Assembly: GCA_030272155.1 (NCBI GenBank)
Contig: CP126191.1
Span: forward strand, 10,659,001 to 10,723,000
Source of the DNA: Tetradesmus obliquus
Taxonomy: Eukaryota; Chlorophyta; Chlorophyceae; Sphaeropleales; Scenedesmaceae
Direction: 5' to 3'
Length of the DNA: 64,000 nucleotides
In this document: one piece after another, positions 1-64,000 of the stretch
How the letters are laid out: every line of letters begins with the position of its first letter
How positions within the stretch are numbered: the first letter of the stretch is position 1
Notes under the pieces: generated by a model
Database searches by the model: none
The model's input: the letters and a program-made list of their open reading frames with translations, nothing else
Told to the model about the DNA's origin: nothing
Translations under genes and position numbers: made by a program

Positions 1-191
1 GCTGGCTTCACAGCAGTTGCCAGGTAATCCTACTTACACAAGTACATAGCGTTGTATTAAGTTCAGCCTATGCTAGCTGCGCAAGCACGAGGCATCCCAC
101 ACTGCTGTGCAGCGAGCTCAGGCTGCGCTGCAAATGCTGCTGGGCTCTTCCGCCTGTAGTCTACAATGCACCGCAAGCATAGGCATGACCG
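1..191. other. No gene recognised
   Basis: This short leading stretch precedes the first supported exon. It may hold 5' UTR or an upstream exon of the RabGAP gene, but nothing in it can be assigned. Confidence 0.3.
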
Positions 192-2761
192 ATGTTGTTG
201 CCACGTTTCATGCATTGCGCCTTTGATTCAAGCAGGGAGGCGAGCTGTGTGCACCAGGGCCTGTGCGCTCAGCTAGTACACCCGCCAGCGCCAGCGTCAG
301 CTGCTCGGACATCCAGCAGCAGCAGCAGCGGTGACAGCAGCAGTGGTGCACAGCTGCAGAAGCTGACTCCTGCTGACGGTGCAGCCCCAGCCGCTCCAGG
401 CACCAGCAGCAGCTGCTGCAGCAGCCAACAAGGCAGTCCAGCTGCGCCACGCACCTGCAGCAATGCTGGTGGTGCAGCAGCAGCAGCAGCCGCTGCCTTC
501 GGCAGTGCAGGGGGCCGGGCTGCTGGCCATCAGGCCAGCAGTGCCGGTGATGCTGGCAGCTATGCAGAAGAGTATGAAGAGGATGAAGATTGCTGGGCCA
601 GTGGTAGTCATGCAAGCAGCAGCGACACGTTCTCTGAAGTAGGGGACCCAGCAGCAACAGAGGTAGGTGGAGCGAAGGTCAGGCAGCAGGCCAGGTGCAC
701 TGCCACTGACAAGGTTGCTGTGCATGCCCAACAGGTGCAGGCCTACAATCACTTGGCGCACAGCAAGCGGCACGCCTTGTTTTGAAAACGTCCTTGAACC
801 CTAGTATCTGAAGCTGCAGCAGTGCCCACTTTGACCGCAAGGCCTCAACCCACCCTCGCCTGCTGCTGCTGCTGCTGCTGATGCTGATGCTGATGCTGAT
901 GCTGCCTTGCCCCCTACCTCAGGTGGTGTATGTGCGCGAGGGAGTTGCAGTGTGGCCCAGCCACAGCCGGCGCATCCTGGGGCGGCTCAGCTTGGTGAAA
1001 CAGCATGCAGTGCTGTTCATGGCTTGGCTGCCATACAGCGCGCCACCTGCAGCAGCAGCAGCAGCAGCAGCAGTGCAAGCGCAGCCTCTGGCACATGCAG
1101 CAGCGACAGCCGGCAGCAGCACAGGCAGCGTGGCAGATGTACAACAGCAGCAGCGACAGCGGAACCGGGGGCATTCACAAGAACACCAAGGGGAACAGCA
1201 CATAGCACAGCATGAACAGGTTGAGCAGCAGCAGCAGCAGCAGCAGCAGTGTACAGCTCATGCAGAGCAGCAGTATGATGTAGACGGTGCCCTGCAGGGC
1301 TGTGAGGAAGAAGCCTCGCAGCCTGACAGCAGCTGGCTGGAGCAGCAGCGGCAGCAGCAGGAGCAAGACACAGACAGGTTCAGCCTGCCTGTGCCGCTGG
1401 CAACACCACGGCAGCAGCAGCAGCAGCAGCAGCATGGACCAGCCAGTCCTACAGCTGCTGCTGCCATTACATCAGCAGCAGCTGCTGCCCGTACCTCTGC
1501 ACCAGGTACCAGCAACAGCTGCAGCTCAATACTGGGCAGCAGCAGCAGCAGCAGCAGTGCTGATACTGGCCGCAGCTTGTATGCCATCCACCCCATCCCT
1601 CTGTCAGATGTGAAAGCCCTAGTCAAGCACACACCACCACTAGGGGTGCACCAGCTGACAGTTGTCCTCACCAGCGGCCTCACTCTGCCTCCGTTACACT
1701 TCCACAACGGCGGCCTACGCGAGCTCATTGAAGCGCTGCGCCAGCACAGCAGCCTGGTCAAAGCAGCGGGCGTTAGTAACACATACCTGGTCAACGACAC
1801 AGCTGACCCACTGCAGCGTTGCTTACTGGCATTGGATGTGGCAGATATCGTGCTAGGGGCGCCGCCGCCAGGCGCTAGCTGTGTGGCTGCACCAGTGGGG
1901 CTTGAGGTACAACTGCAAAATGAGGATGCATTTGCTGATGGAGGAGTGATGGGCTGGCAGGCAGTCGACAGTGCAGCAGCAGCAGCAGCAGCAGCAGATG
2001 GTGCAGACGCAGCTAGACAGGCAGGCAGCAGCAGCAACTTGTTTGGCCTCGGGGCGAGCAGCCGGGCGCGGCTGTCTGCAGCAGCGGCTGCAGCGGCAGC
2101 AGCAGTGGCTGGCGCTGGCAGTCCTGCGCTGCCGCACCTGCCGTGGGGTGGCTTTGGGGCTGGCTATGCTGGAGCGAGCAGCTATTCCTGGGGTGCACCA
2201 GCAGCAGCGGCAGCAGCAGCAGCAGCAGCAAGTGGAGAAGCTGAAGCAGCTGATGGTGTAGGTGCAGAACATGGCAGCAGTAATGCAATAGCATGGAGCG
2301 GGCTGCGGGGCAAGCTGGCCAGCCAGCTGAACAGCACACTCAGCAAGGTGGGGCAGCTGGCAGTTGAAGGGGCCAGCAGCATTGTGGCAGCAGCCATGGA
2401 CAGCTGGCATGCTGAGACGATGCGGCACTTTGATGAGGAGGTGGCGCTGTTTGAGGAGTGGGGGCAGGCGCAGCAGCAGCAGCAGCAGCAGCAGCAAGTG
2501 CAAGGGCAGCTGGACTGCCAAGGGCGGCAGGATTTGCAGGACACAGTTGCAGCAGCAGCCGTACCTGGCAACGACCATGGCGGCAGCAGCAGTGACCAAG
2601 CGCTTGCGGCTGCACAAGCCGCACAGTCGCCACTGCCGTCTTCCGCAGCACCGCCAGCAGCAGCTGACAGCTCTGGCTTTGCCGCAGCAGCGGCAGCAAC
2701 GCTTGCAGTAGACGTCATCGCAGCTGCTGCTGCTGGCGGTGCGGCAAGCTTGTCCTCTCCC

Positions 2762-2798
<37 letters not shown>

Positions 2799-5665
2799 AC
2801 GTGGACACCAGCCTGGGGTCATTCGAGCTGCTGGAGGATGACTCATCATCACTGGCAGGCCCAACGCAGCAGCTTGCTGCGGTGCGGGCCCGTGCCGCGC
2901 CGCCGCCGCTGAGCAGCGAGGAGCTGGCCAGCTTTCTCGATGGTGACGGGCGGCTGGTGGACGAGGCGGGGTTCAGGGAAAGAGTGTTCCAAGCAGGTGA
3001 TTGGATGAGACGGGCAATGGATGATGCGGCAATGGATTCTGCGGGGTGTGAGAAGGATGTGCTGTGTATGCAAGCGTGTGGCTGGCTGCTTGCAGCGTAA
3101 GGCTGGAGGCATGTGCACTGGCAGCATGTGGTGTGCTGCTGGGGCCGCTTCTGGCTGTGTCCACATTTGCTGTCACGCTGCTGCCAGTGCTGATGGCTGC
3201 TACCGCTGCGCTGATCATGTGTCTTTTCTACTTACTATTGTTTCACTTTTCAATCGACCTCGCAGGCATCGAGCCGGCTGCGCGCAGGGGGGCATCAAGC
3301 CATATGTAACCACCGTTCCATTGTTACAGCCTTTTCATCAGGCTTCCTGCTTGTGGCAGCAAGGCATCTGCAGGTACTGCTGCTGTCTGATTCACATCTT
3401 TTGTAACAATCTTGCTGCTGCTGCTGCTTCTGGGCTGCTTTACATCCTTTGCCTTTTTGCAGGCATTGAGCCCACCGCGCGCCGTGAGGCCTGGAAGTGG
3501 CTGCTGGGCGTGTACCCTGCCGGCAGCAGCAGCGCACAGCGGCAGCAGCAGCGCCTGCGGCAGCAGCAGCAGTACGCGCTGCTGCAGGGCCAGTGGGCTG
3601 CGGTGGGCCCTGAGCAGGCGCGGCGCTGGGGCAAGTGGCGGGAGCGGCGCAGCAGGATTGATAAGGACGTGGCGCGCACCGACAGGTAAGGGGCGGTGGA
3701 GGGGCTGGTGCTGTTTTGCGGGGACTTGCAGGAAGCACACTCTGCAACAGCACAATACGAACCTCGTGCTCACTTGCAAGTGAAACAAGGACGTGGCACG
3801 CACCGACAGGTGAGGGGGCTGATGGCGTTCTTGCTATGGCTTGATGGGTATTGTGATGATCATGTGGTGGGGGACAGCTGCGGCTGTGCTGCTTGGCCAA
3901 CACAGCTCTGCACGGTGCCAGCAGGTGGTGCACTAGATGGCAGCTGGGGCCTAACGTATGCAGCGGCAATGCGTCACACACGTGCAGCGGTTGCAATTAA
4001 CGGGCCTCACACCACGTCATTGCTTCCTGTGTTGCTTGGTCCTCCTGCAGGCTGCACCCCTTCTACCGGGGCCGTGACGCGCCGCAGCACCTGGCCGCGC
4101 TGCGTGACGTGCTGCGCTGCTACTGCCTGTTCAATTGGGACCTGGGCTACTGCCAGGGCATGAGCGACCTGGCCAGCCCACTGCTGGTGGCCATGGAGGG
4201 AGACGAGGTGCGGCGAGGGGGTTGCGCAGCGGCAGCAGCAGCAGCAGCAATGATTCTGCAGCATCATTGTCTGCTTGGTGGTTCTTTGTTGTGTTGTGTT
4301 GGCGGGTGAGCGACTGGCCATGGAGGGCGAGAAGTGACGCGAGGGGGCAGCAGCAGCAGCAGGAAGAGCAGCAACGTTTAACTCAGACCTGCATGTGGTG
4401 TTTGGGGTCTTTGAGATCTCCAGTTTCAACGGCAGCAGTAAGGAGAAGCAGCATCAAGTAAGCAAAGGATCAACTTTCAACCTCTCCTGGCTGCAGGTGG
4501 ATGCCTTCTGGTGCTTTGTGGGGCTGATGGAGCGCATGGCAGGCAACTTTGCGCAGGACCAGGCAGGCATGCACACGCAGCTGGCAGCGCTGCGGCAGCT
4601 GGTGCAGGTGCGGCTGGCTGGGTGACAACATGCTGCAGGAATGTGGGCTGTGAGGCACTTTATGCGGCACGCATGCGGCGTGTGCCTTCCAAAGGTGTCT
4701 GCACGCTACAGCAACTAGTGTGGTGCATGCTGATGGTACAGCCCTGCACATGCTGCAGTGATCACGTCAACTTTTCAGTATGTTGTCGAGCACTGCCGTC
4801 AGCTGTTCAGCATGTGGCGTACAGTGCTGCTTCAGCTTCACAGCTGTAACTGTATCCTGTGTGCGCCTGCTACATGGACTGCTGCTGCTGCTGCTGCCGC
4901 CTCCAACTCACCTGCAGGTGCTGGACCCGCAGCTGCACGCGCTGTTTGAGGCGCGCGAGTGCCTCAACTACTTCTTCGCCTTCCGCTGGCTGCTCATCCA
5001 CTTCAAGCGCGAGTTCCCCTTCGACCAGGTGCGACGCTATCAAGGCCTACTGCGCTGTTTTCCAGGGGTTGTGTTGCCGCTTGGCCGCTTGCAAGGTTTG
5101 CGTGCCACAGGGCCCACAGTTCAAGATAGTGAGGTTCGGGGCTTGGGCCCAGCCACTGCAGGCGCGGTGGAGCTGCATCGTGCATTAAGTAGATTCATCA
5201 CAGCAGCTGCATGCGTGCAGCCACGTGACGGCTTCCTGCAGCACGAAGGCGCCGCTTGCTGCTGCGCTTACCTGCACAGACATGCAGGCATTGTGATCCC
5301 AGGTCTCAGCTCCTCCACCGTACCTTAGCCGCTGAAGTTTCACCTGCCATCCGCCACTTTGCTCTCCCCAACCTACTCCACTGCCACACTGCTGCCGCAC
5401 CCCTCCCCTGCAGGTGCTGTGCCTGTGGGAGGCGTGCTGGGCCTGCCCCCTGACCCCCCACCTGCACCTGTACCTGGCAGCAGCAGTGCTCATCCAGCAC
5501 CGCCGGCTGCTGCTGACCGACCCGGCGCTGGACTTTGACGGCCTGCTGCGCTTCTGTGTGGGCCTGGCGGGGCGGCTGGAGCTGGGCGGCTGCCTGCGGC
5601 TGGCGGAGGCGCTGGCGTTGATTGCGGGGCAGGCGGGGCAGGAGTTGCTGGCCGGGCTGCCATAA
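192..5665 (+). CDS. RabGAP with TBC domain, plant TBC1D15/17 type
   Basis: GTPase-activating protein for Rab GTPases, expected at cytosolic membrane faces. Exons: 192-662, 923-2996, 3463-3685, 4051-4207, 4497-4607, 4918-5028, 5414-5665; they sum to 1,132 codons plus stop with all phases agreeing. An N-terminal membrane/Rab-binding region is spread around VVYVREGVAVWPSH (about residue 158) and PIPLSDVKALVKHTPP (about 380-450), as in plant TBC1D15 homologues. The TBC domain starts at GIEPTARREAWKWLLG (about 849). Both catalytic fingers are present: the arginine in IDKDVARTDR and the glutamine in GYCQGMSD, so the GAP should be active. Exon 2 is far longer than in plants because of Gln, Ala and Ser runs encoded by CAG-type triplets in different frames. 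The ATG at 192 is only the first in-frame one; an upstream exon is possible. Confidence 0.9.
3262..3293 (+). repeat. Intronic copy of the start of RabGAP exon 3
   Basis: The bases reproduce the acceptor and first codons of the real exon at 3460-3491. They read GIEPAARRG in place of GIEPTARREA, at roughly 80% identity. The copy lies inside the intron, about 200 bases upstream of the functional exon, and keeps an intact CGCAG acceptor. Confidence 0.7.
3785..3815 (+). repeat. Intronic copy of the end of RabGAP exon 3
   Basis: This repeats 3661-3691, the end of exon 3 with its donor, with three differences in 31 bases. The copy still reads KDVARTDR and ends in a consensus GTGAGG donor. It sits 100 bases downstream of the functional donor (GTAAGG). 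Confidence 0.85.
4309..4360 (+). repeat. Partial intronic copy of the end of RabGAP exon 4
   Basis: This resembles 4162-4250: GAGCGAC-TGGCC, GCCATGGAGGG, then CGCGAGGGGG followed by a CAG tract. Compared with the exon it carries internal deletions, and the donor has become AAGTGACG. Confidence 0.6.
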
Positions 5666-6010
5666 TGTGGTTGCATCGCTGGCGGGGCTGCTGTATCGTA
5701 GCGGTCGGAGGGGCGGCTGGAGCTGGGGGGCTGCCTGCGGCTGGCTGAGGCGCTGGCACTCATTGCCGGGCAGGCAGGGCAGGAGCTGCTGGCCGGGCTG
5801 CCTTAGCGGCTACTGGGCTTGCGAACAGCCGGTCTGCTGCGCAGCAGGGATGCGGCTGGCGGAGGCGCTGGCGTTGATTGCGGGGGACGCGGGCAAGGAG
5901 CTGCTGGCTGGGCTGCCATAATGTGGTGGCATCACTGGCAGGGCTGCTGTATCGTAGCGGGCGGCGGGGCGGCTGGAGCTGGGGGGGTGCCTGCGGCTGG
6001 CTGCGGCCGC
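5569..6010 (+). repeat. Tandem copies of the RabGAP terminal exon
   Basis: The last coding segment (GRLELGGCLRLAEALALIAG and on to the stop at 5663-5665) recurs downstream. A copy at about 5710-5806 ends in TAG instead of TAA, and another at about 5850-5921 ends in TAA. A fourth start lies at about 5963-6010. The first step is about 141 bases. The flanking CATAATGTGGT-GCATC and GGGGCTGCTGTATCGTAGCGG segments are repeated as well, so the unit includes 3' UTR. The later copies keep the amino-acid frame but lie after the first stop, so they are presumably untranslated. Confidence 0.85.
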
Positions 6011-6918
6011 CTGTGTAGCATGTACTGTGCCTTGCACAATGCTTTGTGCGGATCATTGTGTGCATTGTATTGCTCCTATGAGTGTGTGTGTGCAGTCGTG
6101 CTGCACGTAAGCCGCACAGGCCATGTTTGTATTGTAGGAGTCTCAAATGTAGGCCACCAAGTGCGATGTAGTGTCACTGGCAGTGAAACCAGCTTGCTTT
6201 TGTTTAAACACAAAGGGCTTGCGTGTACAGCCGACAACGTATTATGCTTACTGGCAGGTGCTGTGGCGTGCCACTTTCGTAATTGGGAAAGCCATGTTTG
6301 TGTGTATGCCAACCTTGCCACTGGCGTGCATTGCCGGTGCGCGCTGCTGGTGTACAGGAAATTCTTGAGTTTTGCATGTGTACTTTTACGTTTACATTGC
6401 TGTTGCAGGCCCTGCATGGGTCAATGTTTGTCGTTGAATATATTCATCTGATATAGGGCAGTGTTGTTTCAGTTTTTATAGGTGATCATAGAAACTTCCA
6501 TGTAAGCAGGCATTGCCGGGCCTTGGATGGCTCTCTGGGCAGCAGTACCTGTGTAGCCATGGCTGCCTGCAGCAGTACGTTCATGATGTGGAGCACATGA
6601 GGGTAACAGGACTCTGTTACAGGTACTCACTGGTCCTTTCATAGTCAACAAAAGCATCTGATGCATCTTACAGCACATGTATCGGGTAATGGGACCGCCC
6701 ACTGAGCTTTCACCTCTTGTCATCAGGGTTGTCATGTCTGGCCCCAGGCTCAAAGGAACGCTCGAAACCAGGTGCATGGCGATGGTTCATCGGATCTAGT
6801 TGCCTGGTGCTCTTACTGCCAGTGCTTGCTGCTTTCGGTGGGCGTACCCCTTCAACTGACTGATGAAGCAGTGACTTGGACAGACCTGCAGCACCTCGGC
6901 TGTGCTTCAAAACACGCT
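6011..6918. other. Intergenic, no gene recognised
   Basis: This is the spacer between the RabGAP repeats and the GOST-type gene. Open frames here have no recognisable domain. The last few hundred bases probably hold the promoter and 5' UTR of the gene at 6919. Confidence 0.4.
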
Positions 6919-9663
6919 ATGAACAAGCTATTGCTGCTTGGGCTCGTGCTGGCCGCCCTGGGGTCAGCGTATGCCCGCATCGAGTACGCTCATGTGTTCT
7001 ACGACGACAGGCCGCTCATAGAGATCACACAGCCCTTTGGCTTCGGCAGTAGGGGTCACATAGACATAGTTCTGCGGGACATCAGCATCTGGAGGCGCCA
7101 TGACAGCGAGGACGACTACAAGCTGGGCAACTTTGGCTTCTTCCTGGCCAACATCAACTCAGCCAGCTCCAGCGTCACGCAGGAGATGCTCTCGCAGGCG
7201 TGCCTGCTAGAAGAGCGGGACCTGTTGAAGCTCTTCACGTTTGCTGACCCCAAGGTGGAGGCAGTCATCGATGGCAAGGCCCCGAACGTGACCTTCCATG
7301 TGGAGGTCAAAGATGGGGGCCTCTTCTCGGTCTTCTTTGCCAACTGCGAGCAGCGCACGCCCGTGTCATTCGCCATGAAGGTGTCTGCCTACAACCTGGT
7401 GGGGCCGCAGGGCCGCAAGGACTACCTGTCCATCGGCGAGGGAGAGCTGGACGTGATGTACTGGGTGCGCAGCAGCAGCAGCAGCAGCTACAGCAGCAGC
7501 GGCATCAGCGGGTTCAGAGTGCTGAAATGGAACAGTGATGGCAGGGGTTGGTGAAGGGGGGTGTCACCAGTGTCAAAGGCAGCAGTAGGGCTTGTCAGTA
7601 GCGTTCACAGCAGCAGCAGCAGCACGCTGCTAGCACCAGTTCGCAGCATCGTATGTTACACACGACAAGCCGTCCGCCGGATTGCAGTTTGCAATCACCA
7701 GTGTAACTATTGCAAATAAGCAGCATGAAGCTTCAGCCGGCAGCAATGGCAGCAGCAGATCAACTCAGCAGCTGAATATCTTTAGCACACCAGCTTGGCA
7801 GTGACAGCAGCGTTATCCCACTCTGGGTAACAGCTGCAGAACAGATTGCATTGCAGTTGCGTAGCGGGCGCGAAAGCACCACCAACACCAGCAGTGCTTG
7901 TGCGTGCAGCATGCTGCTCCGGCCCAGCACCAGTCAGGGATGTCCAGCAGGTGCTTGCTGGACGGTACCACAGGGCAGCAGCAGTGACAGCCTGCAGCTG
8001 CTGTTCATTCAGCAGCCCTCATACACACATCTGTTCCGCGCCCGCTCACTCTTACCATCTTGTGCTGTTATCTCCGCTGGCTGTTACCATCCTGCCTCCA
8101 TCCCTGCCGCAGGTTATGTTTGGCCTGTTTGCCACCATCACCGCAGCTTGGGCCACAACTCTAGTGCGCGCGCGCCGCACTGCCGGCAGCGTGCACTCCA
8201 TTCACTGGCTTATGCTGGGCCTAGTGGCCTTCAAGACGCTGACGCTGCTGGCGCAGACCTGCATGTACCTGGTTATTCAACGCGCCGGCAGCCCGCATGG
8301 CTGGAACTGGGTGTACTACATCGCCACCTTCTTCAGGGGCATGCTGTTCTTCAGCGTCATCGTGCTGATTGGCACGGGATGGTGAGGAGCTGCTGCTGCT
8401 GCTGTCGAAGCAGTGCTGCTGGCAGTTATCATTCGGCACAGCAGGCAATCGCCAGGGCTCAGTAGGCGTGCCGGCCTTTGAAAGTGATCTGCAAGCTCGG
8501 GGTGTATATTCTGCGCCGCAGCAACTGCTTTGGCGGCTTATGAGCATACAGATGCATCTGCATGCAGCTTGAGACGCAGTGGCAGCATGGATGCAGACGT
8601 TCGCTGCCTGCTGGCGTGCTGAGGCTCTGCTGTGCTTTGTTGCTTGTGCTGCTGCCGCATGTCATTGGTGTTTGTGCTGCTGCTGCAGGAGCTACATGAA
8701 GCCCTTCATTGATGACAACACGCGCAAGGTGCTCATGGTGGTCATCCCGCTGCAGGTGCGGTCCTAGGTTTCAGGCGCTGTAGCGTTTGTGTGCGGAGAT
8801 TAGGGAAGCAGCTGCTGCTGTGGCGGTGCAAAGGTGCAGCTGTGGTTACTGCGGTGGCCGCGTAGGTCGGCATCAGCAGCAGCAGCAGCGCTGGTGAGGA
8901 GTCGCCCAGCTTGCTGTCACCCACTTACTGTCACCTTGACACACGCGGCTGCTGTCACCGGCTGATGTAAACCCTGACACCCCGGCTGCTGTCACGCTCC
9001 ATGCCGCTGCAGGTGCTTGCGCTCATACGCCTTCAGTCTGACACACGTGGGTGCTGTCACGCCGCGCCGCCACCGTCAACACACACACTTGCCGTCACCC
9101 GCCGCCGCAGGTGTTTGCGGACATTGCCATCGTCATCACTGGCGAGGAGTCACCCGTTTACTGTCACCTGACGCACCCGGCTGCTGTCCCCTGCTTGCTT
9201 GTTGTCACCCCCGCCCCACCCCACCCTCCCACAGGTGTTTGCGGAGATCGCCATCGTCATCACTGGCGAGGAGTCGCCCTCCATCCGCGACTGGGTCACC
9301 TGGGTGAACATCCTGCACTTTGTGGACATCCTGTGCTGCTGCGCGATCCTGTTCCCCATCGTGTGGAGCATCAAGCACCTGCGCGACGCCAGCGAGACAG
9401 ACGGCAAAGCGGCACGGGCGCTTGAGAAGCTGCAGCTCTTCCGGCAGTTCTACATCCTGGTCGTGGTGTTCATCTACTTCACGCGCATTGTGGTGTTTCT
9501 GCTGCGGGAGAACCTGGCGAATAGCTTGTATGCGTGGGTTGCGGATGCAGCGTATGAGCTGGCGTACCTGGCGTTCTATGTGTGGGTGGGCGTGCGCTTT
9601 GCGCCGAATGCCAATAACCCGTACACCAAGCTGCGGCAGGAAGAGATTGAGATGAGGGTGTAG
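6919..9663 (+). CDS. GOST-family seven-TM protein, GPR107/108-like
   Basis: Membrane protein of the lung-7-TM/GOST family, which in plants and animals acts in Golgi-endosome traffic. Four exons (6919-7464, 8113-8381, 8689-8755, 9235-9663) give 436 codons plus stop in consistent phase. The start is chosen because MNKLLLLGLVLAALGSAYA is a clear signal peptide. Luminal GOLD-like part: RPLIEITQPFGFGSRGHIDI, FFANCEQRTPVSFAMK, then KDYLSIG. The membrane bundle begins at VMFGLFATITAAW and continues through VHSIHWLM, GSPHGWNWVYYIATFFRG, VLIGTGWSYMKPF, KVLMVVIPLQ, DWVTWVNILHFVDILCCCA and LFRQFYILVVVFIYFTR. These blocks match plant CAND6/7-type homologues in order. Intron 1 begins with a CAG tract right after its GTGCGC donor. 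Confidence 0.92.
9111..9156 (+). repeat. Intronic copy of the start of GOST exon 4
   Basis: GTGTTTGCGGACATTGCCAT and the following bases repeat the real exon start at 9235-9280. The copy reads VFADIAIVITGEESP against VFAEIAIVITGEESP and keeps a CCGCAG acceptor. After ESP the copy diverges at once into intron-like sequence. A fainter echo of the exon 3 end (CCGCTGCAGGTGC) lies near 9003. Confidence 0.9.
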
Positions 9664-10387
9664 CGGGGAAGGGGGTGGGTGTGAAGGGCTGATCGGTCAG
9701 GTTTGGGTTTGCATGGTGGGTTGAGTGTGGTGGTGTGGTTGCATCAACCTGCAGCCGGTGCACTGCCAGCGGCTGTTGGGGCTGCAGCTAGCTGTGTTGC
9801 AGTGGGGACGCATGCACTTGGAGAAGGACATTCACTTTGATGGTTAATTGATGTGAATTGATGTGATTGGTCAAGTGGTTTGCATGGCATAGCTGCTGGT
9901 GGTCGCTGTGGCGTCCTGCCAGCTGCATGTTCACTGTCCCCAAGTGGCGCGTATGCAGGCAGATGGACAGGCACAGGTGGCGTTGCTGGTAATGCAGCAG
10001 CGCCTGCTGGATTGCTGCAACCTGGGTATTTGTGGTGTCCTTTGTATGGGAAGGCGTGCAATCTGCTGTGTTGCTGCCAGGCCTGGCTCTTTAACCATGT
10101 GCGGGGTCGTCCTGCTGATGTGACAAGCTCGAAACCCTAGTTGCTGCTTTTATCAACTGAATTGTACCGACATGATGTTGGACGTTTTCTTCACTGTTAA
10201 GCGTGAGCTCAACAAGCAGCAGACTTCGCAGCTTGCAGGAACATGTGGTCCCGTGTTTGAGTCCGCCTTCGCACAACGCAACAACACACAGTGCATGCCG
10301 CCCAGTGCAGGATAACTTTCACACCGGCTGAACACGCTTGTCACCAGCTGGCGGATTCACGAGTGTACCTCAGGAACTGGCACACCA
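9664..10387. other. Intergenic, no gene recognised
   Basis: This stretch follows the GOST stop codon. It contains GTG/GTT-rich sequence and then the presumed upstream region of the SET gene. No open frame here shows a domain. Confidence 0.4.
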
Positions 10388-10538
10388 ATGCAGCACACCG
10401 TTGGCGGCATGCAGGCTGCAAGCAGCAGGTTTCGCAGCTGCCACCGCGCCTGGCTGTACAGACAACAAAACATCAATCTTCATAGGATACGACGGCAAGC
10501 TGCACCAGCACAGACGCCTGCTAACACCACCAATGGCA

Positions 10539-10584
<46 letters not shown>

Positions 10585-10958
10585 GCCGCTGTTGGAATGG
10601 ATGCAGCAGCAGGGCTGCAGCGTGTCTGGTGTAGGGCTGTTCTATGAGCAGCAGAAGGGCGGCAGCATGTCAAGGGAGCTCAGGGCCACTCAGGTGCGGC
10701 TTTGATACATAAGTGCTGCTAGCACTGCAGCAGCTTGTGCGGCAGGCCCACTGAAACAGCAGCATCAGCATGTGTTGTAGTAGCTTGTCTACTAACCCTA
10801 TAGTTGTGCACTTCAGCAGTGCATCAGTTTGTGAAAGTCAAACAGGTGCATGCGGCAAGCTGCATCTTGTGACGTGATGTGCTGCGTGGCTGCAGGACCT
10901 TGCACCTGGTGATGTGCTCATCACAGTGCCACTGGCAAGCACCATCCACTACATAGAT

Positions 10959-10989
<31 letters not shown>

Positions 10990-12715
10990 CTGCTGGGAGC
11001 CCTACCAGCAGCAACAGCAGTGACAGCAACAGCAGCAGCAGGCTGGCTGCACTGCGCAGGCTGCAGCGCAGCGTGCCTGCTGCCTCTGACAGTGGCAGGG
11101 GGGCATGGCAGTTCAAGGTGGCCCTGGAGGTGAGGCCAGCAGCAGCAGCAGCGGGCATGGTGTGGCCTGTTGTGTCCAGACTGCACCTGTACCGTGCGCT
11201 AGGGAGCCCTCTGAAGCCCTGCGCTTGCTGCATAACAGATTCGTTTACAAGCTGCAACTGCATCACATCCCTGGCAGCTGACGGTGCAACAGATGATGAT
11301 ACATCTCTTCCATGTGAAATGCAGCGGATATGCAGACGGCAACATGCGTCACACTAACCCTGTATGTTATGGTGTGCTACCACCCCGATTACAACCCTGC
11401 TGTACACATGCACCTGCACTTGCTCATCATGCAGATCCTGTACCACTACTGCCAGGGCCCTGCCAGCCCTCTGCACGCCTACATCCAAACCCTACCTGGG
11501 GTTCAGCAGGGCATTCCTAAACCCCAGATAGCCATGCTATACCCTAAACCCCAGCTGCAGGAGCTGCAGTACAACCCTCTGATAGGCGATGCAGCCAGCC
11601 AGGCCTACTGGTGGAGGCAGTACAGCAAAGAGGTGCTGGCAGCGCTTCCTGGCAGTGCTGATGATCCATTTGGCGGGCAGCTGGTCACACAGGAGCAGCT
11701 GGGTGAGGCGAAATTGACTATCAGCCATGTTTTGCCATCAGCATGCTGTGGCAGCTGGCCCTAGTTTTAACGATGAGGGATCCTTGTAGTCACCACCACG
11801 CTGCACACAGGAGCAGCTGGGTGAGCTCGTAATGGGCTATGCCCCGCTTTTTGGCCAGCAGCATGCTGCGGCAGCTGGCCTTGTAGTCACCAACACGCCG
11901 CAACTGATGCTTGCACGTCAGCTGCGCTGCAACGCTGCACTTGTCGTGCCTTGTGCCGATCACGTAGGTGCTGCTGTGCAGCAGGCTGGGCGCTGCCGCC
12001 GGCCATGTCTTGTGTTGCCCATACCAGACGGACCGGCAGCTGCTTGCAGTACTTGTTAGCTGCTTTTGTGTGCTGCTGCTTTGCAGGCTGGGCGCTGCCC
12101 CTGGCCATGTCTTGTGTTAGACGTACCAGACGGACTGGTAGCTGCTTGCAGTACTTCAACGCTGGATTTGTGTGCTGCTGCGTTGCAGGCTGGGCGCTGT
12201 CTCTGGCCATGTCTCGTGCATTTGGCTTCAAGCGCCTCGGGGGCTGGGCGCTGGTGCCGCTGGTGGACATGGCCAACCACGCCCTGGCCAGCAACGCAGA
12301 GATACGCTTCGGGGAGGACGGTGTCGTGCGCATGATGGCCAACAAGCAGGTCGGTTGACTGGGTTGTGACACTTTGATACAAGCAGGTTCTGTTGAGGTC
12401 TGATGTTGCATCAATGGAATGGTGGGATCAGGATGCATTTTGACAGGGCTGTGCCGTGACCCTGGGTGCTGCTCATAGCTCATGGCTGCACAGCCAGCCA
12501 TGTTGAGGAGCATCACATGTTGCTCTCAACATCTGTATCATGCAGGCGTCACGGCTTGCAATGGATACAGTGGTTGTTTGGTGCTGGTCATCTGTGAGAA
12601 CCATACTTGGCAGGAAGAATTCCACCAGGTGTTGCAGGCAACACACCACCGCGTCTGCCACTGCTGCTGCTGTTGCACTCCACGTCACAGGTTCGGCAGG
12701 CTATCCACAATACAA

Positions 12716-12770
<55 letters not shown>

Positions 12771-14517
12771 GCCGCTGCTGCTGCGCTGCCAGGTGTCTGC
12801 TGGCGCCCCCATCCTGCTCAAGTACGGCTCCCACGACAACGCCAACCTGCTGCTGAGCTACGGCTTTGTGCTGGCCGACAACCCCGCTGACACCTTCGCC
12901 TGGCCGCTGGACATGGAGCTGCTGCTGGTGCGCAAAAGCGGCTTGCTGTGTACACACTCGTTATGCTAATTCTGTTGTTCTCATCTTGCCGCGTGTATGG
13001 CGTGTGTTACACAGGACTGAGGACTCGTAGATGTTAGCTGAGCTAGTTTGGTTGTTTACAACGCCCTCATGGCAGCTGCTGCATGCTGCATGTGTTGCTG
13101 CAGTGAGCAAACAGCTCTGGAAGACGCTATGCATGCAGCAAGCAGCACACACTTATATGAATTGTCGCCTGCGCTGCCTGCTCACCCCTGCACTCCAATT
13201 CTGCAGGCTGCCATCTACCAGTTTGTGGGTGGGCAGCTGCCACCCAGCGGCAAGGCAGTGGACGGCCTCAAGACCTGGCAGCGCACCACGCTGCAGCACC
13301 TGGGACTACTGCAGGCAAATTCCAGCTCCTCCCCCAGCAGCAGCAGCAGCAGCAGTGAAGCTGCAGGCAGCAGCACTGCTAATGGGCAACAGCACCAGCC
13401 AGAGGCAGCAGCAGCAGCAGCTCCGTTGGTGGTGCGCATCGGTGGGGAGCCTCCTGTATCGCCTGAGCTGCTGGCTGCTGTGAGGGTGGTGCTGGCCACA
13501 GTGAGTGAAAGCATTGCGGCGGCACAGCGCAGTGTAGCAGTGTAGGATCGCAGTCTACAGCAGTGTTTGCTCTAGATGGTGCTTGCACCTGTTGATTGTT
13601 TCTGCCGGTGCATACTCCATACTGGATCCTGAGCTGCTTGCTGCTGTGAGGGTGGTGCTGGTGATGGACCAGGGCAGCTGAACAGGCAGAGCACAGCAGC
13701 AGTGGCAGCACTGCAGCATATGCTGCAGATCTGCTATCTAGATAGCACCTATAGTCACTAGTTCCGGCGTAAGCATGTGTGTGGCAGTATTGCTCCTGGC
13801 ATACGCATCAAGCCGCTGCAGCAACAGTGCTTGCATTCGGCATTGGTTAGCGGAATGGACGTGGCAGCTTTGTTGTCAAAGGCACGCTAGTAGGGAAATA
13901 CATATTTCCCTACTAACATAATATATGGGCATGTTGTGGCGGCTATCTTGCCAATGTGGCTGTTTCCTGTTGCTGTTACCCAACCTGCAGGAGCGTTCTT
14001 CAGTAAAAGGCAAGTCCCTGGAGCAGTTGGGTGACTGGCAGCAGCCACTGTCTGCGGCTCACGAGGTGCGCCACTGCATACTGGGGCTTGCCGTGCCAAG
14101 GATGCTTACTGGGCACATGGTTTGTCAGCAATCAGGATTACAGGAGACAGCCGTCAAAGTGGTGCGAGTACTTGTCGATTGATGCTCAACACGACCATGT
14201 CTCGTCAGCAGCTTCTACAATGCAACAATAACTGCCCTACTTGCATGCGCTGCTGCTGCTGCTGCCGATGCTGCTGCCAGGCGCTGGTGATGAAGGCGCT
14301 GGTGGGCCTGCTGACTGTGCTGTACAAGAGCTTCCCCACAAGCATACAGGCCGACAGGGCGCAGCTGCAGCAGCCGGCAGCAGCAGCAGCGGGCGGTGAT
14401 GCGCTGGCTGCTGAGCGGCATGCCACAGCTGTCCAGTTTAGGCTGGGGCTAAAGCTGCTGCTGGAGCGGTCTACTAAGGACCTGATTGTGCGGCTTAAGG
14501 AGCTGCTGCAGCAGTAG
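10388..14517 (+). CDS. SET-domain protein lysine methyltransferase with Rubisco-LSMT-type C-terminus
   Basis: S-adenosylmethionine-dependent protein methyltransferase of the SETD3/SETD6/LSMT group. Exons: 10388-10693, 10896-11129, 11435-11702, 12189-12349, 12793-12927, 13207-13500, 13991-14065, 14281-14517; total 569 codons plus stop, phases consistent. SET elements in order: EPLLEWMQQQGC and VGLFYEQQKGG; DLAPGDVLITVPL; the split insert ending QLGWALSLAMSRAFG; then GGWALVPLVDMANHA, which matches the conserved N-H motif; and KYGSHDNANLLLSYGFV, with the catalytic-tyrosine region. The last three exons give the helical substrate-binding part (KALVGLLTVLYKSF to a Leu-rich end). Ser and Gln runs interrupt the first two exons. 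The substrate cannot be read from sequence; the first exon is not a clear transit peptide, so plastid targeting is uncertain. Confidence 0.85.
11806..12188 (+). repeat. Copies of both exon boundaries inside SET intron 3
   Basis: At about 11809 the end of exon 3 with its donor (ACACAGGAGCAGCTGGGTGAG) is repeated from 11687, followed by about 90 bases of shared intron (CAGCATGCTG-GGCAGCTGGCC, TAGTCACCA-CACG). At about 11980 and 12084 the start of exon 4 (GCAGGCTGGGCGCTG...GGCCATGTCT) appears twice before the functional copy at 12185. The spacing is about 100 bases, and the shared tail includes ACCAGACGGAC-GG-AGCTGCTTGCAGTACTT. Confidence 0.88.
12719..12792 (+). repeat. CTG tract running into a 3' splice site
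   Basis: A run of about 17 CTG/GCTG triplets fills the end of the intron, continues as CCGCCGCTGCTGCTGCGCTG and ends in the CCAG acceptor for SET exon 5 at 12793. It takes the place normally held by a pyrimidine tract. Confidence 0.85.
13625..13665 (+). repeat. Intronic copy of the end of SET exon 6
   Basis: CCTGAGCTGCT-GCTGCTGTG followed by AGGGTGGTGCTGG repeats 13462-13494, the last codons (PELLAAVRVVLA) of exon 6. It lies 125 bases past the functional donor. The donor itself has become GGTGATG. Confidence 0.8.
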
Positions 14518-17088
14518 CAAGCTGCAGTCCACAGCATTGTGCTTCTGCAACTTGGTGCGACTGCGGGCGGGCGTGTTGTTGACAGGTACACAGCACCATG
14601 GTGCTTTGTAAGACCACAAACATTGGAGTAACAGCTTGTTGCATTGAGTGTACATCGATTGTGCAGCACATCATATGCAACGTGCAATGCAAGGCCACCA
14701 CCGGTCGTGGAGAAGATGCCTAGCAACTTGCACGGCAAAGCATTAGGAGTCCCGGCATGATGCACCTAAAGATGGGTCAGACTCTGTCACAGCTGTGGCT
14801 CTGCAGAGTCACGGTGACTACACTGCCAGCCGCAGCTGTCAGCCGCCCGCATCAGCAGCTTCTGATGTCAGCAGTGGCCGTTGACAATCGAGCAAGATCA
14901 CGTGTAGCTCACACAATCCGTGTTCCTCCTCGTGTTCCTCCTGGTAAACAAAAAGAAACCGAGGGCCATGTACTGCACCAGCCTTCACACCAAGCAAACT
15001 TCCACTGCAGATGGAAGCCTTTCCTGCTGAGCAGCTTCCTATTTTACCAGGTGTCTGTGGCGGCGTATGCCGCATGAATACACCGTGTAACTCCTCTATC
15101 TCCTGCTGAGCAGCCTCAACAAAAGAATCTAGACACATGCCAACCAAAAACAAACACCTGCACTGCACCATCACACCACCTTTGCGCGCAATCAGCACTG
15201 CCGACCGGCTGTGTCCCTGACACAGTCCTACGCAACAAAAAGCACTGCTAAAGCAAAAAAAGCACTCCTAAGCAAGAAAATGTGTACCACTACACACTTG
15301 CATGCAGCAAACGTTGCTGCGGCATAGTGTGGCAAGCTGATCCTAGAGAAAAGAAGCACCGTTGGCGCCTAATTAAGAGAAGCACCTCAACACAACACCA
15401 GGAGCCTGGCATCGTTCCAGCACTTGACTGAGCCTAAGCAAAGAAGCACATGGTTGCCAAATGCTACGGCAGCAGCTGCAGCAGCAGCTGCAGCAGCAGC
15501 TGCAGGCGGCCTGCGTCACTTCATAGCTACTGTTCCAGCACTTGCACAAAAAGGGGCAAGACGCCAGCAGCAGGCTGCAGCAGGGCTTGCTGCAGTGCAG
15601 CACAACTACCCATAAACAAGCCTAAGCAAAAGAGGCCTAAGCAAAAGAAGCCTAAGCACAAGAAGCCTAAGCAAAAGAAGCAAAACAACAACTGCTGCTA
15701 CTGAACCGCCTCTGCTCAGTCAATGAGGCACTTATACCTATTCGTCACAGGAACTGCTGCAGCGTCACGCGCACAGCTATACAGACACAAGAAGCTAGAT
15801 GGCCGCAACTGCCAGCGCTACCGCCTGCAGCTTTGCCCCCATTGGGCATGTTCGGCAAAAAAAGGAGCCGGGCAATGCTGTGCTGCCTGAGTCGACTGCT
15901 TGACGTTTCAGCCGCTAACATGACGCGCAGCGCAGCATGTGCCATCGTGGACGCCCCGCATGCAACCTTGCCCATGCGGCAAGCCACCTGCATATGCGTC
16001 AGCCATTTCAGCAGTACTGCCTACAACAGCAACCGTTGCGGGGTTTCTTTGCCATGATACAGCGACTGCAGTACATTTGCGGCAAGCAACGGTGCCATGT
16101 GAAATAAGGAGACCACGCACAAGCAGCCCCACCAAGGAAAACAAGCAAACCGACTTCCCTTGCAGCTCAGAAGATGCAGCATGCGCTGAAACATCAACAG
16201 AGATGTGAGTGCTGTGATTGGTATGCTGTACTACCCATACTGAACCATTTCAGTGGGTGCGCCTTACTGCTGAAGGCGCCTCAGCACTGACCAGTAAAGC
16301 ACGAATGCATCTGGGTTTGATGGTAGCACTGAGTGACCCCTTCACCTGCATGTATGTGCACGCATCCCCCTCACCACTCATATCTGCATGCATGCAGAAA
16401 CTAAATGCAAAAGAAGAACTATGCAAAGAAGACCTATACAACTATGAGCTGTGCAAAAACAAGCATTGCTTTACTGCAGTAGCAGCGGCTGCCAATGCTG
16501 CCACCAGTACTGCCGGCCTGCACTGACACGTCCTTGCTTCTGGCCCAGTCGCTGGCGCTGCACACTACAATTGCTGCAGTCCACTCAGTTAGCCAAACAC
16601 AAGACGCATCCACTGCGGCGACGTGTGCCGGTGCAGCACCGCTGCACGCAGCGCCAGCACGCACTGATGCAATCTTGTCTTGCACACTGCACGTGGCTGG
16701 CACTGCAGCCCAGGATGGTAATGCATACTATATTTCAAACAGCAGGCCTAGCCACGGCAATGATCTGTGCTGGTCCTGCACCAATTGCACCATTGCACGC
16801 TGCGCCGGCGCGTACAGACGCGTCCTTGCGGCCAGCTGTGCTGGATCGCTGGCTGCGGGACTCAAAGGCAAAGCGTAGGCTGGCTGTATGTAGGCCCTGC
16901 AGTAGAAACCAAGCAAGCGGACACATTCACTGTTCCAACATGTGAACATCCTCTCTAGTATCAAGAACGAGCTGCAGCTAGGCTAGACAGTTTTCTGCCG
17001 GCACATTGGTAGCGGTGCAAGAGGAAGGCATCTCTGTTATTCTACTTGAGCAGAACACATGTAAGGCAACCTCTAGGACATTGCCCCA
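14518..17088. other. Gene-poor stretch, no gene recognised
   Basis: About 2.5 kb between the SET stop codon and the NRT2 stop codon. A minus-strand open frame at 14839-15198 (119 codons) shows no motif I recognise. Around 15220-15700 the composition turns A-rich with short direct repeats. At 16505-16850 there are two or three diverged copies of a segment that reads PLHAAPARTDA on the plus strand. Further C-terminal exons of NRT2 cannot be excluded here. Confidence 0.35.
15621..15680 (+). repeat. Four 15-base tandem repeats
   Basis: The unit CCTAAGCAAAAGAAG, with one or two changes, occurs four times head to tail. On the plus strand the repeat reads Lys-Pro/Gln-Lys-Lys, but no gene context supports translation. 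Confidence 0.85.
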
Positions 17089-17468
17089 TCACATGTATAT
17101 GCATTCCTTGTGGGACACATCTGAGAGGTTGAGTTCTTGTGGGACACATTTGAGACAAAATGTGGGCCAGGCTACTTTGATGTGTCCCACCTGTGCTATC
17201 TCCTCTGGTGTGAACTCTGCCATGTAGTACGCCTCCTCACTCAAGCCCTCCTTGGGAGCAGTGAGCATGCCACCCCTGGCAGCAGCAACAGCAGCAGCAG
17301 CAGCAGCAGCATGCTTCAACATGACGAATGCACCGCCAAAACCCACACCAACATGAGATTCATTTGGAAGCATTTCAGTTGACAACTCGATCAACTCAAG
17401 CATTCCCCCTTAGTCTACAGCACTGGTTAGCCCTGAGGGGATGTGCACACGCAGTGCAGCATGGCAGC

Positions 17469-17503
<35 letters not shown>

Positions 17504-20500
17504 TAGCGGTTGCATTTAAGTTGTGCCAGTGCCCAAGGAGGAAGTACGTACCACACGAGGAACTGCACGAGTGCAGATAGCGCCGTCACCGCCATTGCTA
17601 GAACTCCCACAAGAGGACTCCACATTGAATCATCGAAACCACAATACGGGCAACGCATTTGAGCTCCATCCTGCTCACCACATGGGGAGGTAAACCAATG
17701 CATAGAGTGCTGTCACTGCCATGACCAGCACCCCCAGCCATGCGAAATCCACAGAACATAAACCGCATTGAGCCCCATCTGCCTCTCACCACATGGGGAA
17801 GTACACCAGTGCGTACAGTGCCGTCACTGCCATGGCCAGCACTCCCATCCAGAAGAAACCTTGTGGCGTGCTCAGAGGCGCATACGTGAAGAAAATGGCC
17901 TGGTTCAGGGAGGCGCCTGCAGCAGCAGCAGCAGCAGCAAAGTGCCTGAGTGATCTCTGCCGTGGTGGTGGTGCTTAAAGAGCTTCGCAGGTTCAGCTCA
18001 TGCACATACAAAGTCATCAGCTGACATTGTGCAGTCATTGTCAGTCACGTGGTAAGTGTGCCACTGGCAGGTGACTAGGAGCCATGCAGCAGACAAGCAG
18101 TGCACTGATAGCTGGATATGTTGCCGCTTGCAACAGTGCTCGGCAGGCCGCAAAAGCAGCATAAAGTGCATCACATAACCAAAACCGAGCGTGCTAGGCA
18201 GTGATGGTGCATCCTGAGCACTGTTCAGCTCACCAACATTGCCGCCAGCGCCAACAAAGCCTGCAACCAGCCCAGTGGACCGTTTTGACACAAACGGCAC
18301 CACGCCAAATGAAAGCCCGGCGCTCTGCTGGCATGTAACTGACAGCATCACCAGGACTGCCATAGTGGAGGGAAGGCTGCTGCTTACAAGACCCAGCAGT
18401 AAACACATTAGGCCTGCAACAACAGCAGCAGCGGCAGCAGCAGCAGGCACAAGGGACCCATGCTTCAGCCAGGCCTCATGGTGAAACAGACAACAGTCGA
18501 TGGGATGTGTGTGCTTGACACTTCCTAATTTGTCCATCAACAGCTTGCAACTATCTTTCAGCATCAGCAATGCAAAGGGCAGCTGACTAATGGTTCACGG
18601 GAAGGCTGCTGCTAACAAGCCCCAGCAGCTTCGCCTGTTTTTCCAGTAGGCCTGCAGAGTAACAGCAGCAGCAGCACGTTACGCAGCAGCTGCATGCAAA
18701 CTGAAATCTCACTGCCAACAGCAGCATGATACACAACACTCACCTGCAAGTGTCTGCTTGATCCACGGCGCCCACAGCCGTCCCAACATACCCCAACGGC
18801 TAGCCACATAGTCACTGACGGCATGGTGATGACAGTTCAGTTTTACCTTTCAGCAGGAGCTGAACAGCCCCTAAGTCACACATGTTGTCATTTACAAACA
18901 AACATGTTACATGACACCCACCTGCAAGTGTCTGTGTGATCCACAGCGCCCACAGCCGTCCCAACATACCCCAACGGCTAGCCAGATAGTCACTGACGGC
19001 ATGGTGATGACAGTTCAGTTTTACCTTTCAGCAGGAGCTGAACAGCCCCTAAGTCACACATGTTGTTATTTACAAACAAACATGTTACATTACACCCACC
19101 TGCAAGTGTCTGTGTGATCCACAGCGCCCACAGCCGTCCCCTCATACCCCAACGGCCCGCCCATAGTTACTGAGCAGGCCGCCACTCGGCCTGCTGAGGA
19201 TGTTGGTCCCAAAACAACAGGCTTTACATCACACGTTATGTAACACTCACCTGCAAGTGTTTGAGTGATCCACAGCGCCCACAGCCGTCCCCTCATGCCC
19301 CAACGGCTGGCCACATAGTCACTCAGCAGACCGCCGCTCGGCCTGCTGAGGATGTTGGTCAAACCAAACACAGATGCCAGCAGGCCAGCTGTCTGCAAGC
19401 CCAGGGAGAACTGGTCAAACATGTACTGCGACAGCAGGTTGTTCATGGTCAACTCCACTCCAAAGGAGTAGCCGTAGGTGGCCATCATGACCCAAGTCCT
19501 GCAAGCAAGCAGGCGGCAAATGGCACAGGGGCGATTAGGGCAGGCTGGTTTGGCATGCTGGATTGGCAGTTACTTACACTTGTTGGCAACGGCACTGACA
19601 TTCAGTGAGCATTGAAGGTCCTAAATTAGCAGATTCGCATTGATACATTTTGACACGGTTGAAAGATCTTTTGTTACACACTGCAAGAGACGTCAAATGT
19701 GCTAGGTCAAACATGGTCAACTTACCTGTAATTGGTAACAGCAGCCCGCCACATGGCCATGTTTGACTGCCGCTTCATTGCCCCACTGGCTTTCAGGTCA
19801 GCATAGTTGCCATCAGGGCAGTCTGTGGCAAACACCATTGTTGTGATTGTCATAAACACCTGATAGCAGCAGCAGCAGCAGCAGCAGCAGCAAACAGCAA
19901 CAGCATGCTAAGAAGAGGGGCAAATGTAGACGCCAAGTAGCGTTCAAGTCGGGTGCGTAAACACACAAACATGTCAGAGACAGAGAGAGTACTTACACGT
20001 GGCTCCGGGCACCATCTTAGACAGCAGCCAAATCAGCTGAACACCATGTCAAAGCGTGACTCAGAGGTAACCAGCACAGCAGTAGATCACAATGTATCCA
20101 TCTTGACGAGCACCTTGTCTCCCCAATTTAAAGCAAGAATGCATCTGCGGTGTGCCAGTGGCATACCCTACTCGACCAGCAGCGTGCTCAGAGACGCGCA
20201 ACCAACAGCATGTTGTCAAGATTATGTGAACATGTGGTGTGGACAACAATAGCTCAGCGGCTCGCAGCGGCAGGAAATCCAAAAGTCATATTTGATACAG
20301 ACACGGTGCAACAGCACAACATTATTGCAACTACCGCAAGTATAGATCTCATCTTGTTTAAGATACATATGTTACTGACGAGCCAATGACACATCAATGC
20401 AGGTTGGTCCCCACCTGCAGGCAGCCGGGCACCATGAAGCACCACCGCCACGCCACAAACACAGGAAGGCCCATGCTGCTGACAATGGCGTTGCAGACCA

Positions 20501-20542
20501 GAGGCATCAGCAGCAGCGCCCAGCCGCCACCCGAGTTGCCCT

Positions 20543-20578
<36 letters not shown>

Positions 20579-22538
20579 CCAGTGCGGGTCTAGTGAACGA
20601 CAACACCTGTCACAGGGAATGTAAAGTACATCCAGCACTTGCTGTCAGTACACTGAAAGCTACATGCAAAAGGTTTTTGACAACTCAGACAGAGCCTTTG
20701 CTGCAGCACGCGCCTGCATTTCTTTGAATTTCCTTTTTTTTGCATATAAATATCAAATCGCCTCACCAGGCCGGCTCCGCAGGCATTTGCAAAGCCCACC
20801 ACCTTCACGTTGAACATGCTGGAGCACCAGAACTGGCACGCCACAAAGTTGGACAGAGTGAAGCCAATGAACAGCCTGAGACCCAGGTGCACAGCCGCAC
20901 AGGCAGGTCAGCAACAGCAACAGCAGCAGCGGCAGCAGTAGTTGCTCAAAAACTGCTGAGCAGAATGAGTGTTTTGTTGTAGGAAGCAGGGGTTGAGGCA
21001 ATGACTGAGCAGAGCGGTACCCATGCGGCAGCAGATGTCAGGGGATTGCGCGTGAAGGGCACATGCGTATTGCGGAGCATACACTGGTATGGTAGCCTTG
21101 CTTTACAGCTGACATCATCTGCCGACTCAGCACATACTACGCTACAATGGCAAACACGAGAGGCCACTTTGACAAGGTGGTGCAACACTGGATGTTGCAC
21201 TGTACTACGGTACAAACAAAGGCTGCAAGACGGCTAGGCTGCGGCAGCTGACTGGTGCATGGCCACCTGCAGGTAGGGCTCACCTCGCTATCAGGAACTG
21301 TGCTGGCGTCTGTGCCAGTGCAATGAGGAACACAGCAGGGCTGGTGAGCCCCAGGCAGCAGCAGATGCCCCAGCGAGGCCCGTAGCGGTCAATAGCAGTG
21401 CCCATTGCAATGCGGCCTGCAGGCGCAGCGCACATCGTAAAACAAGCATACAAGTTTCAGTAACGGACAGCAGCAATGCTTATTGCAATGGCCTGCGGGC
21501 ACACATTGTGATCAGTGTAGCACGCAGCAGTTCAGAACCATATGAATCAATGAACCACGGCGGCTATCTGTTTGCAGGCCCGCATTTGCAACCCAAGCAT
21601 CAGTAGGGGAGTGGCCAGCCAGTCAGCTGTTTTTGCAGTTACAGCACACTGTGCTAGTTCCTTGCAGTCTGTACGCCAGTTCCTTGCAGTTTGTACGCCA
21701 TGCAGTGGCAGATCTACAGCAGTGCACTGCAGCTGGCAGCGCGATTACGACAAGCTTAAACAACAGACCACACATAGAAGTATTGCTGAACAGAAGTTCA
21801 CCTGCGATGGCGCCACACACTGCTGCAATGCCAGCATTCCCAATGTCGAATGTTGTCAGGTTGAGGGACTCCCTGATCAACGGCAGTAGCGCGGCTGGGC
21901 TGAACGTGGAGATCCAGGCACAAAAGAAAGATGACCACGCCTGCAAGTACACAACAAGTGGAGCGAAGTAAATAATATCAGGATTATACAGTGAAATAGG
22001 TTGCGGGTTGCTACACTGCCAGCTGGCAGCTGAGACAACGTCTACCCGCTAGCCCGGCTGACTCCTTGTGGCAGAAGTTGTGATGAAGCGAGAGCAGTTG
22101 AATCAGAGCGTTCAGTGGCAAGCTTTGAAAACTTGGTTGGGAAACTGGAATTGGATACTCATGGCTGCTGGGCAAAAGGAGGCAGGTCACCAACAGCAGC
22201 GCTGAGCGAGTGCAGTGTACTGCCAGTGCAGCTGGATCATGTGGGTGCCACCTGACACGCTGCTGCGCATGTGAACGGTCAAAGCTGGTAAACGATGGTA
22301 GCCACCCACAGACAATTGTTAAATGCCGCGGGTTTGCGATTTACTGCTGCACAAGACTCCTTACAGCAGGCTGAGCACTCACGAAGTGGAAAGCTACCAT
22401 GTGCGGTCTAGAGAAGCTCCATGGTCTCATTCGCAGACTCTTATGCTCAGAGTCTACGGGAACGCTAAATGCCGTGGGTGGCTTCATTGTCGCTGCTGCT
22501 GTAAATACCTCGAGCTGGCACGCCGCCCAGTCCTTCAC
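17089..22538 (-). CDS. NRT2: High-affinity nitrate/nitrite transporter, NRT2 family
   Basis: Plasma-membrane proton-coupled nitrate importer of the major facilitator superfamily. Ten exons on the minus strand: 22383-22538, 21802-21940, 21284-21416, 20767-20875, 20415-20540, 19726-19859, 19251-19498, 18234-18413, 17790-17916, 17089-17275; 512 codons plus stop, every phase matching. Diagnostic segments: FSVPVDSEHKSL and WSFSRPHM at the N-terminus; LIRESLNLTTFDIGNAGIAA; AIDRYGPRWG; the first nitrate signature, split by an intron (CGAGL/GNSGGG); ELTMNNLLSQYMFDQFSLGL; FGVVPFVSKRSTGLVAGF; the second signature GAGGNVG; and WGGMLTAPKEGLSEEAYY near the C-terminus. After EEIAQ the last exon runs on as VGHIKVAWPTF, which does not look like the usual NRT2 tail; CAG/GTGGGA at 17190 could be a donor to an unseen exon. 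MKDW at 22538 or M at 22487 could be the start. Confidence 0.93.
17540..17770 (-). repeat. Two extra copies of NRT2 exon 9
   Basis: On the minus strand the functional exon 9 reads WMGVLAMAVTALYALVYFPMW. About 110 bases downstream comes WLGVLVMAVTALYALVYLPMW with the same TGGTGAG donor, and further on SPLVGVLAMAVTALSALVQF. All lie before the last exon. The first extra copy keeps an open frame and a donor; the third has lost both the exact donor and parts of the helix. Confidence 0.88.
18600..18655 (-). repeat. Copy of the NRT2 exon 8 start
   Basis: GGGAAGGCTGCTGCTAACAA and the bases up to AGGCCTGCA repeat 18369-18417, which is the acceptor end of exon 8, including the CTG-type triplet run beyond it. 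On the sense strand the copy lies upstream of the real exon. Its coding part has been shortened. Confidence 0.75.
18741..19300 (-). repeat. Four tandem copies of the NRT2 exon 7 3' end
   Basis: The motif CACCTGCAAGTGT, which is the donor of exon 7 in complement, starts at 18741, 18919, 19097 and 19248. The first two steps are exactly 178 bases and those units are nearly identical (for example ATAGTCACTGACGGCATGGT and CAGTTCAGTTTTACCTTTCA occur in both). The last step is 151 bases to the functional exon. Each copy keeps the GTCCC-CATACCCCAACGG coding block and a GTGGGTG or GTGAGT donor. Confidence 0.93.
21476..21512 (-). repeat. Copy of the NRT2 exon 3 start
   Basis: GCTTATTGCAATGGCCTGCG here resembles GCCCATTGCAATGCGGCCTG at the start of exon 3 (about 21400). 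Similarity continues for about 15 bases. The copy sits just upstream of the functional acceptor on the sense strand. Confidence 0.55.
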
Positions 22539-23499
22539 GGTCTACAGGTAATAGCTAAGGATATGCACGTATATTCTGAACAATAATAACGCATGTGGTG
22601 ATCTGGACGCGGGTACGAATGAGCACATGGCTGCCAGGTGCCCGGCTTGAGGGACCATGTGAACAGTCCACCTGACCCCTCAACATGTACATTCAATTTT
22701 GATAGCTGGAATGGCCTCTTTACAATTTGGGAGTCTCACGTATATCATTTCGGAATTAACCTAACAGGTTTTAAGCAACTTACAATTGTCTACGTGACTC
22801 CTGCAACCCAACCAGAGAAGGACAGTACTACTGCAGTAGTGCAGCAGTTGTAGTGCGTGCGGGTGGTGAACACACCCGGCGGCACACTATTCATCCAGTT
22901 CATTAATGTACAAGTTTATAAGACTGGAGATTCAAATGGGTAACCCCACATAGCATGGCTGCAAGTATTGCTCACAACGATACGCGTTCATGCCGCAGCC
23001 TCTGTGACGCTATCACGCTGCCCTACACTGCAAAGACACAATCAAGTGCATAGCTTGTGCATTTCGCAGCACCTCAGCACAAGACATCGTCATGGCCTGT
23101 TGACAACAAAGCTGCCAAATGCGGGCAAAAAGGCAGGGCTGCACGTCACTTGCCTTGTTTACAAAACATCTGCTGAGCAGATTCTGCTCTCAAACAAATG
23201 CTCTCAACTGCTGTCAACTTTACATCAACAAAGGCACTATGCTCAACCACGACACACAATTCGGACATGCAATGCAATGCAGAACGGCCAATCAGCAAAC
23301 TATATGTGTAACTTCATGTGACATGGCCGCAAGGGTGCATACACCATTGCTGACTGATGGAAACAGCAAACTGCTGTATCCGGCGTACCAACATAGCTCA
23401 AGTATGCCGCATCAGGTCCTGCAGTTGGGGCCACATGGCATGGCTGGCACAGTGCACCGACGGCGCCTCCAAGGTCGCTGCTGTCAACAGTGCCCTTTC
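22539..23499. other. Upstream region of NRT2, no gene recognised
   Basis: This separates the NRT2 start from the end of the first tandem-family gene and must contain the NRT2 promoter. No clear TATA box or other element could be assigned, and open frames here show no domain. Confidence 0.4.
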
Positions 23500-24408
23500 T
23501 CATGCAATGGGGAGCAAGCTGTCACTTTTCCTGCCTGCCACGTGTTTCTTGTCGAGTGCCCATCTCCAGCTCCTGTACGCCGTGGCAACAATTGCTGACA
23601 GGCCCACCAGGCAGGAGGCGGCAATGCCGATCATGACACCAATGCTCGGCTTGGAAGGTGGCGCTCCCGGTGTTGCTGCTGTTGCTGCTGTCCCTGCTGT
23701 CTCTGGGGAGGGAGATGGAACTGCCGCTGAGCTGCCTGGTGCTGCTGTAGTGGTGGCATTGGTGAGGTTGCTCGTTGGCACTGCCACGGGTGCCATCATC
23801 AGGTTTATGGCATCCGCAACAGCGCCGCTGTATCCTGCGTAACCTACCGCCACATACTCTGTTGGCCCTGAGTTTGGAGGGCAGTTGAACTGCAAAAAAC
23901 TTCCTGCCTTGCCATTGGCCAGCTCCTGCCCGACGCCCAAAAAGTTCATGAACCAACTGCCACCACGGCATAAGTTGTAGTAATAGCCCTCAAGTTCGAG
24001 GCAGCTGTAGCCTGATGGAGACGACAAGCTAGGGTGTCTGTTGAGGTCGTACTTCTCTGACGCTTGATTTCTACCTGCAATGGCTGGGAGCGCAGTACCA
24101 TCGCTGCAGCGTCCCTGGATGGAGACAATTGACAGCAGTGGTATTCTACGGCCACTGTTACAGTCATCCACGTTGTCGGCATCCACATCGCCTACACCAA
24201 CCGCCCAGCGCTCTATGAACGTGTTGTTTGGGCATGTTGCCTTGATGACCCGATGGTGATCAAGTGGCTCTTTTCCGTTGGACCAGCCAGTTTCAAATAG
24301 TGCTGGGACTGCAGCTGCAGCTGCTTGTGTGCTTCCAGCAGTGAGCAGAACAACGGTCGCCACCAAGCTGTAGATATGGCTATACTTCGTATACAGGTAA
24401 TTGTCCAT
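23500..24408 (-). CDS. Tandem-family membrane protein, copy 1, unknown function
   Basis: Intronless, 302 codons from the ATG at 24408; this start is chosen because MDNYLYTKYSHIYSLVATVV leads into a signal peptide ending near STQA. Extracellular domain (about 30-230): ETGWSNGKEP, CPNNTFIERWAVGVGD, a Cys-Ser-Asp-Gly block (RCSDG), SGYSCLELEGYYYN, GSWFMNFLGVGQELA, YVAVGYAGYSGAVADAINLM. Then a Thr/Ala/Pro/Ser-rich linker, one membrane helix (IGIAASCLVGLSAIVATAY), and a basic cytosolic tail ending near SLLP. Copies 2 and 3 share the same order. This copy has LDHH where the others have a Pro/Ala pair, and an extra Cys (DDCNSG). I recognise no named domain; the build suits a cell-surface binding or wall-associated protein. 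Confidence 0.75.
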   Translation of the reverse strand: MDNYLYTKYSHIYSLVATVVLLTAGSTQAAAAAVPALFETGWSNGKEPLDHHRVIKATCPNNTFIERWAVGVGDVDADNVDDCNSGRRIPLLSIVSIQGRCSDGTALPAIAGRNQASEKYDLNRHPSLSSPSGYSCLELEGYYYNLCRGGSWFMNFLGVGQELANGKAGSFLQFNCPPNSGPTEYVAVGYAGYSGAVADAINLMMAPVAVPTSNLTNATTTAAPGSSAAVPSPSPETAGTAATAATPGAPPSKPSIGVMIGIAASCLVGLSAIVATAYRSWRWALDKKHVAGRKSDSLLPIA

Positions 24409-25897
24409 GTGCGCAACTGGAGGTGAAAAAGGCCGATGCGAACGTGCAAGCCTTGGAGGAAAAACAGACTTTCGAAGATCGCTTAGAACTACACCTAGAC
24501 TTGTCAGCGCGCGTATATGCTGAACAGGCGTAGTCATATGTGCATAAACAGGCAACAGCTCCTAATAAGCGGACGGGATGCCACTCTGTGGCTACTGTGA
24601 CACTACCACCAGTGACCTTCCTCTCCTTACTCGTTACGTGAGAAGGTTGTTGCAGGTAGCCTTTCGGCCACTATATCGAAACAAGTAAAAGATAGAACAT
24701 ATAGAGGTATATATGCTCCTTTGATTTGTCGGTGCGCCTGCAGCCGACGTGCTTGCTGTTTCATGTGCAGCGTAGCAGGATTCCTGGCCAGTCACCAGCG
24801 GCTGGTGCAGCGGGTTCATGTCCTGCTGCTCCACCTAGGAGCTGCCGCAGCACTATAAGCTTTTGTAAGCTGCTTCAAGCACTCAAACTGCCCTTTTGCA
24901 ATTTCGGGGTGATCACTGAAGAAGCTGGTAAGCACAGTTAGACAGCCTGTGTGCGGCACCATGATGCTTGATCAGTCCCGATACATGTACATGAACAGCC
25001 CCACTTGGAGTGCCAGAGACTTTAGCGGGGGTCTTCTGGCTCAGCATTGCTTGAAGGTGCGCAGCTGTGCATGACCAGCGTACTTTGTTATCCTGTCTTC
25101 GTCTAGAATTCGTCATTTTACATCTGCCGTGTCAGCTTTACCTAGCCGCACTGAGCAGTCAGTGGTGAAAACACAAGCTGCAATGAAATGCTGCATCAGC
25201 ATGTTGCAAGTTTGTAGCGCATCTCGGGCACACGGCCTGTGACTGAATGCCTGCATGTGCAGTTCTGGCTGCAACATTTACTGCTTGTGCACATTGCAGC
25301 AGCTCTGCAGTCAACAATTTCATCACTTCTGCCAACAGAGTGTGGATGCCGATTGCAGGCAGCTGCAGACAGACAGAGGTTTACACTGTTGCTGAGCAAG
25401 TGCCTTCAACACAACATGTCTCTGCAAGTGCGATTGACACATACTAGGCTCGACGTCGCACTGTGCATTTGCGCTTGAAGTATATGCATATGCAAATGCA
25501 ACAATGTTGATGGCAAAAGTCAACACAGCTAGACTGCAAGCCATCATAACGGTCATCATATCATCAAACAGCCACAAGTGCGTTTGACACAAGCTAGGCA
25601 CAAGCCGCTTAGGTGGACAGTCAAAGCACACATGCGATACACTGCCAGTGTATGTACAGTGTATATCATGTACATGATCAATCTGGCACAAGCACAAACA
25701 TGCAATTCACGCTTGAACATATACAACGTGGTGGCGTCTGACTACTGGCTTGTGGCAAGAGCATGCTCTGCGCAGTACAACTTTGATTGGTGCGGCAGCG
25801 TCGTTGGAGCTTGTGGTACACAGCCAATGGCATAGGGCTGATACTGCTCCACAGACGGCTGGCACCGTGCATCATCGGCACCTGCTGGTGGCTGCTG
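24409..25897. other. Spacer between family copies, with short direct repeats
   Basis: No gene recognised. A segment around 25425-25500 (TGCGATTGACACA-ACTAGGC, GCTTGAAGTATATGCATATG) has a weaker echo at about 25575-25720 (GCGTTTGACACAAGCTAGGC, GCTTGAACATATACA), so this part has been duplicated locally. Confidence 0.4.
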
Positions 25898-26290
25898 TCA
25901 GCGGCACCAATAACATACAACTGGAAGCAAGCTGCCAATTTTCTTGCCTGCCGCCAGCTTGTTTTTGTTGTTCCATTGCCACTCCCTGTACCCGATTTTT
26001 ATTAGTGCTGACAGGCCCACAAGAGTGGAGGCGGCGATGCCAACATTGACACCCGTGCTGAGTTGAAAGCCGGTGGCCCTTCTGCGGCTGCTGCTGCTGC
26101 TGCTGCGGCTGCTGCTGCTGGGCTGCCTGGTGGTGCTGTGGTTGTGGAAGCAGTGGTCGATGCACGCAAAGGTGTTGCCGCTGCTTGGCACTGCTGCTAT
26201 TACAAAGCTGGCGGCGTCCACAGCAGCGCCAAACACAATGATGCTGTGATTGGTATTGCAGCGCTGCGCACAGCCAATGCATGGGGCTCC
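25898..26290 (-). pseudogene. Degenerate fourth copy of the tandem membrane-protein family
   Basis: Minus-strand sequence matches only the C-terminal half of the family: GAAVDAASFVIAAVPSSGNT, a Ser-rich linker from CAG triplets, STGVNVGIAASTLVGLSALI, and KLAAGKKIGSLLP. The signal peptide and the GWSNG and FLGVGQ core are missing. Upstream sequence keeps only scattered identity. It lies directly downstream of copy 2 in the same orientation, as expected for a truncated tandem duplicate. Confidence 0.75.
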
Positions 26291-26345
26291 TACTGGCTGA
26301 CAGTATGGCTGGTGCAGAACACCATGTTCGCCTCTTACATAGCTG

Positions 26346-27173
26346 CTATACATTTGGAAGGAAGCTGCCGCTCTTCATGCCTGCCGCCAGCTTCTGTTCA
26401 TTGTTCCACATCCACGCCCTGTACGCAATGGTCATTAGAGCTGACAGGCCCACCAGAGCAGAAGCGGCAATGCCAGCAATGGCGCCTGTGCTGAGCTTAA
26501 CAGATGTCGCCTCTTGCCTTACTGCTGTCGCTGCTGCTGCTGCTGGGGCTGGGGGTGCTGCTGCTGCTGCTGCTTCTGGGCTGCCTGGTGGTGCTGCGAT
26601 GGTGGCGGCAACGGTGCTGTTGCTGCTTGGCACTGCTGCCATCATCAAGTTGATGCCATCCACAGCAGAGCCGGTGTATGCTGAGTAACCCACGGCCACG
26701 TATGAAGTTGGAATTGTGCTGCACTTCAACTGCAGTGGAGTGCCTGCACCATCCTGTGCCAGCTGCTGCCCCACACCCAGGAAGTTCATCATCCAGTTGC
26801 CCCCATTATTGTAGCCCCAAATTTTTGCACAGCTGTAGCCTGTTAGAGATGACAAGCCACCTCTGCTCTGGTAGTCATGCTTGACTGATGCTTTGGTGCC
26901 TGCTTTGATGGGTGAGAGGAAACTGCCGTCGCTGCAGCGTGCCTGGATGAAGACAACTGACAGCAGCGGGCCAACGTTGCTGTTGACATCGCCTTCACCG
27001 ATGTTCCAGCTATCAATGTAAGACCCGCTTGGACATGAAAAGACTTCGGGTGCTTCGGCTGGCTTCCTTCCGTTGGACCAGCCAGTTTCCAGTGGCACTG
27101 GCTCTGCTTGTGAGCTGCCAGCAGTGAGCAGAAGGCTGATCACCATCAACAAATTCACGCAATTATTATACAT
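26346..27173 (-). CDS. Tandem-family membrane protein, copy 2, unknown function
   Basis: Intronless, 275 codons from ATG 27173, which starts a good signal peptide (LLMVISLLLTAGSSQA). Same architecture as copies 1 and 3: ETGWSNGRKPAEAPEVFSC, SYIDSWNIGEGDVN, ARCSDGSFLSP, SSLTGYSCAKIWGYNNG, WMMNFLGVGQQLAQDGAG, YVAVGYSAYTGSAVDGINLM, a short Ala/Pro linker, the helix GIAASALVGLSALMTIAYR, and the tail ending SGSFLPNV. It is closest to copy 3 in the core; it has the shortest linker of the three. An upstream in-frame ATG at 27251 would add residues before the hydrophobic segment and is less likely. Confidence 0.75.
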   Translation of the reverse strand: MYNNCVNLLMVISLLLTAGSSQAEPVPLETGWSNGRKPAEAPEVFSCPSGSYIDSWNIGEGDVNSNVGPLLSVVFIQARCSDGSFLSPIKAGTKASVKHDYQSRGGLSSLTGYSCAKIWGYNNGGNWMMNFLGVGQQLAQDGAGTPLQLKCSTIPTSYVAVGYSAYTGSAVDGINLMMAAVPSSNSTVAATIAAPPGSPEAAAAAAPPAPAAAAATAVRQEATSVKLSTGAIAGIAASALVGLSALMTIAYRAWMWNNEQKLAAGMKSGSFLPNV

Positions 27174-28123
27174 CAGTTGCAGGCACGGACCTACTTGAAA
27201 AGCGGAGCAGGTGCGAAGAAGCTGGTGCGAATGTGCACGGTGAATATGCACGCGATTGTTGCGCTGGTCGGTATGTTTGTAGCGAAACCGACGGTCAATA
27301 ACATCGTGTCAAATATCATGCTGCAGCAGCAGACACGCGAATCCTGATTGGGATGGCACAGTGACCTTCCTCGACCTCGATATTTGGGAAGGTGAGACGA
27401 ACGTCGCTGGCAAGACAGCTTCTGAACCACCTGGCAAAAACAAAAATTAATAATACCATCTAGTTGTTGAATTCATTTCAGATGCACGGAGAGGGCTGAG
27501 CTGCTAGCATGCAGGCCGGCAACACAGCTGCATTTCCTGTTCAGTTGAGTGCAAGGCAGGCACCTGGCTGAACCATCCGACTGAAAAACAAGCTCATATA
27601 CTACAACAAAAACATGCGAAGTTACACGAGTTGCTTTCACACTGTATGCGTGCATGTACACCCAATTGCCAACTATGGTGCCTGGCCAGCATGCTAACAG
27701 GTCATCTACACACAAGTTGTGGGGATGCTGCTGCTACTGCTATGACTGGGTGGCAGGATGGCCCAAGCATCACGTACCCTGCTAATGCATAGCACCCCTG
27801 CTACGCCACAGAGAGCTGGGCATGCCTGGCACAGTACGCCCATATGCTAATGTACAACCTGTACAACCCTGTTTTAGGATCCTATGCTACAATAAAACCA
27901 TGCACTCCCAGAATCAAATGGACCCCTGCACTAGCCCATCAAGCCTCCTTTCCACATTCTGTGCACCAAGCGACTGACATGCGCAACACGACGCCCTGCT
28001 GCAAAGAGGGCTGCTGGCCACACTATGCCGTGCATAGGCTGCAGACACGTCCAAAGTTTCCGCTGAGAGATCAACTGTGCCGCATAGCGCAACAGTGATG
28101 GCAGAGTTGGAAGCTGTCACATC
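27174..28123. other. Spacer between family copies 2 and 3
   Basis: This holds the upstream region of copy 2 and the downstream region of copy 3. No open frame with a recognisable domain was seen. Confidence 0.4.
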
Positions 28124-29281
28124 CTATACGGCTGCTGTCATACTACGTGGGAGCAAGCTGCCATCCTTGCCCTGCCGCAGGGGCCCTTCCCGTGGCACTG
28201 ACACTTGCGGCAGCTGCACAGCAGCAGCCTTCCTCTGCGCCAGCTGCTTTGCTGCCACCAGCCTGTGCTTGTTGGCCCACTTCCATAGGTTGTACGCGAT
28301 GGTGATGATTGCTGACAGGCCCACCAGACTGGACGCAACAATGCCCACAATGACGCCCGTGCTGAGCTTGCTGGGTGACTCCTCTGCAGCTGGCTTAGGT
28401 GGTGGTGGGGGTGCTGCTGCCATTCCTGGTGCTGCTGCTGTTGCTAGTGTTGTTGCTGCAAGTGCTGCAAGTGGGCTTGGTGTTGGTGGTGCAGCGGTTG
28501 CGGCAGGCTGTGGCTGTTGTGCTGCTGGTGGTGCAGCTGCTGCAGGCTGTGGTGCTGGTGCTGCAGGAGCTGCTTCTGCTGGAGCTGCCGGAGATGGCAA
28601 TGGTGGAGAAGCTGAAGTGGAGGTTACTGGCAGGAACAGTCCGGTTGGGGCTGCTGCTGCTGCTGATGGGCTGGCTGGTGCTGCTGCCGGGCTGCCTGGT
28701 CGTGCTGTAGTGCCAGCAGCAGTGCTGTTGCCTGCTGGCACTGCTGCCATCACAAAATTGACGGCGTCCACAGCAGCACCTGTGACTGCTGAGTAGCCCA
28801 CTGCTACGAAGGATTTTGGTACCTTGCTGCAGTTGATCTTCAGTGGGGTGCCTGCCTCATCCTGTGTCAGCTGCTGCCCCACACCCAGGAAGTTCATCAT
28901 CCAGTTGCCGCCATTGTTGTAGCCCAGCACCTTGGAGCAGCTGTAGACTGATGGCGATGACAAGCTGCTGTCGCTTTGGTAATCATGCTTGAGCGATATT
29001 GCTGTCTCTCCTTGGATGGGCGAGAGCGAACTGCCATCGCTGCAGCGACCCTGGATGAAGACGATTGACAGCAGTTTGCCGACGCTGCTGCTGACTCTGC
29101 CTTCACCGACGGACCAGCTTTCGATGAAAGAGCTAGTCGGACATACAAATATGCTAGGTGCTGCAGCTGGCTTCCGCCCGTTGGACCAGCCAGTGTCCAC
29201 ATGCTCTGCAGCTGCTTGCGGGCTTCGGGCAGACAGCAGAAGGCTGATCGCCCAGAGAAGCCTGACGAACTGGCTATTCAT
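28124..29281 (-). CDS. Tandem-family membrane protein, copy 3, unknown function
   Basis: Intronless, 385 codons. Signal peptide: MNSQFVRLLWAISLLLSARS. The core follows the family order: DTGWSNGRKPAAAPSIFVCP, SFIESWSVGEGRVSS, IVFIQGRCSDGSSLSP, SPSVYSCSKVLGYNNG, WMMNFLGVGQQLTQDEAG, VAVGYSAVTGAAVDAVNFVM. The linker is expanded to about 110 residues of Ala/Pro/Thr repeats, which accounts for most of the size difference. Membrane helix: GVIVGIVASSLVGLSAIITIA. The cytosolic tail is longer than in the other copies but keeps DGSLLP near the end. The shared last motif, S(L/F)LP, may be a sorting or binding signal (inference). Confidence 0.75.
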   Translation of the reverse strand: MNSQFVRLLWAISLLLSARSPQAAAEHVDTGWSNGRKPAAAPSIFVCPTSSFIESWSVGEGRVSSSVGKLLSIVFIQGRCSDGSSLSPIQGETAISLKHDYQSDSSLSSPSVYSCSKVLGYNNGGNWMMNFLGVGQQLTQDEAGTPLKINCSKVPKSFVAVGYSAVTGAAVDAVNFVMAAVPAGNSTAAGTTARPGSPAAAPASPSAAAAAPTGLFLPVTSTSASPPLPSPAAPAEAAPAAPAPQPAAAAPPAAQQPQPAATAAPPTPSPLAALAATTLATAAAPGMAAAPPPPPKPAAEESPSKLSTGVIVGIVASSLVGLSAIITIAYNLWKWANKHRLVAAKQLAQRKAAAVQLPQVSVPREGPLRQGKDGSLLPRSMTAAV

Positions 29282-30457
29282 GTTTCAGCGTCGCGATTTC
29301 AAGCATCCTGCAGAGTCAAGCAGGTGCAATTGAGGCCGGTGCGAGAGTCCAAGGTAGATACGGCCGCAAATGCATATTTGCTGGATTGAAGCTATATCCT
29401 ATTAAGATGTAGGTTATTGATCAGATATGAAAAACACCAATTCAACAACATTGTGGCCAGGTGCCGCCTGCCCCTGGCAACGAACATGCGGTCAGTAACA
29501 CGCAGACAGTCTCAGCAGCAGATGTACTGCAGCATCTGCCCAAGCACGTGATAGGAACAATGCTGCATTCATGAATTCTGATTTTACCAAACCAGCTGAA
29601 CTCATCATGTAGGACATCTATCGTCTACAGCATGATCATGGCTATAAAGATCCTGCTTGCTCAGCAGGCTGATGAATAACTTGTTGTGATTGATAATGGC
29701 ACAGCTCATGCACATTCACATGCAGAACAAAAGGAGCAAAATGAGGTACACTGACTGTCCTGCTGCCCTCACTATGAATGAAGCAAAGTGCTGTCTTTCC
29801 CTCCCAGGCAGTGCAAATCAATGCAGCACAGTGTCTGTCCACACCACTCTGTGGTGCACTGCATTGTCTCAGGCACTTGCAGGCACTGGCTGCCTGCCAA
29901 CGGAGCATGCCGTGCTGTGTCCTGCCGCAGTACGCAGGGCAGAACAAAGAGCCGACTGCTGCATGTCCTCAAACATTGTTGTTAGCCAGGCTAGAGGCGT
30001 GCACGCGACGCACACACACCAACCAAGCAACATCAAGTGGCTGCAAGAAGTTGCATGCTGCATATGTGATGCCACAGCAGCACACAGTACAGCTGCTGCA
30101 TTCAAACTGAGTTGTTTCCGCATGTGCATGATCAACCTGCTGCACAGCGTCTGGCTGAGCAAACCATGATCTGTGGCAGCATCATACAGGTCAAACAACT
30201 GCTGACCTGTGGCACGCCTACAAACTTGGCTGCTGAACGCAGCAGTGCATGTCGCAGATACACACGCTTCATGACTGGTCAGTGCTTGGAGTACCACGCT
30301 CGATTTTCGGGTGGCTGGCTGCCAACTCATGGTGTGCACAACAGAGGGCAATCGGCACCTGCATGTCACTCTGCCAGCATGCGAGGTCATAACAGCTGCG
30401 GTGTGATCCTCAGCTGCTGCTGCTACTGCTGTTGCTGCAGTCGAGCATGTCGGGCGA
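29282..30457. other. Intergenic, no gene recognised
   Basis: Upstream region of family copy 3 and downstream region of the gene at 30458-31173. Open frames on both strands have no recognisable domain. Confidence 0.4.
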
Positions 30458-31173
30458 TCACTCCTGTTCCATGTCCTGCTCTGCGCAGCCTGCTGCAGTG
30501 CCACCTGGCAGTGCCTGCTGCTGCTGTTGCACTGTTGTTGCTGTTGCCCTGATGCTGCTGCTGATGCTGCTGCTGCCTATGTTGAGGCTGCTGAGCAGGC
30601 TCTGCAGCTCCTCGGTCTCTTCCTGAGTGCGGGCCGCCCTGCAGATGCACAGAATGCCAGTGCAGCAAGTCATGGGCTGTGCTGATGCGTTTATGGATGC
30701 AGGGCGTACAAGCGTGTTGCCTTACGTATGGTGCATTGAGCACAATCTATATGCAGAACAGTCTTCTGCGCTCTGGTACCGCCAGCAACTGAAAGACAGT
30801 GTTGCTGCACGCTTCCTGCAGCAAGCCGCTGCCACGAGTGCTGCGCAGCAGCAACACCTGCACCGCACCTGCCACGCTGCAGGAGCTCCATTGCTTTGGC
30901 TAAGCACTTCAGCTTATGCTGAGCATATCTAGACCGCTTTGGTAGCTTGGAATACACGGCTTGACACTGCTGCAGGAGTTGCTCCTCATCGTTGCAGTTG
31001 CTGCTGCCTTTCAACCGTGGTGGTGTGCTGCTGGGTAAACCAGACTTCAGTGGTCCGCTGCGGCGCAAATCACGTTTCGCACTTCTTTGTTTCTGCTTTC
31101 TATTAGCCGACAGCTCTCTGGCCGTTGCGAGTTGATCACCATCCTCTGAAGGCTCGTCAGAGCTGCTCGCCAT
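30458..31173 (-). CDS. Small conserved plant-type protein, unknown function
   Basis: Two exons (30869-31173 and 30458-30638) give 161 codons plus stop, with an AG/G phase-2 junction. The N-terminus is acidic and Ser-rich (MASSSDEPSEDGDQ), then strongly basic (NRKQKQRSAKRDLRRSG), which may be a nuclear signal. The conserved part is probably VYSKLPKRSRYAQHKLKCLA, KAMELLQRGRAARTQEETEE and LQSLLSSLNIG, predicted helices. The pattern of a Leu-Pro-x-x-Ser-x-Tyr-Ala block followed by R-T-x-E-E and LLSSL looks like a short uncharacterised family of land plants, but I cannot name it. The C-terminus is Ser/Gln rich from CAG triplets. Confidence 0.6.
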
Positions 31174-31582
31174 TCAAACAAAGATGAACATCATTGAACA
31201 CAGGCAGTCACACTATCTATCTGCCGCGACAATACATGCAAGGTGTGAACGCGCCAATTTAACCAGGCCGCAGCTCAGGCCTTTGGCTGGAAACCCTAGT
31301 ACAAAGCACAGTGACAGTCATTCACCCAGAGCACAAGTCATGCTGGATGGTCCGCAACAACCTGCCAGACGAAAAACGCAATGCTGCTACCTGAAAATGA
31401 CGCTGCTGCTTTGCGCAGCAGTAGAAGGTCACCAAATCCATGATGTAGTGTCCGTCTTGCTGCTATGCCAGTGCTGCTGCACCCAGAGCCATGCGATTGA
31501 CTGCAGCCTATGCTGCTGCTCCTACCCGCCCAGTGCTGCTCTGTCAGCCTGCAAGTCCCGCTGTTGCTGTTGCTGCTGCTGC

Positions 31583-33538
31583 TCAGAGGCTGAACTCCTG
31601 CACGGTCTTCTCGCCAAACACCTGGTTGCGGTCCACAGCAGACAGCACCTGCCAAGAACAAAGTGCGGCGGCAGCAGCAGCAACAAACACAGTCAGGAGA
31701 ACCGGCTGTACAGCAAAGCATGTAGCACCGCCAGTGCTGCCATCACGCGCTGTCAGCAGACATGCTGCGACAACCAGACAGCAGCAGACCAGCACACCCA
31801 CAGCAGGCCATCAAGGCTGCCAACAATACCTTGGCATGCAACTGCCCACCATACACTACTGCATAGCAAAAGGCAGCAGCTGCCAAGTCATGCTGCAGGC
31901 TCCCTGTTACACTCCATCACCGTGCTGTCTGCCTTCTTGCTCAGCAGCGCCTTGATGACCGCATCATGAGAACTTCAAATTTCACTTTGCGCTGTTACGC
32001 AGCCAACAGGCAAAGAGTGCAGATCACAGCGGCTCACCGTGTTGTCTGTCTTCTTGCTGAGCAGCGCCTTGATGACCACGTTGGCCACATCCTCGCGCGT
32101 GATGCTGCCGCACACTGAGGCGTCACTGGTGAGCACGCCATTGCCTGTGGCTGCCTCGCTCTTGAGGCCACCCGGGCGGATGATGGTGTAGGCCATCTTG
32201 TCGCCCAGTTGCTGCAGGTGAAGAAAGTCAAGTTGATCCAACTCAGCTTCGTCAACGGTGACGCAGCAACATGTGCACACAGCAGGCTCATGCTTGCACC
32301 ACGCTGTGTGCTTCCCTACCAGCGCAGCGTGTATCCCAAAGATGACCCGTCCCACATCATACACATCAAAGACCGCAGCCATCCCAACGCACCTTGAGCC
32401 GCTCCTCCGCCTTGTCCTTCTGCAGCAGCACCGGCTCCAGCACCTTGTACACCTGCTCCCCGGGCGCGTCCTTGCTGTCGCCGCAGCCGATGCTGGTCAC
32501 CAGGATGAACTTCTTCACGCCCTTGGCTGCTGCAGCCTCGATCACGTTGATGTTGCCCAGGCTGTCTGCGGTGGGGTCCTTGGTGGAGCCGCCGATGGTG
32601 CTGATGACAGCATCAACCTCCTCAATGTCTGCAGCACAGGCACAGGCCAGCACACATGACCTTACGTCATTGTTGAAGCCTCTTGCAACTGCTGTGGTTG
32701 AATCGCAGCTGTCGCGGACTGTGTGAAACACAACCCTGCTTGCGGCTGCTGCCACCTCCTGTTCCAGCCACGAGCCACCAACCCCGCGCCACTGGCAGAC
32801 ACAGTTGGAACATCTCACATCTCAAGTTCAACAGGCTGCCGCACACAACCACATTCCCGGCCACTTTGTAGTTTGCTGTACCAGAGCCATAACCGAGCCT
32901 ATGGCTTCACCCGCCCACTCTGCCCCTGCCCACGGCTGCACCCGCGCCGCGCAGCGCTGCGCCCCGTCCCACCTGCGAAGACCTTGTCCACTGCCGCCCT
33001 GTCTGTGGCGTCTGCCTTGGCCACAATGGCCATCATGCCCTCAATCTCCTTGCGGCGGTCGTCGTGGCGCTGCAGGCGTGAAGCCAGGCAGCAGCAGCAG
33101 CAGCAGCAGAAGAAGAGGCAAGCAGCAGTGAGGAGAGCAGCTGGCTTACGCGAGTAATGAAGCAGCAGCAGCTGCTAGGTGTGTGCGAGCTATCAAATGG
33201 TGCGAGCAATCGTGCGATGGGGGTTCTATGCATCGTGCAGTCTGGTAGCTGCTGTTGCGCGCCATGCGTATGCTTGCACACGCTGCGGATGTACACCAGC
33301 AAGCTGCCATCAACACGCAACCTGCAATGCATCAACACCAGCTCCGTGAAAACCCTCTGCAAGGCCCAAGCCTGCAAAGCTGGGTCAGAGGCTGCCTGTC
33401 AGCCGCACCTGCATCATCCACACCCAGCTGCCCATGTCCTTCAGCTTTTTTGTCACGTGCAGCGCCACGCCACCACCACCGCACACCAGGATGCTGGCAT
33501 TGTCGGGGTCGATTTCTGCTGCTGCTATCACGCGAGCC
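31583..33538 (-). CDS. Atypical SDR, NAD(P)-binding, plastid-type; 5' end unresolved
   Basis: Rossmann-fold protein resembling the atypical SDR group of plant chloroplasts and cyanobacteria. Exons found: 33409-33538, 32973-33069, 32393-32628, 32038-32211, 31583-31648. The nucleotide-binding start is SILVCGGGGVALHVTKKL, a Gly-rich turn without the canonical third glycine. Then KADATDRAAVDKVFADIEEV, DAVISTIGGSTKDP, VKKFILVTSIGCGDS, and the conserved YTIIRPGGLKSEAATGNGVL with SITREDVANVVIKALLSKK. There is no Tyr-x-x-x-Lys catalytic pair in the usual place, so it may bind a nucleotide or act as a chaperone or assembly factor rather than as a dehydrogenase. The first exon with any transit peptide was not found; it should lie above 33540. 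Confidence 0.78.
31917..31965 (-). repeat. Intronic copy of the end of SDR exon 4
   Basis: TCACCGTGCTGTCTGCCTTC and the next 24 bases repeat 32034-32077 with three differences. On the sense strand the copy encodes ALLSKK and keeps a GTG donor. It lies between exon 4 and the last exon. Confidence 0.9.
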
Positions 33539-34867
33539 CTGCGGAGCAGCCGGGGTCAGCAGAGTAAACATGGACTAGGCATATGGCTGGCAACTACGCG
33601 GCGCCTGAGTGTTGCGTGTGCAGCAGTTCCTCCTCCTGGGTGTGACCCTCACTGCTGCAAGCTGCCAGACAGCCTGACTAGCATAACTCATGAGCAAATA
33701 TCTGTGATTGCATCTGCAAGTGCCGAGTATGCAGCAGCAACTCGGTGTGACCAGTACTGCTTCTGTGCTTCTGAGCCCTTCTGTGTGCTTCTGTCCAAAC
33801 AGCCTGACTAGCATGCTACTGCGCAGAAGGCTGTGTCACACACGCTGCAGCATGCATGTGCATTGTGAGCTGCTGTGAGCGGTGCTGACCTCTGCTGCAC
33901 TGGTTGGCACAGGCCAGCCCTCTGTGTGCTGAAGTGGCGGGCTGCAAGCAGCAGCACCCACAGCAGCGGCAGTGGCAGGAAACGTCAGCTTTATTGGAAA
34001 GAGGCTGCTACTCTGCCGCCATCAGTGCACAAAGTCACTTGTATCAAGATATAAGCTTGAATGTGACATTGATGTAATGCATTGTGCTGTGGCTGACGTT
34101 GCTGTAGCTGTGTCAGGGTGTCTCACCTGCCTGCTGACGGGCTCCCGTCTGGTGTGTGCAGCCTGCAGCCAGATCATCTGGTCAGACGTGAAACAGCTGC
34201 AGCATGGTGTTTGAATTGCTGTCGTAACGCACCAGATCTGCGAAGTGCGGTCTGCATCTCTGCTTGGTGGGCTGCAGCGAGAGGGGCTTTCAAGGTGCAC
34301 CGAGCGGACAACGACAGATATAAGCTTGCGGTGAGGCTTGAAGGTGGACAAATTGCACAATGTGTTGTGGCGTGAGGCACCGTCTGCCATGCAGCAGTAG
34401 ATCGTTGCAGTTGTTACAGGTAAAGGGAGGGTTTGGTGACAGCGTCACGAGTGAGGGCTGATGCCATGACGAAACGGCTTATCGACGAGTCTCCCTTCTT
34501 GTCTAACAATCGTGTCTTGCCGTGCCTACATTCTTCACGTGCTCATCATCAACTGAACACACAGGACCCCCCACCACACAGTCAACTCGCACAGATCTTT
34601 GCTTGGTGAGCAATTGCTGCATTTGAAGCAGCTAATTGGTTGCCACGGCACGTAGCAGCACTGCTTATGGTCTGCCATGCTGATGCACACATGCAGTGCT
34701 CCTGAGCCACTCACTGCCACTGCTACTGCTACTACGCGCCACTCGCCTCCTCCTCTGGTCTTAGGCCATGCGTTCACCCTGTTGTGGGTCACACCACCGA
34801 AGATGGTGCCAGCACTTACTTACGACTATTCTCCAACCAAGCTCTCTCATGCACACTTGCAGGATTC
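33539..34867. other. Region between divergent SDR and MSRA genes
   Basis: This probably contains the missing 5' exon of the SDR and the MSRA promoter. No open frame is convincing. The segment TGACTAGCAT occurs at about 33675 and 33806 within diverged duplicated sequence. Confidence 0.35.
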
Positions 34868-35448
34868 ATGCTGGCCCTGCACAGCGGCCCCTGCGTTGCA
34901 GCCACCAGCCACAGGCGCCTTCACACAGCAGCCTCAGGCATCAGCAGCAGCAGCACCAACAGCAGCGCAGCACTCAGCAGCGTCAGGCGCAGCGCAGTTC
35001 GCACCATGCTGCCTGCAGGAGGGGCCTTCCAGCAGCCCCGCAGGAGCTTCTCTGTCGCTGCCATGTTTGGCTTCAAGTGGCCCTTTGGGGGCTCAGAGGA
35101 GAGCAAGGGAGGCAAGTACAAATAGTTGCAGGCAACGTATTTTGCAGTATAAAGTACTTTGCAGTGGGCCTGCTCGAAGGTGCCCCGCCACCATGGCTGT
35201 CTGATCCTCAAATGTCCAAATGCGCTGCTTTTCCTGTTCCATACTTGTGTAGGCAAGTATGATGAAATCTTGAAGTCAGCACGGCAGCCGCGCAAGCGGG
35301 GCTGTGAGCTGGCCCCTAGGGAGGCGCCTGAGGGCCTGAAGCTGGCTACGGTTGGGGGTGGGTGCGTACCAAGCGCCAGCAGCAGCAGCAGCAGCAGCAA
35401 GGGCAACAGCAGCTGCAGCAAGGGCGACCGCACCAGCAGAGCGACAGC

Positions 35449-35490
<42 letters not shown>

Positions 35491-37007
35491 AAGCGCTGGG
35501 AGAGCTTGCAGCGCTGGAATGAGTGCCTGCAGCATCTGCAGCCAGGCATTCACGAGGGGCGCAGCACTCCAACTGTTGTGCCAGGTTTGCAGCTGTGCTC
35601 TGTACATGGGATTGCAATGCGCTTGGCGCGATCCGTTGATTCAGCAGGCTGACAGTAGTGCCATGTGTTGCTGCTGCTGCTGCTGCTGCTGCTGTTTGTC
35701 GCTGCAGCTGCTTCTGGGGCCTTGAGCTGGCCTTCCAGCGCGTGCCGGGCGTGGTGAAGACGACTGTAGGCTACAGCGGCGGCAAGGCTGCCAACCCCAC
35801 TTATGAGGAGGTGTGCATGGGCTTCACAGGGCACACTGAGGTGGTGCAGTGCACCTACGACCCCGACCAGGTGAGGCAGTCGATTGGCAAGGGCCGCAGC
35901 ACGGTGTGTGTTTGTTAACCTGGTATGCTCAAAGCATGTTTTTCGCTGACCAGCCGGGTTGCAGGTGAGAGGTAGGTGGGTGTGCTGCATGTGTCGAGCT
36001 GCTGCTCTGTCATGCAGCGTACAATGGCATGATCAATGCCTGTGGCTGTTGAACGCTCGAGAGCCAGGCTGTAGCTGGGCGCCAGCCAGCTGAGCAGTTT
36101 TCACAGCGGACGTGTCTCCCTGACCACATCTTGCCACCGCCACCGCCCAGGAATAGTTCTCCCTTGCGTGCCAGTTGCTGTGCAGCTGTCGCAGTGCCAA
36201 CAGCACATCCCAGCAGCGCCGCTGCTGCTTCACCGCATTCTCTTGCCCCCTGACCCCTTCCCATGCATAAGGCTCTACTCATTGCGGCTGGTGCTGCCTG
36301 ACCTCCTTTTTGTCGTTCCCATCCCCGCCCCACCCTCTTCCTGCTGCAGGTGACCTACAGGCAGCTGCTGGACGTGTTCTTCAACCGCGTGGACCCCACC
36401 ACACTCAACAGGCAGGGCAACGACCGCGGCACGCAGTACCGCAGTGCAATCTACACACACGACGAGGAGCAGCTGCAGCAGGCGCAGCAAAAGATCGCGG
36501 AAGTGAACGAGCAGCTGTCGCAGGTGGGGCCAGGAGACTTGCCTCCAGGCTGCATGGAGCGTGCGGCGTGCGCTGGTAGTGCTGCCATCACGCTGGTTGC
36601 TGTGTGGTGTTGTGGTTTAGCTGCCACCAGCGTATGCAGCCTCATCGCTGTCTTTGGTAGCATGCGTTCACTGGCATCCTGCATCGCGCATCTGCACAGG
36701 GCTGTGGCTGCAGTGCATACGGTGAAGGGGCGGAACGTGCTGCATGTACTGCATGCACACACCCTTGCTTGACATGTCCCTGCTGCTGCTGCCTCTGCTG
36801 CTGCTGCTGCTGCTGCTGCCTCTGCTGCTGCAGGGCCTGGGCGGCGTCAAGTGGCTGGGCCGTAAGGTGGTCACTGAGCTGGCCCCCTGCGGGGACTACT
36901 ACCTGGCTGAGGCCTACCACCAGCAGTACCTGGAGAAGGGCGGGCGCATGGGGCGGGGGCAGTCGTCAGCTAAGGGCTGCACCGACCCCATCCGCTGCTA
37001 CGGGTGA
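34868..37007 (+). CDS. MSRA: Peptide methionine-S-sulfoxide reductase A, organelle-targeted
   Basis: Reduces methionine-S-sulfoxide in proteins. Exons: 34868-35111, 35253-35361, 35708-35870, 36350-36523, 36834-37007; 287 codons plus stop in consistent phase. The N-terminal 75 residues are Ala/Ser/Arg rich ([20 protein letters not shown]) and look like a transit peptide. The catalytic motif [12 protein letters not shown] is split by intron 2, which joins GG to C-TGC. Then [53 protein letters not shown] and [18 protein letters not shown]. The end, [11 protein letters not shown], carries the resolving cysteines of plant MSRA. Intron 1 needs a GC-AG pair. The ATG at 34868 is preferred over in-frame 34784 because it begins the transit-like segment. 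Confidence 0.93.
35109..35262 (+). repeat. MSRA intron 1 bounded by a direct repeat
   Basis: AGGCAAGTA occurs at the exon 1/intron 1 junction (about 35110) and again at the intron 1/exon 2 junction (35251). The repeat contains a GC donor (GCAAGT) at one end and an AG acceptor at the other. If the intron is not removed, exon 1 ends GGKYK and stop, giving only the transit peptide. Confidence 0.75.
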
Positions 37008-37743
37008 AGCGGCAGCAAAGGACAGCTGAGCTTTGTTGTGTGGCACAGGCGTTGGCAGCAACAGCAGGTGTGTGCACATGACTGTGCAGGCCACTTGTGG
37101 AGCGTGCTGGCGCCAGAAACGGTTGCTGGCATTGGCCGCTGGTGACCGATGGCCAGAGCATTTGCTATGCGGGTGGTAGCAGGCTCTTGACAGAATGGAC
37201 AGCAGTGCATAGTGTACTGCCGAGTCCTTACTGTCACAAGCTCTTCAAGTCTGTTGTTACACACCATTGTTACAAGCTGTATGCGTGCTCTTGGTCACTA
37301 CAATGCACGGGTGGTGGGCAGCTTGTTTTGGCCTATGTTTATGGGCAGGTGTGCTGTTGTCTGTGGCTGCAGCAGTAGTGCAGGCACATGCCACAACTGC
37401 ACTCGCGGTCGTGTGGGGCATTACACTGCACACATATCATTTGCTGTACACACGACATGTGTCGATGTTGTGCTTGCGTACAATCAAATTTCTGTCAACA
37501 TGTGAGGCACTGCAGTAGGCTGTCAAAGTCGTTGATACAGCTGCTTTGTGCAGTTGTAACCGCTCCACCCTTGTTGCTGCATATGCCAACACCAGGCATA
37601 GTATGTCGCATTGGCATTCATCTGGCGTGGCCGCTTGGTAGCCAGATGTTCTCCATGTGCATGATACATGTAACAACATATACATGTACTCACAAGCATC
37701 CAAGAAGCTTCCACTCTGTCAACATCTTGACAGAGAAACTGCA
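37008..37743. other. Downstream of MSRA, no gene recognised
   Basis: MSRA 3' flank. On the minus strand, around 37660-37790, another frame encodes a hydrophobic stretch (VLVGCIAVLLAYFLMQF) next to the small open frame described in the next entry. Confidence 0.3.
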
Positions 37744-37998
37744 TCAGGAAGTACGCAAGCAGGACAGCGATGCATCCAACAAGGACAGACCCTTGACACT
37801 CTGAGGTGTCTGAGTGTCAGCGTGTAACATTTGGTACACCTTGCAAGAGAACACGTCGAAGGATGGCTGGTTGGCACCACCGCTGCCAGCGCTGGCAGCA
37901 CAAGCCATGGTGCGTTTATCAAACCTGGTAGGTCTTGTCATCATCAGCTTATGGCAGGCCACACGAGCAGTGGGATGCCCAAAAAGATTAGATGCCAC
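37744..37998 (-). CDS. Possible small transit-peptide protein, weak
   Basis: An open frame ends at 37744. Its internal ATG gives MACAASAGSGGANQPSFDVF, preceded by MMTRPTRFDKRT. The Thr/Arg-rich then Ala/Ser/Gly-rich start resembles an algal organelle-targeting sequence. No known domain follows. The hydrophobic stretch in the +1 frame immediately downstream suggests that a short intron or frameshift links the two into a one-helix membrane protein, but I could not find splice sites in the right phase. Confidence 0.25.
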   Translation of the reverse strand: MASNLFGHPTARVACHKLMMTRPTRFDKRTMACAASAGSGGANQPSFDVFSCKVYQMLHADTQTPQSVKGLSLLDASLSCLRTS

Positions 37999-38244
37999 AC
38001 ATATGCACTAGAGTGTGCGCCACAACCCCACCGGCAACGTGGATTTGACGAAGTGTGGCCGATACACAACTGGACACCCTAGGGCGAGCAGCAACAGCAA
38101 ACCCATCATGGAAGATGCCCTTCCGACGGTCTCAAGTGTCCATGTGCGTACTTGGAAACCGCTGTTGCGCCAGAGCCTAAGGCTTGGACTATTGGTGTCA
38201 CAGCTGCGAGCACCACTGATGGCTCTGCCACGCACTAAATTGCA

Positions 38245-39178
38245 TCAGTGCTGCTGCTGCTGCTGCTGCATTGCCGCTAGGTCTGCCTCCAGTGCCTGCC
38301 GCCTGGCCCGCTCAGCTGCCACAGCAGCCTCCAGCCGCTTCAGCCGCCCAGCAAGCACCTGAAGCCAGTACACACAAACAGCAGCAGTGCCACAGTGCAC
38401 AGAGGTCGACATATGGCTGAGACGTCTCAGCCTTGGGGCAACAGAATACATCAGCAATCGCTCCAGAATATACAATGCATTAGGACATGTGGCAACTTGC
38501 ATGGCGGCATGCATGACGAGTCCAGCTGCATTTGAGCGTGATGATGCTGTACACAGCTGCTTGAGCAGTCGTCGCGCAGCAACGCTGTGGCACACTGGTT
38601 CTATGTCTAGCTTGGCAGTGCAGCAGTTGTGGGACCTACCGCCGTTGTTGACGTCATTGTGCTGCCGCACTGTGAACCGCTTGCACCTTGCCGCTGCCCC
38701 TTGGCACAGCCAGAGCGAGCACCAAGGCTGCTTGCTGCCATGCTGCCAGCGTGTAAGCGGGATGCCTTGCTGCTACTGCTGCCCACTGCTGATACAGACT
38801 TGCTGCAGCTGACGCTGCTACTCGCTCCAGACTGGAGTTGCTGCTTTTCTTTCTGTTCCTTCTTGTGGTTCCCTGTTTGGCTCTGAGCAGCTGCCAGGGT
38901 GGCAGCCAGCTGCTGCACTTGTGGCCCAACGCTGCCTGACTCAACCAGCTGCTGCTGCTCTTTCATGGCCTGCTTCACCCAGAACCCCTCTTGCAGTGCT
39001 CTTTCCTTCTCAATACGCTGCAACGCATTGGGAAGGCACTTCCAGTGACAGAGGTGCACAGCTGCTGCAATGCTCGTCAGGTATGCCTCTCGCAACCATA
39101 GCTCCCGGAAGCTGCTGCTGTCGCCGTACCTGGGTCCAGGCCTTCGCTAGCTGTGTGTGGTACATATTATAAGCCATA
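38245..39178 (-). CDS. Coiled-coil protein, unknown function; 5' end unresolved
   Basis: The supported part is exon 38640-39095 followed by the last exon 38245-38358, joined GCG/GTG in phase 0. The first segment has CHWKCLPNALQRIEKERALQ and VKQAMKEQQQLVES, helical and heptad-like, then a low-complexity Ser/Gln/Lys linker. The last exon reads LAGRLKRLEAAVAAERARRQ and ALEADLAAMQQ, a clear coiled coil ending in a Gln run. MAYNMYHTQLAKAWTQ at 39178-39131, followed by a GTACGG donor, looks like a first exon, but it is one base out of frame with RELWLREAYL just downstream and no acceptor resolves this. Function is not recognisable. Confidence 0.5.
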
Positions 39179-40569
39179 GTTGAGTCCTGAGCTGAAAGAG
39201 CTGTAGGCTGCCAAACGCAAGGGGTGTTCCCGCGCTGTAAGCTGAGCACGCTGGAGCTGTGCGACGGATGCTCGCGCGAGTCTCTGGTTGTTTGCTTGCT
39301 GTTTAACACTCACAGCCAAAGCATTACCGGTCGATCATGCTGTAACAATTGCAGCCACCAATTGCAACAAGTACTAAACATGTGCATGCAAGCATATGAC
39401 ATGCATGTGACAGCTGACACGCCATGCGTGCAGGTGCAACTGCCTGTTGGCCTGCCCACTTTGCAGTGCCAGCCACCGTCGAGCCACAACATCAGGCAAT
39501 GTCCCAGTGTTTCTACCCACCAACCGATGCCATGCAGCAACCTACACGGAGTCAAGGTACGCCACCGCACACCAACAAACCAGTGACACAACTCTGATCC
39601 AACTCTGCAGATCTTGTGGCCGCAACCTTCGACAGTGACATCACCAGGCTGTTGCCCGGACAGCGGCAGCTACACACAAAACGCTGCTCCAACCTCCTCA
39701 TCCTCTCCAGCTGTTGTTTGGTTGCAATGTGGCGGCTCCAGTGCTTCTAAAAGGTTGGCAGATGATGAAGCACCTGGGGCAGCAGACATCGGTTGCAGTA
39801 AGCTCACAGAACAACAGCCTCAGTGCTTACGCGAGGCATGGACATTGCTGCAACAAGCTGGCGATGCATGCCTGTACCAGAATGGCAAGAAATCAAACGG
39901 TGAGCCAGCGTGGCACACATCTAGGCAGCTGCAGCACCCATGCACACCAGTGCGTCAATCACTCCAGCTTGACAGCTTGTTGACAGGCTGTTGATCAGTC
40001 TGAACAACACGCCGGAAACTGCACAGGAGGCAGGGAGTCACGCTGTCCCTGGTCACTGCACCATGCGCACAGCACCATGTGCTCGCTGACTTGCCAAACA
40101 GCTCTCCTGTGACGCAAAGGCCCACTGAAACGCGCTGCCAGTTCCATGCTGTTGACAACTGGCGGGAGTCTGCTCAGGCTTGTGAGCTGCCACAGCTCTG
40201 TGTTGCCAGTTCGCTGCTGTGCCTGCTTCCCTACTGCAGCTGCAGGAAGTGCTGGCGGGGTGCCGCAATGACGGTCCAAGGGCTCTGCACCGGAGCACAT
40301 TTGCTGGTTGCTGGTTGCTTGAGCGCTGCTCAGCACACCGTGAACGTAAACTTGCTGTACAGGTCCACCCTGCAGTGAAGCAGCAGCCAGCAGGCGCATC
40401 CATCACATCTCACGCGCCACCCAACACAGGAGTAGGGCCACCCATAAGCGACAAGTTATGCACAGTATTGCTCTCTCTGGTGCACTTGGAAGTGCATGCA
40501 CACAGGCGGCTGGCTGCTGTACCCTGCTGCCAGAATTGCGCATGAAACCGCCAGCGCCGCCGCACCTGT
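39179..40569. other. Intergenic, no gene recognised
   Basis: Between the coiled-coil gene and the end of calcineurin B. Minus-strand open frames at 39995-40406 show no known domain. Promoter elements for the coiled-coil gene should be here. Confidence 0.35.
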
Positions 40570-40582
40570 TCACGAGCGCCGC
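40553..40582 (-). repeat. Copy of the calcineurin B exon 4 end inside the last exon
   Basis: In the sense direction GGGTTTGCGGCGCTCGTGAA then CAGGTGCGG matches GAGTTTGTGGCGCTCATGAA then CAGGTGGGC at the exon 4 donor (about 40690-40716), with about four changes in 28 bases. The two are read in different frames: the original gives FVALMN, and the copy gives GLRRS and a TGA stop made from GTGA. Confidence 0.82.
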
Positions 40583-41936
40583 AAACCCGCCTCAAACATG
40601 ACTTTCTCACTGCGACATGTCATGAGCCTGTATCCTTGCTGCTGCGCCCTGCTGCCAACCCATGACATGCTTTAGCCAGCATGGCCAGAGCTGCCCACCT
40701 GTTCATGAGCGCCACAAACTCGCGGAAGTCCAGCCGCCAGTCCCCATCCGTGTCGTACTGCAGCATGGTGGCCTGCACCACGCGCTCCAGCTGCTGGTCG
40801 CCTACGCCCTCACCCAGCAGCTGCTGCAGCATGCTGAACAGCTCCTGCGCGCTGATGCAGCCGTCCGCGTCCAGGTCATACAGCCTGCTTGCAGGAAAGG
40901 GCGGGAGAGTGCAGCAGGCCGGCAGGTAAGGTAGTCACACAGAGTGGGAAGCAGTGCAGCACTGCTGCTACGCAGCGCTGGCTGGTATGATGGCGCCGGG
41001 TTACTACCGCAGCACGCGGCTGCAAAGGTGCAAGGATCGGCACTTCGTGTGATGCATCATGCCGCATCACAAGAAGCAGCCCTTGCTTACAACTGCTGTA
41101 CAGTACCTAGAGATGCTTGACCCTGCTTTTGCTGCGGTGGACAATTCTTGAATCAGTGCCAGCAGTTGCCGGCTGGCTGTTGTGAAGCCTGCCTTCACAC
41201 AGCTGCTAAACAAAACTTTGAACCACCCCTGGCGCTCACGTGAAGGCTAGTCTGTACATGTCATCCGCCGTCTTGATGGTGCCAAACCACTCAATCGCCT
41301 GCAGGCACAGTGCTTGTCAGTGTACAACTGCTTGCAGGAACAAGTGTACAGGACCGGAGTGCCGCTGGCAGGTGATGCTGGAAACTCAACTGCGGCGCTG
41401 CGTAAAAGCTTGCTGATGAACCGGGGCGCTGCAGTAGCTGACATCTCGTTGCACAGATCTGTACGTCACACTGCGCAGCTGCTGCCAGTGGTATGACGTG
41501 GCTGCCATGCTGTCGCGCTGTACAGCACGCGTGTGCTGCTGCTGCTGCTGCGCACCTTGATGAACTCCTGCAGCGTGAGGAAGCCGTCTCCATCATCATC
41601 CAGCAGCTCAAACATGCGAGGCACCAGCGGGTTGCCTGCCAGCTCAGGCTGCAGGAACAAGGCAAGTGTACAACAGCAAGTAGGCTACAATGTTGCAACA
41701 TGTTGACCAGGTGCCAAGGTTGTGTTGACAGCATGCACGGAGAGCAGGTGGGCAAGCATGCATGAGTGGTGCAAGGATGCAGCTGACAAGTTGGCTGCAG
41801 TGCTTACCAGCAGCAAGATGTCCTCTATTGATGCCTGGCCATCACCACCAGACAGGCGCTTGAACTTCTGCTCCACGCGCTGCAGCTGCTCTTTAGTGAG
41901 GTGCTGTGACGACAGCTGGCTGTATCCTGAACCCAT
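40570..41936 (-). CDS. CNB: Calcineurin B, regulatory subunit
   Basis: Calcium-binding regulatory subunit of the calcineurin (PP2B) phosphatase. Exons: 41808-41936, 41556-41648, 41240-41298, 40699-40884, 40570-40609; 168 codons plus stop, close to the 170 of animal CNB. MGSGYS carries an N-myristoylation glycine. PELAGNPLVPRMFE is the family hallmark. EF-hand 1 is degenerate (GGDGQASIEDI, no starting Asp). EF2 (DDDGDGFLTLQE) and EF3 (DLDADGCISAQE) are canonical. EF4 reads DTDGDWRLDFRE, with Trp where the near-invariant Gly sits. IKTADDMYRLAFTLYD matches the linker that docks on the A subunit. The tail (MNSEKVMFEAGLRRS) is short and comes from a 40-base exon that partly duplicates the end of exon 4. 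Confidence 0.9.
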
Positions 41937-42599
41937 CTAAAACTTGCTTGTGTTCAGATGTGAAGGCAACTCCTGAGAAGCCCACGCAGGGTGTGGAAAG
42001 GCCCAGCCTGGCACCTCAGGTTCGAAATGGCTGTACAGTACTGCAGTCAGGGCCTGCTATCGGCATAGCCTGGAAAGAACAAGTACATGAAGCCATATGA
42101 ACTGTTCTCTTTGCTTCTAACGCCGTACATCTGGTCAGATACGTGAGCGCGGTTCTGCTTGCCTTGCAAAGCCCATGCTGGGGCTGTCATCACCTGCGCG
42201 AGCCAGCGGCTTTGCTGCAATCCAAAGTTCTTTACGTTGTGATCGTGCAGCTCCGCGATGTCTCACCTATGAACCAGCCCCGACACATCACACCTGCTGT
42301 CTTCATCACCTCACCTTGCTTGTTCAGCAGCTGTCAATCTGCGACACACGGTTCCTGCCAGTTTCAGTGGCATCTGTATTGCATGTTAAAAACTTGAGAA
42401 GTTCTGCGCAGCAGCAGCAGCAGCAGCAGCAGTGGCAACAGCACCAGCAACATCACTGGCAGCAGCATCACTGGTAGCTGCAGCACAGTTGCTTGCAGCA
42501 ACCAAACTAAGTAGCAGCAGCAGTAAGGGGCACATCCTCACAGGGCAGCCAGGCAGAGGCTACATTGCAGTTTGCTAGCAAGGTAGCTTCTGAGCAGCC
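41937..42599. other. Divergent upstream region, no gene recognised
   Basis: This lies between the calcineurin B start (minus) and the HIG1-like start (plus), so it should carry both promoters. It includes a CAG tract at 42410-42434. Confidence 0.4.
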
Positions 42600-43244
42600 A
42601 TGTCTGCCCCACCAGCCCGCCCTCAACAACCCCAAGGGGCACCACTGGCAGTGATGCACCCCATCGCTCAAGCAGGTGAGCCGTGCATGGGGCTACATGC
42701 TGCAGCTGCAGCCCTGTCAATACATTGCACTGCGCCGCAGGTGTGTGTCTGTGTGTAGCAGACGTGCACATCAGCTGTTGTGAGGGCATGCACCATGCAT
42801 GAGGCGCATGTGTGAAGCGCATTCTGTGCGTTGGTTTGTCTTGAGCGCATACACTTTTCAGCATGGTTGCTCTGTGCATGTACTGTTAGTGACACAAAAC
42901 GGATGTAGCGGCACCAGCTGACTTTGAAACACACCAGCTTCAGCACACTCCCACATGACAGTATTTTACGGCAGTCGCCTTCACCCTGTGCTCCTTTTTC
43001 ACACCTGCATCCTGCAGGTATGGTGGCCTGCCTGGGCAGCATTGCAGGCAGCGCCCTGATTGGCGGCATCGCCTACTCGCGCGGCAACAGGAGGATGTAC
43101 GACAGCATGGTCAAAGCCCGCATGGTGCTGGCCGCCACAGGCTTCGGCCTCTACAGCAGCGCCAGCGGCTGGCTGCAGCCGCCCAGCTTCCTGAACAGCG
43201 TGTTTGGCTGCGAGCCGCGCCTGCAGCCCTCAAAGACACAGTGA
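42600..43244 (+). CDS. Small two-helix membrane protein, HIG1-like
   Basis: Two exons (42600-42675, 43018-43244) give 100 codons plus stop. The start MSAPPARPQQPQGAPLAVMH is Pro-rich. The second exon has a helix (ACLGSIAGSALIGGIAY), a polar turn with RGNRRMYDSMVKARM, and a second helix (MVLAATGFGLYSSASGW). Two helices around a basic loop, with a Met/Lys-x-Arg segment followed by a small-residue helix, resemble the hypoxia-induced HIG1/RCF1 domain of mitochondrial respiratory-complex factors. The consensus Arg-x-Arg and Gln of that motif are only partly present, so the assignment is tentative. The C-terminal FLNSVFGCEPRLQPSKTQ is repeated downstream in untranslated copies. Confidence 0.5.
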
Positions 43245-43265
43245 CTTGCGGCGGCAGCAGATGGG

Positions 43266-43300
<35 letters not shown>

Positions 43301-43640
43301 CGCTGTTGTCGGGTCAGCGCCCTGCTCGATTGCGCCGACAGGGCCAATCTCATGTTTGTGCAGCCGCAGGCTCATGTTTGTGCAGCAGCAGGCGACTGTG
43401 GCGGCAGCAGCACCCTGTGGCTACCTTTGACCGTGCAGCTACAAAGGGGCTTCTTGAACAGTGTGTTCACCAGCGAGCCACGCTTGCAGCCCTCAAAGAC
43501 ACAGTGAGGTGTCAGCAGCAGAAGCAGCAGGTGCTGTTGTCAGGGTTGTGCCCTGCACGATTGCGCCGACAGGGCCAGTCTCAAGGGTGTGCAGCAGCTG
43601 GCGACAGTGACGGCCGCAGCAGCCTGCAGCCACCTATCAC
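43190..43640 (+). repeat. Repeated terminal segment of the HIG1-like gene
   Basis: The last coding bases (CTGCAGCCCTCAAAGACACA then GTGA, 43220-43244) recur at 43486-43506 in the same frame context (FLNSVFTSEPRLQPSKTQ). The following 3' segment (GTTGTC-GGGT, CGATTGCGCCGACAGGGCCA) recurs at about 43310 and 43560. The two units are about 260 bases apart and include 3' UTR. Confidence 0.85.
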
Positions 43641-45192
43641 CCGTGCAGCTGCAGATGAATGGGATGCCATGGCCATGGTTTGACTGCAATGTAAACTCAA
43701 TGAGCGGCCGAGCCATCCAACAGTCATTGCAAGTCCCAGCCAACCATCAAGCAGATCTCCTAGTTGTCCCAGCTGTCACAGCAGCATACACCAAGTGATA
43801 CGGCAGGGTGGCAATGGCGCAGCATCATATGTGCCGCCCCATGCCAGTCTTCACAGCACTGGAAGCTGCGGTGCACGCCAGCCAATGCCCACAGCCGTCA
43901 CCCCATATGCAGATCAGGGACATTGGCAGCTACATTGGAAGAGCCTGTCTATTGGCTTTGTCTCCGCCTTGACCCTGCTGCTAGTTGTCCCGCATGCATA
44001 GCCACCACATGCTTTTGGAGGCCATTTGCAGTCGCATTAAATGTGGGGAGCGGGGTCACTTGCTGTTTTGGCACAGCTGGTGGCGCATCAACTGCTGTCA
44101 CCGTCACGCATCAACTGCATTGCAGCATTTGTGTCTGCATCGTGTGTTGCATCCGTTTTGAAGGCGGGAATGGCTGTGGCTGGAGTTCTCACCCATGGCA
44201 ACTGGAGTTCGTTTGCACAGTGCGACGGGGTGTGTTTAGGCATGCAGCCCCAGCAATCAGGGTGCAGCAACATGCCCGCCAAGCTGGCTTGCCAAGCGAG
44301 GGGTGGTGTCATTGTTCCCATTGCCGCTTCTAGCAAGGTTGGCGCGCAGCCTGCCCTGGCAGGCAAACTCAGCTGTTAAAATAGTATTATGATGATGCTG
44401 TGTTTGGGCAGTTGCTTGGTTGTGCAGCATGTTGCTCACAACATATTGACTGTAAGGTCAACTGCATGCATGGTTGTGGCTCATGCCGCATTCCTGTAAA
44501 GTCCACAGTTCCCAGCAGCAATCGGCCCTGTGTGATTGCTGTGGTCCACAGCAGCATTGCACGGCAATATCTTTTGACATTGCTGAACCAAAGGCGGACC
44601 AGATTGCCGTCATATATGTTACAGAGTGAACCCTGTCTGCAGCTGCTGCAGCTGACTCATGAGCCACTACCATCCAGTTTTGACACTCAAAACTGCAGCC
44701 ACAATTGGTGCCAAGTGGCGCAGACCACTCTTGCCCTCAAGGAAGGTTTCGACCCTCTAAGCACAGATGTCCACCAACCATGCGCAGGCCGTAAATTTAC
44801 GGCGCGCACAAGCGGAACCCGCACTCGTTCAGTGCAACACACTGCTGCCAATTTCAGGCAGCCGAGACCTAGACAGTCAGCCCTCAGACCAACACAGCAC
44901 ACGCCCCGTGCTGGTGGCTGCCTGCCGCAAGGCAGGCCAGCACAGCGCCACATGCACAAGTATCCAGTGTACAGCAAGACAGCCATGAACACAAAGTCAG
45001 CGCTCGGAGCCTGCTGTTGCCGCAGCTTGTGAGGCCTGACTTTGCATTTGATGTCAGGTTTCTTGAAGTGTACATATGCAGCTGTGTATCACTGCACCTA
45101 CTTTCCCACGCCGCAACGCCAGCGCTGCACTACATTGGTAGCTCCGTGCCTGCACGTACATGCGCCAGCCCAGCATTGCTGCCTGGCGTTGC
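43641..45192. other. Intergenic, no gene recognised
   Basis: About 1.5 kb between the HIG1-like repeats and the end of the PUB gene. Several open frames exist on both strands but none shows a motif or splice pattern I can support. Confidence 0.35.
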
Positions 45193-46015
45193 TCACGCCT
45201 GCACGCTGACCATGGCTGCCAGGTTCTTGCTGGAGCTGGAGCGCATGTCCTTCTGCAGCCGCTCCTTGGCGGCCTCCACAATGCGCACCTGTGCAGCAGC
45301 AGCAGCAGCAGCGGCAACAGGATGGGTCACTGTGCAACAAAGGAGATGAGAAGGCCAACCTACTTACATCGGCGCAGCATTGCAGGGGCTGGCTTGCAGC
45401 ACTCGTGCCCTGCAACACAAACCCACAACACTGGCATGCGGTGCTATTTGGCAGCAATGTGCATGGCAGCTGCTGCACTTCAAAACATCAAACCACGCAC
45501 CTCCTTCATGGAGAAGAAGGTGCCCTCGCGCACCACCAGCTCCTGCGGGTTGGCCTCGTCAGCCACCCAGCCCAGCGCAGCCATGGCCTCCAGTGCACCT
45601 GGGGACAGCGGCAGCAGGCAGCACAACACCACGATGAGCATCAGCCAATGAAGCAGCTACCGCTTTGTTCAGCAGTGCTAGCAAGTGACGCATCTTTGAA
45701 CAAGCCACTTGCTCACTTGCATGCATGCTGCTGATGCAAGCAAACCTACGCGTCCCACGTTCCTGCAAATGCCCTTCCGCTGCTGCCGGCACTACCAGCA
45801 CTGCAGAACACAGGCGCCAGTTGGCAGCTGCCACGCCAGCAGCCCTCACCGTGTGTGCTGCTGATGGTGTCTGCCACCTTCTTGTTGGTGAGCTTCACGC
45901 GCCTGAACTTGTCCTCGCGCGGGCTCACCGCGCAGTTGTACAGCAGCTTGCCCATCACCTCCAGCGTCTCAACAGACTTGACTGCCTGCACGGCGGCCTC
46001 CACCTCTGCAGACAT
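45193..46015 (-). CDS. Small PUB-domain protein
   Basis: Three exons (45850-46015, 45501-45598, 45193-45288), 119 codons plus stop, phases consistent. The start MSAEVEAAVQAVKSVETLEV precedes the domain directly. The PUB fold, which binds the C-terminal tail of the AAA ATPase p97/CDC48, is seen in VMGKLLYNCAVSPREDKFRR, VKLTNKKVADTISSTHGALE and AMAALGWVADE. The pattern of a short helix, R-R-V-K-L-T-N and A-L-E-A-M-A-A-L-G-W is typical. Helix 4 continues in the last exon (RIVEAAKERLQKD). No UBA, UBX or peptide N-glycanase domain is attached, so it is either a stand-alone PUB adaptor or has upstream exons: TCTGCAG at 46006-46008 could be an acceptor, which would make the ATG part of an intron. 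Confidence 0.7.
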
Positions 46016-46997
46016 ACGAAACAGCAAAGGTAAGTCAACACATATATGATGAAGTCAACAGAAGCCAAGTCCAAAGACAGCATGCAATTGACCAGTGAGT
46101 CGTGCAGCCTGTTGCTGTGGGAGGCAGCTGCTGCCACTGCACAGCACAGCACAGCAATAGCATGCTGCGCCAGCTGCAGTGAACCAGCCTACAGACTCCC
46201 AGAGGACGATTGTTCAGGCCCGCTGCCTGTTCAGCACCCTGCATAACGGTTAAGCTGTGCTGTAGATGGCTGTGTGCGCTGCTGCTGCTACTGCATGCAT
46301 GCACAGAGCTGTGTGCAAAGCCCAGGCAGCCCCACAGCGTGCCAGTGAGTACCAAGCCCCACCTGTGGGCTTGGATGGAGGGAGCTTGGCGGGAACGTAG
46401 CCTGCGGAGACAGGCCGAAGGTGCAGGGTCAGTGGGTGGAAAGGGAAGAGTGGAAAGGGAAGAGTCCGGAGGGACGAAGCACGAGCCGGGCCGTGACAGC
46501 CAGCTATGCCTCTGTGATAGCACACCTGCGTAACCCATTGTGGTACTGTTGCTTTGTGATGTGGGTTCCTGTGCAGGCCCGAGCTCCACAACCAGAACAA
46601 GCGCACAGACGGTGTCACGCACGAACCAAGAAAAATGTTGCGAAGCAGAAGGTGTAAATGGTGCAGGAAGGTGTGCAACACAGCCCTGCTGGACTATTTG
46701 AGGCACTGCCTGTCCCTTGCCCGCTTCCCGTGGGGTTCTCCCTGTGTGACATGTGTCCTGCCGCGCATTGCAGGTCTTGATCGTATAACTTCATACTACA
46801 GGGATGTGAATACGCAACTATATCAGCGCATCTGAAGCCCTCCTACGTCCGCTGTGAAGCTGCCGAGTGCAGCCCTCCCCTTCTCGTTTGCCACTATTTG
46901 CAGATCAAGTCTCATTTGCGATTACAAAGCCCAAGCTGTGATATTCCGTACGCGTGCTGTTGTGAGCTCAGCAGACAGTAGTAACAGTTGGCAACTG
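46016..46997. other. Divergent upstream region of the PUB and GCK genes
   Basis: Spacer between two genes that point away from each other, so it probably carries both promoters. It contains purine-rich GGAAAGGGAAGAGT repeats at about 46439-46466. No gene recognised. Confidence 0.4.
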
Positions 46998-48024
46998 ATG
47001 TCTGGCAGTGGCAGCAGCAGCACTGCTGCTGCCAAGGATGCTAAGGAAGAGTGTGCATGGTGCAAGTTCATGAAAGGAGGCCCATGCAGAGCTGTTTTTG
47101 AGGTGAGCTTTTGTTCTTGGCCTGCAGGCATGCCTTGTACGACAGCCAGATCCCACACTTGTCATGCCAGCAACGTTTCTTTTGGAGCCAGGACAGAGTC
47201 TCGGCCATGCTTTGTCACATGCGGAGCTCCTTGCCTGCAGTTGTTCTGTAAGTTACTTTCAACAAGATCGTTCCATCAACTTGTCTGGACGTTTGGGGTG
47301 GATTGCCTGCTTGCAGACATGGCAGTCCTGTGTGGACAGCGTAGCTGATGGGCCTGAGGGCGCAGCAGACGAAGAGACACGCAAGCAGGCTGTGGAGAAG
47401 TGCTCTGCTGTGGTGAGTTCCTTAAAGCGGCTGTTGATATGAAAAACAAGCCTGAAGTTGAAGTAATGAAGTAATATAGTAGCAGGTCAAAGTGGTGGCA
47501 GCGTACTGCTGTGCCGCGGGAACAGCGCTATGGTGATGCGTGGCACCTTAATGGTCTTGCAGCTGCTGCCTTGTAGCAAGGCAGCCTTTGTTGTGGACTG
47601 GCGAGCAACAGTGTAGCCGAGCATGTATCAAGAACTAATCCCTGGCAGGTTGAGCAGGCGCCGTAGTTGCAGCCGTTAGTTTGGCAGCTGTGTGCTGGGC
47701 TTAGATGCTGCGCGGACATCTGGTGGATGACTCGACTGCTCTTGCATCATTGCATAGCAACTTTGCTACAGGCTTATTAATGACAACTTTTTTGCCTGCT
47801 TCCCTGCCTGCTTGCAGACTGCTCCCCTGTTTGAGTGCCTGGTGCAGCACCCAGAGTACTATGGGCCGCAGCTAGACAGCATGAAGCAGCGTGATGCACA
47901 ACCTGGTGCTAAGGAGCAGCAGCAGCAGCAAGCGCCAGCCAAAACTACCACTGGCAGCAGTGTAGGACAGCAAGCACCAGCAGTTGCTGGGGCTGCCGGC
48001 AAGTTGAGTGCCGCGGCTGTATAG
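46998..48024 (+). CDS. GCK-domain protein
   Basis: Three exons (46998-47102, 47317-47412, 47818-48024), 135 codons plus stop. The GCK domain is a Cys-rich module, resembling twin-CxnC proteins, seen mainly in plants and algae. Its hallmarks are here: EECAWCKFMKGGPCRAVFET, then WQSCVDSV, an acidic helix with VEKCSAV, and LFECLVQHPEYYGPQL, with six cysteines in the expected positions. The N-terminus is a short Ser/Gly stretch without a clear targeting signal. The C-terminus (QQQQQAPAKTTTGSSVG) is low complexity. The start is chosen at 46998 because the codons before it are not conserved-looking; an upstream in-frame ATG exists at 46854. Confidence 0.82.
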
Positions 48025-49090
48025 TGAAGCAGTAGCTGGTGGGTGGGGCTCACAGCTGCTTGAGGGTGTTGCTGTTGAGAGTCTATTTCTAGCAAGTTTA
48101 GATTGGCTGATGTTATCTCCCATCAGATGTGGATAGCTTCAGCGTTGTGGGAAGACAGTAGTGTCCTGTAGTGTGACTGCTGCAGCAAGCAGCTGCGGTC
48201 AGCTGCTGGCAACAGCCGAGTGGAAGCGTGTTGGCGGCCCTTCAGCTGCTGTAGCATGCAACGCCGCCGTTTTGCAAAGCTTGCTTTTTATAGTTCATTA
48301 CCACATGGTGGTCTGCATTCTGTGTTGTTGTGCTTGAACCTGCCGGCACAAATGTTGGCTGAACCTGGTCTCCTGCAGGGTTGTGTGCATGCAGTGTAGC
48401 AACGAGAGCATGTTGAGTGCATGCATGAGCTTTGACTGTGGCAGTGACATTATCAATTATATGTCACGCTGCAACTTGTGTGTTGTGTCCTTGTTGCGAG
48501 TGCCTAGTGCTGCATGCATGTGCGGCATGTCCAAGGTACTGTTGCATAGGACATGTTGGATCGACTGCTTCTACGTGGTATGGCATATCCCACGTATGGT
48601 CAGCATGTGGCATGTATGCAAGTGGGTTTGCTGGCAGAGCAACTTCATCTTAGGGCCCATGGCATGGACTTTGGAAAGGCACTGTCAATGTAGTTGGCTG
48701 CCATGAACCAGCTTGTGGGTGTGAAGTTGGGCGCATCAAACCGGTCTGTTGTGTTGGACGGACGGCGTGGTATTCAGGTGCGTTGCAGGTGTCGTTGCAG
48801 GTTGGTTCTGAAGCGTTCCTGACAGGTGCTGACATGCCCCAACATGTCGAGAGTTCAAGACTGTGTGATTGCATGACACGCTGTAAGTTATGGCTGGCTT
48901 GAATGTCCCACATGACTGTTTTTTTCCTCGTTAGTATCCATTTGTGTCCTGTCAGCGTGTCTGAAGGCACTTTCGTCGGACACGTCGCCCGTCAGCAGAA
49001 CGCTGCTCTGTGTGGATACCATCAGCACAGCGTTAATTGCCAGTAACTTTTGAATTACGACCTTCACATTCAACCGTAGCGATCTACAGC
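48025..49090. other. Intergenic, no gene recognised
   Basis: About 1 kb of TG-rich sequence between the GCK stop and the carbonic anhydrase start. No domain-bearing open frame was seen. Confidence 0.4.
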
Positions 49091-51399
49091 ATGCACTGCT
49101 TGCACAAGCAGCAGCTGCCACAGCAGCAGGTCACCAGAGCAGCAACCTTCCGTGTTGCGTGCCCAGTGCCGAGGAATGTGGTGCTGCGTGCTACAGCTTC
49201 TCAGGAAGGTCCACTTATACATCAGACCAGGGCTGTAGACAACCTGGCTTCACAGGATGCTGCAGCAGTCAACAGGCGCCGGATGATCATGCTTGGATGT
49301 GCCTGCTGCAGCAGCCTGATGCTGGCTGGGCAGCACACACCTGCAAAAGCCAGCGATGGGTCAGTATTCACCTACGGTGAGTGCAACTGTTTTCTGATGT
49401 GTCATTACACAACAGCAGTCCTGCAGGAAAGGGTGCTGTGAGCCCTGTCCTCATCAGTGACACACTTCACACAGCAGAGCTGCGCATCACCTGCGCTTGC
49501 TGCGCCCTGCTCCTGTGCTTGACCCAGCACACAATGCCGAGTGTTGTGGCGAGCCATTCTTAGTCTTACCATTAAAAGTGTCACTCATTTGCTGCCGACC
49601 CTTGCCCTCCCTGCCCTCCCTGCTGTGCTGCTGCTGCTTGCAGGAGAGGAGGCGGGCCCGCTGGCTTGGGGCGGCACCTGCTCTGCTGGGCAGCAGCAGT
49701 CGCCCATCAACCTGCCCAGCAGCAGCGCGGCAGCCAGGGCCTGCGGCGGCCAACCAGCGCCTGTGTTCCAGTGAGTGCGCTGCAGCAGCCGGGGCAAAGC
49801 AGCTGCGTGTTTTGTTTCACAACCGCGGACGCAGCAGTGACGCTCGCACATGCTGCGCCGTCAGCAGCAGACAGGCCTCCCGGGGTGCTGAATTGCTGGC
49901 CTCTAATGTGTCACAAGCTGCAGCAGTGTGACGCAGTATGGTGTAGTCTTTGCCAGGCTGTGTGGCAGAGGCGATGCCGTGCGCCTCATGTAGAGTAAGC
50001 ACGCTACAGCAACCACAGCGCAGCTGCAGTTGCCCACTGCAAAGCAACACCGCTGTCCGGCACTTGTTGGCGCAGGTACCGCCGTGACAACCAAGTACGG
50101 GTGAAGAACACTGGCACCACCATACAGGTGCAGCGGTTAGCTTACCCCTGTCAGCAGTGCTCGTAAGTCAGCAGCACGCAGTGGCGCATACTGCACGGAT
50201 GCGTTTACAGCCAAGCATCGCTTCTCCACCAAAGGAAGAGGACAGCATGCTGCCGGCACGTGTGTTTGCATCTCAAGCTGCCAGACCATGCTGAAGGATC
50301 ACTGCCTGCCTTGCCTGCAGGTCAACTTTTGAATCGGGTAACTTGGTGCCATGGGGTTATCTCAGCGTGTCACAGCACAGGAGGGGACAGCATGCAGCCA
50401 AAGTGCAACTTGAGTTGTCCTGTGTGTGGCACACTGCCTGCAGGTTAACTTTGAGCCGGGCAACAGCGTGGCCTGGGGCGATGCGCAGCTGGAGCTGCTG
50501 CAGTTCCACTTCCACACGCCCAGCGAGCATGCCTGGGACGGCCAGCGCAGCGCCATGGAGGCGCACCTGGTGCACAGGAACACAGCAACAGGTGCGGCTG
50601 TGCTGGGGCTGCACACTTGGTGGTGTGGATTTGGTGGTTGTTGGTGGTGTGGCTGAGCAGCAGTGGCATCAGCAGAAGCAGCAGCAGCGGTAGGGGTCAG
50701 CTGCAGGGGGCGAGCAGTGGTGCAGCATGGTGGTGCATGTGCTGCCGACAGGCAGCAGCAGGCGCACAATCACGCTCAGCAAGGCGAGGCCCATTGCTGA
50801 CCTGTGTGCGCTGCATCCTGTATTCTGCTATGTAACCGCTGCCGTTGCTGCTGCAGGGGGCTTTGCCGTGGTGGCAGTGATGCTGCAGCCACCCAGCAGC
50901 AGCGCTGCCCAGCCCAACCCCTGCCTCGCAGCAGCACTCGCCCACGTGCCTGACACACCACAGGCAGAGGCAGCATGCCCTAGCAGTGTCAACCCGCAGC
51001 AGCTGCTGCCTGCTGGTGCTGCTGCTGCGCGGTTTGTGCACTATGCTGGCTCTCTGACCACGCCGCCCTGCTCGGAGCAGGTGGACTGGCTGGTGTGGGA
51101 GCAGCCGCTGCCTGTCACTGACAAGCAGGTGCACGGTGACGGGCAGGAGACCACTCGTAGGATCTGTGTACTGGTCAAATGCCACTGCATTGACGCACCT
51201 CAGCAAATCAGCGGTTTGTGCAGCAATGTGTAACACAGTAGCCTTGTGCTTGCGCTGATGATGTGTGCTGCTGCTTGCCGCGCAGGTGCTGGACTTCATG
51301 CGCTTTGCTGGTGCCGGCAGGAGCTACGGGCACAATGCACGGCCCCTGCAGCCCCTGAACGGCCGTGCACTGGACTATAGCTGCATAGCAGGAGCCTAA
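49091..51399 (+). CDS. Alpha-carbonic anhydrase, probable thylakoid-lumen type
   Basis: Zinc enzyme interconverting CO2 and bicarbonate. Exons: 49091-49376, 49644-49770, 50076-50127, 50444-50591, 50857-51128, 51286-51399; 332 codons plus stop. The first 90 residues look like a bipartite targeting signal: a Ser/Thr/Arg-rich transit part, then RRR at 62-64, a hydrophobic Cys-rich core (MIMLGCACCSSLMLAG) and PAKAS as cleavage site, as in twin-arginine lumen proteins such as Chlamydomonas CAH3. Catalytic core: AGQQQSPINLP; zinc ligands in LQFHFHTPSEHAWDG (two His) and EAHLVHRN (third His); and GSLTTPPCSEQVDWLVW with the conserved Thr. The insert QPPSSSAAQPNPC and Ala runs lengthen the middle. All ligands are intact, so activity is expected. 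Lumen location is inferred, and suggests a role in the carbon-concentrating mechanism. Confidence 0.92.
50318..50352 (+). repeat. Intronic copy of the carbonic anhydrase exon 4 start
   Basis: CTGCAGGTCAACTTTTGAAT and CGGGTAACTTGGTGCC resemble CTGCAGGTTAACTTTGAGCC and GGGCAACAGCGTGGCC at 50438-50474. The copy has an intact acceptor but a one-base insertion that shifts the frame and makes a stop (TTTTGA). It lies about 120 bases upstream of the functional exon. Confidence 0.82.
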
Positions 51400-52189
51400 G
51401 ACTTTTGGGGTCAAGATATCAAAGCAACAGCCTGCTGGTAATCCTGCCCTATGTTTGGGTAGGTTTTTGTTGGATTAGCAGCTGGTGCTCTGGCGAGGCG
51501 TTGTCAGACCTACTCAATCAAGTCTGTTGGTGTAAAACATACAGACTTGATCTGTTGTGGCTGGTGATTCTGTGGCACGGAGGCGACCCGTCCAGGCTTC
51601 TTTCCACTTTCAACAGTCCAACTTGGACTGTTGGCTACTTGGCAAGTAACGCCCTGAAGCACGTTTGGGGCGCAGGAGGCAATCGCCGGCTGAAACGTAT
51701 GGCAAGTACAATAAAGTTACCTTCTAGCCCTTGCAGCACCGCTGTAAGTGCGCATATTGCAAGGTAACGGCCAAATGGAGGCATTCCTCCACCGCTGAAT
51801 AGCCCACTTGGCGCCAGTGGCCGATTCTTGTGCGTTGGAGTGGCAGGATCGACGCTATCGAGTGGCGTTAATGGATGGCGCTATACAGATAAGTGCACTT
51901 GTTTGTTGTGAGTTCAAGTCCTGCCGGCACAAGATGGCATGCCATCGCAGTTCTACGGAACTTCACACATGAACATTCGGCATGTTTAGCACACTGTAAC
52001 CACAGCAACTACCAGCTCAACAAGCATATGTTGAAACGTTTTCAAGATTTGCATTTCGAGATCGCACAACAACGTCTGCTGACAGGGCAAATTGCCCCGG
52101 GCTTGACGGATTTGCACAGCGGTGATACGTGGACTGCCTGATTGTTCGTGACTTTGTGAATACCAAATTGACAAAGCTTGTGAGCTGTG
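51400..52189. other. Intergenic, no gene recognised
   Basis: Carbonic anhydrase 3' flank and upstream region of the beta-helix gene. At 51826-51933 the ends can pair (TCTTGTG with CACAAGA) around a GTTCAAGTCC box, faintly tRNA-like, but no acceptable cloverleaf was found. Confidence 0.35.
51531..51535 (+). terminator. Candidate polyadenylation signal TGTAA
   Basis: TGTAA is the usual polyadenylation signal of chlorophycean green algae. This copy lies about 130 bases after the carbonic anhydrase stop codon. Confidence 0.3.
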
Positions 52190-53960
52190 ATGCGGCGAGT
52201 GGCTTCCGGCCGCTGGGCTTTTGTGCTGGGCTACAGTGCTCTGCTGCTGTGTGGTCTCTCGCTGGTCGCTGCCACATCAGGTAACGGGCTGTGCTTGTCA
52301 AAAGCTATGACTTCACATGATAAAGCAATGAACAGCTTCAGAGCAGCTGAGACCTGCTACGGGACCTGCTTTGTCAGCTGTAAGCAGTAACCCCAGCAAG
52401 GAAGGCCACATGCAGGGCACACAAGGAATGGATACACAATGGCAAACTCAATGTAATACATGTTCCACATAGTGGGAGCAGCTAAAGCCGTCAATCATGC
52501 CACCAGTTGCACACCTTGTGCTGCAACAACCTGCTTCCGCCGACGACGCCGCTGCTTCCGCTGCGGCTGCTGCTGCTGCTGCTTTTGTAACAGCTTTGCC
52601 GGCAGGGCCGCCTGCTGCACGGCTGCTGGCAACGGCATGGAACCCACCCACGCCCCCTCAGCCCTCGCTGCCTTGCAGGAAGACAGCAGTGGACACAACA
52701 GGGTGGGCAGCTGGGGATGAGCAGGGCAGCTGCACACACGTTTGGCGACATAACAGCGGCAGGGGCATGCACCAGCAGCGTTAGCAGCCAGTCGCGTGAG
52801 CAGAGGATGCAAGAAGCGGCCGCAGGAGATACTGTACAATCTGACAAGCCCGTTATTGGCTGATGTTGAGCTGTCACAACCATGCAACATTGCAATGGCA
52901 TGCACAGCTGCCGGCTGCTTGCCGCATCCAATTTACCACGGCAACTGTTGATGGGCACGCCACACAAGAGCGACTTGTACCACAAGTTCAGCAGCACTCA
53001 GCTTGCAACCTGCTGCTGCTCCTGCTGCTGCTTGTGTGCTATGCAGCTTCATCACCTTGTGGGTCGATGCAGCAGCCAAAGGCGAGGAGCTGGGCACACG
53101 GTCAGCGCCCTACCACAGCATGGGCCCAGCAGTGGCGGCCATCCCCAAGGCAGTGAAGCTGACCCGGGGCATCGTCATCAACGTCATGCCAGTAAGCCGC
53201 TGTTGGAAATCATTTGAACTGAGTGCAAGGGATTAAAGCAGCTGAAGAGTTTCTGACAAAGACAACAGCCAGCAGCAGCAGCAGCACCAGCAGCAGCAGC
53301 AGCAGCAGCACCAGCAGCAGCATATGCTGGTGATGTGGCTGCAGCTGCTGCACTGCCTGGCTGTGTGCAGTGCAGGAGCAGTGAAGCCTGTGCAGCTGAA
53401 GCTGCTGAATTGCGTCCAGCATAGCAGCCCTGTTCCTGTCGACACTGCATCCATGACCTGCCTGCATCCCTTTTGTGCCCGACCGCCTTGCAGGGCATTG
53501 TGTACCTCTCACGCGACAAGGCGCTGTGGTTTGAGAGCCTGTGGGGCACCCCATCAGCGCCCATTGTGCTGCAGCGCGCGCCAGGCACAGCAGGCGAGGC
53601 AGACCTGCAGGGCATAGAGGTGTTCGACTGCACCTGGCTGTATTTCGTTGGGGTTACGTTCAGACAGGTGCGGCTGCAAACACTGCATCTGGCTGCACTG
53701 CATTGAAGATTGACACTGCAACATGGCCCTCAACGCCGCGACTGCTAGCGTGAAGTTGGTGCTGCATGCTATGCTAAAGCATGGTGTTTGTCAACTGTTG
53801 CTGGGCTGACATAATGCTGCTAGCATCCTCGACCCCACATCAGGCACACACAGGGTGCGTTATTTGCCACAGAGATGCTCAGCAGCGGCTGCAGATGCCC
53901 GCAGGGCCATTGGCGTTTTCCGCCTAACCTACCAAACATACCTGCTGCTGCTGGTGCTGG

Positions 53961-54005
<45 letters not shown>

Positions 54006-55377
54006 TGCTGCTGCAGCCCAATGACAGCTATGGTGGCGGCGATGTGGTGCATGTCGCGCACAGCGCCTACATTCACCTGCTGGGCATCGCTGCCATTGGG
54101 CAGTCAGTGGACGACATGAAGCCGCAGGAGACTATCAAGGTGGGCGGCAGCTGGGTTATCGGTTTTGTGATTTCATCGTTGGCCTGCTGCACCAACATCC
54201 GTGCAAGGGTGTTAAGACAGCAGCGGCGTGCTGTCCAAGCAGCACACAATGCACCGTGTTCTAGTGTCCTGCACTTACATTCACATGCGGATGCGCGCTC
54301 GCTGCTTCTTGGTTGGCGTGCTGCAGGTGAACCATTTGCAGTGCATCTACATCAAAGACAGTGAAGCCTCCTACACTTAACACCATTTAAATGCTCACTC
54401 GCTGCTGTGTGATGGGCATGCTGCAGGTGAACCAGGTGCAGGGCATGTACATCGAGGACAGCGACGTCTCCCATGCGGGTGACAACAGCGTGGACTTTGT
54501 GGCGGTGCAGTACGGCCACGTGTGCAGGACCAAGATACACGAGGCCAACTGGTGCATATACGCCAAAGGTGCGCAATGCAATGCAGCCGAAGCTTACATA
54601 GCAAGTTTGACTAGGTATGCCCTGATTGACTAGGTATGCCCTGATTGACTAGGTATGCCCTGATTGACTAGGTATGCCCTGATTGACTAGGTATGCCCTG
54701 ATTGACTAGGTATGCCCTGATTGACTAGGTATGCCCTGATTGACTAGGTATGCCCTGATTGACTAGGTATGCCCTGATTGACTAGGTATGCCCTGATTGA
54801 CTAGGTATGCCCTGATTGTGTGACTAGGTATGCCCTGATTGTGTGACTAGGTATGCCCTGATTGTGTGACTAGGTATGCCCTGATTGTGTCGCATCCCAC
54901 TGCCTGCAGGATCCTGCATACGTTCGTGCTTGCTTTTATGCATGACCTTGCCTGCGCTGGTACGCATTACTGTGTACCAATCTGCACAGGGTGAGCAGCC
55001 AGCAGCGCATGCTGACATGCCAACTGTAATCTCACTGTCAACAATGCCTGGGTGATGTGTGCAGGCGGCTCTGCATATTTGCTGATTGACAGCAACTCTG
55101 TGTACAATTGCAACGAGGCAGGGCTCAGGATTGGCCAGGGCACAGGGTTTGAGGTGAGCAGCTTGGCTGCAGTGCAGCTTGCTGTAGTGGCGACAGGCTT
55201 ACTACCCCGTACACAGCACTTCCAAACAATGAATACGCCTCGCAGCAACATGCAGCTTGCAGTGAAGGTCGCCGCCCGGCCATGTGCTTCTCATGCGCTT
55301 GACTGTGATCTAACACAAAACACGGCCCGCATGCGGCTGTTGGGTACTTGCGGCTAATACTTGCGCCAAGCCGCTGC

Positions 55378-55465
<88 letters not shown>

Positions 55466-57795
55466 GCAGTACATGGTGGCGCCCTGGCTGCAGTACGAGG
55501 CGTACGGCATCCGCGTGACCAACAACCTGGTCTACAACACCTGGGGCGCGGGGCTGGGCGTAGCTGGCGGCTACAACATACTCGTGGCATACAACACTGT
55601 GTTCAGGTGCGCTGGTTGATGGAGCAGTGTGTCATGCAGCTGCAGTCGCACATCATACTACTCTACTGCTGTACTTGCTCAGTTTGTGTGGGTGAGCCCA
55701 GCTGGGCTGTACATGGCCATGCATGTGAACGAAAGCCTCCTACCTGGCAGGCACCAGCGGCACGTAGGAGATTTCATCCCCTGGGAGGGGGCTGCAAAGC
55801 ATGCAGGGAACTGGCGTCTCTGTGATGGAGCTGTCAGCGTTCAACGCAAAACTGCCTGTTGCTGTTGCTGCTGCTGCTGCCATGTGTGGTGCTGGTGTCA
55901 GGTGTGGCGAGCGCTCCCACATGGTGGAGTTTGACTACGGCTCACGCTCCTGTGATGGTGACACCGACCTGGACGGCATGTGCAACGCCAACGCAAACGC
56001 AGGTCAGGTGGCGGACCCACTGCTTCTGCTGAATATGTCACTAGCCAGTATAGCCTTTTTGTTTGCTGAGGCCCACCCCAATGCAGAGGCACCGCCAGAG
56101 ACACAGCGTCTGCTGTTGGCTCATCAACGACTGTGCCTGATCCATGCAACTTAAACCAACTGACATCCAGCAGCTGTCAGCAAGAACACCAAACCAACCA
56201 CCTGCAGTGCCACTGGTACTGCTGACAGTTTGAATCATCCAGCATGGCGGCTGCATTTATCAACACGCCTTCATGCTGCGCTGCAGGTGGATGGGGCCCG
56301 CGCAGGCCTGGCATGCCGGCCATGCCCATTCCCAACAAGGCAGTGCACTTCATCAACAACCTGCTGGTCAACCCTGACGGTTACTCTGCCTCTGCATTCT
56401 TCAATGTGAGTGCTTGCGTCTTAGGCACAGAGCTGTGCACATGCATTGCAGTTCACCAAGCATCTGCACTAAATCAAAGCACATATGCTTGTGACATACA
56501 TGTGCAGCAAAAGAGAGGTGGCTACTCTGCCTCCGCTGTCCTCAATGTGTGTGTCCACACCTCAGCAGAGATTCATTTGGTACAGCTCAACACGCATAGG
56601 AGGAGGTGGTGCACTGAGCAGCGCTGCAACCTCATGACAGCTGATGCGTGGCAGTCTGTTCATCGCGCTGGGTCAACTGCATTGATCCCAAGCAACAGTT
56701 CATTTGATAGCCTTCACACAACATAATGTTACCCAAAAGAACAGCCTGTATTGCCTTGGCTATTGCTTCCACAGAACTCACGGCACCAGCACCACCCACA
56801 AGCAACCGTCACCAGTCATGACTTCCACAATAGTCTGTACGATGGGCTGTCAGCGCGCCCAACCAACGCCAACCGGGAGAGGCCTAAATGTGACATGATG
56901 ATGACTAAACCATCATCGCCGCACCTGCTGCTGCCCTGCAGGCGCCGCTGCCGCACCCTGTGGGTGAGACAGACACGCCAGGCCCGCGCCCGCCCACCAA
57001 CCCCTACGTGTCCAACGGCCTGCGCATCCGCGGCAACGTCTTCATAAACGAAGTGCCAGATGACAGCCTGGGGCTGCCGGCTTGCTTTGCCATCAACGTC
57101 GCATGCAACCCTGCACAGGTGGGCTCTTGTGACACCTGTTGTAACACGCCTGAAACGTGAAGTTTGGGCAGCTTACTGCTTGGCTGCTTGGTTACTTTGC
57201 TACCTGGGTGCAACGTTTGTATGCAAGTGCATGACACGATGGCTTGCAGGGGGCCCACAACCTTGACAAGCTGAGCTGCAGTTCAAAGTCGCTCCAGCAG
57301 CAGCCTGCATGCCTCTTCAGTGCGCAGCACTTTCTGGAACTGCGCAGCGCATCGTCCTATACACTATTCCCAGCAATCATCTGCTGACAATCACTGCACG
57401 ATGCTTTTGCAAGTCCTTGATGTGATTGTTGTGTTGATGCTGTCAGTCACCCGCAGTCACACCCCCCTCCCTCTGGCTCCTTGTGTCGCTCTGCTGAGCC
57501 CTGCCGTGTCGCTCCACACTCTGCATGCTCCCAGGTGCGGCGCGACAACACCTTCAACGACCCAGCCCTGTCACTCGACCTCTCAGGCGTCACTGCCGCT
57601 GATGCAGCAGTGTCCCCAGGCAGCAAGGCGGCACTGCGGCGGGCCTGGCGGCGTGTGTCTGTGCCGCCACCCTTCCCTACGTGGTCCACGCCCGGTTGTC
57701 CGACGCCCAACGGTACGCTGACGAATGTGGTGCGTTTTGACAGAGTTGGGCTGGTCAGGAGTGCCAGCAACGACCTGCCAGGGGCCCAGCTGTGA
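52190..57795 (+). CDS. Secreted parallel beta-helix (pectin-lyase-fold) protein
   Basis: Signal peptide exon 52190-52280 (FVLGYSALLLCGLSLVAATS). Then exons about 53047-53191, 53494-53667, 54017-54139, 54427-54568, 55065-55153, 55470-55606, 55902-56002, 56287-56405, 56942-57118 and 57535-57795; phases agree from the third onward. The join of the first two is unresolved, and a small exon may be missing. The entry segment TLWVDAAAKGEELGTRSAPY followed by INVMPGIVYLS is typical of right-handed beta-helix proteins. Short rungs follow: IEVFDCTWLYFVGVTFRQ, VNQVQGMYIEDSDVSHAGDN, AYLLIDSNSVYNCNEAGLRI, IRVTNNLVYNTWGAGLGVAG, VHFINNLLVNPDGYSASAFF, LRIRGNVFINE. Such proteins bind or cleave polysaccharides; I cannot identify catalytic Asp/Arg/Lys residues, so carbohydrate binding, lyase and hydrolase roles all remain open. 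Confidence 0.78.
53941..54016 (+). repeat. CTG tract ending at a 3' splice site
   Basis: Over twenty CTG triplets, with GTG and TTG interruptions, run directly into CTGCAG, the acceptor of the beta-helix exon at 54017. Confidence 0.9.
54327..54372 (+). repeat. Intronic copy of the start of a beta-helix exon
   Basis: CTGCAGGTGAACCATTTGCA and GTGCATCTACATCAAAGACA match the functional exon start at 54421-54462 (CTGCAGGTGAACCAGGTGCA, GGGCATGTACATCGAGGACA). The reading is VNHLQCIYIKDSEAS against VNQVQGMYIEDSDVS. The preceding CTCGCTGCT-TGTG-TGGGCATG bases are shared too. The period is 100 bases. Confidence 0.92.
54609..54892 (+). repeat. Minisatellite of 14 copies in an intron
   Basis: The 19-base unit GACTAGGTATGCCCTGATT is repeated head to tail about 11 times almost without change. 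Three more copies follow with a TGTGT insertion that lengthens the unit to 24 bases. It lies 40 bases after the donor of the beta-helix exon ending at 54568. Confidence 0.97.
55374..55469 (+). repeat. CTG/TTG tract ending at a 3' splice site
   Basis: About 31 CTG or TTG triplets run up to CTGCCGCAG, the acceptor of the beta-helix exon at 55470. This is the longest triplet tract in the window. Confidence 0.9.
56514..56551 (+). repeat. Intronic copy of a beta-helix exon end
   Basis: GAGGTGGCTACTCTGCCTCC and GCTGTCCTCAATGTGTGTG match the end of the exon at 56376-56410 (GACGGTTACTCTGCCTCTGC, ATTCTTCAATGTGAGTG). The reading is GYSASAVLN against GYSASAFFN. The donor has changed from GTGAGT to GTGTGT. 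It lies 135 bases downstream of the original. Confidence 0.88.
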
Positions 57796-59210
57796 TGGCA
57801 GCTGTGACAAGGACTGGATGTTGGTGACAATGCGCTGACCATCGGGCTTATATGACGTGGTTATTGGTGTATGACGTGGTCCAGGCGAGCTGTGTTTGAA
57901 ACACACCTGCAAGCTCTCTGCAGCACTGTTTGTTGAAATGCTCGTAGCACCTCTGTACCTGTGGCCATACTTTGCCAGCTCTGCCTGGTCATCCATGCCA
58001 TGCATATCGAGTTGTCAACATGAGGCACCATGCGTGGTTCAAAATGATGCAACGACCCGTCACGGGTCCAGGTGTGGTGGTGGTGTTGACGGCTGTTGAT
58101 GTGACCAGGTAATACGCAACATATAATGGTACGGTTGAGGCATGCTGTTTGCTCCCATTCAGCATTGCTTCAGTGATTGTTGCTTCTCTGCCTCTTCTGA
58201 AAATCGTGCCAGCAATGCATTTTCATTTCCTGCTGTAGACGCGCTACATTATGATGAGTGCATGCTGCATCCATTGCTATGTGCAGACCAGTCTGGTATA
58301 GTCTGCTGCCTAATTTTGCATGTGAGCACCACGCTGCAGTGAGCAGCAAAACTCGTGCTTGCAACTGTAAGTACAGTGTATGCATGCTTTCGGCAATGTT
58401 GTGTTTCTTTCAACTGACGCTACTGCCAGGCCTCCTCCTCATGACCCCGGCATCAACTGCTGAGGACTTACCTGCCAGCCTTTACGGCGCAAGTGCATGC
58501 ACTACATCATGCCACAGCCCTGTGTGTCACTGCCAGCCTCATCAACCACCTGCCCTGTTCCTCACCGCTGTTGTCACATATCAGGTCACGCATGTGCAAT
58601 GTTGCGCTTGGCATCTTCAGTTGGAGAAGCAGGGTTCAGCGCAGTGCTGCCTGCGATGATCCTGCACAAGCTGCAGCAGCCGGTTGAACGGGCGCACCGC
58701 AGCAACTGCATCATGCATAAGTGTGTGTTTCTTTGTACGTCATGTAGTGGTGGCGAGGCTATGGTGGCCTGGGTGCAACTTGATGCATTCATACCTGTAG
58801 GGCGCTGCTTTCCTGTCATATGCATGCGTCATGCCGCTGGGCTGGGCCTGCATGCCCGGGCGGTGCACAGTGCGTAAAGCGTGACACGCCATGGATGTGG
58901 TGGAATTGTCACAGCATGGTGACCAGCTTCATGCGTTGATCATCAACTCCTCTGCCCAAGTGCAAATGGAATGTACGTACGAAACCAGAAGTACCTACAC
59001 ACTACCTACACACTGTATTTCATTCGCACACACTGTATAAACTACCCAACCAAATATCATTCGCACTCGCTGTATACATTGGCTGTATCTCGTTTAATCT
59101 CTCCTCTCCGTGACTTCAGCTGTGCGTGTGCTGTAAGGAGTGCTTCTGCACCGAAGTTCTCGATACTTACATCCGAGCTGTTTTTGGTGTGGAATAGTTG
59201 CTTCAACAAA
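57796..59210. other. Intergenic, no gene recognised
   Basis: 3' flank of the beta-helix gene and 5' flank of SIM paralogue 1. An ATG at 58892 (MDVVELSQHGDQLHALI) resembles the start of paralogue 2 (MAQHNAQDLVAIAI) and may be the true first exon of paralogue 1, with a GTACGT donor near 58973, but the phase to the next exon is not resolved. Confidence 0.4.
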
Positions 59211-60837
59211 ATGAAGTTGACTGCTGTATGCATCAGCTGTGGCCGGTTTGGCCTCTGTGTCACCAGCTTGTCGGTGGACCTGGACTCGACCTTCTTCAAC
59301 TCGAAGAACGACAGGGAGGCAGCAGCACGGCTTGTACTAGAAGCCAAGAGGTTCAAGATACTCAAGGACAGCTCATACGTGAACGTCCGGCCCAAGGCAG
59401 AGGTTATTGCTCGCCTGCTGCAGACGCATCTAGATGTCGAGCTGCAGCAACTGCAGCATGCTGATGCTGATGCAGAGACGCTGCTGGTGAGTGTCAATAT
59501 TTCCAAGCAGATCTAGAGCGTGCTGCCCATGCAGCGTACTTGTAGTTCAGGTCAGGAACCGAATGCTGCATGCTGCTCATGTGGATGGTTGCACAAGCCA
59601 GCCTCATTGATGCAGCTAGCTCCCCTTTTCAGGTGATAGCAACCGCCTATTAAGGCGCGCAATCAAACGCATCACCTTCAGCGCATGCGGCAGGTGTCAC
59701 CTGTGCAATGCATTGGTATTACCGCCGGCCAGCATGCTACTTGCACTCTGCATGGTGCAGGGACAGGTCACCACATTCCCTTGCCACTGGACTACATCAG
59801 CACTGGAGTGTCATGCCTGTCACATCACCACCTTTGCTGCCGGTCCCATGACACATCTTGCTGCTGCTGCTGCTGCTGCCGCTTTATGTCTCTGCCAGGT
59901 CATCCCCAACTACCCTACCACAGGCAGTCGCGAGCAGGCCAACGGCATAGAAATCAACTTAGCAAAAGCAGAGGCCATGGATGCTGCCCTGCGGCAGCTG
60001 GACCTCCCAGGCAGCTGCATTGTGCGCAAGTCAACGCGCTGCGTCAGCGGCGCAGTCAAAGCTTGGTCCGGCAAGGTCACACGCGCAGCAGCAGCAGCAG
60101 CAGCAGCAGCGTCACCAAAAGCACCCTATCAGAAGAAGCAGCAGCTGGAACGGGATGCAGTAGAGGCCTTCCTGCAAGATGGTGAGCGCTGCAGTGCGAC
60201 AGCAGAGGTGCTGCAGCAGTTCAAGGTGCAGGATGGCAAGAAAGACGCAGATGCGCGGCATGACCTGGCAGTGGTGTTCTGGTTGGCAGCAGCAGTGCTG
60301 CAGGACAGGGCGGAGCAGCTGCGAACGCAGCGCAATGGGCAGCAGAAGCAGGAGAAAAAGCGACAGAACGCGGCTGACAAGGAGCGCAGAGCTGCGGAGA
60401 AGCAGCGCAGGGCGGCTGAGAGGCAGCAGCAGGCGCTTGAGAAGCTGCTGCATCAGCAGCAGCAGCAGCAGCAGGCTCGGTGCATTAGGGTGGACACAGC
60501 TAGAGGCGACAGCCCTGTTGATGGTGTGCTGCCCAGCCCTTCCCTGCCAGCTGCAGCTGTGGCAGCAGCTGCTGCAGGAGCAGTACGAAGCACCAGAGGG
60601 CTGAGGGCAGTTGAAGAGGAGATAGACTTGACATGCATGGATGCAGCAGGATCACAGGTGGCAGTCAAAAGGGAAGCAAGGGAGATGGTAGACCTGACAG
60701 AGCCTGGCAGCCCTGCAGCAGCAGGCTGGTCAGCAGCACAGGCGTTGGCGGAGCCGCCTCTGGCCCCCCTGAAGAAGAGGCGGAGGAGGGGCAAGGTCGA
60801 CCCAGATGCAGACTGCATCGTGCTGGATGATGACTAG
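59211..60837 (+). CDS. Novel protein with candidate SUMO-interaction motifs, paralogue 1
   Basis: Exons 59211-59486 and 59899-60837, 404 codons plus stop; the first exon may be incomplete (see the preceding spacer). N-terminal region: SLSVDLDSTFFNSKNDREAA and NVRPKAEVIARLLQTHL. The central domain, shared with paralogue 2, begins VIPNYPTTGSREQANGIEIN and runs through KAEAMDAALRQLDLPGSCIV, AVKAWSGKVT, EAFLQDGERCSATAEVLQQF and DLAVVFWLAAAVLQDRAEQL. A Lys/Arg/Glu coiled coil follows (KQRRAAERQQQALEKLL). The C-terminus carries three hydrophobic-plus-acidic motifs like SUMO-interaction motifs: EEIDLTCMD, EMVDLTEPG and DCIVLDDD at the very end, with a basic KKRRRRGK before the last. I recognise no catalytic domain; a nuclear SUMO-binding scaffold is the best inference. 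Confidence 0.62.
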
Positions 60838-61540
60838 GCATGGTACACTGCAGCTGTGTATGCGGGCACAGGATTGTTGTTTGTGGGTTGTAAAACAAGC
60901 CTTTGGACGAGATTCTTGTGTTGCTTGCTGCCACAGCAACGGCTGACCCAAGCATGCCATAGCAAGAGCTGTGATTACGCATAATGTTGCATGCGGTTGC
61001 AATGATTGACCTGCATGCACATTATAACCCTTTATTACTGCAGCCTGCTGCGCCTGGCGGCAGTGCTAGTTGTACAATTGTAGGTACTGTGTGCTGGGCA
61101 CCGCCGTTGGCGGCATTTGCCACAAAGCAGACGCATTCTACGGATTTGTTTGTGTTGTATTCCTGCTGCAATTGCGTTCTGGTCATGATTGCTATTGGCA
61201 ATATTGGCAATCTAGATCGCCAGGCCAGGTCATGCACGTCTGGTCCTGCCTCGCTGTAACTTTGTCATGCTGGACACCAGTTGATTTTCAAGTTGAGCAT
61301 TACCGAAATGTATTCTTTTCTGCAGCGCGGGTGCGTACAGTACCGCAGCAACAGCCGCTACCATGCAACATAAAACGTTCAACCGAACCGAGGGTGTTAT
61401 GTGCTCTGCTATTAGGCATGCATCGAAGAATAAAGTAGCCACTTATTGATCGTTTATGCTTCCGACCAAAACGTGGCCGACGCTCCACGCGTGCACTTGG
61501 AACTTCGCGCCATCGCCAGCCCGCGTTGCGCCGTGGCAGA
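60838..61540. other. Spacer between the tandem paralogues
   Basis: 3' UTR of paralogue 1 and promoter of paralogue 2. No further gene recognised. Confidence 0.45.
60889..60893 (+). terminator. Candidate polyadenylation signal TGTAA
   Basis: TGTAA lies about 52 bases after the stop codon of paralogue 1, within a TG-rich stretch, at a position usual for chlorophycean 3' ends. Confidence 0.5.
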
Positions 61541-62683
61541 ATGGCACAGCACAATGCGCAAGACTTGGTAGCAATTGCAATTGGCTGTGCCAGAGATGGG
61601 ATTGGCTTTTTGAAGGTGTCTGTGGACCTGGGCCCGGCTTTCTTTGCTGCCAGGAACACCCAGCAGGCAACAGGCCTGCTCGGGTTCATGCTTGAAGAAT
61701 GCGCCATAATCGCTGATCCAGGCTACCACAACGCCCAGCCAAACCCAAATGCTATCGTGCGTATCATGAGGACTGCACCAGCAGCAGCCTCGCTACAGAC
61801 GCTGCTAGGAGCAGCTGCTGGTGCTGGCGTAGGTGCTGGTGCTGGTGCTGCAGCACCAGCTGGTGCTGGTGCTGGTGCTACACCCATGGTGGTGAGTTGC
61901 TGCAGCAGCATGCTTATGATCATCCTTGTGTATTCACACTGTGGCGTGATGTTCAGAAGCACTTCAGGCCTCGCAGTGGTGAGGAGCCAATTCATAACAG
62001 TCACATGCATGTGTGTTGTATTCCCAGCTAATTTGGATTTGTTCCTGAACACTGCCAAGCATGCCACTGGACGTTTAACTCTTAACTCACCACTGCTGTT
62101 GCAGCTGCTAGCTGAGCACAGCAAGTGTCGTGCACCAGCGGCTGTTGCTGCACCAGGACCCAAGCCAGCCTGGCATGTGCTTAATAAACATCTATAGACG
62201 TCACCCAGCTCTTGCAAATTTGCACTGGCACCTATAGACGTCACCCAGCTCTTGCTCAGCCAAGACAGGTTGTTTCCCGTTTGCAGGTGGTGCCCAAGTA
62301 TCCTGGCAGCCCTGGTGGGCTCAGCTATGGCGAGCAGGTCAACGCAGCCAAGGCCGCAGCATTAGATTCAGCGCTGGAGCAGCTGCGAGTGCCACTGGCA
62401 GGGCTTACGCACATCGCCACCACAGCCATCCCAGGTTCTGTCAAGACCTTTGAAGGCCGTGTCATCAGCAACAATGATGTTGCAGGGCGAAGTGAGGCAA
62501 TGATGGCGCTGCTGCAGGCGGGTCAGCCGTACAGCGCAGCACCAGGCGTGCTGGATCAGCTGAAGCAGCAGAAGGTAGATGCCCGCAACAATCTGGCTGA
62601 GCTGTTCTGGCTGGCAGTGACGGCGCTGACCAAGGAAGCAGACAAGCTTCGCAAGCAGCACAGGCGACAGCCACAGCAGCAGC

Positions 62684-62714
<31 letters not shown>

Positions 62715-63470
62715 CCAGCAGCAGCAGCAGCAGCCACCACCACCACCACCGCCACCGCCGCCGCCGTCGCCGCCGCCGCCACCGCCGCCGCCGCCGCAGC
62801 AACAGCAGCAGCAGCAGCAGGAGGAACCACCACCCCTTCCACCCCCACAGCAGCAGCTGCTGCTGCCCGCAGCACCTGCAGCTCCTGTGCTTGCGCCGCT
62901 GCTGCCTGCTGCTGCTGCAGCTGCTGCTGCTGCTGCACCAATGCCTATGCCAGCTCAAGAACTGCCAGCGCCGCCCACAAGGCTCCAGTCCCCAGGCACA
63001 CAGCAGCAGCAGCAGCAGCGAATGCCATTGTCGTTGACCTGACGGCTGACAGCTCCTCAGATGACGACGCACCCGCGCCTGGCAGCCGCCCAGCTGAAAG
63101 GGCAGCTGCTGCACACAGCGCCAGGCTGGCAGGCCAGGTAGCGCAGCACGCACGGGCACGGGCGGCTGCAGCAGCAGCTGCAGCAGCAGGAGGAGGAACA
63201 GGACAGAAGCGTGGCGGCGTTGCCAGGCCACTGTACCAGGCAGGTGATGGAGGCACCCCGATAGAAATCAGTGATGATGATGAGCCTGTCACCCCAACAG
63301 GAGCAGCAGCAGCAGCAGCTGCTGCAGCAGCAGGCGGCTCTGCCGCACGTGCTGCAGTACAGCCGCCTGCAGTGCCGAGGAAGCAGCAGCGCTGCAGGAG
63401 CCAGCTGCTCACACAGGCAGAGCCTGCAAGCAAGCGGCTGGCACTGGATCCAGACCTGTTTGACGACTAG
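61541..63470 (+). CDS. Novel protein with candidate SUMO-interaction motifs, paralogue 2; frame interrupted
   Basis: Exons 61541-61891 and 62287-62697 give 253 codons plus a TAG. The N-terminus (LKVSVDLGPAFFAARNTQQA, NPNAIVRIMRTAP) and central domain (VVPKYPGSPGGLSYGEQVNA, AAALDSALEQLRVPLAG, GSVKTFEGRV, LLQAGQPYSAAPGVLDQLKQ, NNLAELFWLAVTALTKEADK) align with paralogue 1. The TAG at 62695 sits inside a CAG (Gln) run. Past it the same frame continues as Gln/Pro-rich sequence (EEPPPLPPPQQQ, APMPMPAQELPAPP). Near 63005-63020, in another CAG run, the coding sense moves to a different frame: IVVDLTADSSSDDD, GTPIEISDDDEP, KRLALDPDLFDD and a TAG at 63468. The tail again holds SUMO-interaction-like motifs. 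So either the gene is broken twice in triplet tracts, or splicing or sequence error is involved. Confidence 0.6.
62192..62255 (+). repeat. Direct repeat of 24 bases, period 40
   Basis: CTATAGACGTCACCCAGCTC then TTGC occurs at 62192-62215 and again, unchanged, at 62232-62255, in the intron just before the central-domain exon of SIM paralogue 2. Confidence 0.95.
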
Positions 63471-64000
63471 GCACCAACTGCATCAGCCTGACACACTCCC
63501 CTTTCAGCCAGGCTAAATGGCTTTGCTGGGATGGCATACCTCAGCAGTAGGTGGTTGTGTTTTCCTCACTCGCGCACTAGGCGAGTAGGCTGCCGTTCTG
63601 CCGCAGGCTGCTGCTGATGCTGTGAGGGAGGGGCATTGACTGATGGGACATTGATTGATGGACAGCCAGCTCAGCTGGCATCGTCAAGTTGACGGCAAAG
63701 CAGCCGCCGTCAGAGCCGAGTCTGCTGTTTGGTGCCAGAATTGTGAACTTGCACCTTCAAGGGCTGGAAAGGAAGCGACTGCAGGATTTGGCCTCTGAGC
63801 CGCTCAGTGGCACTTAGCAGTCCCACTAGACAAATCAAGCAACCAAGCCCCAAGCCTTCTGCAGCAGCAGCATGTTGGTCACTCTTTGGGATGATTGGCA
63901 GCCTCAGACAGCTCATGCTGGAAGTTCTGTTCGTGGTCAGGTGTGGTTCAAAGTTTGAACTTCAAACACTCGTCACTTCAAGTAAAACATAAGCCTGGAG
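63471..64000. other. 3' flank, no gene recognised
   Basis: Sequence after the shifted-frame stop of SIM paralogue 2. The open frames at the window end (63710-63992) have no known domain. Confidence 0.4.

Follow-up and report, generated by a model that had tools for sequence, protein, structure and literature searches.

Introns of Tetradesmus obliquus carry copies of the edges of their own neighbouring exons, an observation that was confirmed here as real, genome-wide and broader than first claimed, the earlier note having described it for nine genes of one window. The window is the whole 64-kb stretch presented above (C1:10,659,001-10,723,000; GC 56%), taken from a genome of 104.66 Mb in 17 contigs. 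Together with five 50-kb blocks of the same genome (C2, C5, C9, C14 and C11) it made up a sample of 314 kb, in which a strict search covering every spacing below 1 kb, short spacings too, found 385 direct but only 1 inverted local repeat pair. As many as 119 of the 385 pairs lay over an exon edge with 0-12 nt of intron, whereas 15.3 ± 5.2 were expected from shifting the annotation 300 times (maximum 37 in the 300 shifts).

Gene structures were predicted by a self-trained exon finder without RNA support. Two first models were dropped for an excess of tiny exons and a drifting acceptor; the final model held 455 predicted introns at its last pass. Across the six blocks it gave AAG|GTGAG or GTGCG as donors and CTGCAG|G as acceptors, and the median predicted intron between exons of at least 60 nt was about 313 nt. 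Thresholds vary between the analyses below (identity 76-88, exon part 12-28 nt).

Local direct copies at exon edges

With hard masking, the six blocks yielded 285 direct and 2 inverted local pairs, and four of the blocks 228 and 6, respectively. The repeats are thus above chance, for the same hard-masked search returned 0 local pairs in the six blocks after local shuffling. Hard masking of CAG repeats concealed similarity between spacers and was therefore replaced by soft masking in later searches; a lenient soft-masked search gave 351 direct and 53 inverted pairs, the latter probably CAG/CTG low complexity. In the strict and hard-masked searches, the scarcity of local inverted duplications (1 vs 385 and 2 vs 285) argues against hairpin or snap-back copying. 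Similarity beyond the local range came to 32 hits at E ≤ 1e-3 in the hard-masked 314 kb, compared with the 285 local pairs of a similar search. The spacing of neighbouring exon-containing copies peaked at 100-150 nt (82 of 171).

All nine genes named in the earlier note contain a repeat of the claimed geometry; six cases are strong (RabGAP, GOST, SET, NRT2, SDR and HIG1-like), that of the EF-hand (calcineurin B-like) gene is moderate and the remaining two are weak when taken alone. Within the window, self-BLAST found 42 direct pairs less than 3 kb apart and no inverted pair. A Pfam scan of eight of the nine window gene models matched RabGAP-TBC, GOST_TM, Rubisco-LSMT substrate-binding, NAD_binding_10, MFS_1, PMSR, EF-hands, PUB, carbonic anhydrase, beta-helix and GCK, and no domain was matched in the HIG1-like gene. 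At 47057-63470, the exon finder fused the GCK-domain gene, carbonic anhydrase and the beta-helix gene into one predicted model, so that the gene borders there are unreliable.

On the plus strand, the last 23 nt of the predicted RabGAP/TBC exon 3463-3685 plus 8 nt of intron (3663-3693) recur in the intron at 3787-3817, 124 nt downstream, with 93.5% identity (strict self-BLAST). The 3′ end of this gene is repeated at 5566-6007 in units that extend beyond the stop codon (73-92% identity, spacing 141 and 255). In the GOST gene, the start of exon 9235-9657 with 3 nt of acceptor (source 9232-9279) has a 94% copy 124 nt upstream, at 9108-9155 (plus strand, strict search); its three differences from the exon all fall at third codon positions. 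The SET/Rubisco-LSMT-like gene shows 102-nt units at 11968-12218 (plus strand), each made of an intron 3′ end and a copy of the first 30 nt of exon 12189-12349, for which the last unit has the actual exon start. A further plus-strand copy at 13628-13661 is 97% identical by self-BLAST to 13462-13495, 166 nt upstream and near the end of predicted exon 13207-13500.

Three genes bear their copies on the minus strand. In NRT2/MFS, the exon end at 17790 with its donor is copied at 17674-17740 (87%, spacing 111, strict search), and in an array of 178-nt units at 18725-19208 exon 19251-19498 has 73-110 nt from its end repeated together with a consensus donor; the repeat region as a whole spans 18725-19360. 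In SDR (NAD_binding_10), the exon end ...VIKALLSKKTDNT and its donor, at 32034-32077, have a 93% copy at 31917-31960 (spacing 117), and the 73-nt spacer between edge and copy, 31961-32033, matched only itself in a genome search that skipped very common words. The EF-hand gene has a 70% copy of its edge region 40635-40723 at 40510-40590 (spacing 125, E 9e-5, self-BLAST).

The remaining copies are on the plus strand. The end of the last predicted HIG1-like exon (43186-43244) recurs beyond the gene end at 43449-43507 (86%, self-BLAST). By self-BLAST, the carbonic anhydrase exon start region 50435-50489 has a weak copy at 50312-50366 (75%, spacing 123, E 0.03). In the beta-helix part, 54391-54471 (45 nt of exon start and 36 nt of intron) is copied at 54291-54371 (79%, spacing 100, strict search), and the exon end 56379-56412 has a weak copy at 56520-56553 (82%, spacing 141, E 0.24, self-BLAST). 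Copies thus occur on both the donor and the acceptor side with splice site and codons, as had been stated, and the same holds outside the window; a gradation from eroded to identical copies was likewise borne out in the six blocks. Two other repeats of the window are a minisatellite in a predicted intron (54607-54887), in which a 19-nt unit occurs 14 times, and a segment of up to 0.6 kb that recurs at 23442-29372 in several diverged direct copies, mostly 1.9-2.8 kb apart and 63-82% identical, which probably represent an old tandem gene or segment duplication.

As an example of edge-copy density the window is poor. Junctions with a copy numbered 7/126 in the window, as against 42/107 in C9, 36/112 in C14 and 29/91 in C11; the count was 15/97 in C5 and 3/111 in C2. 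In all six blocks, 132 of 644 junctions had a copy, 78 of them with a clearly intronic partner (20 in C9, 17 in C14 and 21 in C11). The C2 block (L005-L009), nearly free of edge copies, is also GC-richer (61.7%) and more coding (31%).

Some genes of the other blocks carry whole arrays. The CWC22 gene (8xi2_V, E 3e-166) has one exon start five times in about 600 nt, the functional one counted, with a different acceptor-like tract before each, unrelated spacers and one frameshift. In the CCT8 gene (7trg_B, E 1e-141), one exon start stands three times in tandem, again counting the functional one. When both were aligned with solved homologues, the duplicated peptides appeared as insertions that the exon finder had wrongly called exons. 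The whole CWC22 array, one spacer of the window and one of C9 matched only themselves genome-wide in the search that skipped very common words. Elsewhere, C9 24756-28750 (L017) is a young internally repeated gene, whose exons for VKPDKPSEKKVADAASIAFGRLGLRHLLAARPFSSVQTS recur in 324-nt units with identities of up to 99%.

A spacing of 100-150 nt is similar to the length of short reads, which could point to an artefact of assembly, with diverged haplotypes or read-length fragments set side by side. Such an artefact is extremely improbable, however, given that one intron holds four copies next to its exon, with a frameshift and with spacers that are unrelated, and given that copy divergence is graded from 100 to about 80% identity.

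Anchoring of copies at splice junctions

More than half of the strict pairs (210/385) touch a predicted junction, and the alignment mostly ends 2-9 nt inside the intron and spans 30-80 nt of exon. The excess of edge pairs with 0-12 nt of intron persisted at identities of at least 90 (76/207, 8.5 expected) and at least 95 (34/86, 3.7 expected), whereas pairs with at least 13 nt of intron were in small excess (78 vs 58.3 ± 10.5).

We compared 40-nt tiles across the sequence. A local copy was found for 135/566 tiles at splice edges, 36/623 in exon interiors and 436/4821 in introns; for interior tiles 120 nt or more away from any edge, the count was 3/193, and at the few gene-end edges other than splice edges it was 4/27. 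The claim would have failed had edges been copied no more often than random exon positions, but a non-exonic partner was present for 83/566 splice-edge tiles against 18/623 interior tiles at least 40 nt from an edge (p = 9e-14), and for 0/193 at least 120 nt away. At identities of at least 95, tiles with a copy numbered 43/532 at edges, 6/529 in exon interiors and 41/2920 in deep introns; at 97% they numbered 29/532 at edges against 32/2920 in deep introns, and edges again exceeded exon interiors.

These high-identity counts bear on a reading by chance placement, that local duplications fall at random everywhere and are visible at edges because exons hold still while introns drift. Although fresh head-to-tail duplications look random in position and edges diverge less than spacers, the edge excess lasts at 95% and 97% identity, where the spacer should not yet be hidden by drift, and we regard chance placement as very improbable. 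Neutral decay alone is disfavoured on the same ground.

Two classes of duplication were then distinguished, with one row counted per place or junction. Head-to-tail duplications, defined by an alignment of at least 0.75 of the spacing, formed 44 clusters at identities of at least 80 (median spacing 127 nt) and are alike over their whole length in the manner of minisatellites; 121 spaced clusters do not fit this description. Fresh head-to-tail clusters (identity at least 90) touched a junction in 5/16 cases against 4.7 expected, a small sample, but at identities of at least 80 there was an excess (23/44 vs 13.8 ± 3.0). Spaced edge-only copies of at least 95 were junction-anchored in 27/37 clusters, compared with 6.1 ± 2.3. 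Because the fresh head-to-tail class shows no visible anchoring and the edge-only class is anchored, duplication is not visibly tied to junctions, while the preserved part is. Thus, the proposal that the duplication process itself is anchored on splice junctions found no support beyond the excess at lower identity, and anchoring seems to belong to the preserved part rather than to the duplication event.

Within aligned units holding both an edge and a spacer, again one row per place or junction, the edge was less diverged in 72/81 (mean 11.7% vs 30.3%; Wilcoxon 3e-13), a contrast that is partly built in, with too small a p-value, because edges were defined by exon similarity and several rows can come from one array. 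Among the exceptions is the recent intronic unit pair 18725/18903, with identities of 92.5% in the edge and 95.2% in the spacer. The 60 nt past the aligned end were compared for 45 edge-only pairs (34 junctions); weak residual similarity was retained on the intron side (10.8 vs 8.4, p = 3e-5), and no residual similarity was found in the exon-side flanks. The weak intron-side similarity suggests formerly homologous spacers that have since drifted, rather than bare insertions. CAG/CTG micro-homology was not enriched at the inner copy ends (46/78, compared with 1153/1800 at random exon positions).

The same flanks weigh on the idea that the edge and its splice site are copied by themselves, without a spacer, through an RNA- or splicing-linked template or junction-anchored repair. 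This idea agrees with junction-touching alignments that end mostly 2-9 nt into the intron even at 95-100% identity, and with an anchored class that is spaced instead of head-to-tail and has often unalignable spacers. We nevertheless consider it unlikely, since intron flanks retain residual similarity, the spacer is alignable too in many units, and acceptor-like sequence lies just outside the copy, which would be unexpected from random insertion.

Splice sites and codon pattern of the copies

Judged by their sequence, the splice sites of the copies appear to be of functional quality. Acceptor copies have AG in 24/25 cases and a pyrimidine content of 0.66, close to that of their sources (0.67) and of predicted acceptors (0.60; random intronic CAG, 0.47), and acceptor-like tracts are kept even beyond the alignable part. 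Donor copies have GT in 25/28, and 19/28 fit GTGNG. At their inner ends, by comparison with random intron windows, splice sites were not enriched in 24 acceptor-side copies or in 27 donor-side ones, nor did the reading frame prove specially open in the 24 copies examined for it. Without enrichment at the inner end the copies do not resemble exons, and a reading of them as mini-exons is unsupported.

The mismatches between exon and copy are distributed as in coding sequence. Over 101 pairs, they affected 6.9% of first, 5.0% of second and 16.4% of third codon positions, a ratio of 2.76. A separate analysis took the best partner for 66 junctions, and its most similar pairs (identity at least 93), in which the bias was strongest, gave 4/282, 7/281 and 27/281. 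Copies compared with one another, including some up to 60% exon-labelled, gave 68/1052, 55/1039 and 159/1028. A run with different gap costs gave counts nearly identical to those of the best-partner analysis; codon positions, too, were counted one row per place or junction. Frameshifting gaps per substitution were 0.08, against 0.185 for all indels outside exons (raw values, alignment length not factored in), and the frame was broken in 21/101 copies. Among exon-copy pairs, neither distance nor flank alignability had a clear effect on the codon-position pattern.

We estimate that the ratio for a neutral copy, whether or not simple conversion acts on it, would be at most about 1.75-2.3. The third-position bias exceeds this expectation and would be explained by copies that come from other alleles or by part-time constraint. 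Neither simple conversion alone nor selection through repeat contraction fits the codon pattern fully, according to rate arguments.

If edge and copy arose by unequal exchange between divergent alleles, they would differ like alleles from birth, each with its own intron end. In its favour, the third-position bias is greatest in the most similar copies, and both members carry splice sites of apparently functional quality that are often different. However, the bias is not stronger in pairs with unalignable intron flanks (ratio 2.43, n = 36) than in those with alignable ones (2.82, n = 51), and four copies beside the exon in one intron would require several alleles. We therefore take allelic exchange to be rather improbable as an origin.

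Selection could also keep the copies because they are used, whether as splice sites that compete, as alternative edges or as decoys in regulation. The AG and GT of nearly all copies, their acceptor-like pyrimidine content, the coding-like substitutions and the fewer frameshifts would agree with such use; inner ends with no splice-site enrichment, the lack of a specially open frame and the 21/101 broken frames speak against it, and splicing at a copy would put spacer into the message. Retention by selection is accordingly a distinctly unlikely account.

Proposed mechanism, known systems and intron length

Exon-driven homogenisation is favoured over anchored copying, allelic exchange and selection. 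Under this account, ordinary tandem duplication of about 100-150 nt was followed by a period in which the exon-edge part alone was kept alike, a proposal that we hold tentatively, at somewhat under even confidence. Short units, typically 100-150 nt, would be duplicated in tandem at many sites. Duplications internal to exons would be purged, while those in introns or across an exon-intron edge would be tolerated, because one complete exon edge remains. The spacer would then drift beyond recognition, and the exon-edge part of the units would stay similar because the constrained functional exon keeps re-supplying sequence, perhaps by short-tract gene conversion or template switching and possibly from other alleles. 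The end product would be longer introns, holding arrays in which exon-edge copies have good splice sites and are set apart by unrelated spacers.

This sequence of duplication and conversion is supported by pairs that are mostly local and direct, by the 100-150 nt spacing by the near absence of copies deep in exons (3/193), by edges less diverged than spacers, by anchoring that is visible in the edge-only class but not in fresh head-to-tail duplications, and by the duplicated peptides that stand as insertions in the CCT8 and CWC22 alignments; the residual intron-flank similarity fits a spacer that was once homologous. The data themselves show the local direct duplication and its size, the enrichment at edges, their lower divergence and the quality of the splice sites, whereas purging, conversion and allelic donors are steps that we infer. 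Against this account stand the codon ratio of 2.76, which is highest in the most similar pairs and recurs between copies, the fewer frameshifts, the acceptor-like tracts beyond the alignment, the excess of edges over deep introns at 97% and the head-to-tail excess at identities of at least 80.

Several known systems resemble the one described here. Tandem genomic duplication reportedly led to intron gain in the potato RdRp gene. Intron gain of this kind is also described for near-intron pairs of Drosophila (PMC2891723). The likeness lies in short local tandem duplications that hold exon sequence and splice or proto-splice sites; the difference is that in those cases an exon segment is duplicated and turns into a new intron, whereas here existing introns carry copies of their own edges. 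An offset equal to intron length, the signature of intron creation, was seen in six pair-intron matches, two of them from one C11 pair in one repeated gene, and introns with similar ends (score at least 18) numbered 11/239, compared with 1.0% of mispaired introns. A few introns may thus have been created by tandem duplication, which with six offset matches is too rare for a general account. The clearest case here is a repeat of about 247 nt at C11 18807-20573 (L026-L027), in which both ends of a predicted intron fall on one and the same CTGCAG|GTGGAG site of the unit.

In tandem exon duplication, including mutually exclusive exons, exon sequence is likewise repeated within a gene. The copies reported here differ in that mostly 30-80 nt of one edge are copied and the inner end lacks splice-site enrichment. 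Introners, as outlined in PMC9860276, are dispersed families of similar introns, and mass intron change is reported chiefly from fast-evolving lineages, green algae among them. Introns are changed en masse here as well, but unlike that of introners the similarity is for the overwhelming part local, with 32 non-local hits in the 314 kb, and the tested spacers are single in the genome. An introner or transposon reading is therefore unsupported by these hits and by the two spacers and one array that are single in the search skipping common words. As to the target-site (3-9 bp) or terminal repeats of introners, the strict search with its 1 inverted and 385 direct pairs misses repeats so short. No account of such edge copies was found in the literature searched, which comprised titles and abstract openings and left most subscription journals outside.

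The earlier note had also held that the copies lengthen introns. Copy-bearing introns are indeed longer, with a median of 486 nt (n = 37) against 289 nt (n = 194; p = 1e-9), but long introns also offer more room for a copy, which may contribute to the difference. Relatives of Chlamydomonas have long introns with no short-length peak and medians of 198-343 nt, according to the accessible text of PMC8226300, and the median of about 313 nt found here falls within this range. The same portion of that source does not settle what determines intron length, and an edge-copy process is not mentioned in it.

What lengthens introns, and why such algae have long ones, is thus an open question as far as that text goes (PMC8226300), to which edge copying brings a countable local process that touches about one third of the predicted junctions in three of the six blocks (C9, C14 and C11). 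As the exon finder mistook some copies for exons, annotated proteins of such genomes may hold false duplicated peptides. It is doubtful that the exon edge is itself the copied unit, a splice- or transcription-linked process writing the last or first 30-80 coding bases and the splice site into the adjoining intron about 125 nt away, with copies refreshed from coding alleles; introns would then be archives of exon-edge variants that grow stepwise by that size of about 125 nt. If exon-driven conversion is true, these genes would offer a natural experiment on short-tract conversion within genes. The edge copies may help explain intron growth in this genome.
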